A stretch of DNA of 64,000 nt from Aphrocallistes beatrix (Eukaryota; Porifera; Hexactinellida; Sceptrulophora; Aphrocallistidae), in NCBI GenBank assembly GCA_963281255.1, contig OY725506.1, forward strand, positions 186,001 to 250,000, read 5' to 3'. The stretch's first letter is position 1; every line of letters begins with the position of its first letter. The notes below the pieces were generated by a model. That model did no database searches, had not been told where the DNA came from, and saw only the letters and a program-made list of their open reading frames with translations. The translations under genes and the position numbers were made by a program. Positions 1 to 64,000 of the stretch are shown piece by piece.

Positions 1-3000
1 TATGGCGGATCATATATTCCGTTTAAAATATATTTTTAATTTCAATAGAAAATTCTCAGATCCCAGATACATTTTATGGTCATACTTTCAAATACTCGTT
101 TTTGTGGAAGATTACTGCTAGATCAGTACACCCTCGCTAATCCCGCTTTTCTCCACTTGAGCGAAGTCGCATTTAGTGACCAACTCTTTTAGTGAACCCA
201 CAAAACAACGAGAATGGTTACAATATAATGACAATAAGTATTTTTAATTAGATAAGGGTATAAACCAGAGGCGAAGCCAGGATGTGGCACATGGGGCCTA
301 GGCCGCAAACTCAAAGATTGTGCCAACTAAAATTCACAAATTAGCATTGGGTGTCGTAACCTTCTCACGGAATTGCCGCACCCTAAAAATTGGGTGATAA
401 ATGTAGTATTTAATCAGGAAAAATAGTAATTTTGAAACTTGGCCCTTTTGAAATCCAAATTCTGGAGTCACTCGCATGTATTACGGCATTCAAAAGTTCT
501 AATCCTATGTATGTATCTCAAATGATAGTGAAAATAGGATAGATTCGATTTGTTCATTGTATTCCTTAGGGAATCAGCTCCCAAATTGTATATTGGTTAT
601 TTTAAAAGGACAATTATTGTCGTTCCTAGTACATTATATTTTTATGCATCGGTTTATGGTAGTGTCGAAAAGTTGGAATCTTCCCATTGAAAATAGCTTA
701 AAACTAAATTTGGAGAATAAAAGGTGAGAAAATCGTAGAATAAGATCATTAAAAGGTTAAATAATTAAGAACCAATGTGAAAGAGTAAACGGGAGGTGTT
801 CAATAGAATTGCGCGCAATGAAAAAATTCATGTCACTTTTAGTGGATTTTTGATCAATTTTCGCAACTTAAAAAGGTACAAAATGGTAGTAAACCACTTC
901 AAACCACATTATTCCCTCAGCCTAAAACTAGAATACTTTAGAGAAGTCAATTTATACGTTAGTTGATGCGGATAATTGGATGGATGGATCAGTTTTAATC
1001 TAAATTTGCTCAGAAATGAAATAAATCAAAGGGAACCCCAAAATATTATCGCTCAAAGGGACTTCCTTAAACTGATGTACAAAAATCTAATGCAGAAACC
1101 ACAATAATTGCCTTTTAAAATAAACCAATATACAATTTAGAAACTGATCCCCTAAGGAATTCAATGGACAAATCGAATATATCTAATTTTCACTATCATT
1201 TGAGATACAGGCATGGGATTATAACTTTTGAATGCCCCAAGTAGCTTTTTAAGAAGTGCTAGAATTCATTTATGCAGACTAATCCTCACTATTAAAACTC
1301 GATAAATATTTATATATATATATATATATTTCAGTGCTAGTAATTATTTTCACACCTCTAGCTGGTGTCATACTGGAGCTTTGGTTTGAGGACTGAACTC
1401 AAAGTTAACAATTTTTGATGAATATTACGCTGGACTATTTTCTATTTATAGTAATACCGACAATTTTACGCTTTCACTGCACCAAAAAACTTAACCGGAA
1501 ATGAGATAGCTACATCCCTCAGCTAATTCGCAAATATTCCTCGCATAAATAGCTGTCAGTATTCGTTTAAAGTTATTATCCATGGTTTAAAATAATAAAT
1601 ACTTTAGAAATCACCACATAACTTCACATGGTTATATAATGAATAAACGATACTGAAAATAGCTCATAACTTTATTTAACATTATCCATGGTTATACAAT
1701 GAATAAACAATACTGAAATTAGCTCTTAGCTTGATTCTACATATCCATGGTTCGTAATGTATATCTACAGGATAGTACAGACTCTAATGTAAGATTTACT
1801 CTTCCAACTTACTTCAGACAAAGATGAATAATCTTTCAAGAAATGACGAATAACTGTAATATGGAACTAAAAATAGAAACAGATGATAAAATAAGATCTC
1901 ACACAGTAAATATCCAACTTTACTACTCTGAGAATATTCTAATTCAGGAAGTAAACAACAACAAATTATGGAAATTTCATTTATGTCTCTATTAGCCTTA
2001 GTTTTCTTAAAATCGATGAAATAGAAATAACATTTTTTTCTGATTTTTTCAATAAAAATGCATCAATAATGATGGAAAATGAATTACTTATTCAAAAGAA
2101 AATTGAACTCATATTCGCAACGTGACACATAGTTTGCTCTGAAATAAATAAGATGCAGAAAAATAATTTTTTTCTTTATAAATAATTTAGTCATTTTGAT
2201 TTTGTTGTTGATCTAGACTACAGATATAAAAGAGCTTATTTGCATGATTAAATTGTAAATAAACAACTGAATTCAGTGGATTATAACTAAAATGGAAGCA
2301 TTAACTTACTCGTATCAAATTCAAGTTTGTTTGTTTCTGTTGATTTGTGTGTTGATGCTCAATGATTGAAATGTTTGTGTTATTATTAGTGTTTGGATTC
2401 GGTTGAAATCGTTTGGAAATCGTGTCGATTAGTCTTGAATAGTTGTTCAGTATAGCTGTTGCTAGCTTGAAGATAATGGTCTAGATACTATCTCTATTTA
2501 ACTGTGCATACAAGTAACGAGATTGGGACAGAGAACTTTGCTACAGAGTCACTCATGAATTGATTAGTCCCTATCTTGTCTGGAACTGACCCTTAAGCAC
2601 ATTCCCTAGCTCAATCACTGATGTCTCGTGTTACAATAGCTACGTTTAAGCTAGGATGTTTCTAGAATGTTCTGAACTTATTCATGTGGCTGTGTTAGTG
2701 TCACAGGTGGTGGAACATTAAACGATGAAACTTTTTATGTTTGTGAAGAACTAGGAGTCCAATACTAAGCAGCAAATAAACGAGTTTGATCTTTAAAAGT
2801 GAATTCTTCACACCTCATCGAAAAAGTGATATATGGAATTAAACTACACAAATGTGAGTATTTATAGTGACTATTCGGGATTGAAATTCATTGGTTAAAG
2901 TAAGCCAATCAATTATCTGGCTTTTATGAAGCAAACATTCTTTCAGAATTGTTAATCAAAGTTTCCGATGTCGAATCAAAAGTGCGGATTGACAGAGTGG

Positions 3001-3065
3001 CTATGTTCAGTTTAATAGATACATACACTCTCTACCATCACTCCTACGCACAACACACAGACACG
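1..3065. other. Non-coding AT-rich left flank
   Basis: I see no convincing gene here. The region holds a hAT-like terminal motif near 265 (CAGAGGCGAAGCCAGG), an inverted repeat with arms at 482-622 and 1100-1238, a TA microsatellite near 1308-1330, and two exact MEF2-type decamers (1442-1451, 1867-1876). The last ~300 bases are presumably 3' flank of ATG3, which is transcribed leftwards. Confidence 0.6.
482..1238. mobile_element. Foldback/MITE-like inverted repeat
   Basis: The arm at 482-622 matches the reverse complement of 1100-1238 over about 140 bases with scattered mismatches, separated by ~480 bases. To its right, 1289-1320 carries the motif ACTATTAAAACTCGAT, which recurs near 59517 and in reverse complement near 36960, so it is probably the end of a shared repeat family. 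No coding capacity is seen. The superfamily is undetermined. Confidence 0.6.
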
Positions 3066-5530
3066 TCACAGCTTGAACTCCCTGGTGAAGTCGTACTCTA
3101 TGGTGGGAATAACGGCCTGCACGAACTTGAGGAAGACCATGAGGTACATGTGCACCTCCAAGTGGCCTCCTCCCTCTGCCACTGTGTCCATTATCCGCTT
3201 CATCACCTCTGCGTGTCTGCACGGATGGATGGAGAGGCGGGGGGGAGGAGGGAGGTGAGGATGGGATTCCATCGTGACAGTCTTGTTGAGATGGTCCTGA
3301 GAGATGTCTTCGTACATCTGTTCTTCTGTCAGAGCCGACTCGTTTTCTGAATACCCAAACAGCCACAATCTACAATGGGCAATAGTGTCATTAGGTGTGA
3401 AAATATAGATATATACATTTACCATGTGGATATACTAGGTGATTTTCCAATACTAGTAGAATATGTATTAATAGACAAGTGGTAGAGGGAGCTATGAAGT
3501 GGCAGAGTGGCACTATCAAATGGTATAGTGGCACATAAGTGTCAGTAGTATGTACCATAAAGCAGTGAAACTATAATTATCACAAAAAGTGGCAGAGTGG
3601 CATTATAAAGTGGCAGAGTGATACTATATAGTGACATTATAGAATGGCATTATAAAGTGGCAGAATGGTACTATAAAGTGGCAGAGTGGCGTTATAAAGT
3701 GGCAGAGTGGCGTTATAAAGTGGTATAGTGGCACATAAGTGTCAGTAGTATGTACCATAAAGCAGTGAAACTATAACACAATAAAGCGGAATAATGGCAT
3801 CATAAAATGGCAGAGTGGTACTGCAAAGTGGCACTATAAAGTGGCAGAGTGGTACTATAAAGTGGCAGAGTGGCGTTATAAAGTGGCAGAGTGGCGGTAT
3901 AAAGTGGCAGAGTGGCGGTATAAAGTGGCAGAGTGGCTCGCCTGGGAGTCTGGTAGAACTTGTCGTAGGTGATGTTGAGGTCGTATCTTCTGGTCTGTAG
4001 CACTGCACTAGAGGTGGCGGTGGCACCGCTTGGCTTGCTGACTGGCTCAGAGGGTTTAGGTGGCACAGTGGCAGGGTCTGCGTCTTCCAGTGTCTGCTGG
4101 TTGTACTCGTCAATGTCAACTGCCACTTCATCGTCATCGTCATCTGATTGGTCAGCTGTTTCTGTAGTGGCAACGGTAGAAGCAGCGGGTTCTAAGAGGG
4201 ATGCAGATAAACAAACAAACAAATAAACAAACAAACAAACAAACAAACAAACAAACAAACAAATAAACAAGCAAACGAATAAACAACGTACTTTTCTCAG
4301 ATAGTTTATCTTCAGAACTCCCCATCGACATGATGGCCACAGTGGAATGTTCCTCTGACATTCCGTGATGAGTGTCCACCCATCCCTCTTCATCATCATC
4401 TGTGAGCTTAATCATGTGGTCGCTGCCACCTAACACCTCTGACATTATCTGTTTACACCTCTTGAAGCATGGAACATTTTTTGTCATCAAAAACTGTTTA
4501 TCTAAACAAGAAAGTTTTATTGACATACAATGTGCGTGAGAATCATTCAAAATATCATTGAGATATAAGCTCCATCTAAAAGAACATTTCCACTAATCCA
4601 TGGTGCCATATGAAAATGGCAATAGAATTTAACAAATTTGTCCGTCAATGTATTGTAATCAACATGTCTTGAGTAGAACTGACTAAAGTTGTTGTAGTTT
4701 AGAATTTGGTGTTATGCCGGGTTCCACTGTCTTATAAATATAATTCGACCATCGCTAATATGACGTTAGGCCTCCAAGTGTATATATTAAAAAGTCCATT
4801 GCGCATGATCAATGATCAATTGACACATTAAAGAGGAATACAATCCCAATGGTGAAGAATGGAGGCTTTTAGGTCCGATTGATATGATTCTCTGCTCGGT
4901 CCGAGGCATTTTAGTTGGACAATCTCCAACTCAATTCAAAAATGAGCAGAAATGAGGCTTTATTTTAAGTGATTTTTGCATATTATGTGCAAAGTTATGA
5001 TAGATCATGCGCAATGGACTTTTTAATACCTCCCAAGTGAGAATAAGGTTGCGATTTTTTCTCATTCTGTCCTTACGGGTGAGACTAAAATAAAACTTTT
5101 AGTTCAGTAATGCCGTCTGAAAAAATTTTTCAAGAAATATTGAAATGTTAGCCACATTAGTGATACCAGTAATGCTCTGAACCTAAAAATAGAATGGAAT
5201 ACCATAATGGCAATAATGGAATGTTAAATATTGATGCAGTGATGGAGATGAAAGTTCCAACCAACCAACAGTGGCTCAAAATAGAAATTGTATCAGGTTA
5301 GTACACTACAACATACCTGGAGGTAGATATGGTTTCCGTTTGGTTATTTCCCCGCCTGACCAGCTCCAGGTGGGACAGTGGAGCACCAAGTGATCCCCTG
5401 CCACCACAAATTCCTCCGGGGTGATGACACCTGTCTCTCGGAATTTAGACTCTTTCAAAACAGGTGTGACAGATTCCGCAATCCCTAAGCCAATGGATTT
5501 CGCTTTATTGAATGCAGTCTGTATCGCCAT
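3066..5530 (-). CDS. ATG3: Autophagy E2-like enzyme ATG3, 4 exons
   Basis: ATG3 is the E2-like enzyme that transfers ATG8/LC3 to phosphatidylethanolamine during autophagosome formation in the cytosol. Exons (minus): 5530-5317, 4501-4292, 4191-3942, 3369-3066; phases join to 325 residues plus stop, against about 314 in human. Family landmarks are colinear: an N-terminal amphipathic segment, then [15 protein letters not shown] and HCPTW in exon 1; VPCFKRCK and GWVDT in exon 2; an acidic flexible region and ILxTRxYDLxITYDK-type segment in exon 3; [14 protein letters not shown] and the catalytic HPCRHAEVM in exon 4 (Cys at about residue 275). The start ATG at 5530 gives the usual N-terminus. Intron 3 (3941-3370) begins GC rather than GT and is filled with 21-bp repeats. 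Introns 1 and 2 are ordinary GT-AG. Identification is by family landmarks and is very secure; the GC donor is inferred from phase and homology. Confidence 0.95.
3590..3940. repeat. 21-bp minisatellite in ATG3 intron 3
   Basis: Imperfect tandem copies with a 21-base period, recognisable by AAAGTGGCAGAGTGGC. On the minus strand they read as repeats of ATLPLYT, continuous with the ATG3 exon 3 frame. A longer segment (CATAAGTGTCAGTAGTATGT...) is itself duplicated at about 3530 and 3735. The array abuts the unusual GC donor of this intron. Confidence 0.85.
4207..4285. repeat. (AAAC)n microsatellite, ATG3 intron 2
   Basis: A run of AAAC/AAAT tetranucleotides in the 4291-4192 intron. It produces long artefactual open frames of the VCLFVCLF type. 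Confidence 0.9.
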
Positions 5531-7365
5531 AAGGAATTCTCTCCGAATTACAATAGGCGGGTCTAGCTAGAATATAAATTAGTTTCTTGAGTTCTCACAG
5601 AAGGAAATAGGCTCTTTAGAGCGGGAGAGGTTTTATATATCAATCGAATAATTTTGTATATGAAATAGCGATTTATTTGTGTTCTATTCTACCATTGTAT
5701 TTTTAACAGTTTATTGGGGTTGTGCATTTGATTGTCCGTTCTAACCAATGAAATGGTGGTGTAGATATATAATTTAGTCTAGAAACTCCACTGGCTGATT
5801 TTGCAATACAGCCTATGGAGTTTCTGATTCAAGTAATTGAATATCCAAAAGTTTCTGATAAGTCATGCCATCAACTCTGAAACAATCCACTCCGATCAAA
5901 TATAAAACTATATCGAGTGGCCGTTATGGCATGTTCCTCCATAATTGTAATTGGATATTCAATTGCTGGACTAGAAATCTTGCAGTATAATAACACAGAT
6001 TTTATTGGCTAGATCTAACCAACAATACAAAGTAAAAATTTGTAGTAAAATAAACTAAAATATTTCTGAAAGCGGACCAGTTTTTTGAACCTATGTATTA
6101 TTTCCTCTAGATATATATCATGTAAAAAATATATATATTAGATGTTCAATAAATATATTTTTGAAAGGGATTGTATTCCTTGAAATCTATTTTCATAATT
6201 TCTAAAATAATATTTTTGATCTCGTAAAAATAGCGCTAACATTTCGAGAACCCCAGTATGATGTACCAGTAGCATAGACGGCGGAAGCAAATTTTTTTTG
6301 GGGGGTAAGAATTTCGGACGAAGCGAGTGAATTAAAAGGGGGATGGGTGCCAAATTAGGGGGTGTTAGCCCCTCTTTTCCGCCGCTTGGCCAGTTGTACC
6401 CCCGGGTGAAGTGTCCCCGGATTCCTGACCCCAGTGCCACAGGTTGGAGGGGGATACCTAGATCAGACCGGTTTATTTAGAAAATATGCCCCGTCTCGAT
6501 GAAATACAAATTAACCGTGAATTTGAAGAGAAAAGTGAGAACAAAACCTTTCATTGAACTTGTTCAGCATGCATTTAATATCCGAATTATGTCCTAAAGC
6601 GTAGTGATAGACTATATATGACAATGGAGAAGTGGTTGAATGAAATCCACCAGCTCGTGCAGACTTATCAATTGGTCAATTATCAAACAGAGTTTATAAC
6701 ACTTCCCTTTTATACTAACCATCCGAAACATGAATTTATCAAACTTCATATAAAAGAGTTCCTCAGAGTATTCCACATAATAATTCAACTTGTTTGGTTA
6801 TACTTCTGAGAAGCTATTTACTAAGATTTTCCTTTCAAACTTATTGTAAACATCGCTGGTTCAAACCATATAAGTTTACAGTAGACAGATTAGCTATGGT
6901 GAATAGTTGAGTTTCATATTGTGACACCAGGGCTATAGCTTTCATAAATTGAACATTCACGCATTCATTGGTGTCATGTGCCCCTGCCCCCGTGGACTCC
7001 TGTTCCGAGGGTGTCCCATGTCCCTTGTGCTCGTAGCCAATGAGCAGACACTTTAGCCTCCACATTAAAACACTGAGGCATCAGATAGTCCAGACAACTC
7101 CTGTACTGGACTATGGCACGTGTAGGCAGTGGGATCTACCTGCCACTAGGTCAGAGGTGTTAGGGGTACATCTGGTACTCCTGGTACTCCGACCAGTGCT
7201 AGAGAAGCAGATATCCCCCCGGACACATTATGTCCCATTTGTCGGTGGAATTTAATTACTTCAATCTCGAATTCAGATATTGCATATATTTTGGATCATA
7301 ATTTTTCCAGAGACTTCTAACATATTATTTTTTCTAAAAATAGCTAGTTACATATTCACATTCCA
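5531..7365. other. ATG3-SND1 intergenic region (shared 5' side)
   Basis: ATG3 and SND1 diverge from this 1.8-kb interval, so it should contain both promoters. A weak inverted repeat lies at 5831-5970. A G-rich block at 6290-6440 with GCGAGTGAATT-like sequence resembles hAT-type remnants elsewhere in the window. At 6841-7065 (minus) there is a 74-residue open frame preceded by an acceptor-like CCTCAG, in a locally GC-richer island (6840-7260). I cannot assign it and it may be a broken gene. A CTAAAAATAG decamer is at 7334-7343, just before the SND1 start. Confidence 0.5.
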
Positions 7366-10300
7366 ATGGCAACAATAAACGCTCAGGTTTTGGCGCCAAA
7401 TCCTACAGACACGTTAGAAGGTGTGAACTCCCTAAACCAGGACGTGCCACCTGTGCCACCTGGTCCCAACACAGCTGATCTCACTCAGACCACTTATGAA
7501 AACACATTTGCTGGTCAAATTAAAAAAGGTATTGCCTAGTTACTCTAATGCCACAATGATATGTCCTATATAGCATTCCGATTATATTTGGCATTCTTTT
7601 GTTTTTATTTATGTTTGCGTTTTCTCTAGCTTCCACACAACACTCAACTCCCTCCGTCCCTATCAGCTCATCTAGATACAATCCTGCAGCCCCAAGAGCT
7701 CCAGCCACTCCTGCCACTCCCGCCACTCTGCCACAAGACAGATCTCTGACAGAACTTGGCGACAAGGGAGAGGCAATTGTCAAACAGGTTAGTGCACTCA
7801 TATTTCAGGACGATTGGTATAGACGCTGTAACACGTCCATACTTCATGCAGGAGTGTGAAATCTCCTGACAATTTTATCAAAATTGAGATTCTTCTATGG
7901 TGTCGATTTGTCCATGAGGGTTTCGATTATTCATATTTACACCTTCCCTAATCTTTTGTAAGGGAAGGTTTGAAAATATTAATAATCAAAATGTACGGGC
8001 ATGCCTAATTTCCGGGACGGGACGGGTCAAGATGCCTAATTTCTGGGACGGGACGGGTTAAGATGCCTAATTTCCTCGTCCCGTCCCGGAAATTAGGCAT
8101 GTCTAAATGACCTTTGAAATTGCAGGGATTTTTTATTATTATTATTTGTGGGTAAAAATACTTGTGTATAGATAATTTTAATATATTACTAATGTTCTAC
8201 AGGTAATATCGGGTGATACTCTTCTAATTCGCGCCCAAAAAGGTGTCAATGGACCACCCGCGGAGATTCAGATTACGCTCACGATGATCCAGGCCCCTCG
8301 ACTCGGGAGAAGACCTGGGGCTGGAGGCGATTCCAGCGAAGTTACACAAGACGAAGTTAGTTCTGACTTATGCACATACTCCAGCCTATTTATACTCCTC
8401 TAGTCCTGACTCAGCCAATCAGATCACGTTATCCCGATCTGACTGGCTGTAGGGAATGAAATTCAGCTGTCAGATGAGCCCAGATACACCGTATGCTAAA
8501 TCTAAACAATGAATTAGTTTATGTTCTATTAATAGTAGCTCATGCATGGAAGAAGACCCTGATGGAATTTGGGATTTTCTATTTGGTTTGAAAAACAGCT
8601 GATTGCTAATCGTATATAAAGGGTTTATTGTTGTCGATTCTAAATTATTTGAACGTTTTGGAATTTGATAAATATGTCCTTCCAAAATGCCATCTGATGA
8701 CTGTACAGTGGAACCTAGATAGTGTCATGTTGTCAGTTAACGGCTGTTCTATATAAATTCTGTCTTCAATTCTGTGGCCTCTTTCACTGTTTATTCTCGT
8801 TCTGTAGCCATTCGCCTGGGCTAGTCGTGAGTTCTTACGGAGGCTAGTGATTGGTCAGTTGGTTCAGTACAACACAGAAATAACAGTCAAGAATAGCAAA
8901 AGAATTGCAAAAGTCCTCTACAAGAATGGTGAGAATTGATTGGTCAGATATCTCAACATCTTTACATTTTTTCATAATAGAAAACTTGTCTGAGAAGATT
9001 ATTCAAGTCGGATTGGCTAAACTGAGAGAACAACCATCAAAAAAGGGATCTGAGTATGTTATTATTCATTTGTTTATTTGTGTTTGTTTGTTTGTTTGTT
9101 TGTTTATTTGTTTGTGTTTGTTTGTTTGTTTGTTTGTTTGTTTGTTTGTTTGTTTGTTTGTTTGTTTGTTTGTTTGTTTGTTTGTTTGTTTGTTTGCTTA
9201 TACATACTTGTTTACTTAGGGAATATGAACGTATAATGAAACTAAGGGAAGAAGCAGAGAGACTGAAGTTAGGAGTTTATGGAGATCCAACTCAAGATTC
9301 AGTCAGGAATGTTGCTTACCTTACTCCAGAAGACACAAACAAATTTGTTGACAACAACAAAGGGGCAATGTTAGATGGTGAGTGAGAGGCGACATTAAAA
9401 TGGTAGCTTAAATCCCATTGTTCGAGGTGTGAATATATGAATATATACTTGAGAATCAGAAGAACCAATCCATCACTACTTTTCATTCTCTCAATCTATT
9501 TATAGGAATAGTGGAGCAGGTGATTAACGGTAACACGTTGAGGCTGTGCATTCCATCGACCCACCAGCACTTCTCGGCTCAGCTGACTGGCATCAGGTGT
9601 CCTGGTGGCACGCAAGGGAGGGACGGAGATGGAATGGACGATCCGGAATTAGGCCTCAGAGCCAAATACGCAGTTGAGATTCGGTTGCTACAGAGAGATG
9701 TCAAGATTCGGATTGACGGAATCAATAATCAATCTCCACTGGTTACTGTGCTACATGTGGTGAGTTGTGCCACTCTGCCACTTTATTGTCACCTCAGAAA
9801 AGATATTTCCCTCTCAAAATTACTTCCACATAGAACATCATAAACTTATTTTAACCAATCAAATCATTCCTCGACTACTTAAATAATTGAATGGAGGTGT
9901 CATGTTTATGTTCTATTTATAGAAAGGTAACATCGCAGAGTTCTTGATTCAAGAAGGATTTGCGCGCGTAATGCAATGGAGTCAGAAACACCTTCCAAAC
10001 CAGGAAACGAGAGACAAATACAAACAACTAGAAGATGCAGCCAAGATCAAAGGTGTGAAAATATGGCATGGAGGGGCTCCACTCACTGCTCAGCCTAGTT
10101 ACAGTGGAGATAGGAAGAAATACCAAGCGAAGGTGAGAATATTCTGAAAAAGTAAACAAATAAACAAACAAACAAACAAACAAACAAACAAACAAACAAA
10201 CAAACAAACAAACAAACAAACAAACGAACAAACAAACAAACAAACAAACAAACAAACAAACAAACAAACGGATAAATAAACAAGTGCTCCGTCTCTTCTA

Positions 10301-12872
10301 GGTGTTGGAGATTGTGTCGGCTGAACAGCTGGTGGTGAAGACAGGAGAGAAGCACGACGCCAGTCAGAAAGTGTTCCTCAGCTCCACACGAGGACCTCCC
10401 AGGAAGGAATCTGATTCGTCGAGAGTAACCAGAGCGCTCTACGACCAGCCGTTCTTCTTTGAAGCCAGAGAGTTCCTGCGCAAGTGGCTCGTGGGGAAAA
10501 GGGTAATTGTGCCACTCCACCACTTCTATAGTGTCCATAGTCTGTAGTGTCCCAAGGAGATAACTATCGCTAAGTGGTCTAATACCAACCAATCAATCTT
10601 CGCTTTAACCCGGCTATTCTATTTAGGTGACAGTAGAGGTGGACTATACGAGACCGGCGCAGGACCAATACTCAGAGAGGACTTGTGTCACCATAATAGC
10701 ACCGCAGGGGGCAGGTGGTGGTCCTAACGACAACGTCAAGAATGTGGCAGAGGCTCTCATCATTCGCGGACTCGCAGCTCCGATCAAACACAAAGCCACT
10801 GACGACTTCCGTTCTCAGCACATCGATCAGCTGATGCGAGCGGAAGGCATAGCTAGGGACGAGGGGAGGGGATTCCACTCCAAGAAAGGGAACGAAAATG
10901 CCACTTTAAAAGTGGCAGAGCTCTCCACTGTGAGTTGTCACTCACCCTGACCACTTCTGTTCTCTGATTGGAGCTATTCGAGTGTTTCATGTGTAATTCT
11001 ATTTTTAGGATGTCACCAAAGCCCGCACATTCCTCAACTCTCTACAGCGGAGCGGCAAGGTATGCCCATGACTAAAAATAGAACATTGGATAATTACAGA
11101 TAAATGATACCAAAAATAGAATGGAACTGTCTTCTGTCTATAACAGAGTTTCTCACAGGTGAAGGCAGTGGTTGAGTACGTGACAAGTGGCAACAGGTTC
11201 CGTATCTACATTCCTAAGGAGCAGATCCTGATCTCCTTCATCCTGATGGGTGTCAGTTGTCCCAAGGGACCAGGGGGACCAATTCCTGGGGAGGAGCCGT
11301 ATGGACAGGAGGCTGTTAACTACGCTAGGGAGAAGGTGCTACAGCATGATGTGAGTTGTTAGTTAGTTAGTTAGTTAATATTTAGACTAATTTCATTGTT
11401 TTTCGATGGAGATTCATGAATATTACTTTAAAATTTTGATATTACAATATTATTTCTATTTTTTTAACCAAACAGTACATTTCGAGACCACTGAAAATTA
11501 AATTTTTCAATATCAGGTTGAATATTAGTCGGCTAATCCATATTTATACTCATTAATATTGACATCGGTTAACCAACCCCAGCCCTGGTACGTACTAATA
11601 ATTCCTTCCCGAAGGGGTACGTTTTATCTGAGTTCTTGTTTGTTTGCTTGTTTGTGTTTGTTTGTTTGTTTGTTTGTTTGTTTGTTTGTTTGTTTGTTTG
11701 TTTGTTTGTTTATTTACATATTCTACACACTAGGTACACATACAAGTGGACAGCATAGACAAGAGAGGGAGCTTCATTGGAAACTTATACTACGAAAACA
11801 CTCGTAACTTAGCTCAGTCCTTGCTAGAAGAAGGATTGGCTTACATTCACTCCTCTGCGTACGGAGCCATCTTAGATCTCTACGACGCCACTGAGAAAAT
11901 GGCCAAGAAGCGACAACTCAGAATCTGGGAGAACTACGATGAGACTGCTGGGGATTACGATGACATGTGAGTGACACATTCTATTTATAGTAACTTAGTG
12001 GTTAGGCTTATTTAATGTCGCCTTATAAGGAAGAATTTCAAATTTTTGTATAAGACTTTACTTTTTATATTCGTTTTCGTGCTGTTTATGCAATTTTAAA
12101 TTTAAACGAATAATGATAATCAATAGCACCTCTAAATTTAGAACTTTACCCAGTGAAGACACTCGGGAACTCCAAGAGGCCAGTGGGTTCCACGACCCCC
12201 AACCCTCAGATCCTCTCAAAAACGCGCGGGAAATGATCGTGACGGAGGTGCACAGACCCAATTGTCTGTGGGCACAGCCAGTCACCACAGCTGAGACAGT
12301 TCGAGACTTCTCTGCTAAAATGAAAGAGTACTTCAAAACTAACTCTTCTGCCATTGGTCAGATCTTCCCGAAAAGAAACATGAAAGTTGCAGCTATGTAT
12401 GTTTGTATATATATACTCGTAAACAAGCAGTAAACAGATGTGTAATGCAGAAACTTTTTATCATTAGGATTAATGGTGGTTTTCATGTGAACTATTTCCT
12501 TTTTTGGAAAGTCGAACTATTTCCGTTTTTTTGCGAACTATTTCCACCAACCAAACAAATTATGTTTTGTATCAATATCAATTGGAAAAGTACAGAAATG
12601 CAAATAGACAAAACAAACGAACAACAAACAAACAAACAAACAGAAATAAACCAACTAGAGTGTGCTGCTAGGTTTATGGACAACGAGTGGTACAGAGCAG
12701 AGGTGCAACAGGTCCAGTCACAAGACAGTTTTCTTGTGCACTACCTCGACTACGGAAACAGTTTGGTTCTGACACAGGACAAGATGGCCAGACTTCCTGA
12801 CCAATTAGCTTCTCTGCCTGCCCAGGCCAAGGAATTCCAGCTGGCGCTCACCACGCCTTCTGATGATGTAAG

Positions 12873-12941
<69 letters not shown>

Positions 12942-14097
12942 AGTTGATTAGTTGATTGATTGTTTGATTTCTTTTTCTTGGAATAAACACAGGAAGAGTG
13001 GAACAAAGAAGCACAGAGAGAGTTGTTGTTCTCGACATTAAACAAACACGTTTACATACAAACAATGCCCAAGCATCCTTCACAGACTGCTCTCACATAT
13101 GTAAGTACGCTACTGAATGAACCAATAGTTAGATATTATGACCAGCTAATGGAGAGGTTTAGCCAATGCTTGGGGTAAATCTATTTATAGTAAACCCCAG
13201 AATTTTATGGCTTAAAACCGTAAAATGCCCACAGGGGACACAGTGTGATATCGCGGATGTCTCCCAGCCATTTTCTATCCAAGTGAAGCTATAAAAGTGC
13301 GAAAAAATGCCGGGAATTCTGCAGTTAAACCGAACTGACTGTGTACTATTAATATATTGTTCTATATTTAGGACCCGGCTATTATCTACACATCCCAAGA
13401 CGCAGAGAGCGACGTAGGGAAACAGCTGATTTCAGACGGTCTCCTGCTAGTGGACAGCAAGAGGCGGGATAAGAAGATGAAACAGCTGGTAGGTCTATTT
13501 ATAGAATTGTCAGAGAAAGAATTACAGTGGTAGACGATTCTATTGGCTAATGGCTTTGTACTATGTTACATGTAGAGAGCAGATAATTGAGTTTGGAGGA
13601 ATTAATTAGACGAGTCACTCTATCAGCTGAATTAGCTATGATATGCTTTTATTCTCAGATATAAATGTATTCAAATATTCATTAGCCACTTAGTGCCACT
13701 TACCTCCACCACAGGGCTACTCAGATTTAGCGCTTATTCATCATATCTCTGTATTCGGAATATTGGTTCTTAAATATTTGTGACTTCATTCCTGACTCAT
13801 TCCATTGGTTTAAAATTGATTTCCAACATATTGCATTGCATAAAAAATTGTGGCATTTCTTTCTCAGATATTTAGTTTGTTTGTGTTTACATTTAGCTTG
13901 AAGAATATCAACAAGTGGAATTGGGCGCCAAGGCTAAACACCTGAACATCTGGGAGTACGGAGACATCAGGGAAGACAACGTCCCTGAGTTCGGATATAC
14001 GCCGAAAAAAATCGTCGATAAAAAACAAGAACCAGTTCCAGTTAAAGGCGCGGCGACTAGCCAATCAGGAAAGGAGGCTACCGCGAAGAAGAAGTGA
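7366..14097 (+). CDS. SND1: SND1 / Tudor-SN (p100), 18 exons
   Basis: SND1 is a cytoplasmic and nuclear multidomain protein that binds RNA (RISC component, splicing and transcription coactivator). Exons: 7366-7528, 7630-7787, 8203-8355, 8808-8928, 8981-9053, 9220-9377, 9506-9759, 9923-10132, 10302-10502, 10627-10929, 11009-11059, 11159-11350, 11734-11966, 12127-12396, 12672-12867, 12993-13100, 13372-13488, 13897-14097. All phases join to 1053 residues, against about 910 in human. SN-like domains occupy roughly residues 107-270, 276-430, 431-598 and 616-757. The Tudor domain follows (core NEWYRAEV ... HYLDYGN, exon 15), then a split fifth SN-like domain ending WEYGDIREDNVPEFGY. Extra sequence is a ~105-residue Pro/Ala/Thr-rich N-terminus (exons 1-2) and a Lys-rich tail ending AKKK. 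The first exon is the least certain part. Confidence 0.94.
7925..7987. repeat. Small foldback in SND1 intron 2
   Basis: Two ~30-base arms (GATTATT...CACCTTCCC and GGGAAGG...AATAATC) pair around a loop of a few bases. Directly followed by a second, unrelated foldback. Likely a MITE remnant. Confidence 0.6.
7997..8103. repeat. GC-rich foldback with duplicated arm, SND1 intron 2
   Basis: The motif GCCTAATTTCCGGGACGGG appears twice in direct orientation (7999 and ~8033) and once as reverse complement ending at 8103 (CGTCCCGTCCCGGAAATTAG). The RNA could fold into two alternative hairpins. No coding capacity. Confidence 0.75.
9069..9196. repeat. (TTTG)n microsatellite, SND1 intron 5
   Basis: About 30 tetranucleotide units between exons 5 and 6, ending shortly before the acceptor at 9219. 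Confidence 0.95.
10153..10272. repeat. (AAAC)n microsatellite, SND1 intron 8
   Basis: A near-pure AAAC run filling most of the intron between 10132 and 10302. It has the opposite strand sense to the other SND1 tetranucleotide arrays. Confidence 0.95.
11637..11714. repeat. (TTTG)n microsatellite, SND1 intron 12
   Basis: TTTG repeats ending about 20 bases upstream of the exon 13 acceptor (11733). Confidence 0.95.
12602..12643. repeat. (AAAC)n microsatellite, SND1 intron 14
   Basis: A short, interrupted AAAC run upstream of the Tudor exon (12672). Confidence 0.8.
12871..12961. repeat. (GATT)n microsatellite at the SND1 exon 15 donor
   Basis: The repeat starts inside the donor itself (GTAAGTGATTGATT...) and runs for about 20 units, so the 5' splice site is fused to the array. 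Confidence 0.95.
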
Positions 14098-14911
14098 TAG
14101 TATAAATAGAGGAGATAGGCTCATTAGGTGTAATGTAGTTCAAACTCAGTAGCATTATTTATATTAGGATGTGGTGTGTTGTGTGATCTTGAGTCACTAC
14201 AGCTTTAATTCATTAAGTTTCTGCTAGTACTTGTTGTTTACTCGCGGGGATAAACGAGTTCGTTGGTTTGTTAAGATAAAATACTGCATGCAAATATAAA
14301 TGGAAGGATTGCCAACTTTATAGTAATCATAAATACATGTTTGTTTGTTTGTTTGTTTGTTTGTTTGTTTGGTCCTTGTTTGCTTTTATTTCCGCAACAT
14401 TTAAAGTTAATTTTATGACTTGTTTATATTGCGGTAGCCTTTACACACACATGTTATTATTTGTTTATTTATTCTAAACAGGTAAAAACTGAGAAACACA
14501 AATATTCGCAATTCCTGGTAGACCCAATACATATCAATGCATATCTCATTGTATCAGTGCAAGAGAGAAGCCACCAATTCCAGTGGTACATCTCTTTATA
14601 TAAATAGAACTCACTCGGTTATACAGCTTGTGTCATTCTGTGTCATTCTATTTCGGGGTATGAGTATTCCTCTGCATATTTGATTCATTACCTAGTTACC
14701 TACGATTGCACAACTGAGGTTTCCTAATTTTAGTTATTGTGTAGTTAATTATAGTCTCTAGACTCTTGTGAAGTTCTTTAGTATAAATTTAATGAAAATA
14801 GAAAAATGTTTTGGTATTGTGTCAGATCATTGGAAGTTGTTTGCATTTTGTTATTAACGTTGGTTATAAGGTGAATTCAATTGGTTAGTTCCATATTGTA
14901 GCTATTTAGAG
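14098..14911. promoter_or_regulatory. SND1 3' flank and SBNO 5' flank
   Basis: An 814-base interval between two genes on the same strand. It has a (TTTG)n run at 14338-14371 and no open frame of note. It should contain the SND1 3' UTR and the SBNO promoter, but I cannot place either boundary. AT-rich TATAAATAG-like motifs occur at about 14101 and 14599. Confidence 0.5.
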
Positions 14912-17900
14912 ATGGATAAGTTTTTCTCGCTTCCTGGAATAGAAGAGTCTTCACCAGAAAATTTAGTTTCTCAAGACAACATTCCAATGAACTACTTGGA
15001 TACGCAATCTCTAGTAAGTTATGCTAACATAATATCTAAATAATTACGTTATGATAATATTTTCACACCTATTTAAGACGTTATTTATATTTATCTATAC
15101 AGATAGCTCATCACATTGTTAGATATGTTGTATTGAAATCCAGTGTTTATTGATAAACAACTCGTTTAATCTCAACTCTTCTGTCCTTGCGCCATTCGTT
15201 TGAGTAATTTGGTATGTCTGTATGTATGCAGCAAACAAGGGTATTATGAAATTCCATACTTGTCAACCTCTGCAAGGAAAAAGCTGGACATAAGTAGGAT
15301 TTTAGTGGGACATTACTTTCAACTTATGTCCGAAAAAGTGGGACAGTTGGCAAGTATCTAATTCAAATATGTATTGTGGTGGGAGAGCATTATGCTAACT
15401 CATCCACTTCTTTTCTTCCATTAATATCTGGATAACCTAAGCTTATGTTCTGGCAGAAAATATTTTGTATTAGCTTCTATGTGTGAGAGCTATTCCGGTC
15501 CTGCCAAAAGTGACCCGATTAAGCTGTTGGCCAGATTAAACAGTGACCCTATTAAGCGGAGTCGACTGTATTTCGGTTAATAAGGTTCTCCGCTTAATCG
15601 GACCAAAATGTCCTCTGGCCGATGTGGTCTTAAAGCGGAGTCGACTGTATTCACTGAATAGAACTTCAAGGATTCCTTTCTTAGTGCCAGCCGCAGACAG
15701 ACATGACATTCGAGTACTTCATGTCTGAGTTATCTGACAGCGTCATGCTGCCCAATCAGGAGATGAGCAATCTCGGAGATGACTTAGTCACGTACGTGGA
15801 GCAGTTCTCTAAAGAAATACAGGAGCCGTGCTCTTCCCTTCCAGCCAATCACAGCGCGCTCTCCGCGCCTATTCTAGACGTGCCAGACTCTGAATTCTCA
15901 TTGGCTAATATCGTCGGGACAGGTTCTACTTCAGAGCTCTTGGCGCCTCTTTTATCTCCAGCTGATAACTTTGCATCCGTTTTGGGAAGTCCGTTGATTT
16001 TTGAAGAAAGCGATATTCTGAATTCCAACGAGCCTGTTCTGTGTCCAGGGAATAATATTGCTATTGCATTGGAGAATTCTCAAAATGTGGAAACTCCAGA
16101 AATTCTAGATCCGGAAAACAACAATATAGAACTCAATAATGACGATAATGCACCAAATAGTGGAGGTATAGAAACTGTTTCCCCAGAATCAAATGATGAG
16201 ATTAGATCGCCAGGATTTGTGGAAGATAGGGAAACGGGAAAGAGAAGAAATAAACAAGAGTTAGAAAGTAAGTATTTATATTTCTAATAATTTTGACAGA
16301 TCCATTCCATTTTTCTTAATTTCTTTATTTAAATTATTATTTTATTCGGATTATTTTTATAGAAAATGAAACCGAAGAGAATATTGGCTCAGATTCTGAA
16401 TCCCAAACTTCTGATTCGTCAGTTCCTAAACGCCAAACGCGCTCTCAAGCTCAGCAGCAGAAAATCACTCAAAAACAGAGGCCAGCTCCTCCCAAGAGAA
16501 ACAGGCCTACCTTAGTTTCCCCGCCTCGCACGCGGAATGCAGCTAAATATAGAATACAGACCCGGAGTAAAAAGGCGGTGAAATGTGCAGATTTATTTTT
16601 AGAACAAAAGCCGAAGCTTGAAAAGCTAATTCGCCGAAGTTTCAGACTTAATAGAGACTCCAAGTCTAATAATGTTATTATTTCTCCAAAGATATCTGAA
16701 AATAATCCCGCTAAAGTTACTAAAAATAAATCGAAAGGTGTTAAAGCGAATAAAATATCAGAAAATATTGTTCAAGTAAAAGAAGAGAAGATTGAAGAGA
16801 ATTCTTCCATTTTGGATGAAAATCTAAAAATTGGTTCAGATCAGGATTTGGAGAATATATCCTCCCTGGATACCAATTCAAGTTCAAGAATGTTGGATTG
16901 CAAGATTAATATAGTTCCTTGTTCTCCGAGGACGCCGAAGAAAACAGAGAGTGCCCCAAAACAGGTAGTTAGTGCAAATGGACTATGGACATAAAATAGA
17001 ATTAACTTGCAAGTGGAAATTGTGTTTTAATTTGTCATTTTCTTCTTTCATAAATTTGGTATTTATTAAAGTGATTAAGAGTTCTTAGCGAATCAAATAC
17101 AGTGTCAACAAGAAATATCTTTTCAGAACACAGCTCGAAATGCTAAGTCATTCTATTTTGAAATAATATATTCAATTCTTAATGCCAGTGGAAATTATAT
17201 GGTATATTGGTGTCAATCAGAACTCCAAAAAAGCAAAGATTAAATATTTTTCTTAAAAAGAATTTTTTCAAGTGCTAATGACTTTTCTAGAAAAGTAGTT
17301 TTTATATAATAATACTGTTATTTACACTTTGAAAATAGAATTTCCAACCATTTTAAATACAAATATTTACTAAATGATATGTGGAGTCTCATAAACAAAT
17401 TGAACGAACTTTGTTAAGGAAACCATCACAAAATTTCAATGTAAAATCTTTTAAAATTTCCAGAGTCTGATTTATGAAAACTGCCACTTCTAGGTGTCAG
17501 AAGAATCCCCTTTAAAAACCACCCATTCCCACTCACGCCGTAAATTGCAATTCACACCAGACGACACCTACAATAGGTACGTGCCACCTCTACCCGCCCC
17601 TCCGACACCTCTCAAACGCAAGAGAGGGCGACCACGAAAAGTGTCGGAGTCAAAAGCCGAAGTGGCAGTGAGGAGGAGGAGGAGTAGGAGACCAGTCCAG
17701 GACAAGGAGAGGAATCCAGAGAATGAGAACGAAACCTATCTCCCTTCTAGTTCTGAGAATACTGACACTGGTGAGTATAGACAAGAGGTGGAGGAGTGTT
17801 TAACCCAGCTTGTTATGTCGCAAGATCATCCATGGTTTTACTACAAGCTTAACACTGACATCCAATAATGAGATATTCTTTTTTATAATATTTATAGTAC

Positions 17901-20900
17901 AATTTATCCACAAAAAATAGGAGACATTACTATAAATTCATATCCGAGAGCTCGCATAGAATATCCATGGTATTGTTGTAAGGTACGATACGATAGTGTT
18001 TCTCATACTTTCCAACTGTCCCCGTTTTTGGCGGGACGTCCCGCTTTTTCGGACAAATGTTGAAAGTAATGTCCCGCGAAAACGTCCCAATTGTCCCGCA
18101 TTTCAGTGTATAGAACTGAAGCAAATATACTATGTCCCGCTAAAAACTACTTATTTCCCGCTAAAATCGTATTTATTTCCCGCTAAAACCTACTTATTTC
18201 CCGCTAAAATCTACTTAAGTCCCGCCTTTTTCCTTGGAGGTTGACATGTATGGTTACCATATGCGTGAATTGGTATGTTGTAGATTCTGAATCTGAGGAG
18301 AGGGATCAAAGCTACGGGAGAGGGAGGTGTCAAAAGAATAAACCACTTCCCACCAGGAGACCAGGCAGACCACCCACGGTCTCCACCAAACCCAGACCTC
18401 CTAGCCTCCATTCTGATGAAGAAGGTGTGAAATTAGTGTCACTCTTCTACTCACAATTCCCATCAATCTGATTGGCTGTTTGTTTAGTTTCGGATGAAGA
18501 CATCCTGTCAGGAGAATCTCGTCCAATCACCTTCTACTCTAGCTACAGACCCTCGCGGCTAAATTTAGGTTACCCGCACCCAGACCCAATCGTGGAGACC
18601 TCCTCGCTCTCAAGTGTCACCTCACCCAACATCTGGTTCGACCTGTCCCTGCCCAACGAGGTCCTAGCAACCAACTCCCTCTCAGATATGCAGCTTGAAG
18701 CAGTGGTGTATGCGTGTCAGCAGCACTGTAACATCCTCAGCAATGGAGACAGGGCGGGATTCCTCATAGGAGATGGGGCCGGCGTTGGGAAGGGAAGGAT
18801 AGTGGCAGGTAGGCTGGGACACAGTGTTCTATTTATAGAACATTTAGAAACGATTTTGACCGTTTCTCATTGGCTAATCTCACACAAAATCCAGACTTGA
18901 CCAGTCAGAAAAGTGGATTTTGTATCATAGATTTCTAAAATTCCACAGCTGTGAAAAATGGCGCTAAATTTTGCTAACTCATTTCCGATAAGTCATTTTG
19001 GGCGGGGAAACCTTAGAAGTGCTATAAATAGAAATGAGGTAATTTTAACACCTATAGCTGCACCCCTTAGGAATAATCTATCAGAACTATCTGGAGGGAA
19101 AGAAGAAAGCTCTATGGCTGAGTGTGTCTAACGATCTGAGGTACGATGCTATGCGGGATTTGAGAGATATAGGCGCTAATAGAGTGTCACTGCATCCTCT
19201 TAACAAGTTCAAATATGGGAAAATTAGCGGGAAAAGGAACGGAAATGTGAAGAAAGGTGTGATCTTCTCCACCTACTCCTCTCTCATTAGTGGATCAGCT
19301 GCCAGTGGAAAGTACAGGACAAGGTCACTTAAAATGCTATTAAATATTCATATTTTCACACCATTAAACCTTCAAAGATATTAATTAAGAACATTCTCTC
19401 CACCAATCAAACTCTTCTTCTATTTATAGACTGAGTCAGATACTCCATTGGTTGGGTCCTCATTTCGAAGGTGTGATTGTCCTGGATGAGTGTCACAGAG
19501 CAAAGAATTTGTTCCCCACCAGCGCTTCCATGCGACCATCCAAGACCGGAAATGTGGTATTGGAACTACAGCGGAGGTTAGTTCCAATTACGAACTCTTG
19601 TGTTTGATTGGAGAATGACACTTATAAGTGTCACTGCCACTATACCACTCTGCCACTCTACCACTATGCCATTATGTTACTATACCACTCTGCCACCTTG
19701 TTTTAGACTCCCGAAGGCTCGGATCGTCTACTGTAGCGCCACTGGGGCATCGGAACCTAAGCACATGGCGTACATGGTGAGACTGGGGCTGTGGGGACAA
19801 GGCACTCAGTTCCAAACATTCCAAGAGTTCAATCGTGCTGTCGAGAAGGGAGGAGTGGGAGCTATGGAACTTGTTGCCATGGATATGAAACTGAGAGGTA
19901 GGAATTTTTTACTTTATAGAAATTTTTAAATCAAAATGTTCCCCGGTTGATATATTGATCCAATTATATTATTGAAGAGTGAAAATATGTTTAATTACGT
20001 ATAAAATATATATACTATGAACATCAGTTTTCTCCAATTAATGGAACATAATTTTGTTTGTGTTTATTTTGCAATTTAAACACACTACTTTTCGTAAACA
20101 ATCTTCTCACTGCGCTTACAAACACTGACAAGTGTAACCAAAGCGAAACCCCAAACAGGAGGGAGAGAAACAAAATGTTTACAAGACGTAATACGTTATT
20201 CAGCAATTTATCTTCCGAAGTAATTTTCCCTTTTGTCTCCTTTGTCTCTTTTGTCTGAATATGATTAATACATTCTAGGGTCGCTAAAATCAGGTACACG
20301 AGACCTAAAATTAAAGCTACTAAGTATAGAATTGAACCTCTCTTGAAGTCTCGACACATTTTGATGAGTTTTCTGTGCAATGTTATGTCCTCAAAGTACG
20401 CATCCATTTTCCTCCAGACTAGTTTAAGGTAAAGTTTTCTACTCAGAACTGAGTATACAACAATTTGGTTTACGAAGACACATATGTAGAATACACGGTG
20501 AAAGAACTTCAAATGTTCGAAACCGAGATGTTTCAGAACTGGAATAAAGCAAATAATTGGGACAAGTTGAACGAAAATCCAAAAGAAGAGGACTTTTTCT
20601 CTGAATTCCACTTCTCTCTTTACGCTGTACGCCTTGCTGAGGTAGGAAGTTAGGATGCATACCAATGAGCCGACAAGGGTGATCAGTATGAGTGGCAAAC
20701 TCGCTGATATGATTCGCACATAGTCTCCGCTATTGTGTTCGTCCTTGTCATTTTTCTCATACCAATAGAAACTTTTTACCACTGACCAAACCCATATTGT
20801 CAAATGCATGTTTATCTCTAAAAACGAAATGATGGATATCAACGTTGATTTGACAAATTCTACTTTGCAATTTGTCAGAATTTCGTTTTGGTTGTGGTTT

Positions 20901-23900
20901 CTGGGATCTTTATAAGAGCGAATCTTCAAAGTAACGAAATAGGACTTCCTTACATAGTAAACCAGCCATAGACTTCCCAAACCCATTATCACGAGTGATA
21001 ATATTAGGTTGATGAAGGTGAATACATAAATAGTTATGTGTATCCCTGAGTAGTTCTCAAAAAAATAGTGTCTGTGAAATAGAATCATTGTTGCTTTTTG
21101 AGCTCTGTTGTTATTGTTGTTTATATACTTTTCACAAACAAAAGACTACAGGAAATTCTGCGAGGGGATAGATTACAAGTCTAATAGTTTATAAATATTG
21201 AAACTGAGTATTGGATAAGCCCAATACATTGAAAGTTATGACAAAGTCCTTACAATTTCTCCGATAACTTTCCTGGGAAACTAGTAGATAATATGAGTAA
21301 TGGGAGTATTTCAGAGATAGCACTTATTTATAGTAATTAGCTGTCTACCGTTTCTTATAATAAAAATGAGCTATTTCTATTGAAAAATGCAATCAATTCT
21401 ATGTAATGTAAGTAAATAGTGATGATGTGCAGCAAATTAACCTGTGGCTATATTAATACTGAATGTTTGTAAGGTTAATCTTTGCATTTTTTAATTTGGA
21501 CAGATCACTATATGAGCCAACTCGTGCTTCACATTTTGTGTATGTCTCCCTAGAGCATTTTTCCATGATATCTGTACCACAAGATATGTTCTGTGGATCT
21601 ATAGCGCTCTTTCAACATGTGGGTGACAAATGGATAGATGTACTTATTTGATATATAGATACATGGTTAAACATAATATATGTGTGTTGTGAGAACTAAT
21701 TCTTTATTTTGCTTTCAATTTTCTTGATTCTGGCTTGATATGATTGTTCCTTTGCATTCCATTTCTCTTTCATTTCATTTTTGAATTCCTCAACTATTCT
21801 TTCCTGTGCAATGTTCAATGCTTTCTTAATTTTTTCAGGAGGTAACTTCTTAAAAATCGCCGTTATATCTTCTTCACTTTCTTTATTTCCAGTTTCGTTC
21901 TCAACCTCCTTACTCTCTGGAACAATTTCTTTACTCTCCGGAACAATTTCTTTACTGTCGGACACAATTTCTTTGTGGTCTATTATTGGTGGAGGTATGG
22001 GTTGAGGGTTAATGAATTTATCGAAAAAGGACCCAGGAACGGCTTCGTCCAGTGGAGCTATCTTCATTGCGGATAAATCTGGCAGTTTCTCAATCTCTAT
22101 CTACAAAATTGATAAACTAAACACATTTATTCTAAATCAGCTGTTTTCCTGAATAGTTTATTTGAGGTCTAAAATATGCAGTGGTTCACTTTTTACTTTT
22201 CTATTTATAGTCTTTATATGGCTTCATAGAAATATCTTAAGCCAGAAATGACGAACATACTCCTGGTAAACTTAAATAAACAAGCATTTTTGCAAAATTC
22301 CACTTACATATAACAAACCACTAAATTTAGAATTTAAACCTGTCTAGGACCAAAAATAAAAATTCAGCGGTTTTCAACCTTTTTGGGCAGTGGACCCCCT
22401 ATAAAAAAATTTCCTATGTTCTGTGGACCCCCTCCTATTAACATTAACACAAAATTTCAAAACCTGTGGACCCCCTGATATCTTATGTGGACCACTAAGG
22501 GGTCCATGGACCCCAGGTTGGGAACCACTGCTCCATCATCAGAATTCCAGAGACCGGATTAACCCCAAAATTCCCACTTACTTCTTCAGAATGCACTTCC
22601 TCTTCTCTCTCCTCCGTGAGTACAAATCTATACAACTCAAAATGTTGTATCAGAGATATACTCACGAATTCGATCATATTCTTCACCACTTCTTCTCTCA
22701 TCCCACTCAACCCCCCGGTATATCCCTCCACGCCCACTCCTTTCAGTTGATCTTCCAGTTCTGACAAGATTCCTTCTTTAGTTGCGCTTTCTTGTTCAAG
22801 GAAATGAAAGAGATCATATATCAACCCTAGAAACAGATATATCTCTTCGGTATGCATGCCTTGGTTGGTAGACCAGGAGAAAGCGAAAAGTAAGAAATCC
22901 CTTTCAATTTTGCTTCTCATATCCGTCTTTGGGTCTCGAGGCAAGCTAATGAGTTGTGTGAATTTCTCACATAAAGTGTCGGGGCTGTCAGAAAGTGGCA
23001 CTAAACCATCGATTGCTTCCAGTGAGAGTAATTGTGTCGGAGATTCCAGCTGGATTGGCTCAGGCTTGGAGAGAATTGGCTCAACCGGCACTGGCGAGGA
23101 AGTTACGTGTTTGGTTGGAGACGTTCGCTTCATTTTGAATGGTTTATAGCGCTTATTTTGAATAATTCAATTACTTTGTAAGAAAGATATAAATTATGGG
23201 TTATTTTAAATTGTCATTTCCTTGTATAGAATTCATAATCACATTTTAAACATTGGAAATTTACTTTTTTAGCAAATTTTTTGAAATTCGGAGAAATAAA
23301 GGGTTTACTCAAAATTGGTTGCTAACATACAATCTTCTTATAAGTAAAATTCCTAATATTATAATGTGGCTATATTTAGGTTTATACGTGTCTCGTCAGT
23401 TGAGTTTCAGTGGTGTGCAGTTCCAGATGCACGAAGTACCACTAACAGCTGAGTACATAAAGGTGTACGATATGTCGTGCGAATTCTGGGTCGACTGCAA
23501 ACAGAAGTTCCTTGAAGCAATGGATCTGCTCTCTTTTGATAACAGAAAAGTGAAGGGAGTGATGGCGCTCTTTTGGGCAGCACACCAACGTTTCTTCAAA
23601 TACCTCTGCATCGCTTCCAAAGTTAGTCACACTGATCTCTGGTTACCGAAACTGGGGCGACTTTGGCCCTAAGAGGTTGCTTTGTCCCACAATAGCAATT
23701 TTAATAAAATAAACTCAAACTTATGAATCAACATTGATAATTTATTGAATGAAACTCTCAATATAGCCAAAGGTATTTAAACCGCAATATAAGTTTGAGT
23801 ATATTTTATTAAAATTGCTATTGTGGGACTAAGCAACCTCTTAGGGCCATTGTCGCCCCAGTTTACGGTATTTATATTATTTATTCTGATTTAACATTAT

Positions 23901-26900
23901 CTATCATTATTTCCTATGATTCTGCTTACTACTTTATGGTTGCTATATTACTTTGCTACATTTCCATTGTTGATGCAACCTTTTCTTATCCATGGTTTAT
24001 TCCTATCCATTTCAGTTTGTTCTTTGTGTCATTATTGAATAGAATAGCTTAGTTGCAAAAATCTAAATATGTCACTACGATTCTAACACGTCTAAATTTA
24101 GGTACAGGGAGCAGTGCGGTTGGCTAAACAGGCGCTACGGGATGGAAAGTGTGTGGTGATTGGGCTACAGAGCACAGGAGAGGCCCGTCTGATGGATGTC
24201 CTGGAGGAGAAAGGCGGGGAACTGAGTGAGTTTGTCTCCTCAGCCAAAGGAGTGCTCGCGAACTTAATTCAGAAACATTTCCCTGCCCCGTACTCCGCTG
24301 GGAAGAAGATAGTCCCAAGGAAGGAGAGACACAATCCAACCGGTACTCTCCTCAGTAAACTCAGAGTTTAATAATATCTATTTCTTGTCCAGCTTATGTA
24401 ATATATAAAAGAACTTGGCAGGATCCAAATACTATCCTACAAAGTCACAAAATCAAAATGTATATACAGTCGACTCCGCTTAATAGGGTCACATCGGTCA
24501 GAGGACATTTTGCCCCAATTAAGCGGAGAACCCTATTAACCGAAAATATTTTGTATTAGCTTCTATGTGTGAGAGCTATTCCGGTCCTGCCAAAAGTGGC
24601 CCGATTAAACAGTGACCCTATTAAGCGGAGTCGACTGTATATAAATGGAATTAGGCAATAATTGCTATCAAAAGTTATTTATTTATTGTAGAAAGTAAGT
24701 ATTTACTATATTGAATAAGTAAGCGAAGCTAAGATTATTTTTGTAGTCTCTGGTTATGCTGGTTTTTATTGGAAATCCTTGGTCCACTTGTGATGTGTGG
24801 TAATAACGACTCAGTTCTGAATACAAATGCCAGAGTTCAGAGATATTGCGTTGCTAACTGCTGTACTTTGGTAGGATCAAAGTCTGTGGTTGGAGATGTG
24901 TCGGACTCTCCCGCTGGTTCCAATCCTGACAAGGACAGTGCACTGGAGTCAGATGTGTCCAACTCTAACTCCGACACCAGTGAGGACAACTGGGACACCG
25001 TGCCACCTCTAGAATATGCTGACAGGAGATTCTCAAGGTTTGTTTGTTTGTTTGTTTGTTTGTTTGCTAGTTTGTTTGTTTGTTTTGTTTTGTTTATTGT
25101 TTTACATTTTGTTTATCTAGCTGTTTTTTATCATCGTATTTCGAAATCTTTATTTTATTTTTGTTTGTGTTTAGATTTATCAGTTCTTCCTCACAGACGA
25201 GCGAAGAGAGCGAAGAAGATTTGAATCCATTCGCAGAAGGATCAGTTCCTTGGTTATCCAACAAAAAGTCTAAGAGACAGAAACTAGGTTTGAACTAATA
25301 AATAAGATTATTTAGTTATGTCGTTATGTCTTGAACAAAATACGTAGACACACGCACTATTATATTTATAGGTTTAATTACATATATGGACATTACTACA
25401 TTACGAATGCATCTTATATATTAAAACTCAATGGTTATGTTGTTGTTGTTGTTTGTGCAAATTGATTGAGGAGTTGGGAGGTGCTAGAAATTAAATTTTT
25501 ATAAACTCATAAAAACAATTTCTTTCAGATCAAGTGGCCCAAAATAGTTCTTAGGTAAAAAAGAGGTTAATGTAATTTTAGAGAAAGGGACAAAAGAGCT
25601 AGTACAATTAACAGTAGCATCATAATATGAAAAGTAAATATCTGTTTATGGAGAGCAGATGAGAGTAGAATCATTTAATTATCAGTCCGAGTTTCTCATA
25701 GTTGTAGCGATACTCGTCACTCTTTTCTCTGAACCTCTTCACACATTTCAACACAATAGGATACAGCGTTAGCATCCACAATGGTAAACTCATCGCTATA
25801 GAGTAGAGGAGTACCATTACACCCACAGTTGGTTCAATTAAATATCTCCCGCTGTACAGCTGATCTATCCCACGTCTGTACACCTTATCAAATCCACAGT
25901 AGAAACTGTTATTATAGAGCTGTCCCATGTCGAAGAACATGATGGTTAAGAAGAGGAAGAAGTTAGAAACTATCAAAACTAAACGCGCGAAGCGATAGAA
26001 TCTATAAGCAGCGAACTGTCTGTTATAGAATGTTCTATTATCTGAATAGAGCATAATATCACGGAGGTTTGAAGCTAGAACCGTAGAGAGTAGCTTAGTG
26101 TCTTTCACTAGCAGAATCCAGTCGATCAAGATTAGCAGGGGGAACATGTAGAGGGAAACTATAATGGTACTATTTATAGTTAGAATCCCTATTATTAAAA
26201 ACTGGACCACAACCCATATAAGGTATTTTAGCATTGTTCTAGCATAAGGGTGGTTAAGGTACCTAGCAACCAGATAACGCGAAAGAATGCATAGCATGTT
26301 ATAGTATGCTATCGTTAGAAAGATACGGATGCAGTGTAGTGGGATGATGAATGGATATGCATGGTAGAGAGCGATGGTATTCTTGTGGCTGCAATTCGAA
26401 TACATTGTGTGGTTATGGTGTGACAAGGCAGTCTGGACCTCCGAGGAAGCTACCCACCAAATTATATTGAATATTTCCAATACACTGATCGTTATCATCA
26501 ATACGTACTTGGTTATGTGCGTTTTTAGGTTGTAGAGTTTTCTTGTTTTCGAGAGATACTGTACGTCTGCATGCAAAGGATGCAAAAGAGGCTTTTGTTG
26601 ACAAAGTTTGTATTGTTTACAGAGCCGATGACAGTCTATTATAAAGTAAACAACCCATGTTATTATGAGCAACACAGTGCATACCAATATGAATAAGACT
26701 ATGTCAAATAGCAAATTTTCTGTTATTTTTATTGATTTCATTTTTAATGTTCTGTTCTGTAAACTCAGACTTTTATAAGTTTGAAGAAAACAAGAATACA
26801 TTGTTATATATATCTATATATATATGTACACGTGTAAAACTATCTTTTCAGTTTCTATTGCTAGCGTATGCTCACTCCATCAAGAACTTTACTATTCTCT

Positions 26901-29900
26901 TATAATGTGATTGCTTCAATCACTCATTTATTTGAAATAACTGTGTTTTTTACAAATGATTTGTATTCGACAACAATACTTTCATCTCATAATTTCCTGC
27001 TACACAATACAGCATTATTTTTCCGGAGAAAATATGCTTGAGTGGAAAATATCTGATTAAAACGGTTTGTTTGTGTGTAAATTCAGATTTTATTTAGTAT
27101 TTACACATCTCTATTACTTTTAAGAGAATAGCTTTAGATATATTTTGAAAAATGCTCTGTAAGTACTTTTCCGAAGGAAATGTCCTTATAATTATCTCGA
27201 AATATATTTCTGTTTCAACCATTTAGAAAGTGAAGATGAAGAGCCACACAACTCTGTGCCACCTTCTCCGCCTGCTCCGACACAATCTGAAGTGGCAGAG
27301 GCCACTAAAGAACTACATCAGCCCAATCCTAGCGATGCGTACCATCGAACCAAAGACATGAAACAGGAATTGTTGAGGAAAGTTGAAGAAATCGGCGTTT
27401 TCCTTCCGAACAATACTCTCGATGAGTTGATAGATTGCCTTGGTGGACCAAACCATGTAAGATCTCTAAATGATTATACGGGCTTATAGGTGTGAAAATA
27501 AGTAATTGGATGTCAACAATAATGATAACAACAATTTAGCCAGTAATATTTGAGTAAAAATACGGAGAATTAATGTATTGACAAGTGTGACTTGTTTACT
27601 TTCTCGTTGTTGTCTTCATTAGAAAACTTATTTATTTGTTTACTATTGTTGACAATAGTTTATGTTTACATGGCAGGTGGCAGAGATGAGTGGCAGAAAG
27701 GGGCGGGTGGTGGCAACCATCTCAGAGTCTGCTCTGACGGAAGAGACACAGACAGGAATCAAATATGAAACCCGCTCTTGTTTGGACGTCCCGATAGACC
27801 TACTCAACATGGAAGAGAAACGGCGGTTTATGGACGGAGAAGTCTTCATTGCGATTATTTCTGAGGTTGCGTCTTCTGGGATTTCGTTACACGCCGACAA
27901 ACGGTGAGTGGTGGCATAGTGTCTTGTTAAGACACTATCTGCCACTTTAGGTGTTAGAATATTCTCTTATACAACACCAAAACTGTTTTGAAACTACAGT
28001 GGAACTTTGTTGATACGAAACTCTGGATAATACGAACAGATATTTATCCCCTACGGAGGAAAATGCATGCAATCACTTGGTAATAAGAATTCCTGGTAAC
28101 GAGAACAAATTTAGACCGTCCCTGGTCCGTATTAATGAGTTTACTGTATTCCAGTTCATGGCATACTTGCCAATTGTCCCGTTTTTGGTGGGACGTCCCG
28201 CTTTTTTCACTCTTCTATTGAGCTAATTTTCTAGAGTGTCCTGCTTTTACATGAAATTTCCCCATTATGTCCCGTTTTTTTATTCTATGTATAGTACAAT
28301 TCTATTGCGTCCCGCCATATCCCGCGAAATTCAACGCTGCGTCCCGCCTTTATCATGTCTCAAGTTGACATGTATGTCATGGGATTCAACCTCTAGAATC
28401 ATGCTTGATAGATTAATGCATTGCTTGTTAGGTACAAGAACCAGAGACAGAGACTACACATCACACTGGAGTTGCCGTGGACCGCCGACAAAGCTGTGCA
28501 GCAGTTCGGACGCACCCACAGGTCCAACCAGGCAGTTCCTCCCCAGTACCTCTTCCTCATCTCAGAGCTGGGCGGGGAGAGGAGGTTCGCCTCCGTTATT
28601 GCGCGGCGGTTGGAGAGTTTAGGCGCGTTAACTAAAGGTGATAGAAAGGCCACCGGCGTAGAATCTAATGATTTCTCAAGGTGAGTCGTATTCACTCAAT
28701 TCTGACACCTCAGCTACGTACCATGGTTTACTAGGATTTCTAGTCCGACACTTTTTGAAGGTTAAGTGGCACCAAACTGGGTTTATCTTGTAATTCCAGG
28801 AGTGGTGGCAATCCACCACCAAAATAGAATCACACTGCAAGCACCTTGACTCCTCGGACGATACCAGGCTGACACCTATAAGTGTCTAGATAACCCCTGC
28901 TACATAATAATGTCTGCATTTGCACTACAGTTTCTAGACGTGATATTCTGTAGTGAAAGGTGCATGCATCTCGTATACATTTGTCTTGACTCCTCGGACG
29001 ATACCAGGCTGACACCTATAAGTGTCTAGATAACCCCTGCTACATAATAATGTCTGCATTTGCACTACAGTTTCTAGACGTGATATTCTGTAGTGAAAGG
29101 TTCATGCATCTCGTATACATTTGTCTTGACTCCTCGGACGATACCAGGCTGACACCTATAAGTGTCTAGATAACCCCTGCTACATAATAATGTCTGCATT
29201 TGCACTACAGTTTCTAGACGTGATATTCTGTAGTGAAAGGTTCATGCATCTCGTATACATTTGTCTTGACTCCTCGGACGATACCAGGCTGACACCTATA
29301 AGTGTCTAGATAACCCCTGCTACATAATAATGTCTGCATTTTCCATTACAGTTTCTAGACGTGATATTCTGTAGTGAAAGGTGCATGCATCTCGTATACA
29401 TTTGTCTTGACTCCTCGGACGATACCAGGCTGACACCTATAAGTGTCTAGATAACCCCTGCTACATAATAATGTCTGCATTTGCACTACAGTTTCTAGAC
29501 GTGATATTCTGTAGTGAAAGGTTCATGCATCTCGTATACATTTGTCTTGACTCCTCGGACGATACCAGGCTGACACCTATAAGTGTCTAGATAACCCCTG
29601 CTACATAATAATGTCTGCATTTGCACTACAGTTTCTAGACGTGATATTCTGTAGTGAAAGGTTCATGCATCTCGTATACATTTGTCTTGACTCCTCGGAC
29701 GATACCAGGCTGACACCTATAAGTGTCTAGATAACCCCTGCTACATAATAATGTCTGCATTTTCCATTACAGTTTCTAGACGTGATATTCTGTAGTGAAA
29801 GGTGCATGCATCTCGTATACATTTGTCTTGACTCCTCGGACGATACCAGGCTGACACCTATAAGTGTCTAGATAACCCCTGCTACATAATAATGTCTGCA

Positions 29901-32900
29901 TTTTCCATTACAGTTTCTAGACGTGATATTCTGTAGTGAAAGGTGCATGCATCTCGTATACATTTGTCTTGACTCCTCGGACGATACCAGGCTGACACCT
30001 ATAAGTGTCTAGATAACCCCTGCTACATAATAATGTCTGCATTTGCACTACAGTTTCTAGACGTGATATTCTGTAGTGAAAGGTGCATGCATCTCGTATA
30101 CATTTGTCTTGACTCCTCGGACGAGGACGAGCATGTTCTCACCCGCTAAACCACTTCCTGTGCCACGATCCACTGACGTATATTACTAGTGGACATCACT
30201 GTTGAAAGAGATTAACATTCCAAACGACCCTTCTAGTTTCCAGGCACTGTTACTTATGCTACGTTCCAGGTTACCAATGACGACTAATCGCAGTGATGCA
30301 ATTGGCAGCCTGGAACGTAACATAGGTAACAGTGCCTGGATACTAGAAGGGTAGTTTGGAATGTTAATCAGAGACAGGACAACATAGTGGCATCTGTCCT
30401 GGTTGTTTAGTTGTGAATTTGATTGATTCTTCCTAGATTCAATTTCGACACTCGGGACGGGTTACAAGCTCTCGATTCTCTCCTTCGTTCATTGGCTGGG
30501 AGGATCACGCCACTTGTCACCTCTCTCAAATCAGCTGACCAGACTCTAGTCCAGGCCTCCATAGAAGGACTGATGAGGGTCGATTTGCTCGCTCGTACCC
30601 CTAAGGGGAAAGTCAGAATGGACAAAGAGAATAACTCGGTTGCTAAGTTCTTGAACAGGATACTAGGTATGTTGTTATATTAGCAACGATATGACGCTCT
30701 GGAATGTATTACTAATAATGTACAATTATATTCGTTACACAAAATTTGAACAATTCATTTCTGAACATCAAATATTGTGCCACTATCCCTCGACATAAGC
30801 TCACACCTTTCCGATATAAACCACTTTCAACCACATGCATAGTAACCATTTCTACTCATAGGAATGGAAGTCCATTTGCAGAACACAGTGTTCCAGTGGT
30901 TCCTGGACACATTTGAGTTTCTGGTGAGACAGGAGAAGAGACTGGGTCGCTGGGACGAAGGGATAGTGGAGATGGGAACCACTCTGGGGGAAGAAGTCGA
31001 GAGGGTTAAGGTGGAGGAGTTCTTGGGTATGTTTGGTTTTTACTTATTTTTGTTTACAATTCACTGTTTACGAATTAGTTTGTGTTTTATCTCTATATTT
31101 TTGAAGATTATATCAAATTTAATCACTTCTATTGTGCAATGCTATCTTCATGATATTATTGTGGTTGTTTGTTTATAATGTACTTCAGCCTGTAAGTAAA
31201 CAAGGATGTGTTGCCATATGTATCAATAATAAACAATTTGACGAGAAGACACAATCAACCATTTCTGCAACTAAAAGTTTCAAACCTTGTCTCTAGCATA
31301 TATTAATAAACGAAGATATTTATATCCTCTAACGAACTTAATAATGCCAAATTGTTGTTGTTATTGTTGACTTTAAGGAGGTGTGAAGTGTAGATTCAGT
31401 TCTCAAAGTAAATAGTTCAATAATTGCTATTCCTAGCCTAAATATAGATTACTCCTATTACAGTCCCTATACTATACTTAGCTATTTACGTCTGTATGGA
31501 ACCTCTATGTATGCGTATAAATAGTACACTTCTATTATTAGAATCGGCTAATAGACAAACAAACAAACAAACAAACAACAGCAATTCAATATGTAACCTC
31601 TTCTCCAATTATTAACAGTATAATGTTACTACATAATACTTGCAGTGGAGAGAAGCAATAGAAAGTTTGCATAGAAGAAACTGGTTTGACCAGTTATCGC
31701 TGTTCTACTGAATCTGGTGTGCTGCTAGGATCTTGTCTTACAAGCTCTCGCACTCAAATAAGGGTTCCTTAAATCTAAATTTATAGACAAACTTTACCTC
31801 TCCGAAATAAAAAGTTTGAGATTGTGTTTCTTGTCTTCGACAAAGGTAGTTTGGTATTTTCTCTAAGGATCTGTGTCTATTTATAGGACAAGTTGTTTGT
31901 TTTGGAGTTTGTTTGTGTCTGTGAGTGGAAGGCTGCGCTATTATTACTCCACTATTCTAGAACTTCATTCTTTTACGGATTCACTCACATATTATTTCCT
32001 TGTTTTATGTACCTAATCGACAAAAAATCAAAATTTTATATCGTATGTAGTTTCTCTTCATTCTAAATTTATAAAAAACTTTATATTCGAATATTTAGAT
32101 TGAAATGAATCGATTTTTGGTGAAAATTAACGTACAATTCGAATATTAGAAATTGAATAAAAATCTTATTTGTAATTAGAAAAAACGTAGACAAACTTTT
32201 TATTCACAAAACTTTACGTATATATTTGTTTTTACGAGCGGGAAGGAAACGGAATTCGGGAAACATACAAATATCTTGAGTATATACAAAATTTAAAACG
32301 AGATAAAAAACAATTTTAAAATTATAAACAATTTATCAAAACTAGAAATACATAAAATCACCATGGTTACAATGGCATCCAACCCATATCTCCTGCCTAA
32401 CAACGCAGCATCCCTCCTGGAATTCAAAGAACGCCTAGACATCAACCTACTCGACCAGGTCATCTCATGCATGTTCGAAGGGATGGGCGAGCACCAGCAC
32501 TTAGCTCAGCAGCTCCTAACCCAACTGAAAGAACACCCAGACGCATGGACCCGGGTCGACACCATCCTAGAATTCTCCAATAACGAACAAACCAAATTCT
32601 TCGCGCTTCAAATCCTGGAATCTGTCATTAAGTCCAAATGGAAAGCTCTGCCTCGAGAGCAATGCGAGGGGATTCAGAAGTACATCGTGGCGCTTATCAT
32701 CAAAATCTCCAGCGAGCAGGAAGAGATGGAGAAGCACAAAGTGTATCTGAACAAGCTCAACATCATCCTCGTGCAGATTGTGAAGCAGGAGTGGCCTAAG
32801 AATTGGCCGTCCTTCATCTCAGATATCGTGGGGGCCTCCAAGACTAACGAATCTCTCTGCCAGAACAACATGGTGATCCTGAAACTTCTCTCGGAAGAAG

Positions 32901-35900
32901 TTTTCGACTTTTCGACTGGTCAAATGACCCAAGCGAAAGCGAGACATTTGAAGGAGAGTATGTGTTCCGAGTTTTCTGAGGTTTTCAATCTTTGCGTTTA
33001 CGTAATGGACAATTCCGCCTCGTTTGGACTTGTTGAGGCAACTTTACAGACTCTCCTCAAATTCCTGAACTGGATTCCGCTTGGTTACATTTTTGAGACG
33101 AAACTATTCACCACGCTTATCTACAAGTTCCTACAGATCCCTAACTTCCGTAACGTGACATTGAAATGCTTGACAGAAATCGCGGGAATAACTAATGACA
33201 CCTATAATGAGCAGTTCCTACTTCTCTTCACACTCGTAACGAGTCAGCTGAAGCTAATGTTACCGCTGTCCACGAACATAAGAGAGGCGTACCAGGCTGG
33301 GAGGGATGATGAGCAGAATTTCATTCAGAATCTCGCGCTTTTCTTCAGTTCTTTCCTGAGGGAACACGGAGAACTCCTCGAATCAAAGGCAGAACTCCAC
33401 AACACGCTCCTAGAAGCTCTGCACTACCTGGTGCTTATCTCAGAAGTTGATGAGACAGAGATTTTCAAGATCTGCCTCGACTACTGGAACGCGTTGACAC
33501 AGAACCTTTACAAGCTCCGTTTCCGGACCATCGGGGTCTTATCAGGTCCAGGCTCAATGCACATCAGTAACGCTAGCACCCCCGGCATTGCCCTGTACGA
33601 AGACATCCTGTCCAAAGTCCGCCAGGTAATGATAGGCCGAATGTGTAAGCCTGAAGAGGTGTTAGTTGTCGAGAACGAGCAGGGAGAAGTTGTCCGTGAG
33701 TTCATGAAAGATACGGACGCAATAAACATGTACAAGACAATGCGGGAAACACTCGTTTACCTCACACACCTCGATTTTAATAACACCGAACACATCATGA
33801 CTGAAAAACTCGCGCGGCAAGTGGATGGGACTGAGTGGTCCTGGAAGAACCTCAACACTCTCTGCTGGGCCATCGGGTCTATAAGTGGGTCGATGCATGA
33901 GGATGATGAGAAGCGGTTTCTGGTGACGGTCATTAAAGAGTTGCTGTCGCTATGCGAGATGAAACGCGGGAAGGACAATAAAGCTATCATCGCCTCTAAC
34001 ATTATGTATATCGTAGGACAGTATCCGAGGTTCTTAAAGGCGCATTGGAAATTCCTCAAAACGGTCGTGAATAAACTTTTCGAGTTCATGCACGAAACAC
34101 ATGAAGGTGTGCAAGATATGGCTTGCGACACTTTTATTAAAATCGCACAAAAGTGTCGGAAACATTTCGTCGTTGTCCAACGTGGTGAAGCGGAGCCGTA
34201 TGTGGAGGAAATCCTGCACAACATTTCCGGCTTAATCTGTGACTTAGAACAACAGCAGGTTCACACCTTCTACGAGGCCGTGGGATACATGATCTCCAGT
34301 CAGATCGACGCAGAAATGCAGGAAAAGCTAATAATAAAGTATATGTCTCTTCCGAACCAAATATGGGAAGGAATTATCGGGCGTGCAACCAGGGATATTA
34401 GCACATTGCACGAACAGGAAATCATCAAACAATTGGCGCACATTCTTAAGACAAACGTTCGAGCATGCTCAGCTATTGGTCACCCGTTTATTACACAGTT
34501 AGGACGCATATACATGGATATGCTCAACATCTACAAAGTACTGAGCGAGAACATATCTCAAGCCATTACTACCAAAGGGCCGGACATAATGAAAGAGCCG
34601 ATTATCCGGTCAGTTCGCTCGGTTAAGAAAGAAACCCTTAAACTCATCTCGTCTTGGGTGTCCAAAGCCCAGGAGCCCGCTGTCGTGCGGGAGAATTTCC
34701 TTCCACCTTTACTAGGCGCCATTCTGTTGGACTACAACAAGAATGTTCCATCCGCTCGTGAACCGGAAGTCTTGAGTTGTGTCACTGCAATTGTAGATCG
34801 CCTGGAGGGGTTAGTAACAGAGGACATACCACAAATACTCGACTCGCTGTTTGAATGCACGCTTGAAATGATTAACAAAGATTTGGAGCAATACCCCGAG
34901 CATCGCGTTAATTTCTTCAAAATGATATATTCTATAAATAAATTCTGTTTCCCCGCTTTCCTACAAATCCCGCCTCAACAGTTCAAGCTATTATTAGACG
35001 CGATTATATGGGCCTTCAAGCACACGATGCGTAATGTGGCAGAGGTGGGACTATCGATTTTACAGGAACTTTTGAGAAACGTCGAATCGCTTGAAGCAAG
35101 TCAGTCTTTCTACCAAACATATTACCTAGACCTTTTGAACCATCTTTTCTCCGTTGCAACCGACCTGACTCATGCACATGGTTTGACCCTGCAATGCTCG
35201 ATTCTAGCTTACCTCTTTACCATAGTGGAAGATGGAAAAATCCAAGCGCCACTTTTCGATTCAATGGTGCTAACACAAGATCCCACGATGAATAATGTAC
35301 GGTTTGTGAAGGAGAACTTAGCCAACTTATTCCAGACGACATATCCACATATCCAACCGACACAATTGCAAGTGACAATTGAGGGTTTGTTCTCTTTTAA
35401 CCGAAATATTCCTGCGTTTAAAGACCATCTGAGGGACTTCCTGGTACAAATAAAGGAATTCACAGGAGAAGATGACTCGCAGCTTTACATTGAAGAGAAA
35501 GAGGCAGAGATTCGGAAGGCACAAGAAGAGAAACGGACCATTCAACTCGCTGTCCCCGGCATTATCAATCCACATGATCGACCTGACGATTCTATGGAAG
35601 CTTAGAGTTAGTGTTTCTTTTGAATCAAACTGTTTGTTAGCTGTGAAGTTTGTTAGTAAACAACTAACAAACAAACCAACATCAAAATTAGTTAAGTTTT
35701 AGCAAATTCCATTTTTGGGTACTTTATGCTTAATTAAGATATTTAGCACTGATTCATATTAAAACTTGATAAATTCCATTGACATATTATGGTAACCATG
35801 CTGTGAAGGCTGAGAGCAATGTTGGTCCCTCAAGGTATGGAATCAGTGTTAGTGATCAGGTAATTTGTGGATCTGTTGTGTTGAAAGAACTTATTAGGAT

Positions 35901-38900
35901 ATTTCACAGAAGTATTGAAGAAGAATAAACTTCATTGATCTTACATGGTGGCTAATAAGTTCTGTGCCAAGCTTCATTAAGTATAAAATTTCTTATACTC
36001 GAACAATCTTAGTTTTTATGATCTTTAGAGATCATAATTCGAATATTTTCAATGATTTTAAAAGATTTTTAGAGTCTAAGACCTGGAACTATGTTTGTAT
36101 GGTGATTTTTATGAGGAAAAATGTGTCCTAGCATGCAGCGAAAATCGAGAATCAGGGCCCACTGCTTTCCAAATGATCATTCTAGAGCAGGGCTGTCCAA
36201 CTATATTTACTTCGGGCCGCAACTGCTTCATACCATTTAGTGGCGGGCCGCAATACAGGGACATGCACTCGGGATGGGTATGGATAGAGGCATTTTGGAC
36301 AATTTGTATCGTGAACAATAAAAGCTAATATCTATTGAAAATAATTGGTAGGACCATGGTCTATCAGCCCTATGTCCCTACCAGAACTTACTCCTAACTG
36401 GCTTACATCCGACTCAGTTTCTATAATACATAAATAACAAAGTTGTGTACGAAACTAACTCTAATTTCAAATATTCGCAATAATCAAATAGTGATAACAT
36501 AATAAGGCAATCATGGCAAGAATAATACTTGTGGAAGAAAACGAGATGCATGCATGATATGGAAAAATTTGGAGAATTTGTCTAGAAGTGGGTAAAAAAG
36601 GGGATTACCAAATTTGTCAACTTTTTAAATTTTGATGCGTAATGATGACGTCATAACAGGGTGATGAGTCAGCATTTTTGATGCTGTTTTGTCATATATG
36701 AAATATATTAATCTGCACATTCTATTAAAATTTCAGCTTTCTATCACTTAAAATGACTGAGTTATAGTCGAAAAAGTGAAATTTCTAAAAATACAAAGGG
36801 TGATATGGCGTCATAATTCAATAATGTGTGGACATTTTGGTCTGAGCTCAGAACCTAGTGGAGCCATAGCCAATAAACTCCCACATACCAAAAATGAGCT
36901 TTCTGTGCCTGGCAGTTTCTTCAATCAATTCGTTACAGATATCTATATTTATAAATAAACATTAATCGAGTTTTAATAGTAAAGATAGTAAGGTTAAAGT
37001 GAAGTAGTTTATTGAAAGCATGAATATACACGTGTGAATGTGATATCTGTAGACAGCACCCAGTCGTATATCCTTTTTTGTGTGCTTACTTTCTTTTCGC
37101 TAGGGATTTTTATATAGCAATGAATATTTTATCACAATATCTCTCCACCACATACAGCTTATCAATTTATATTGGGTCTAGAATGAAACAGTTATATATT
37201 CAAAATTATTCACATTAATATCACACTTCCTTTTGCTTATTTGCATAATGATGCTTACATTAGTTCCTGAATATTTATTTTTCTCTAAACTTGAAATTTT
37301 GATTACTTACATTTTCAAAATTTGCTTTTGTTCCACAAAGCCCTTTAATTTTTGCTTCCTATCCAATCTATGCCAGTTTGCCTATCATTTGCATCAGACG
37401 ATTCATAGAATTGCAAAAGGACAAAACTAATACAAAGAATTCGTGCACTTCCAGGGTTAACCCAGTGGCAGTTGCAGAGATTTTAATTTAAGGGTGACTT
37501 AAATTAGACTATCTTGGAATTAGATGACCAGCGTTAATGCAGAGGCGTAGCTAGGATTTTGTATTGGAGGTTAGCGAAGCGAGCAAATGATTGGGCTCAA
37601 ATCTTAATCCTGAAATATCAATCTCCAAACTTACCTGTAATGACACTTTTTAATTTAACTTAATCAGCCATAGAATTGAAGTCTTCTCATTCTCCCTACT
37701 ATTAAGTGCCAACTTTCTACATCGTTATTAGTGCGCACCCTCTGTTTGAATACTGACCAGTCATTTACGTTTAAGTATGTACTCTAGGTGACTGAATAAC
37801 GGAGAGGTTGGAAAGTTTTGAGGATTTAATAAACGGGGCACGGGTGTAATATTTCAACGAAAATTTGAGAAAAATTACCAATGCAAACCACCTCTATAAC
37901 AATGTTTTAGGATGTCTATAGCATAAGAATCTCGAGTTATCTCACTCTGGTCACGTCAGAATTTTTAAATTTTCGTCTTTTTCACAGGTGTCATTATGTA
38001 TATATTTGAAATTTTTATTTTGTTTATTCTAAGCGGAAGAAAGATTGAATGGGTATTTATAGCATTAAGAATGGACAGAAATACAATGTATATTGTATTA
38101 AGGTGATCATTTAAGACTTGTCAGTTCACTCTTATCCTATTCTTTAAATTTATTTCAATTTTTGCTAAAATTTATACTTGTATTTCGTCTTCATTAACAT
38201 ACCTTGAAAAACTACTTAAAATTAATGTTAAAATAGTGAAGAAGTGATTCTACTTCATTCGGGAGCATTTATGATATAACAGAATATCATATATGATGCT
38301 TCTGAAACATTTTTCACAAAACTATACTTGATTTCCCATGTCGGCCATTCAATTTCGGACGAAAATGAAATTGAGGATTTTACGTATATTTTACAGTTGT
38401 ACGCTAGACCTTTAAATTTTAGTTGATAATATAAAAATGCACTTTTGACTGGTAAATATTTAATCTTTCAACAATATTGGATATGGTACTGTCTCCTGAT
38501 TCAGAACAGGAGGATATTAATTTCTATTGTGAGCCTACATTTAATGAAATATCAATTGTCAATCGGAGTCACTCTCATCCGAGTTTTCAGAGTCAGTCAA
38601 CCAGTTATGTAGTTCTATTCTTTCTTCATCGTGCTCATTTGATTCGCTTTCAAATTCAAAATCTTGTGCGTTATTAAATTCTTCATCCGTATTTTCTGAT
38701 GTATTTTCTCGGTTTTCCTATTCAATATCTAACGATAAATGTCGAAATTCTTTGAAATTCTGTTGTACAAATTAGTAGTAGAAAGAGTTACCCAACTGGT
38801 AGTAGAAAGAGCTACCCAACTGGTAGTAGAAAGAGCTACCCAACTGGTAGTAGAAAGAGCTACCCAACTGGTAGTAGAAAGACCTACCCAACTGGTAGTA

Positions 38901-41900
38901 GAAAGAGCTACCCAACTGGTAGTAGAAAGACCTACCCAACTGGTAGTAGAAAGAGCTACCCAACTGGTAGTAGAAAGAGCTACCCAACTGGTAGTAGAAA
39001 GACCTACCCAACTGGTAGTAGAAAGAGCTACCCAACTGGTAGTAGAAAGAGCTACCCAACTGGTAGTAGAAAGAGCTACCCAACTGGTAGTAGAAAGAGC
39101 TACCCAACTGGTAGTAGAAAGAGCTACCCAACTGGTAGTAGAAAGACCTACCCAACTGGTAGTAGAAAGACCTACCCAACTGGTAGTAGAAAGAGCTACC
39201 CAACTGGTAGTAGAAAGACCTACCCAACTGGTAGTAGAAAGAGCTACCCAACTGGTAGTAGAAAGACCTACCCAACTGGTAGTAGAAAGAGCTACCCAAC
39301 TGGTAGTAGAAAGACCTACCCAACTGGTAGTAGAAAGAGCTACCCAACTGGTAGTAGAAAGAGCTACCCAACTGGTAGTAGAAAGACCTACCCAACTGGT
39401 AGTAGAAAGAGCTACCCAACTGGTAGTAGAAAGACATACCCAACTGGTAGTAGAAAGAGCTACCCAACTGGTAGTGGAAAGAGCTACCCAACTGGTAGTA
39501 GAAAGACCTACCCAACTGGTAGTAGAAAGAGCTACCCAACTGGTAGTAGAAAGAGCTACCCAACTGGTAGTAGAAAGACCTACCCAACTGGTAGTAGAAA
39601 GAGCTACCCAACTGGTAGTAGAAAGAGCTACCCAACTGGTAGTAGAAAGACCTACCCAACTGGTAGTAGAAAGAGCTACCCAACTGGTAGTAGAAAGACC
39701 TACCCAACTGGTAGTAGAAAGAGCTACCCAACTGGTAGTAGAAAGACCTACCCAACTGGTAGTAGAAAGAGCTACCCAACTGGTAGTAGAAAGAGCTACC
39801 CAACTGGTAGTAGAAAGACCTACCCAACTGGTAGTAGAAAGAGCTACCCAACTGGTAGTAGAAAGAGCTACCCAACTGGTAGTAGAAAGACCTACCCAAC
39901 TGGTAGTAGAAAGAGCTACCCAACTGGTAGTAGAAAGAGCTACCCAACTGGTAGTAGAAAGAGCTACCCAACTGGTAGTAGAAAGAGCTCTGAAATTTTA
40001 TCAGATACATTTCAAGGTAGAAATTTCTGATATGACTAAGCCTAAAGTTCTTTGCTCTGGCTGTCGTACTCGTCTTGCTAATCTGGAAACTGGGAAATTA
40101 ACTTTGGAAAAATTCGAGAAGGACCGTAAAAATCTCGAGATTCTACCAATTATCGAAGATCAACAATATGGTACTCGTAGAATTACAGGTTGTACATCAG
40201 ATAATCGTTGCCATGTTTGCCAAATTAATGGCTCTTGCCTTAACAACTACATGGTCAAACTTAAAACTCATGGTCCTAAACCAGGCAGACCTCTAGAACA
40301 GTCACCATGTAGAACAATGTGTAGTAAATGTGGAAAATTTCTAGAAAATCACAACGATAAATTTTGTAGAAATATCCTAAAACACCCCCACAGTTCATCA
40401 GAAGCTGGAAAGCATTTTGCGGAGAGAGTAGAAGCACGAGGGTTTACAAGTAAATTAGCAGCTGGTTATATCAAAGACACATTAAAAAAAGATATTCATT
40501 CTAATCCATGCAAGCCATTAATTGATCTCAACCATCCCTTTGATGCAAACAACAGACTGGCAATAACAACAATCAAATATGATGGTAGAAAAAGTCCAGT
40601 ACTAAAGCAATTGAGCATTGAATCTGCTCGAGATATTCAAAGACTAGGACATCTTGGTCTTGGAAAACATTCATATTGGGAATTGGGCAGAATTTTACGT
40701 CGGGATGGGATTGTCTTTCCTTCAGGAGGAATTAAAGAGGCATGGGATGAAAAATGGTCGGTATTCGGAAGCATTTTCACTCCAATCACCCTTCAGATGA
40801 TATGTAGAGAAAATACAAAGAATCCAATGCCAACGCCATTCGGATTTTGTACAGATATTGAACATCTCCTTAACATCATCACTCATAATCAATCGGATAA
40901 AGTTTCAAGATTAAAACTACAAATTGATGGAGGAAGAGAATTCCTGAAAATGTCGTTAAATATCGTATCCATGAATCCTGGTAGTATCTATTCTCCTACA
41001 CCAAATAGCGTACTTTCCAACTTTGTTATTGCAATGGGTCATGGTCTAGAGAACTATCAAAATCTGAAAGAGCTATTCAGTTTTCCCTCAATTCAAAAAT
41101 TGTTTTTAATCAATGCGCCTGTACAAATATCTTGTGATTTTAAGGTAGCAGCTTTAATTGTCGGGATTCAGCAAGCATCGAGCAAATATCCCTGTCCTTA
41201 CTGTTTGTGGCGCAATGGTACTTCTTGCACTGGAGTATCAAACCAATCGAGGATGCGAGAAGAAATGATGAATGACCTTGCAAAGAAACATCATAATGTC
41301 ATTAACGAACCATTCATTCATTGGTCAGAGTCAGTAATGGAAAAAATTGCTCTAGCTCCACTGCATATTCTTCTCGGGCTCGTAAATAGACTATTTTCTG
41401 AATCAAAACCTAATGAAAAAGCTACAAATAAAAAAGATCGTCAGTTGTATAAACTCCACTGTATGGCGTTATGTAAATACAATGTGTTTCGTTCAGAATA
41501 TTGGAATGGCACCCTAGAAGGCAATTCTTGTTCGAGACTTCTAGACCACTTAGATGATATTCCATTTCCAGCCAGCTCAGTATGCTTTATCAATGCATTA
41601 AAAACTTTGAAACAAGTCAAAGATAAATGCCTAGGGATGGTGAGAAAATCAGGTTGGCAAGATAGTATTCAAGCATTTAGAGAAGCATGGCGTGATACAG
41701 GGTTACCTTGGTCTTTGAAATCACATATCTTATCGGATCATTATGAGGAATACTTGACCCGTTTTGAAAATGACGCAAATGCTGGTGCAGCACTTAGTTC
41801 AGAGCAAAGTGGGGAAATGCTACATTCCAGACTGCAAAAGGTATGGGATCTTCGATTCAAGACTAGGGCTGAAAATCCATTATTTTCTCAACGTCTTGTT

Positions 41901-44900
41901 GATTGTATGGTAACATACAACTATAACTTAAATTGGGATAGGGCACAAAGGTCTTTAGAAAATACGGATGAAGAGGCTAACAATACACAAGAATTTGAAA
42001 GCGAATCAAATGAGCACGATGAAGAAAGAATAGAACTACATAACTGGTTGACTGACTCTGAAAACTCGGATGAGAGTGACTCCGATTGACAATTGATATT
42101 TCATTAAATGTAGGCTCACAATAGAAATTAATATCCTCCTGTTCTGAATCAGGAGACAGTACCATATCCAATATTGTTGAAAGATTAAATATTTACCAGT
42201 CAAAAGTGCATTTTTATATTATCAACTAAAATTTAAAGGTCTAGCGTACAACTGTAAAATATACGTAAAATCCTCAATTTCATTTTCGTCCGAAATTGAA
42301 TGGCCGACATGGGAAATCAAGTATAGTTTTGTGAAAAATGTTTCAGAAGCATCATATATGATATTCTGTTATATCATAAATGCTCCCGAATGAAGTAGAA
42401 TCACTTCTTCACTATTTTAACATTAATTTTAAGTAGTTTTTCAAGGTATGTTAATGAAGACGAAATACAAGTATAAATTTTAGCAAAAATTGAAATAAAT
42501 TTAAAGAATAGGATAAGAGTGAACTGACAAGTCTTAAATGATCACCTTAATACAATATACATTGTATTTCTGTCCATTCTTAATGCTATAAATACCCATT
42601 CAATCTTTCTTCCGCTTAGAATAAACAAAATAAAAATTTCAAATATATACATAATGACACCTGTGAAAAAGACGAAAATTTAAAAATTCTGACGTGACCA
42701 GAGTGAGATAACTCGAGATTCTTATGCTATAGACATCCTAAAACATTGTTATAGAGGTGGTTTGCATTGGTAATTTTTCTCAAATTTTCGTTGAAATATT
42801 ACACCCGTGGGGGGGGGGTTGAATATAAATCAATGTATGTATCACATAGTAATACGTATCATATTATATAGAAAAAGAATAAAATATTCTATTTCAAAGC
42901 GTCAATGGACCGGACTTAAGTCAGCTGTTATCGAAATAGAATATCTATTGGTATCGAATTGAATTCCCACCATTAACCTTAATATTAAATGTCAGAACTG
43001 TGAAACCCTGAGCTGAACATTTGTGCAAATGCATGACCTCTTCACCCACGTAATATTATGTGTTAAATATTGCATTGATGCTCTCATCCATAATCAAATT
43101 ATTAAAATTAATTAAGACAAAATCAAATAGGAGCCACACAATTAAAAAAGGATGAATATCTATCAAGGTGCATCCAGTCATTCCCTCAGGGGGTTTAGCC
43201 CCCCAACTCCCCTGAAATCCATGGCTGGATCCAACCCTGATATCTGGACACATCAACAAACACAGAGACACTGTCACAAGTATTAGTATATTATATGAGA
43301 TCTGAAGGCTTGAATGAATGGAGGTCTCCTCTCTATGTGTCTTTCCACATCAGCTCTGTACCTCTCCATGAGTGGGCGAGTTATCCACTCGTTCACATGG
43401 ATGTACTTCTTTCTTCTTCTCAGCAGTTTTACAAGGATTGAAGTGAGGATTGGCAGGTTTAATAGAAATGCTATCACACCAAGAATTACATTGCAGATTC
43501 GTATTATGATCGAACAACCGTGAGATATTATATCTGAAATATGTATTATGTTTTCCGGTATTGTAAAACTGATTGGATCGTTCGGAAATAAATATTGCAC
43601 TAGGCAGTACTCATTAGTTATACCAGTCAAATCCTGAATCGATTTTGCCGCAACTAATAACAAGCCGAGGATAAATGCAAACAACGGTATTGATTGGAAG
43701 ATTGCGAATGTTTTTGTTATTCTTTGTTTCTGTTTATATTCTTGTGGCGTAGAGTGCCATTTAGCTTCTTCGCTCATGCCTTTCAGTAGAAGATAGAACT
43801 TCTTACTCACTTTTAAAGAAACATACAAATCGAAGACTAGAAATGGTAATTCCAATGCGAAATAGAAGAATTGAGTAACGATGAAGTAAGCTGAGAGAAT
43901 TATGTAAACTAGCCTGAACAGGAAGTAACCAGAATATCCTACTATCCATCTTCTGTATGGAACACTCAGATATGCTCTCCTCAGTACGATTAGGAACAAG
44001 TTCACTAGGATCGGTAGAAGGAATACTAAGCTCTCACTAGCCTGGATAAACATAAAAGTCTCCGGTTGATATTGAAATGTGCAAGATTTATTCGTATTTG
44101 TGTTTACTACCCTCACTATGACTGGATCATCAAGACGGTAATCAAAAGAGGTGCATATATTACCAACCGTGAGTAACAGGCAGCATAGAGCCTCGAAGCT
44201 GGAGATGATTACGATGAAGTTATAAATCAATGATTGAATCTTGAGATTCTTTTTCACTTTGCTGAGATCGGTTGCGAAGATGGTTGTTGCTGGTATGTTC
44301 TTTATCCTCTGTAAAATCTGTATTTTCTGGTGTACGAAGTATGGTATTGTGAATATGGTCATAACCAGGTAAGGAACGAATGAAAATAAAGCTACTCGAT
44401 AGATGTCTTCTTTTGGAATCATGTTGTGTATATTCTGTTAGAATCTAGCATTCTTATTTATACATACGTTATCCATCGTTATAAGCAATGAAATTGAAAG
44501 CAATGAATATTTTATCAAAATATCTCTTCGTCACTACTCACAGCTACATTGAAATAAGATGGGGTTTAGAATGAAACTACTACTTGCTTGATATTTCTTA
44601 CATCCATTTATGAATGTTTCCACAAAGCCACTTCCTATCATCATTTCTAGAATTTGGTCAATCTCTGGCAGTTTGCAAGAAGAACAAAAACTAATACAAC
44701 GAATCGTGCTCCTTCAGGTTTGAACCTATTCCACGGAAGTATTGAGCAAGAATAAACTTTATTGATTTTAGTTGGATAACTCCAGAATCTAGATCTCATT
44801 TCTCTCTCTCCGGAAACCTTAGACCCAATGTCACAACGACTCCAGTAATGTGTTAATCGACTTAAGTTAGCTGTTGACTAAAAGGAATATCTATTGAACT

Positions 44901-47900
44901 CCCTCCATTAACCTTAATATTAAATGCTAGAACTGTGAAACCCTGAGCTGATGTTCAGTTCAACTCCCCTGAAATCCGTGGCTGGCTCCAACCCTGACTC
45001 GCTAATCGATTCTGTCACAACTAATATCAGACAGAGGATAATTGTAAACAACGTTATTGATTGGAGGATTGCGAATGTTTTTGTTGTTCTTTGTTTCTCT
45101 TTATATCTTTGTTTGGATTTGTTTGTTTGTCCGAATTGAATATCGAATTAAACTCTCTCCATTAACCTTAATATTAAATGCTAGAACTGTGAAACCCTGA
45201 GCTGATGTTCAGTTCAACCTTGATGCAAGAGCATATCCTCTTCTCCCACGTAATATTATGTGTCAAATATTGCATTGATGCTCTCATCCATAATCAAATT
45301 ATTGAAATAAATTAAAACAAAATCAAATAAGAGCCACAAATTAATATAGTATAAATTTCTTTCAGGGTGCATCCAGCCACTCCCTCAGGAGGTTTGCCCC
45401 CCAACTCTCCTGAAATCCATGGCTGGATCCAACCCTGATATCTGGACACATCAACATACACTGAGACACTGTCACAAGTGTTAGTATATTATGAGATCTG
45501 AAGGCTTGAATGGATGGAGGTCTCCTTTCTTTGTGTCTTTCCACATCAGCTCTGTACCTCTCCATTCTTTTTCACTTTGCTGAATTCGGTTGCAAAGATG
45601 GTTGTTGCTGGTTTGTTCTTTATCCTCTGTGAAATCAGTACTTTCTGATGGATGAAGTATGGTATTGTGAATAAGGTCATAACCAGATAGTAGAAGAGTG
45701 AAAATGAAGCTAATCGATTAATTTCTTTGGTTGGAATCATGTTGTTGTGTATATTTTGCTAGAGTCTAACATTCTTATTATACATAACCATCATTATAAG
45801 CAATGGAATTGAAAGCAATGAATTTGTATCAAAATGTCCAGCATCATTGATCAAGATTAGCATTTCAAGGAAAAGCTACATGTTTACTATTCGCATTAGC
45901 ATCACACTTTCTATTTGCTTACTAGCTTGACATTTCTTACATCTTGTTGCGGAATGTTTATTTTTGTCTATTTTGCAAATTTTGATTCACTTCCATTTTA
46001 AAACGAGTTCTTATGTTCCACAAAGCCACTTCCCTCTGATTATCTATAATTAATCCATTTAGAAATAAATCTTTGTCTCGTATCATCATTTCTAGAATTT
46101 GATCAGGTAAGACCGAATTTGTTCCAATTTCTGCTAGTTTACATATTTTTTGCATTAGTCACTACATATGACTACAAAAAGAGAAAACTAATACTAACGA
46201 ATCGTGTACTTCCAGGGTTGAACCCAGTGGTGGCTCAGAGTTTTACTTTAGCAGAGTCAGCTTATATTAGAATGTCCTAGGATTAGACAACCAGCGTGAA
46301 TGCAGAGGAATTGCTAGGATTTTGATTGGGATTCTGAGCGAGCGAATCGAACAAATAAGGAAGCAGATCAAAAATATGGAACAATATTTTTGATCTAGTT
46401 TATCTTATTATTCTTTCATTTTGATGCATTAAAATCAGACCACGAAAAATAGAGAGCAACTTTATCACTTTATTTAATGGGTGCTAAAAGATCATCATTA
46501 AAACGAATATCTTTACCAACCCAATTAATATTGAAAATTTTCCATACTTGATTGATCAAATTTATAAATTCGACAGTTTGATTTTCGTTTACAGCATTTT
46601 TGTCAATTTTAAATGCTAATAATCCAGCAGATGTTGTTTCATGGAAAACTTTCAATGCAAGGTTGACATTTTGCCGTTCTAAACTGGATGGCCAGCAAGC
46701 TTTTGACGTTAACTTAGGAGCCCTTTTCATAACATTAAACTTATCAGACTTGAATAAATTTCGAATGTCTTCGAAAGGTGCATCGCATAATTCAGGGTAC
46801 AAGGATTTAAAAGCTAATTGATCTGTTGAAATGTTGGCTAAAGAAATTGATACCCCCACAAACCTTTAGAGTTAGAAATATTGCTGGTAGGCTCTTCAGT
46901 TGGCAAGCATTCGTTAAATTTAGGGAAAATAAATGTCTTTTCATAATCCTTTAAATTTAACCAATTATTGCGAATGGACTTAATTATATGAACGATATCA
47001 AAAAGCAAAATTAAATTTCTTAATGGATTGCATGGGTGTATTACCTTGGGCTGTAATGTTTTAGAATCAATAGAGAATAATTTGAATAATGAAACATTTA
47101 AAGGATAATTATCAGTACACACTGCTTCGACAAACAAGTTACAACTTTCTATATCACAAATAGTTGACTTAATAATTGGAAATAGTTTTTCTGCTGAAGA
47201 AGAGCCCAATGGAATTAACCGCACAATAGTGGAAAATTTTGCTGATAAACTTGATATCATTAATGAAAAAACAGTAGTTGGAGGATCTTCTGGGTTATCG
47301 ATAGAACCAATTACTCTGCCCCCTTTGTAACAAGAGTCGCTACGAATATGAATTTCATCCATTTGAAGAATGACATGGCGCTCTAGATTATTAAAGGTAG
47401 TGGCAGTTTCTTTAAGAATTTTAATATAGCAACTTTCTAAACCGATACTATTCTTAATTCGTAATAAATTACGTTCTTGTGGCAGAAATAAACAATTAGA
47501 ACCATGAATTAGTCGATAACAGGCAGGTGATATGCCATGAACTTTTAAAGAGAATACCTGAGTAAGAAGATTGTAACGACGAGCATGTTTTTCTGTTATT
47601 AAATATTTCAATTGGGCTAAAAGAAAATTTAGGCTAATACAAATAGAATCCTGATTTTCAGTTTCAAAATCAACTTTTGGATCACTAGAATCTAAAATAT
47701 CAATGGCAGTTTCGATTTCAATAATAGCCTTCTCAACATGTTTTTTTACTGAGGAGTCAGTAGTAGATGAATTTTCAGGCACTTCAAAGGAATCGATCTC
47801 CTGAATAATATTTTCTAACTTTCGCATATCATTTACTACGCTGCATGACAATTGAATTGAATGTTTTTGTTTATATAACGCTTCAATAGCTAAATATTGG

Positions 47901-50900
47901 TTAATACTGTATAATAAGGGAACGTTCAATCGAATTGATTATCAACAATGTGAATTTTCAACATAAAGATGGAATCAGAATTAGGTTTGTGGAGTACCCA
48001 ACCGTTAGGAAGATCTATTAGGCTTAATTTGAAAACTATATCGGTAAGACAAGTAACTAGGAACTTAGCTTCAGTTTCTTGGAAGTCAATGCGACTCTCC
48101 TTATATGCAGCTTGAGTTGACTTCATCTCTTTGTCTTCTCTGGACAGTCTTGGAGGCTTTACTCTTCTGTCTGTAAGATAACTAGGACAATTGGGGAATA
48201 TACTGGGAACTGCATTTTGCTTAAGTGAAAGCTTCTTTCTAGGCATCTTCACCATCTTTTCGCCATCAAAAAACTCAAAAGTCCTCTCGATGTCTTCCTC
48301 TCGGAAATGATTGATACAAACCTAAGATTGAAAGAATCTATAATCATTAGAGCCATACGAAATTATTACCAATATATAAATGAAATTATCAATTAAATTA
48401 CCTTTAAGTATTTATTCATCTCGTAGTCTTTCCTTGGGCGAGGGATTACACAAAACCATTTCTCTCGAGTCTCAAAATCATTCGGAAATAAAAAGGCTGA
48501 GGTGAATCCAACCTGGCTATGGTAATTCGACTTACACCCAGGCACAACACAGGCCATAGACAAGAGAAAGCAGTCTAGTAGAATAATTTAGAACTTGTAC
48601 AAGTCAGATATAGTATGCAGAGTAAAGTGAACTATCAACAATTTTCGTTATATACTAGATAGGATATTTGGCGCCTAAATTTCAGCCAATCAAATTCATT
48701 CATGCATAGCTCTTAATCCTTATCCCTAGTCAATAAAATTTAGTCAGTATCATTGCCTTAGTGCATTAGAATGCTATGAAATAACCTTTTTAACTGCCAT
48801 ACACTATAAGATATAATTGAGACATTCATATAAGTTATTGCTTTGAGGTATTAGTAATTACAATTACAGCCTACAATATTGTCTTATAATGATTTCTATT
48901 GTGAGAGTGAAGCCGTACATAGTATTGTATAGAAAAGGTGTGAACAATTGTTTTCCATTTTTTTTGCAGAGGTGTGAAAATTTCGCTTAGATCTTAGAAC
49001 TTAATCGTAGTCATATCATTTGACACCTACATGCCAATTTTCATATCTCTACGACTTGCCAATTCTTCAATCAATTCGGACAAAGAAAAAATCCTAGCGT
49101 TTTAATATATAAGATATGGATGTCAATTGTTATTTATTGTTTGTTAATGTTAATTAATGATAGTGAAACACACTCAATCAAAACCAGCTCTGTACCTCTC
49201 CATGAGAGGACGAGTTGCCCACTTGTTCACATTGTTGTACTTATTTCTTCTTTTCACCAGCTTTACAAGGATTAAAGTGAGGATTGCCAAGTTTGATAAA
49301 AATGCCATCACACCAAGAATTCCACTGCAGATTTCTCCTATGATAAAACTGTAGTAGCGTATTTGACCTGAAGCATGTAGTATGTTATACGGTATTGTGA
49401 AACTGATTGGATAGTTTGGGAATAAATATTGGATAAAACAGTGATAGTTAGTTAGATGAGTGCACTCGCGAATTGATTCTGCCACAACTAATATCAAGCT
49501 CAGACTAAATATAAACAACGTTATTGGTTGGAAGATTTTGAATATTATTGATGCTCTTCGTTTCTCTTTATATTCTTTTTTCCAGTGCAATCTAGCTTCT
49601 TCGCTCATGCCTTTCAGTAGAAGATAGAACTTCCTACTCACTTTGAAAGAGACATAAAAATCGAAGACTAGAAATGGTAATTCCAATGCGAAATAGAAGA
49701 ATTGAGTAACGATGAAGTGAGCTGAGAGAATTATGTAAACTAGCCTGAACAGGAAGTAACCAGAATATCCTACTATCCATCTTCTGTATGGAACACTCAG
49801 ATATGCTCTCCTCAGTACGATTAGGAACAAGTTCAGTAGGATCGGTAGAAGGAATACTAAGCTCTCACTAGCCTGGATAAACATAAATGTCCCCGATTGA
49901 CAACGAAAGTTGCAAGATTTATTTGTATTTGTGTTTACTACCCTCATACTAAGAGGAGATACAAGACGGTAATCGAAAGAGGTGCTTATAATTCCAACCG
50001 TGATTAACAGGATGCACAGAGCCTCGAAGCTGGAGATGATTATGATGAAGTTATGAACCAATGATTGAATCTTGAGATTCTTTTTCACTTTGCTGAGATC
50101 GATTGAAAGGATGGTTGCTGCTGGTATGTTCTTCATCCTCTGTGAATTCTGTATTTTCTGGTGTACGAAGTATGGTATTGTGAGGACAGTAATGATCAGA
50201 TAAGGAACGAGTGCGAATGAAGCGACTTTGCTAATTATATGATATATTTGTTCATCAAATGTTGAATCCATGTTGTTGTAGAATTACTTTTTTAGTTCTT
50301 ATTTTCAATCATTTATATATGAAGGGAAGTAGTGTATTAAAAACTGTACACGTTTACTCGTGAAATGCACTAATCATCCTTTTTGTACAGAGTATTTTCT
50401 GGTAGGTACTTTTATGTGGATTTATTCCATGCAAGCAATGCAACTAACATTTTATCATCTTTACTCACACAGATTGTTAAACTAATTAAACTAATTAAAT
50501 TTTGAAAAGGGGTGCTTTTCTTCCTTCTGATTATCTTGATTATTCAATTTTGATATAAATATTTGCTTCGTATTATAATTTCAAAAATTTAATCAAGTAA
50601 ACCGAATTTGTTCCAATTTGTGCCAGTTTGTGCCAGTTTGCGTAGTTTTTGTATTAGTTACCTCATACAACTACAAAAAGAGAAAACTAATACTAAATAA
50701 TCTTGCACTTCCAGGGTTGAACCCAGTGGTGACTCCAGAGATTTTAATTTAGCAGAGTAATATCTATCTAGTAAATTTCTTACAATCGTTGATTATAAAC
50801 TCAGTACTATCAGGTATTGTGCGGGACTAAGGCCCGCCCCGCATGCAACTCTGATGTAGGCGTTACTTCGAATAGTTTTTAAATGTAGTCTGTCATTGAG

Positions 50901-53900
50901 TGACATTGGAAAGAGATATTTATAAGAACTGAGGGAAGAGCAGAATTTTCTGCTGAGAATAGTACAAAATTGAGGATGAAAAGGCATTTCTGAACGAAGG
51001 GGGTGGTTGAGTGCCATTATGGAGAACTATTTATAAGAACTGAGGGAAAAGCAGCATTTTCTGCTGAGAATATGAGAAATTGGAGAAACTTTTGACCATT
51101 GTATTTGATGAAATTTGTACCTCTAAAGTACTTTGTTAACTTTGGTGTTAGCAACAAATAATACGAAAGTCATATATTCGAACTAATGACTACTTGCTCA
51201 AATTCCAATCGAACTAACGACTATTTTGAAATTCGAACTAACGACTACTTTGAAATTCGAACTAATGCCTACATAGTTAAATTCTATTCGAACCAACGCC
51301 TACATACAGATTCGAACTAATGTATGCGTTATTATTCATTCATTTTGATGTATAAAATCAGACCAAAAATGGGAGCCGCTACTGGTGAGACCATCTATGA
51401 ATTGAATCATTAGAAGTATTCTAACGATCCTCTTAAATTGCTGTTAAACCTTAGAGTTCCAACTCTGAAGATATGTAATTGGATATTCGGGTTCTATCAG
51501 ATTGCTTCATCGCATCACTCAATATCTTATGTCGGAATATAGAAGCATGAACATTTAATTTAATGCTAGTCTGAATTAACAATAGATTACAAGTCAGCAT
51601 TTAGTCATGTGTTTAAAAGAATCAAACTTATTCCAGACAATTGGGGTTTGTTCTCTTTTACTGAAATATTCCCGCTGCATAAGACCTTTGATTGTTTGAT
51701 ATTGTCCCTTCTGAATAGTCTCCCCGTAATGTAGGAGTTGTAGCTTGTTTTTTTGTAATTTCTCCTCTGATAGCGTTTCAATTTATTTGTGAGGCTAAAC
51801 GTGACTGTAGTGAAACTATTTTAGATTCTTAGGCAATGACTCAATCAGCAATACAATTGATTTCATCCCTTTCTAAATTCCACTAAATTTGGACCATGTA
51901 TCCTTATTTTATGTTGTAGGTTTGAAGTTGATTTGGGAGAGTTTTGGATGAGTGACTACGAGAGTTCAAATGCTTCTACTTTCTGCTATTTATAGCTTTA
52001 GACACTTTAGCCTCCTATAAATAAACTCAATCAAAACCCTGCAATTGAAGTGTCTTTGATAATAATTTGATTGTACCATTTCAAGACATATTGAACCACA
52101 GTTGTGTCATTCAGGAAAATATTCCTTATATGGATGTCAATTGTTATTTATTGTTTGTTAATGTTAATTAATGATAGTGAAACACACTCAATACAAATTT
52201 TAGCAAAAAGATTTAAACAGCAAATATCTATATTAAATTAACTATAACTATCAATCACACACAGAGACACTGTCACATTTTAGTATATTATCTGAGATCT
52301 GAAGGCTTGAATGAATGGAGGTCTCCTTTCTATGTGTCTTTCCACATCAGCTCTGTACCTCTCCATGAGAGGGCGAGTTATCTCCTCGTTCACATGGATG
52401 TACTTCTTTCTTCTTCTCAGCAGCTTTACAAGGATTAAAGTGAGGATTGCAAAGTTTAATAGAAATGCTATCACACCAACAATTCCATTGCAGATTCCTA
52501 TTATGATCGAACAACCCTCATATATTATGTGTGAAGTATGTATTATGTTTTCCGGTATTGTGAAACTGATTGGATTGTTTGGGAATAAATATTGGACAAA
52601 ACAGTAACCGTTAGTTAGATGAGTGGAGTCGCGAATCGATTCTGCCACAACTAATATCAAGCCGAGGATAAATGCAAACAACGTTATTGATTGGAAGATT
52701 GCAAATGTTTTTGTTGTTCTTTGTTTCTCTTTATGTTCTTGTGGCGTAGAGTGCCGTTTAGCTTCTTCGCTCATGCCTTTCAGTAGAAGATAGAACTTCC
52801 TACTCATTTTTAAAAGGACATAAAAATCGAAGGCTTGAAATGGTAATTCCAATGCGAAATAGAAGAATTCAGTAACGATGAAGTAACCTGATAGAATTAT
52901 GTAAACTAGCCTGAACAGGAAGTAACCGGAGTATCCTACTATCCATCTTCTGTATGGAACACTCAGATATGCTCTCCTCAGTACGATTAGGAACAAGTTC
53001 AGTAGGATCGGTAGAAGGAATGGTATGCTATTACCAGTCTGAATAAATATATAATTCCCCGTTTTACCATAGTAGTTGCAAGATTGATTTGTATTTGTGT
53101 TAAATACCCTCACTATGACTAGATCATTAAAACGGTAATCGAAAGAGGTGCACATATTACCAAACGTGATTGACAGACAGCATAGAGCCTCGAAGCTGGA
53201 GATGATTATGATGAAGTTATAAACCAATGATTGAATCTTGAGATTCTTTTTCACTTTGCTGAGATCGGTTGAGAAGATGGTTGTTGCTGGTATGTTCTTT
53301 ATCCTCTGTGAAATTTGTATTTTCTGATGTACGAAGTATGGTATTGTGAAAACAGTAATGATCAAATAAGGAATGAGTGCGAATGAAGCGACTTTGTTAA
53401 TTTGTTCATTAAATGTTGAATCCATGTTGTTGTAGAATTTTCTGTTTTAGATCTTATTTTCAGTTATTTATTTATAAAGGGAATGAGTGTATTGAAAACT
53501 GTACACGTTTACTCGTGAAATGCACTAATCATCCTTTTTGTACAGTGTATTTTCTGGTAGGTACTTTTATGTGGATTTAAGCTATGCAAGCAATGCAACT
53601 AACATTTTATCATCTTTACTCACACAGATTGTTAAACTAATTAAACTAATTAAATTTTGAAAAGGGATGCTTTTCTTCCTCTGATTATCTTGATTATTCA
53701 ATTTTGATATAAATATTTGCTTCGTATTATCATTTCAGAAATTTAATCAAGTAAACCGAATTTGTTCCAATTTGTGCCAGTTTGCGTAGTTTTTGCATTA
53801 GTCACCTCATACAACTACAAAAATAGAAAACTAATACTAAATAATCTTGCACTTCCAGGGTTGAACCAAGTGGTGACTCAGAGATTTTAACTTATCAGAG

Positions 53901-56900
53901 TCAGCTTAGATTAGAATGTCCTAGAATTAGAAGACCAGCGTGAATGCAGAGGCGTAGCTGCAAGGGTTTTGGATTGGCGATTCTGAGCGAGCGAAGCGAA
54001 CAAATAAGGGAGTATGAGAGGCTGGCTCCCCCGTAAAACTTTCAAATCTCAGATGCAGAACTATCAATCTACAGCTATTCTAGCCATCTATGGAGCAATA
54101 TTTTTGATCTAATTTATCTTATTATTCATTCATTTTGATATATTAAAATCAGACAGAAAATAGAAAGCAACTCCATAACGTTATTTGGGGGATATGGCCC
54201 CCTAGCCCCCCCGTGGAGCCGCTACTGGTGAAACCATCTGTGAACTCAATCATGATCGTAGCTAGATCCCCCCTCCTTACGCCCTTGGCTCAGAAGTCAG
54301 TTTCAACGCAAATTCGAGCTCTTCGTTGAAGGCATGTAATTTGAAGTGATGTCTGAACCTACTTTACTCATATTTCAGTAGTCTAAGCTATTCTAGATTT
54401 CGAATTATGCTGTTGTTGCTAGGAGAACTGAAAAATATCAATAATTATTTACTATTATAGGTTAGTTTTATACTAAATTATTGGGATACGGACAGTTTGC
54501 TACATGGACTAGAGTTGATATGAGAGTGAGAGTGGGCATTTTGGAGAGTATTTTGTATAAGAACAAAGAGAAAGTAGGCATTTTGAGTTTGAAATAATAT
54601 CAAATGGCATGCAAGAGTGGTATTTTTATTTCGTGAGGTGTTGGGCCCCGATTATCATTTATTATTTGTCAGAATGAATGGGAGAATGAAAGTGAAGATT
54701 CAATAATTTTATTCAAAGAAATATCAGCGGCGAAACATCCGGCGACGATCGACGAAACTTTAGTCAGTTACATTACATTTTTATTAAAAGTGTCCGTGTA
54801 GCGAACTGTCTGTATCCCTAAATTATTATAGTAAATATAATATATAATACAATTATTCCACGAGTGCATTAACTTTACTAGTTCTCGAAGGGGGATCCCC
54901 TTGGATCCGCCACTGTACTTTTATTTAAATGCAAGTTTAAATTTAAATTAAATAAAAATATTCCCAGTCAGCATTTAGTCATGTGTTTAAAAAAGGTTGA
55001 TACTTTTCGATTCAATGGTTCTAACACAATATCCCACTATGAATAATGTACGGTTTGTGAAGGAGAATTTGGCAAACTTATTCCAGACGACATATCCACA
55101 TATACAACCGACACAATTGCAAGTGACAATTGAGGGTTTGTTCTCTCAATGCTTCTACTTTCTACTAGCTATAGCTGTTTATAGCTCACTTTAGCCTATA
55201 AATAAACATAATCAAAACCACGCTTTTAAAGGCAAGATTCCTTATATGGATGTCAATTGTTATTTATTGTTTGTTAATGTTAATTAATGATAGTGCAACA
55301 CACTCAATACTAATTTTAGCAAAAAGATTTATACAGCACACACACACACACAGAAACACTGTCACAAGTGTTAGTATATTATCTGAGATCTGAAGGCTTG
55401 AATGAATGGAGGTCTCCTTTCTTTGTGTCTTTCTACATCAGCTCTGTACCTCTCCATGAGAGGGCGAGTTATCCACTCATTCACATGGATGTACTTCTTT
55501 CTTCTTCTCAGCAGCTTTACAATGATTGAAGTGAGGATTGCCAAGTTAAATAGAAATGCTATCACACCAAGAATTCCATTGGAGATTCCTAGCATGATCA
55601 AACAACCGTCAAATATTATGTGTGAAGTATGTATTATGTTTTCTGGTATTGTGAAACTGATTGGAATGTTTGGAAACAAGTATTGCACTAAGCAGTAACC
55701 GTTAGTTAGATAAGTCAACTCCAGAATCGATTCTGCCGCACCTATTATCAAGCAGAAGATAAATGTAAACAACGTTATTGATTGGAGGATTGCGAATGTT
55801 TTTGTTGTTCTTTGTTTCTGTTTATATTCTTGTGGCGTAGAGTGCCATTTAGCTTCTTCGCTCATGCCTTTCAGTAGAAGATAGAACTTCTTACTCACTT
55901 TTGAAAGGACATAAATATCGAAGACTAGAAATGGTAATTCCAATGCGAAATAGAAGAATTGAGTAACGATGAAGTAAGCTGAGAGAATTATGTAAACTAG
56001 CCTGAACAGGAAGTAACCAGAATATCCTACTATCCATCTTCTGTATGGAACACTCAGATATGCTCTCCTCAGTACGATTAGGAACAAGTTCAGTAGGATC
56101 GGTAGAAGGAATACTAAGCTACCACTAGTCTTGGCGAACTCAAAAGTTCTCGTTTGACTATACAAGTTGCAAGATTTATTTGTATTTGTGTTTACTATCC
56201 TCACTTTGAGATCTTGTTTACAAAAATCGAAAGAGGTGCATATAGTTCCAACCGTGATTAACAGGCTGCATAGAGCCTCGAAGCTGGAGATGATTATGAT
56301 GAAGTTATAAATCAATGATTGAATCTTGAGATTCTTTTTCACTTTGCTGAGATCGGTTGCAAAGATGGTTGTTGCTGGTATGTTCTTTATCCTCTGTGAA
56401 TTCTGTATTTTCTGGTGTACGAAGTATGGTATTGTGAAGACAGCAATGATCAGATAAGGAATGAGTGCGAATGCAGCGACTTTGCTAATTCGATGATAAA
56501 TTGTTGGATCCATGTTGTTGTAGAATTTCTTATTTTATTTCTTCTTTTCTCTTATTTATCTACTATGAATGTCTCCAATGGGAAGTAGTGTATTGGAAGC
56601 ATGTACACGTTTATATGTTGACAACACCACTACGTCCTTTTTCGTGTAGTTACTTTCTATGTGTGCATTATAGCTATGGAATTGAAAGCAATGATTATTT
56701 ATTCATACTGTCTCTTCATCACTACACACACCATGGCTGTTAATTAAGATTGGATTTCGAAGGAAACAGCTATATGTTGTGTTACGAAAAGTGGTAATGC
56801 CATGGCCTAACCAGCTTCCTACGGCGATGATCAATGATTGTGTTCCTATTCGAAACGGCCACAAACAAAAAAGACCACGGAAATGCATATCCTCTACACC

Positions 56901-59900
56901 CACGTAATATTATGTACCAAATTGAAATTTTGCATTGATGCTCTCATCCATGACCAAATTATCAGAATAAATTATTAATTTACAAAATAAATAGGAGCCA
57001 TTTAATTAAAAAAGTATGAATATATATCAGGATTCATCTAGCCACTCCCTCAGGGGATTTTCTGATGTGAGAAGTATTGTATTGTGAATAAGTCCATGAC
57101 CAGATAGGACCCGAGCGAAAATGGAGCTAATCGATGAATTTCTTTGGTTGGAATCATGTTGTTGCGTATATTTTGCTAGTCTAACATTCTTGTTTTACAT
57201 AACCATCATTATAAGCAATGGAATTGAAAGCAATGAATTTTTATCAAAATGTCCAGTATCATTAATTCAGATTAGCATTTCAAGGAAAAGCTACATGTTT
57301 ACTATTCGCATTAGCATCACACTTTCTATTTGCTTACTAGCTTGACATTTCTTACATTTGTTACGGAATGTTTATTTTGTCTATTTTACGAATTTTGATT
57401 CACTTCCATTTTAAAACGAGTGTTTATCTTCCACAAAGCCACTTCCCTCTGATTATCTATAATTAATCCATTTAGATATAAATATTTGTCTCGCATCATC
57501 ATTTCTAGAATTTGATCAAGAAGACGGAATTTGGTACAACTTCTGCAGTTTGCATATTTACTTCATATGACTACGAAAGAACAGAAACTAATACAAACGA
57601 ATCATGCACCTTCAGGGTTAAACCTTGGATTTTCCACAGAAGTATTGAACAAGAATAAACTTCATTGATCTTAGTAAGATAGCTCTAGAGTCTAGATCTT
57701 GTTTTCACTCTCTGTGTATCCTAGACCCAATGTCACAACTGCTCCAGTTAAGTGTCAATCGACCGGACTTAAGTTATCTGTTATATACGTACAAATAATA
57801 TCTATTGAACTCCCTCCATTAACCTTAATATTAAATGCTAGAACTGTGAAACCCTGAGCTGATGTTCAGTTCAGCCTTGATGCCAATCCATATCCTCTTC
57901 ACCCACGTAATATTATGTGTCAAATATTGCATTGATGCTCTCATCCATAATCAAATTATTCAAATAAATTAAGACAAAATCAAACTGGAGCCAAAAGTAA
58001 AAAGTATGAATATAGACACACACACAGAGACACTGTCACATTTTAGTATATTATCTGAGATCTGAAGGCTTGAATGAATGGAGGTCTCCTTTCTATGTGT
58101 CTTTCTACATCAGCTCTGTACCTCTCCATGAGAGGGCGAGTTATCCACTCGTTCACATGGATGTACTTCTTTCTTCTTCTCAGCAGCTTTACAAGGATTG
58201 AAGTGAGGATTGCCAAGTTTGATAGAAATGCTATCACACCAACAATTCCTGTACAAATGCTCCGTATAACTCGACAGTAATAGTTTATCCTATATAGGAT
58301 AGTGATGAAGTTTCCTGGCACAAAATAGTTGATTGGAGTATTCGGGAGTACGTATTGTAGTAAACAGCTGCTGTTCTTTGTGATTTTAGTCAGGTTTTCG
58401 ATTGAAAGCATAACAACTATTATCAAACCGAATGTCAAGGTGAATAAGTAGATGGATCTTAAGATGCCAAATACCTTTGCTTCTCTTTTCTTCCTTTTAT
58501 ATTCTTGTGTCGTGGAATGCCACTTAGCTTCTTCGCTCATTCCTTTTAACAGAAGATAGAACTTCTTACTCGCATTCACGTAAACGCAAAAATCAAAAAG
58601 TGAAAATGGTAATTCCATCAGAAATTTAAAGTGCTGAGTAGGGAGGAAGAATTCTGTTAAAATTATGCAAACTAGCCTGAACAGGAAGTAACCAGAATAT
58701 CCTACTATCCATCTTCTGTATGGAACACTCAGATATGCTCTCCTCAGTACGATTAGGAACAAGTTCACTAGGATCGGTATAAGGAGTACTAAACTACTAC
58801 TAGCAACGAAAAAGACACCTAACTTCGTATTATACAAAATTTCACACGATTTATTTGTATTTGTATTTTCTACTGTCTCCTCGAGATAATATTCCTGACA
58901 CAATCCGAAAATTGAACATATATACTCAGTAGTACTTAGCAGAAGAGCTATAGCCTCGAAGCTGGAGATGATTATGATGAAGTTATAAATCAATGATTGA
59001 ATCTTGAGATTCTTTTTAACCTTGCTGAGATCGGTTGAAAAGATGGTTGTTGCTGGTATGTTCTTTATCCTCTGTGAAATCAGGATTTTTTGATGGATGA
59101 AGTATGGTATTGTGAATAAGGTCATGACCAGATAAGGAACGAGTGAAAATGAAGCTACTCGATAAATTTCTTTGGTTGGAATCATGTTATTGTGTATATT
59201 TTGCTAGAATCTAACATTCTTATTTATACATAACTATCATTATACGTAAGCAATGGAATTGAAAGCAATGAATATTTTCTCAACTACATTAAATAAGATG
59301 AGTTTATAATGAAACTTACAACCTTGATATTTCTCACATCCATTTATGAATGTTGTTTTTGTCTGGATCTTTAAATTTTGGTTCACTTTCATTTTTAAAA
59401 AGAGTGCTTTGTTCCACAAAGTCACTTCCTATTATCATTTCTAGAATTTAATCAAGTAAGACCGAATTTGGTCAATTTCTGCCAGTTTTTTTTGCCACAG
59501 TCACTTCATATCCTTACTATTAAAACTCGATTAATGTTTATATACGTATGTATATAATTGCAAAAAGACAAAACTAATTCTTCAGGGTTAAACCTTGGAT
59601 ATTCTAGAAACGGTAATTCCAATGTGGGTAGATTGCGTAACGATGATTCCGCTCATATACCACCAGACAATTCAACCATGTTTCCAAACTTTGCAATTCC
59701 AGAAACTGTGGGAGGAAATACCAGGATTTGATTTAGATTCAGAACACATGCAAATCAATGAAGGTCCTATTCCGTTTAATTTCAAAATCATCCCAGAAGG
59801 GAAGATATGCTGATAGAGAATGTTAGGTGCTCTTACATAATAAACTCAGAGGAAACGGTTAATATTATTGGCGTTGTAGCGTACGAAACATGTCTTCGAT

Positions 59901-61937
59901 ACTCAACGTGGTGGAATGTCCACTCGTGACACCTATGGTCATAATCATGCAGCAATTCCAGAAGTAAGCTTTACTGCAGAACTGAAGGTGTATGCCATAA
60001 AGAGAGCCAAAAATGAGATTTTTGTTCCTCCGCTTGAGTTTGTCGAGAATTATCTCAGATAAATAATGGCACAATATAAACAAGATCTTATTGATTTAAA
60101 TTTTGAGATGAAAATGGAGTTTATTCCTGGATACTTTTGTGCAAAAATCGACGAAATGCAAAAAATTAAAAATTTGTTAGAGATAAAATAGGTATTTGGA
60201 AGGAAGAAACATAGAAATGTTGACATTTATTTTAATACAAATCTAAATTAAAAATAGATTACAAGTCATGTGTTAAAAACAGCATAGGGATATGGAATGT
60301 TACATCTATAAGTTTAATCATAGTTATTCAAGAGGGATGTTTCCAGATCATTGATAATCACCTGTTTCCTCCTTAACAGTATCATGATGATACTAACAAA
60401 AATAACTAAGCCAGATAGGCTCACCATCGTGATCAAGATAATACTTCCTATATTCACAATGATGCTACAGTATTCCCTTACCAACTTGCATATCTCATCT
60501 AATCTTCCTGGTACAGTGAAGGAGACAGGAACGTTTGGGAATGCATATTGGAATATACACTTGCTGTATTGGACACTGTTAGCAAAAGCTATTATAGAAT
60601 TCATTAGGCACATGATAACTCCAACTCCGAATACGAGCAATGTAAGATTTCTAGTCACATGAAATACTTTGGCGATTCTTTCCTTTCTTCTGTAGTCCTC
60701 TGGTGTGGAATGAAACTTCGCTTCAGTACTCAATCCTTTAAGCAGAAGATAAAAATTCCTGCTCAACTTTACGTAAGCATAGAAATCGAGAATAGTGAAA
60801 GGCAGCACAAAAAATTCAACAAAGTACCTGCTAACAGTGAATTGAGACATCAAGCTCGGAATAGATATTCTCGCGATAATGTATATTGCGAATCTTTTAT
60901 ACCAGAAAGTGTATGGTGCATTTAAGTAAGCTCTCCTTAGAACGATCAGGAATAAGTTGATTAGGGCTGGCATTGCGACAAGAATATAGTGAGCTAATGC
61001 GAGAAAAAGGCTGAACATATGTATACCATTGTCTCTGTTGATGCACGAGGCACTTGTATTCAGTGGCTTATGTTGCTGTGTTGAGTTACCGGGAGAGAGA
61101 TATTTGAAATATATGCTACTGATGCTCCATAATATGCACATTACAGCCTCATAGCAGTAAATCAGTAGAACAAAACTATGTATCAAGGATTTTATTTGAA
61201 GATTTTTCTTCACTGTTTCTAGGTCAATTCTAAAATTGGAATGGTCTTGTAACTTCTGGATCTGACGTGAAATTCGGCATTTTTGGTGTACAAAGAATAT
61301 TATGGTCAATAGGACCATAATTAAATAAGGGATGAGAGCGAAAGCGATAACTTTTTGAATTCCATCAGTGACTGAAACCATTTTGAAGTATTTTGATAAT
61401 TTTATATACATAAAGTACTTTCCTTCTTTTATACGTTTAAGGCCGATAATCAACTCATTAATTTTGTATCTTTTTCCCTGCTGAATAGTCAAATTACTTA
61501 CGCAAGGTTGTGTAACTTAATTATACTTCTACTTAGTATGCTTTCAATCAATTGAATTGGACCATCAGGTTTTCAATAACATGAAATTACACCACTTCAC
61601 AGCATTTTCAATTCTGATCAAAGTATAACAATTCTTTGTCGCATGTTCATACATCCCAACTTATTCATCATGACGGGGCATCATAGGGAAGTATTTTACA
61701 CGTAATCCCAAAAATAATACTTAATTTCTAAATTTAGCACTATTACTATTTATATAAGGACGCCACTGATTTTACGATGGATGAAAACAAATACCAACGA
61801 CCCAATTTGTTCTCAAGAATAATAGTCTGTATTTGAAATCGTTATAATCCATGGTAAGAATAATGTATCTGTCCTTCTCCAAGCAATAAAGCTCAAAAGC
61901 TTCATGATGATTGGCGATCGCTAGGGAGCCAATTCTA

Positions 61938-61976
<39 letters not shown>

Positions 61977-62305
61977 ATTGACGTTATTGTTATTGTTGTT
62001 GACTTCCTTACACTGATTTTCCTCTTTTAGGAGATCCCTTATTTGGCACTGGTTCAACCCGTCTAAGCACGATTCGTGTTCTCCGCGGGTTATCCTGGGA
62101 GGAAGTGCTGCAAAGACTTCCACAGGACGATACGGAGGCCGAAAACGAGGGTATCTACCTGAGTTTGAAGGCGCAGCATGGGAAGTATTACTGTTTGTTA
62201 GTTCTAGCGACGACAGACCCTGGCGCTTTCGTTGTCTATCGTCCGAATATTGGACGAGTCAATGCTCTGATGAGATCTTCTGATTTACAGCAGACTTACA
62301 GAAAG
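14912..62305 (+). CDS. SBNO: Strawberry notch homologue (SBNO), 19 exons visible, 3' end off window
   Basis: SBNO proteins are nuclear DExH-box helicase-like regulators acting downstream of Notch and other pathways. Exons: 14912-15013, 15697-16267, 16363-16964, 17494-17770, 18284-18424, 18488-18808, 19071-19323, 19430-19576, 19707-19897, 23380-23621, 24102-24342, 24875-25037, 25175-25287, 27227-27456, 27677-27903, 28432-28680, 30437-30666, 30862-31026, 62031-62305. The phases are consistent throughout, giving 1580 residues so far. Residues 1 to about 560 are acidic and low complexity, with AT-hook-like KRGRPRK. The helicase core follows: Walker [11 protein letters not shown] (about 660-669), DECH (775-778), [32 protein letters not shown], and motif-VI-like [11 protein letters not shown] (about 1297-1307). 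Exon 19 (LSWEEV ... GIYLSL ... VVYRPNIG) matches the family C-terminal domain. The stop is outside the window. Long introns 9, 13 and 18 contain other genes. Identity is secure; the exon 11 donor (CG|GTACTC) is the weakest boundary. Confidence 0.95.
15255..15357. mobile_element. MITE, CATACTTG family, copy 1 (SBNO intron 1)
   Basis: The left end reads CATACTTGTCAACC and the right end is its imperfect reverse complement (TTGGCAAGTAT). Internal GGGACATTACTTTCAACTT matches copy 2 in inverted orientation. Related copies are at 18004-18252 and 28162-28376. Confidence 0.7.
15453..15650. mobile_element. Rearranged pogo/mariner-like MITE (SBNO intron 1)
   Basis: Compared with the clean copy at 24467-24637, bases 15453-15572 are the right half in the same orientation and 15573-15650 are the left half inverted. 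As a result the terminal motif GGAGTCGACTGTA occurs twice in direct orientation. Confidence 0.7.
18004..18252. mobile_element. MITE, CATACTTG family, copy 2 (SBNO intron 4)
   Basis: Ends CATACTTTCCAACTGTCC and GGTTGACATGTATG are inverted. The interior is built of CCCGC-TAAAA units (five TTCCCGCTAAAA-type repeats). It fills half of intron 4 and stops about 30 bases before the exon 5 acceptor. Confidence 0.75.
19590..19700. repeat. GCCACTCTACCACTAT-type tandem repeat, SBNO intron 8
   Basis: Short imperfect repeats of GCCACTCTGCCACTATACCACT. The complement resembles the unit of the ATG3 intron 3 minisatellite (GTGGCAGAGTGGC), so the same simple motif has expanded in two genes. Confidence 0.6.
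20024..21088 (-). CDS. Orphan multi-pass (7TM) membrane protein, nested in SBNO intron 9
   Basis: A 354-residue single-exon gene antisense to SBNO. There are about seven hydrophobic spans, the first at residues 17-45 after a short N-terminus, with basic loops after TM1, TM3, TM5 and TM7, so N-terminus outside and C-terminus inside. It carries SRKLYLKL after TM5, matching [10 protein letters not shown] in the array proteins at 43283-61381, and has the same spacing of spans, so I place it as a distant member of that family. A Lys/Glu/Thr loop ([11 protein letters not shown]) separates TM6 and TM7. A TATATAAA lies about 40 bases upstream of the ATG, indicating its own promoter. I do not recognise the family; ligand and function are unknown. 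Confidence 0.8.
   Translation of the reverse strand: MILFHRHYFFENYSGIHITIYVFTFINLILSLVIMGLGSLWLVYYVRKSYFVTLKIRSYKDPRNHNQNEILTNCKVEFVKSTLISIISFLEINMHLTIWVWSVVKSFYWYEKNDKDEHNSGDYVRIISASLPLILITLVGSLVCILTSYLSKAYSVKREVEFREKVLFFWIFVQLVPIICFIPVLKHLGFEHLKFFHRVFYICVFVNQIVVYSVLSRKLYLKLVWRKMDAYFEDITLHRKLIKMCRDFKRGSILYLVALILGLVYLILATLECINHIQTKETKETKGKITSEDKLLNNVLRLVNILFLSLLFGVSLWLHLSVFVSAVRRLFTKSSVFKLQNKHKQNYVPLIGEN
21696..23133 (-). CDS. CFAP119/C1a-32 (CLAMP)-like protein, 2 exons, nested in SBNO intron 9
   Basis: Exons (minus): 23133-22582 and 22100-21696, phase 0 join, 318 residues. Exon 1 starts MKRTSPTK, then a Pro/Glu-rich stretch and a helical domain with [20 protein letters not shown] and [12 protein letters not shown]. 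This reminds me of the flagellar central-apparatus C1a-32 (CLAMP) domain of CFAP119/CCDC189, where a FxxEHGF-like helix and an HFxLYKYVF segment are typical. Exon 2 has three SKEIVPE-type repeats and a Lys/Glu coiled-coil tail. If correct it is a ciliary axoneme protein. The family call rests on pattern memory only; gene structure is firmer than function. The donor GAAGAA|GTAAGT and acceptor TTTTGTAG are good. A hAT MITE sits in its intron. Confidence 0.6.
22365..22530. mobile_element. hAT-type MITE
   Basis: Left end CAGCGGTTTTCAACCTTTTT and right end CAGGTTGGGAACCACTG form terminal inverted repeats of the widespread hAT 'CAGxGGTTCCCAACC' type, with GTGGACCCCC repeats inside. It lies in the intron of the CFAP119-like gene, 51 bases from the splice donor. 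No clear 8-bp target duplication is visible. Confidence 0.85.
23644..23870. mobile_element. Foldback MITE with ~85-bp inverted repeats (SBNO intron 10)
   Basis: The left arm TACCGAAACTGGGGCGAC... is repeated in inverse at the right end ...GTCGCCCCAGTTTACGGTA, with almost uninterrupted pairing for about 80 bases and a ~65-base loop. TA at both termini suggests a mariner/Tc1-type target site. It starts 23 bases after the exon 10 donor. Confidence 0.85.
24467..24637. mobile_element. Pogo/mariner-like MITE, complete copy (SBNO intron 11)
   Basis: Perfect or near-perfect 26-base terminal inverted repeats beginning CAGTCGACTCCGCTTAATAG, flanked by TA on both sides. 171 bases, non-coding. It is the reference for the rearranged copy in intron 1. 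Confidence 0.88.
25037..25088. repeat. (TTTG)n at SBNO exon 12 donor
   Basis: The array begins in the splice donor itself (AAG|GTTTGTTTG), as at SND1 exon 15 where the donor runs into (GATT)n. Confidence 0.9.
25671..26801 (-). CDS. Orphan 7TM membrane protein, nested in SBNO intron 13
   Basis: Single exon, antisense to SBNO; 376 residues from the first ATG (26801), or 356 from the second (26741). A TATATATA run lies only a few bases upstream of 26801, so transcription probably starts later and the second Met ([11 protein letters not shown]) is likelier. About seven hydrophobic spans. The TM3-TM4 junction reads RYLNHPYAR, comparable to [11 protein letters not shown] of the array family; TM5 is followed by a long basic loop; a Cys-containing loop ([10 protein letters not shown]) precedes TM7. 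The overall layout matches the array proteins, so it is a divergent relative. Function not recognised. Confidence 0.8.
   Translation of the reverse strand: MYSCFLQTYKSLSLQNRTLKMKSIKITENLLFDIVLFILVCTVLLIITWVVYFIIDCHRLCKQYKLCQQKPLLHPLHADVQYLSKTRKLYNLKTHITKYVLMITISVLEIFNIIWWVASSEVQTALSHHNHTMYSNCSHKNTIALYHAYPFIIPLHCIRIFLTIAYYNMLCILSRYLVARYLNHPYARTMLKYLIWVVVQFLIIGILTINSTIIVSLYMFPLLILIDWILLVKDTKLLSTVLASNLRDIMLYSDNRTFYNRQFAAYRFYRFARLVLIVSNFFLFLTIMFFDMGQLYNNSFYCGFDKVYRRGIDQLYSGRYLIEPTVGVMVLLYSIAMSLPLWMLTLYPIVLKCVKRFREKSDEYRYNYEKLGLIIK
27997..28145. mobile_element. Tigger/pogo-like MITE (SBNO intron 15)
   Basis: Left CAGTGGAACTTTGTTGATACGAA and right end complement CAGTAAACTCATTAATACGG form imperfect inverted repeats with TA outside both. 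Internal 'GATAATACGAAC' phrases are typical of this group. No open frame. Confidence 0.65.
28162..28376. mobile_element. MITE, CATACTTG family, copy 3 (SBNO intron 15)
   Basis: Ends CATACTTGCCAATTGTCCCG and (complement) CATACATGTCAACTTGAG. The interior is CCCGC-rich like copy 2. It stops about 55 bases before the exon 16 acceptor. Confidence 0.75.
28845..30123. repeat. 140/141-bp satellite, nine full units plus a partial (SBNO intron 16)
   Basis: Units start at 28845, 28985, 29125, 29265, 29406, 29546, 29686, 29827 and 29968, each with CTTGACTCCTCGGACG; a truncated tenth starts at 30108. Two unit types differ at TTTGCACTACAG (140 bp) versus TTTTCCATTACAG (141 bp), and at GGTGCATGC versus GGTTCATGC. 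Identity is otherwise nearly complete. Order: A A A B A A B B A, with the trimer (A-TTC, A-TTC, B-TGC) repeated, so a small higher-order structure exists. Confidence 0.95.
30210..30369. mobile_element. Foldback element with ~61-bp arms (SBNO intron 16)
   Basis: Arm 30210-30270 (GATTAACATTCCAAAC...CGTTCCAGG) pairs with 30309-30369 with few mismatches and a loop of about 38 bases. It lies 67 bases before the exon 17 acceptor. As RNA it would make a long, microRNA-precursor-like hairpin, but a MITE is the simpler reading. Confidence 0.85.
31027..32362. other. Start of SBNO intron 18 / upstream region of XPO1
   Basis: No gene seen. Contains a short (AAAC)n at 31554-31578, one CTATTTATAG decamer (31877-31886) and very AT-rich sequence from 31980. 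The XPO1 promoter must lie here if the gene is expressed independently. The start codon context is CACCATGG. Confidence 0.5.
32363..35605 (+). CDS. XPO1: Exportin-1 / CRM1, intact and intronless, nested in SBNO intron 18
   Basis: XPO1 is the RanGTP-dependent nuclear export receptor for leucine-rich NES cargo. A single 1080-residue frame (human about 1071) is colinear with the family from start to stop: [25 protein letters not shown] (importin-beta N-terminal region), [73 protein letters not shown], the NES-groove segment [14 protein letters not shown] with Cys531 (the position equivalent to the leptomycin B target Cys528), [38 protein letters not shown] and the C-terminal [12 protein letters not shown] ... 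[11 protein letters not shown]. No introns, in contrast with most animal XPO1 genes. It is in the same orientation as its host gene. ATGGTTACAATGG offers two start Mets (residues 1 and 4). Confidence 0.96.
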   Translation: MVTMASNPYLLPNNAASLLEFKERLDINLLDQVISCMFEGMGEHQHLAQQLLTQLKEHPDAWTRVDTILEFSNNEQTKFFALQILESVIKSKWKALPREQCEGIQKYIVALIIKISSEQEEMEKHKVYLNKLNIILVQIVKQEWPKNWPSFISDIVGASKTNESLCQNNMVILKLLSEEVFDFSTGQMTQAKARHLKESMCSEFSEVFNLCVYVMDNSASFGLVEATLQTLLKFLNWIPLGYIFETKLFTTLIYKFLQIPNFRNVTLKCLTEIAGITNDTYNEQFLLLFTLVTSQLKLMLPLSTNIREAYQAGRDDEQNFIQNLALFFSSFLREHGELLESKAELHNTLLEALHYLVLISEVDETEIFKICLDYWNALTQNLYKLRFRTIGVLSGPGSMHISNASTPGIALYEDILSKVRQVMIGRMCKPEEVLVVENEQGEVVREFMKDTDAINMYKTMRETLVYLTHLDFNNTEHIMTEKLARQVDGTEWSWKNLNTLCWAIGSISGSMHEDDEKRFLVTVIKELLSLCEMKRGKDNKAIIASNIMYIVGQYPRFLKAHWKFLKTVVNKLFEFMHETHEGVQDMACDTFIKIAQKCRKHFVVVQRGEAEPYVEEILHNISGLICDLEQQQVHTFYEAVGYMISSQIDAEMQEKLIIKYMSLPNQIWEGIIGRATRDISTLHEQEIIKQLAHILKTNVRACSAIGHPFITQLGRIYMDMLNIYKVLSENISQAITTKGPDIMKEPIIRSVRSVKKETLKLISSWVSKAQEPAVVRENFLPPLLGAILLDYNKNVPSAREPEVLSCVTAIVDRLEGLVTEDIPQILDSLFECTLEMINKDLEQYPEHRVNFFKMIYSINKFCFPAFLQIPPQQFKLLLDAIIWAFKHTMRNVAEVGLSILQELLRNVESLEASQSFYQTYYLDLLNHLFSVATDLTHAHGLTLQCSILAYLFTIVEDGKIQAPLFDSMVLTQDPTMNNVRFVKENLANLFQTTYPHIQPTQLQVTIEGLFSFNRNIPAFKDHLRDFLVQIKEFTGEDDSQLYIEEKEAEIRKAQEEKRTIQLAVPGIINPHDRPDDSMEA
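35606..37838. other. XPO1 3' flank with repeat remnants and an orphan 7TM-gene 5' flank
   Basis: No gene. Near 35907-35950 is CAGAAGTATTGAAGAAGAATAAACTT, which recurs near 44745 and 57640 beside 7TM genes. 36188-36265 has a hAT-like end (CAGGGCTGTCCAACT, GGGCCGCA). 36590-36985 is a probable non-autonomous element ending in ATTAATCGAGTTTTAATAGT. From about 37000 to 37480 the sequence follows the upstream flank of the 7TM genes (AATGAATATTTTATCA, TGTTCCACAAAGCC, CACTTCCAGGGTT), but no 7TM coding region is attached. 37538 carries CAGAGGCGTAGCTAGG, a hAT-like end. Confidence 0.55.
38739..42089 (+). CDS. Transposase-like protein with 50-copy VVERATQL repeat
   Basis: A frame of 1116 residues. Residues 13-412 are 50 copies of an 8-residue unit VVER(A/P)TQL, encoded by a 24-bp minisatellite. 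The conserved-looking protein begins near Met at 40032 ([11 protein letters not shown]), about 685 residues. It has Cys/His clusters (CSGC, CHVC...C, CSKCGKF), then [20 protein letters not shown] followed by [20 protein letters not shown], and [14 protein letters not shown]. The Asp, Asp-CxxC, His and Glu order fits an RNase-H-like DDE transposase with a C2 insertion; that is inference. The acidic tail [11 protein letters not shown] ends inside the right inverted repeat. No host function is suggested. Family not identified. Confidence 0.75.
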   Translation: MSKFFEILLYKLVVERVTQLVVERATQLVVERATQLVVERATQLVVERPTQLVVERATQLVVERPTQLVVERATQLVVERATQLVVERPTQLVVERATQLVVERATQLVVERATQLVVERATQLVVERATQLVVERPTQLVVERPTQLVVERATQLVVERPTQLVVERATQLVVERPTQLVVERATQLVVERPTQLVVERATQLVVERATQLVVERPTQLVVERATQLVVERHTQLVVERATQLVVERATQLVVERPTQLVVERATQLVVERATQLVVERPTQLVVERATQLVVERATQLVVERPTQLVVERATQLVVERPTQLVVERATQLVVERPTQLVVERATQLVVERATQLVVERPTQLVVERATQLVVERATQLVVERPTQLVVERATQLVVERATQLVVERATQLVVERALKFYQIHFKVEISDMTKPKVLCSGCRTRLANLETGKLTLEKFEKDRKNLEILPIIEDQQYGTRRITGCTSDNRCHVCQINGSCLNNYMVKLKTHGPKPGRPLEQSPCRTMCSKCGKFLENHNDKFCRNILKHPHSSSEAGKHFAERVEARGFTSKLAAGYIKDTLKKDIHSNPCKPLIDLNHPFDANNRLAITTIKYDGRKSPVLKQLSIESARDIQRLGHLGLGKHSYWELGRILRRDGIVFPSGGIKEAWDEKWSVFGSIFTPITLQMICRENTKNPMPTPFGFCTDIEHLLNIITHNQSDKVSRLKLQIDGGREFLKMSLNIVSMNPGSIYSPTPNSVLSNFVIAMGHGLENYQNLKELFSFPSIQKLFLINAPVQISCDFKVAALIVGIQQASSKYPCPYCLWRNGTSCTGVSNQSRMREEMMNDLAKKHHNVINEPFIHWSESVMEKIALAPLHILLGLVNRLFSESKPNEKATNKKDRQLYKLHCMALCKYNVFRSEYWNGTLEGNSCSRLLDHLDDIPFPASSVCFINALKTLKQVKDKCLGMVRKSGWQDSIQAFREAWRDTGLPWSLKSHILSDHYEEYLTRFENDANAGAALSSEQSGEMLHSRLQKVWDLRFKTRAENPLFSQRLVDCMVTYNYNLNWDRAQRSLENTDEEANNTQEFESESNEHDEERIELHNWLTDSENSDESDSD
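38773..39990. repeat. 24-bp in-frame minisatellite, 50 units
   Basis: Units encode VVERATQL or VVERPTQL, the only common difference being GCT versus CCT in codon 5; one unit has CAT (His) and one GGA in place of AGA on its edge. The length is a multiple of 3, so both strands stay open; the 412-residue minus-strand frame is an artefact of this. Confidence 0.97.
42810..43282. other. Spacer between transposon and first 7TM gene
   Basis: No gene. It includes the array's 3' flanking repeat (TGCATCCAGTCATTCCC, CCATGGCTGGATCCAACCC), which recurs near 45365 and in decayed form near 57030. Confidence 0.5.
43283..44422 (-). CDS. Array 7TM protein 1 (MIP subtype)
   Basis: 379 residues, single exon, starting [10 protein letters not shown]. 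Predicted spans: about 11-31, 63-91, 124-147, 161-182, 184-203, 238-261, 303-333. Basic loops follow TM1, TM3 ([12 protein letters not shown]), TM5 ([12 protein letters not shown]) and TM7 (KLLRRRKKY), giving N-out/C-in like a GPCR. The first outer loop has a glycosylation sequon and Cys (NKSC, 111-114); the loop before TM7 has Cys273 and the [12 protein letters not shown] motif. The tail ends [24 protein letters not shown] lies about 45 bases upstream of the ATG. No DRY, NPxxY or insect gustatory TYxxxxxQF signature is present, so I do not assign a family. Probably a surface receptor or channel; function unknown. Confidence 0.85.
   Translation of the reverse strand: MIPKEDIYRVALFSFVPYLVMTIFTIPYFVHQKIQILQRIKNIPATTIFATDLSKVKKNLKIQSLIYNFIVIISSFEALCCLLLTVGNICTSFDYRLDDPVIVRVVNTNTNKSCTFQYQPETFMFIQASESLVFLLPILVNLFLIVLRRAYLSVPYRRWIVGYSGYFLFRLVYIILSAYFIVTQFFYFALELPFLVFDLYVSLKVSKKFYLLLKGMSEEAKWHSTPQEYKQKQRITKTFAIFQSIPLFAFILGLLLVAAKSIQDLTGITNEYCLVQYLFPNDPISFTIPENIIHISDIISHGCSIIIRICNVILGVIAFLLNLPILTSILVKLLRRRKKYIHVNEWITRPLMERYRADVERHIERRPPFIQAFRSHIIY
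44423..45481. pseudogene. 7TM-gene 5' flank and a TM6-region fragment
   Basis: 44455-44760 is the shared upstream flank of the family. At 44999-45107 a ~110-base fragment matches the TM6 region of other members (compare 52630-52740: TTATTGATTGGA, AATGTTTTTGTTGTTC), embedded between pieces of 3' flank. It is a broken copy with no usable frame. Confidence 0.7.
45482..45740 (-). pseudogene. 7TM pseudogene with internal deletion
   Basis: The 5' end starts [14 protein letters not shown] and continues to KVKKN, then joins directly to the C-terminal tail (ATGGAGAGGTACAGAGCTGATG). About 880 bases coding for TM2 to TM7 are missing, and the tail is out of frame, giving a stop within five codons. The join falls at a short shared AT(G). 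Its upstream flank resembles that of the MIP subtype. Confidence 0.85.
45741..46469. other. 7TM upstream flank plus hAT-like remnant
   Basis: 45780-46230 repeats the family upstream flank. 46313-46460 is a partial copy of the hAT-like MITE seen complete at 53947-54229 (GCGAGCGAA, TTTTGATGCATTAAAATCAGACC). It ends where the P-like transposase begins. Confidence 0.55.
46470..48557 (-). pseudogene. Decayed THAP/P-element-like transposase (THAP9-like)
   Basis: Exon 1 (48557-48402) encodes [15 protein letters not shown] ... and exon 2 starts at 48321 with VCINHF; together they make a full C2CH THAP zinc finger ending in the family's AVPSIF motif. Downstream on the same strand, frames at 48321-47926, 47929-46838 and 46859-46470 carry P-superfamily features: [21 protein letters not shown], a DNYPLN segment, and [26 protein letters not shown] cut here as motifs ([18 protein letters not shown]). 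Two frameshifts, one near 47928 and one in a G-run near 46850, break the frame. P transposases are GTP-dependent DDE enzymes; this copy is presumably dead. Not recognised as a host gene. Confidence 0.8.
48558..49173. other. Spacer between the P-like element and 7TM gene 2
   Basis: No gene. AT-rich. From about 48930 there is a repeat-like stretch (AGGTGTGAAAATTTCGC, TTCTTCAATCAATTCGG) whose end resembles 36910-36930. The block ATGGATGTCAATTGTTATTTATTG at 49116 recurs at 52132 and 55246, marking the 3' side of three array units. Confidence 0.5.
49174..50271 (-). CDS. Array 7TM protein 2 (MD subtype), short tail
   Basis: 365 residues, single exon, starting [15 protein letters not shown]. Same span layout and core as protein 1 ([34 protein letters not shown]). 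The C-terminus stops at MERYRAGFD, lacking the final ~22 residues ([16 protein letters not shown]) of its paralogues, so the tail is truncated and carries a new end. The 5' leader AATTCTACAACAACATG is shared with the genes at 52280 and 55371, with TATATAAA upstream. Whether the tail loss matters is unknown. Confidence 0.82.
   Translation of the reverse strand: MDSTFDEQIYHIISKVASFALVPYLIITVLTIPYFVHQKIQNSQRMKNIPAATILSIDLSKVKKNLKIQSLVHNFIIIISSFEALCILLITVGIISTSFDYRLVSPLSMRVVNTNTNKSCNFRCQSGTFMFIQASESLVFLLPILLNLFLIVLRRAYLSVPYRRWIVGYSGYFLFRLVYIILSAHFIVTQFFYFALELPFLVFDFYVSFKVSRKFYLLLKGMSEEARLHWKKEYKEKRRASIIFKIFQPITLFIFSLSLILVVAESIRECTHLTNYHCFIQYLFPNYPISFTIPYNILHASGQIRYYSFIIGEICSGILGVMAFLSNLAILTLILVKLVKRRNKYNNVNKWATRPLMERYRAGFD
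51175..51330. repeat. Degenerate ATTCGAACTAACGACTAC tandem repeat
   Basis: About six units of 25-29 bases containing ATTCGAACTAA(T/C)G(A/C)CTAC. Unequal unit length and drift show an old array. Not CRISPR: there are no spacers. Confidence 0.75.
51627..51691 (+). pseudogene. XPO1 3' fragment with internal deletion
   Basis: ACTTATTCCAGAC matches 35326-35338 of XPO1, then about 38 bases are missing, and AATTGGGGTTTGTTCTCTTTTA...AAATATTCC...AAGACC matches about 35377-35425. It is preceded by GTCAGCATTTAGTCATGTG, shared with the second fragment at 55002. Confidence 0.75.
52280..53425 (-). CDS. Array 7TM protein 3 (MD subtype)
   Basis: 381 residues, single exon, starting [15 protein letters not shown]. 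Full-length core and tail ([35 protein letters not shown]; ends [11 protein letters not shown]). The first extracellular loop reads [16 protein letters not shown], with sequons at NQS, and differs strongly from the paralogues, as does the start of TM3. The 5' flank has TATAAATAAAT and the AATTCTACAACAACATG leader. The unit extends at least to 54000 on the right and is close in sequence to the 49174 unit. Confidence 0.85.
   Translation of the reverse strand: MDSTFNEQINKVASFALIPYLIITVFTIPYFVHQKIQISQRIKNIPATTIFSTDLSKVKKNLKIQSLVYNFIIIISSFEALCCLSITFGNMCTSFDYRFNDLVIVRVFNTNTNQSCNYYGKTGNYIFIQTGNSIPFLLPILLNLFLIVLRRAYLSVPYRRWIVGYSGYFLFRLVYIILSGYFIVTEFFYFALELPFQAFDFYVLLKMSRKFYLLLKGMSEEAKRHSTPQEHKEKQRTTKTFAIFQSITLFAFILGLILVVAESIRDSTHLTNGYCFVQYLFPNNPISFTIPENIIHTSHIIYEGCSIIIGICNGIVGVIAFLLNFAILTLILVKLLRRRKKYIHVNEEITRPLMERYRADVERHIERRPPFIQAFRSQIIY
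53947..54229. mobile_element. hAT-like MITE, most complete copy
   Basis: Left end CAGAGGCGTAGCTGCAAGG, right end complement CAGTAGCGGCTCCAC; interior includes GCGAGCGAAGCGAACAAATA. Partial copies or ends are at 37538, 46313 and 51372. Confidence 0.65.
55002..55146 (+). pseudogene. XPO1 3' fragment, 145 bp
   Basis: Matches XPO1 35251-35395 without gaps, with about seven substitutions by eye (for example GGTTCTAACACAATATCCCAC versus the parental GGTGCTAACACAAGATCCCAC). The frame remains open by chance but is cut on both sides by unrelated sequence. No promoter or start is implied. Confidence 0.9.
55371..56513 (-). CDS. Array 7TM protein 4 (MD subtype)
   Basis: 380 residues, single exon, starting [15 protein letters not shown]. 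Core and tail as in protein 3. The first outer loop is shortened and rearranged ([21 protein letters not shown]) and TM3 opens with [15 protein letters not shown] instead of [17 protein letters not shown]3 reads [16 protein letters not shown], identical to protein 1 except one residue, although the N-terminus is of the other subtype; this suggests exchange between paralogues. Leader AATTCTACAACAACATG; the usual TATA is weaker (GATAAATAA). Confidence 0.85.
   Translation of the reverse strand: MDPTIYHRISKVAAFALIPYLIIAVFTIPYFVHQKIQNSQRIKNIPATTIFATDLSKVKKNLKIQSLIYNFIIIISSFEALCSLLITVGTICTSFDFCKQDLKVRIVNTNTNKSCNLYSQTRTFEFAKTSGSLVFLLPILLNLFLIVLRRAYLSVPYRRWIVGYSGYFLFRLVYIILSAYFIVTQFFYFALELPFLVFDIYVLSKVSKKFYLLLKGMSEEAKWHSTPQEYKQKQRTTKTFAILQSITLFTFIFCLIIGAAESILELTYLTNGYCLVQYLFPNIPISFTIPENIIHTSHIIFDGCLIMLGISNGILGVIAFLFNLAILTSIIVKLLRRRKKYIHVNEWITRPLMERYRADVERHKERRPPFIQAFRSQIIY
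56514..58042. pseudogene. 7TM relic and flanks
   Basis: 57062-57157 (minus) is the first ~32 codons of a MIP-subtype gene (ATG at 57157, MIPTKEI...), directly abutting 3' flank sequence, so the rest of the gene has been deleted. 57170-57620 is its upstream flank, and 57640 has the TATTGAACAAGAATAAACTT repeat. No intact gene. Confidence 0.7.
58043..59185 (-). CDS. Array 7TM protein 5 (MIP subtype, divergent middle)
   Basis: 380 residues, single exon, starting [15 protein letters not shown]-terminal 70 residues and the last 60 are almost identical to the paralogues, and [12 protein letters not shown] is retained. TM4-TM5 ([21 protein letters not shown]), the Cys-rich first loop ([16 protein letters not shown]) and the region from TM6 to TM7 ([21 protein letters not shown]) differ widely. 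One sequon (NKS) is kept. TATAAATA and AATGTTAGATTCTAG upstream match protein 1. The mosaic pattern points to conversion at the ends or selection for new ectodomains. Confidence 0.85.
   Translation of the reverse strand: MIPTKEIYRVASFSLVPYLVMTLFTIPYFIHQKILISQRIKNIPATTIFSTDLSKVKKNLKIQSLIYNFIIIISSFEAIALLLSTTEYICSIFGLCQEYYLEETVENTNTNKSCEILYNTKLGVFFVASSSLVLLIPILVNLFLIVLRRAYLSVPYRRWIVGYSGYFLFRLVCIILTEFFLPTQHFKFLMELPFSLFDFCVYVNASKKFYLLLKGMSEEAKWHSTTQEYKRKKREAKVFGILRSIYLFTLTFGLIIVVMLSIENLTKITKNSSCLLQYVLPNTPINYFVPGNFITILYRINYYCRVIRSICTGIVGVIAFLSNLAILTSILVKLLRRRKKYIHVNEWITRPLMERYRADVERHIERRPPFIQAFRSQIIY
59186..60313. other. Region with decayed coding-like segments
   Basis: 59220-59600 is the family upstream flank, interrupted near 59517 by the ACTATTAAAACTCGATTAAT repeat end. 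From 59600 to 60190 short plus-strand frames look protein-like but are broken: segments ending at stops near 59735 and 59814, another with [18 protein letters not shown], then [19 protein letters not shown] ending at 60063, and a 41-residue frame at 60066-60191 ([15 protein letters not shown]). I do not recognise the source; it may be a mobile or viral relic. Confidence 0.4.
60314..61381 (-). CDS. Array 7TM protein 6 (divergent member)
   Basis: 355 residues from the ATG at 61381 ([14 protein letters not shown]), chosen because it aligns with the paralogues and TATATAAA lies about 30 bases upstream; an upstream extension exists but overlaps the TATA. Family signatures are kept: [51 protein letters not shown]. 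The first loop has sequons NST and NTS and a Cys. The tail is short ([19 protein letters not shown]) and lacks the [11 protein letters not shown] block. This is the oldest-looking member of the array and links it to the two intron 9/13 genes. Confidence 0.82.
   Translation of the reverse strand: MVSVTDGIQKVIAFALIPYLIMVLLTIIFFVHQKCRISRQIQKLQDHSNFRIDLETVKKNLQIKSLIHSFVLLIYCYEAVMCILWSISSIYFKYLSPGNSTQQHKPLNTSASCINRDNGIHMFSLFLALAHYILVAMPALINLFLIVLRRAYLNAPYTFWYKRFAIYIIARISIPSLMSQFTVSRYFVEFFVLPFTILDFYAYVKLSRNFYLLLKGLSTEAKFHSTPEDYRRKERIAKVFHVTRNLTLLVFGVGVIMCLMNSIIAFANSVQYSKCIFQYAFPNVPVSFTVPGRLDEICKLVREYCSIIVNIGSIILITMVSLSGLVIFVSIIMILLRRKQVIINDLETSLLNNYD
61382..62030. other. End of SBNO intron 18
   Basis: No gene. 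A (GTT)n microsatellite runs at about 61940-61977, followed by the acceptor CCTCTTTTAG before exon 19. Confidence 0.6.
62031..62305 (+). CDS. SBNO: SBNO exon 19 (C-terminal domain), after a 31-kb intron
   Basis: Listed separately because it establishes the giant intron. The acceptor CCTCTTTTAG precedes 62031. The exon completes the Gly codon left at 31026 (phase 1) and continues the SBNO C-terminal domain: SWEE, an acidic [20 protein letters not shown] and LQQTYRK. It ends in phase 0 at a GTTTGT donor. Further SBNO exons are expected beyond 64000; none is seen at 62306-64000. Confidence 0.9.
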
Positions 62306-62472
62306 GTTTGTATCTTTATTTGTTTATTTTTAAAGTTTGTATCTTTATTTATTTATTTTTAATTTCGTCGCGTTTTAGGATGTTTGTCTTCAAAAATAGA
62401 AACTCCCAAGCCCCACAAATCTAAATATAGTGTCATTTATTATAACAAAACGACTGAAAATGTTGTGAAATA

Positions 62473-63016
62473 TTATATTTTGATGATTTCTAAGTCATCA
62501 TCATAAGGTAGAGCTGTAGTTCTGGGATGGACAACTTCTTCATATCTTGGGGGGTATTCTGGGATTGGGTATTGTCCCCAAGGAGTGCCACCTTCCACAC
62601 CTATAAAACAAAGCTGGTTCAAAGATATATGATCTTCTTAAACCACGAGAAAGTAATTCAGACTTCGATCGGTGTTTTTATTTCTAATCCATGGTTTATT
62701 TGTATGTAAAATTGTATATACGTATTTGTAAAGACTCACTTTGTTGCAATCTAAACGGTCTCGTTTGCATTGCTGTTGGTTGCTGATAAATTGCTCGGCT
62801 ATTCAACTCAGATTGTTGTTCTCTACTTCTCCTTCTCCTTCTCCTCCTATCTCTTGCTGCTGCCTCCTGATTTTCTCTCTTTTCCAATTTTATTTTTTCC
62901 CTTTTGTTGATGCAAAATTTTAGAATAGAACAAATAATACTGCAAATACAACAAGTCAATAACAGACACAACACAGGCGCACCTATTATGTACGCTATTG
63001 ATGGTATCTCAACCAT
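62473..63016 (-). CDS. Small PPxY membrane protein, 2 exons
   Basis: Exons (minus) 63016-62740 and 62600-62473, phase 1 join (CAAA|GTGAGT ... TTTTATAG), 134 residues. Residues 8-33 form a Cys-rich membrane span (CLLLTCCICSIICS), followed by a basic/Arg-rich stretch (RDRRRRRRRSR), a Gln-rich linker, and a tail with PPRY at 109-112 and acidic DDDLE. No signal peptide; probably N-out, C-in, with a cytoplasmic PPxY that could bind WW-domain proteins such as NEDD4-type ligases (inference from the motif). It recalls WBP1/Shisa-like adaptor proteins in layout only. TATAAATA lies about 70 bases upstream. It is antisense to SBNO and falls after exon 19, thus probably in intron 19. Confidence 0.75.
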
Positions 63017-63504
63017 TTCAACACTTTTCTAACACCTTTAATTATTTTATTTTCGATTTAGATCTTAGTTTGTGGGCTATTTATAATAGCATTATTGTCA
63101 CTTGAAAAGAACCAAATGTATGTCACTAATAAATGAATGAGAATAAAAACACAGCCAACATTATAAATAAATAAATAATTCCGCTTTTAGATCAGTTCAA
63201 TTCTATATTTAGATACCCATTCATTTTCATTTGTTTTCAAATCAAATCTTGTCCTACGTGCTAATTACATAGTTACAGTCTTTTGCATCACTGTGTGTCC
63301 TTTCTGAAATATTTATAATGGCGATACACCATACTGACTTCACCACCAAATTAACAGATAAAGTTTCCATATATTAGTATGCCTAACAATGTTCATTTTG
63401 CAGACCTCAACTTTCCACTAAATCTAGTGGCCATCACTTTCATATAGGCTCAGTCATATATAATAAAGCCTAGCTTGTTTCAAATCATTGAATTTACTCT
63501 GAAG
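63017..63504. promoter_or_regulatory. Divergent promoter region of two PPxY genes
   Basis: A 488-base interval between divergent genes, with TATA-like elements facing both ways (TATAAATA in complement near 63083; TATATAATAAA near 63457). Nothing else recognised. Confidence 0.5.
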
Positions 63505-63816
63505 ATGGATAAGTTTGCCAAATTGTCTGTTTTTCTTTCGCTTTTCGTGAGTGTCGTTTTAGCCGATGCGGATAACGGAATTTGCCTCGTCTGTTACTTC
63601 ACCTATTTCGTGCTACCGATTATAATCCTGGCGATCTTGATCGCACTTCCCACGATCTGCATATGTGTCTACTTCAAGTTTTTCTACAGAAAGAGTTATT
63701 GGAAAGAAAGTCCCCAAGCGAATACCGTCGAACTGAGTCCTGCCAAACTGGAAGCTGGTCCGCCCGCTTATGACGAGTCTACGGATGACAGGAAAACTTT
63801 GATTGAGGGTAAATAA
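63505..63816 (+). CDS. Small PPxY membrane protein with signal peptide
   Basis: 103 residues. The start MDKFAKL is chosen because it opens a clear signal peptide (residues 1-20, cleavage after VVLA) and TATATAATAAA lies about 50 bases upstream. A short Cys-containing ectodomain (NGICLVC) is followed by one long membrane span (about 30-56), a basic stop (FYRKSYWK) and a cytoplasmic tail with PPAY (86-89). Type I topology, Shisa/WBP1-like in layout; family not assigned. The stop follows GAGGGTAAATAA, which also reads as a possible splice donor (G|GTAAAT), so the protein could continue in a further exon off the window. Confidence 0.7.
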   Translation: MDKFAKLSVFLSLFVSVVLADADNGICLVCYFTYFVLPIIILAILIALPTICICVYFKFFYRKSYWKESPQANTVELSPAKLEAGPPAYDESTDDRKTLIEGK

Positions 63817-64000
63817 CTGAAACTTTGAAAGCTTGTTTCTTTGGATTTGTTTTCTTTTCAGTATTTGTTTGTTTGTTTGTTTTAAACCCCATCTCTAGTA
63901 TTGAGCGGATAATTCTATCTGTCAATATTCTTAAATACACAACTTTAACATTACCCATGGTTGTTGTTGAGATTTTGTTTCTGTTCATGTTATTCACCAT
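63817..64000. other. Right edge, non-coding
   Basis: A short (TTTG)n run near 63861-63883 and AT-rich sequence. No SBNO exon recognised. Confidence 0.6.

Follow-up and report, generated by a model that had tools for sequence, protein, structure and literature searches.

The SBNO gene of the sponge Aphrocallistes beatrix is very probably one functional gene, spliced in cis, whose last two introns are giant and house nested, mostly single-exon genes. Rebuilt from the sequence, it comprises 19 exons that run from an ATG at position 15703 of the window (the whole 64,000-nt stretch of DNA analysed, C20:186001-250000, in a genome of 100.5 Mb and 28 contigs) to a stop at C20:299877, so that the gene spans ~98 kb (C20:201703-299877). 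Its spliced frame of 1697 aa contains no internal stop. Intron 17 contains an intact gene for the export receptor XPO1, an array of seven-transmembrane (7TM) genes and two transposons, and intron 18, which extends 51,110 bases from 62305 to C20:299416, contains further single-exon genes. The reading of a single gene with a 31-kb, gene-bearing intron, proposed in an earlier note on this DNA, is favoured by matching phases, GT-AG splice sites, a strong acceptor at 62031, a single locus, the absence of N and the terminal exon.

Structure of the SBNO host gene

All 18 introns have GT-AG ends, the phases match at all 18 junctions and 17 introns end in TAG. At the junction across intron 17 the donor TTCTTGG/GTATGT and the acceptor TTTTAG/GAGATCCC (slashes mark splice sites) meet in a split glycine codon, which is begun in phase 1 at 31026 and completed at 62031, and the frame then remains open to 62305; this in-frame splice bears out the junction originally suggested, and a recount changes the numbers given to its two exons from 18 and 19 to 17 and 18 of 19. 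In a leave-one-out comparison the acceptors of introns 17 and 18 rank 1 and 4 of 18, and their donors rank 12 (tied) and 2 of 18. With 6.6% of the 3530 GT sites in the window scoring as well, the donor of intron 17, at 31027, is no better than average.

The predicted protein matches all three expected domains in the order AAA_34 (446.8 bits, 305 of 306 profile positions), Helicase_C_4 (317.2 bits, 270 of 271 positions, ending at residue 1433) and the SBNO alpha/beta domain PF25373 (119 of 119 positions, starting at residue 1473). The same C-terminal domain had been thought to continue across the junction at intron 17; the exon at 62031 does open the alpha/beta domain, but the junction itself, at residue 1452/1453, falls in a linker outside the Pfam matches. 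PF25373 is complete only once exon 62031-62305 is joined to an exon 51 kb away, with a score of 90.3 bits for the spliced protein against 42.4 and 38.7 for the two exons taken singly, and its division at positions 1-76 and 76-119 between exons 18 and 19 implies the second and larger of the giant introns. The earlier note had ended SBNO too early, before this terminal exon. An ORF for ribosomal protein S8e lies just downstream of the gene (C20:301469-301909).

A genome-wide profile search placed PF13871 and PF25373 above their cut-offs at one locus only, that of SBNO, and a PF25373 match on C10 that stays below threshold, at 17.8 bits and with one stop, is taken as chance. There is no N within C20:176001-369499 (193 kb), and with regard to a possible assembly break the exon at 62031 belongs to the SBNO locus as assembled. 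Relatives of SBNO were sought in viral contigs and none was confirmed; comparison of the SBNO C-terminus with PDB gave a single match, at E 0.37.

Table 1. Features of the SBNO locus and related copies. Positions refer to the window unless another contig or locus is named; strands are relative to the window.
Feature	Position	Strand	Remarks
SBNO exons 1-8	15703-16267, 16363-16964, 17494-17770, 18284-18424, 18488-18808, 19071-19323, 19430-19576, 19707-19897	+	in-frame splice, GT-AG
SBNO exons 9-16	23380-23621, 24102-24342, 24875-25037, 25175-25287, 27227-27456, 27677-27903, 28432-28680, 30437-30666	+	in-frame splice, GT-AG
SBNO exon 17	30862-31026	+	ends in phase 1
SBNO intron 17	31027-62030	+	31,004 bases, gene-bearing; donor TGG/GTATGT, acceptor TTTTAG/GAG
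SBNO exon 18	62031-62305	+	linker and PF25373 positions 1-76 of 119; ends in phase 0
SBNO exon 19, terminal	C20:299416-299877, outside the window	+	PF25373 positions 76-119; gene end
Single-exon ORF, SBNO intron 8	20027-21088	-	354 aa; membrane-protein-like by eye
CLAMP-domain ORF, SBNO intron 8	22495-23166	-	PF14769, 34.8 bits, cut-off 22.7
Single-exon ORF, SBNO intron 12	25674-26801	-	376 aa; membrane-protein-like by eye
XPO1 (CRM1)	32363-35605	+ (same as SBNO)	one exon, 1080 aa from ATG 32363
DNA transposon	37839-42809	+	819-nt TIRs, 100% identical, 37839-38657/41991-42809
7TM T1	43286-44422	-	379 aa
7TM relic pieces, one or more copies	44995-45740	-	tblastn
P-element/THAP-like transposase relic	46470-48321	-	three overlapping, apparently broken frames; THAP match below cut-off
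7TM T2	49177-50271	-	365 aa
7TM T3	52283-53425	-	381 aa
Captured XPO1 piece	55002-55146	+	copy of 35251-35395, 138/145 identical
7TM T4	55374-56513	-	380 aa
7TM relic, N-terminal piece	57056-57157	-	tblastn
7TM T5	58046-59185	-	380 aa
7TM T6	60317-61411	-	365 aa, most diverged
XPO1 piece copies elsewhere	C1 (L025:5003-5179); C8 (L026:5001-5174, 8190-8360)	opposite to 7TM neighbours	

Genes and transposons nested in SBNO

By our count 16 non-transposon ORFs of at least 186 aa are nested in SBNO: the 354-aa, CLAMP and 376-aa ORFs of introns 8 and 12, XPO1, the 7TM genes T1-T6, two copines, three related ORFs and one ORF of 196 aa. The other 14 introns are free of genes; 13 of these measure 63-532 bases and one, intron 15, measures 1756, in keeping with the earlier statement that such introns are mostly below 0.8 kb. 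The bulk of intron 15 is a 140-bp tandem repeat at 28845-30124, with ~9 copies that are 98% alike.

XPO1 and the six 7TM ORFs lie wholly inside 31027-62030. The identity of XPO1, as first assigned, is upheld by six CRM1/importin-type Pfam families over cut-off, with IBN_N, Xpo1, CRM1 repeats and CRM1_C matched at full length, and by a best PDB match to Exportin-1 (1645 bits, residues 33-1098 of the open frame). A search with tblastn and the ORF list recovers the six intact 7TM genes that had been counted. The three relics reported with them are consistent with decayed tblastn pieces at 44995-45132, 45485-45740 and 57056-57157, which are pieces and not a count of original copies.

T1-T5 are 60-81% identical to one another and T6 is 37-39% identical to the others; at the nucleotide level, repeated stretches within the array reach 97% likeness over 300 nt. 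An AlphaFold model of the 7TM protein contains seven long helices, with a mean pLDDT of just 66, and the best Foldseek matches are class A GPCRs (e.g. 6osa) and microbial rhodopsins, the best at E 0.025 and none at or below 0.001. Pfam scans of T1 and T6, two of the six members, gave no match. We call the predicted proteins receptor-like and do not assign them to any class of GPCR. The family is large: with one member as query the genome yields 110 matches, pieces included, and on C4 there is a dense cluster of them. Values of dS are 0.11-0.20 among T1-T4 and 0.54-0.57 between T5 and T1-T4, and saturated to T6, and dN/dS among T1-T4 is 0.64-1.34, which is high for receptors under plain constraint. 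For T2 against T3 and T4 (49177-56513) the ratio exceeds one (1.27, 1.34), which suggests either fast diversification or relaxed constraint.

Both transposons described earlier in intron 17 are present, one a long-TIR element and the other a P-element-like relic. The termini of the former are CACGGGTG/CACCCGTG, and its ORF (38739-42089) reads through a minisatellite at 38775-39989 whose 24-bp unit occurs ~50 times; a Pfam scan of a 695-aa part of its protein gave no match. Several of the 77 genome matches to this family, which are pieces and not copies, are 97-99% identical, and the element has thus been active recently. A copy of its protein, 98% identical, lies at C8:1012259-1014343, inside a cluster of close relatives of the 7TM genes (C8:1010237-1023018).

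Intron 18 holds two single-exon copines of 542 and 560 aa, three related ORFs of 301, 305 and 186 aa, and smaller ORFs. The 301- and 305-aa members have TRAF-/Sina-type zinc-finger matches below cut-off (217 of the 305 aa scanned) and the 186-aa member has no zinc-finger match; three of the smaller ORFs scanned against Pfam gave nothing over cut-off. Within the same intron, on the minus strand at C20:255000-267000 (L002, L003), repeated short ORFs encode similar small lysine-/glycine-rich proteins that are apparently multi-exon, and one of these proteins, when scanned, had no Pfam match. The CLAMP gene of intron 8 may have a further exon in the ORF at 21696-22100. The 354- and 376-aa ORFs of introns 8 and 12 align to the 7TM array at 18-20% only and are absent from the genome matches of the array member used as query.

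An XPO1 piece among the array units

A genome search for XPO1 returned a single full copy along with four short fragments, and also a distant match (26% identity) that is probably another karyopherin. The fragments are copies of a single piece of the gene (~35251-35426), found once in the window at 55002 (145 bp), once on C1 and twice on C8. The starts of all four differ from XPO1 position 35251 by no more than 3 nt. Their neighbours are 7TM genes or relics on the opposite strand; on one side of the C1 fragment the neighbour is just a piece of a relic, and of the two copies on C8 the second adjoins a broken 7TM copy. Flanking sequence beside the piece is also common to the copies. In the window copy, six of the seven differences from XPO1 occur at third codon positions. 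The common breakpoint, the 7TM surroundings and the shared flank point to one capture that was copied along with an array unit. Because the only full XPO1 found is in SBNO intron 17, the simplest reading is that the piece was captured here and that units then spread to C1 and C8, and we infer this order while allowing that the reverse is possible.

Origins of the fragments as old exons or retrocopies were considered, and a single captured piece is simpler given the common start and the 7TM surroundings. The possibility that XPO1 is a retrogene with an intron-containing parent elsewhere was likewise set aside, the genome search having found one full copy only. Kinase-domain matches provide a comparison: 115 of the 130 listed span 250 or more of the 263 positions without a change of frame, and one of the 115 has a stop, in a count made by eye for which 127 of 460 candidates were scored and unbroken ones were favoured. 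With most of the kinase domains listed being free of interruptions, there is nothing out of the ordinary in an intronless XPO1 in this genome, and we do not claim retroposition.

Proposed transcription across the nested genes and alternative explanations

In the mechanism that we propose, introns 17 and 18 would have grown by taking in and tandemly duplicating other, mostly single-exon genes, along with transposons. The array would have expanded by tandem duplication, one lineage of units bearing the internal XPO1 piece. Each nested gene would be an independent unit driven by a promoter of its own, with the 7TM genes directed against the host and XPO1 along it, and the host pre-mRNA would be read through them and its long introns removed in cis. 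Since XPO1 is on the host strand, SBNO transcription would have to cross the end signals of XPO1. There are four AATAAA/ATTAAA hexamers before XPO1, at 31228-32156, and three within 1 kb after it, counts that stand without comparison to a chance expectation, and because of these hexamers premature transcript ends are possible. It seems unlikely that the SBNO mRNA arises from separately transcribed pieces or through a special device, such as suppressed polyadenylation at XPO1 or recursive splicing, that would couple expression of SBNO, XPO1 and the array across one 98-kb unit.

Transcription of SBNO in separate pieces, with the RNAs joined in trans or translated apart, is in itself very improbable. 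It would accord with the presence of XPO1 on the same strand, with the polyadenylation-like hexamers inside intron 17 and with the trans-spliced leaders reported for Aphrocallistes vastus in extracts of its genome account (PMC10282587). However, a strong 3′ splice site precedes the exon at 62031, whose first base falls inside a codon, and the far exons both have normal splice sites and phases. Leader trans-splicing, moreover, adds short leaders and not coding parts of one gene, which counts against joining in trans. We hold it equally doubtful that SBNO is truncated, with its functional end soon after 31026 and the far exons as unused leftovers. The hexamers at 31228-32156 could supply such an end and the helicase parts are already complete by exon 17, but the far exons are open, PF25373 is matched over its whole length, and neutral decay would probably have broken these exons unless the split were very young. 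Mis-assembly of the array block into SBNO, which the likeness of its repeats might invite, is extremely unlikely given the unbroken 193 kb, the two successive introns with the same pattern and the last three exons in correct order and strand, with the only full XPO1 also inside.

The age of the arrangement bears on truncation. We simulated neutral evolution of the 738-nt coding tail past intron 17 with 11 indels per 88 substitutions, a ratio taken from the array spacers, and the probability of the tail staying intact by chance was 0.14 at d=0.02, 0.05 at 0.03, 0.008 at 0.05, 7e-5 at 0.10 and ~0 at 0.28. Half of the array dS corresponds to d of ~0.055-0.28, and the spacers of the closest array copies, 4.7-9.8% apart, correspond to ~0.025-0.05 per copy. 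The argument presupposes an array that duplicated inside the SBNO intron itself, and gene conversion could distort dS; on that premise the simulation favours a tail that is still used, but it says little for a split no older than the most recent duplication.

Comparison with other introns and other nested genes

Classical nested genes of fly and human, including the gene within a gene and the genes of the NF1 intron, are independent, lie in an intron and are often antisense to a host that usually holds one to three of them. Unlike these cases, the SBNO intron holds a tandem array and an essential gene on the host strand. Fly and human nested genes are also mentioned in extracts of the account of the ctenophore Hormiphora californensis (PMC8527503), which reports 2357 nested genes from 1654 hosts; among these are genes nested twice over and genes on the host strand, and transposons flank many of them. 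The ctenophore resembles the present case in having nested intronic genes, some on the host strand; the host shown as an example in its Figure 4 contains four genes, whereas SBNO has 16 nested ORFs.

The closest comparison is with the glass sponge A. vastus, for which extracts of the genome account (PMC10282587) report 2432 nested genes (12.4%), 12,409 single-exon transcripts and 19,578 genes, with lineage-specific tandem duplicates in clusters that are mostly single-exon. The two sponges are alike in their small genomes, many single-exon genes, nested genes and tandem clusters. They differ in that introns of A. vastus average 516 bp on one compared scaffold (PMC10282587), whereas in the present genome blocks of genes occupy two introns in a row, 31 and 51 kb long. 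A nested case involving SBNO or XPO1 was not seen in those extracts (PMC10282587), and a literature search found no relevant report on nested genes in SBNO. For O. minuta, the other glass sponge tabulated there, the same source gives 9872 single-exon transcripts and 83 annotated nested genes, and its authors blame annotation programs for such low counts of nested genes (PMC10282587), and extracts of another report give a mean intron of 341 bp and an absence of Wnt (PMC10280926). Three matches to Frizzled (PF01534) in the present genome are in line with O. minuta (PMC10280926); the Wnt profile PF00110 has no match in the genome and none in 14 control genomes either, and so lacks a working positive control. 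Genome size, gene content and the mostly uninterrupted kinase domains make a glass sponge the probable host. A hexactinellid genome is also treated by Schultz et al. (PMC10232365, in extracts).

Kinesin-motor pieces served as a control within the genome, the gaps between consecutive pieces of one domain (profile step -35 to 60, <100 kb) being used as a proxy for introns. Most gaps (28 of 32) are below 2 kb and the median of all 32 is 359 bases, while the remaining four, in two genes, are 15.6-24.7 kb; at the gap of 24.7 kb ~50 profile positions are passed over, and an exon may lie hidden there. One of the two genes, at C14:1868588-1934781, has a motor domain that extends across 66 kb and is interrupted by three gaps of 15-25 kb. 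The control gaps indicate that giant introns are not confined to SBNO. No ATG-started ORF of at least 200 aa occurs in the whole of the 15.6-kb gap on C14 or in 20.0 of the 20.8 kb of the gap on C8, a search that multi-exon genes could escape, and the C8 gap contains mariner-like pieces by eye. On this small control, being packed with long ORFs may be special to SBNO. The rarity that the earlier note implied was nonetheless overstated, as nested and single-exon genes are common in A. vastus (PMC10282587, in extracts) and other giant introns seem present in this genome.

Implications

Given the nested genes of A. vastus and Hormiphora californensis, SBNO is best seen as a large example of a known nested arrangement and not as a new kind; its unusual point is the scale of the nesting. 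Automatic gene models could easily split such a gene in two or three, which is a warning for annotation. The XPO1 piece carried in array units offers a marker with which the spread of the array can be traced. SBNO is a clear test case for the tolerance of very long introns in a compact animal genome: this conserved host has to be read across a growing receptor array and across a gene on its own strand that elsewhere is essential.
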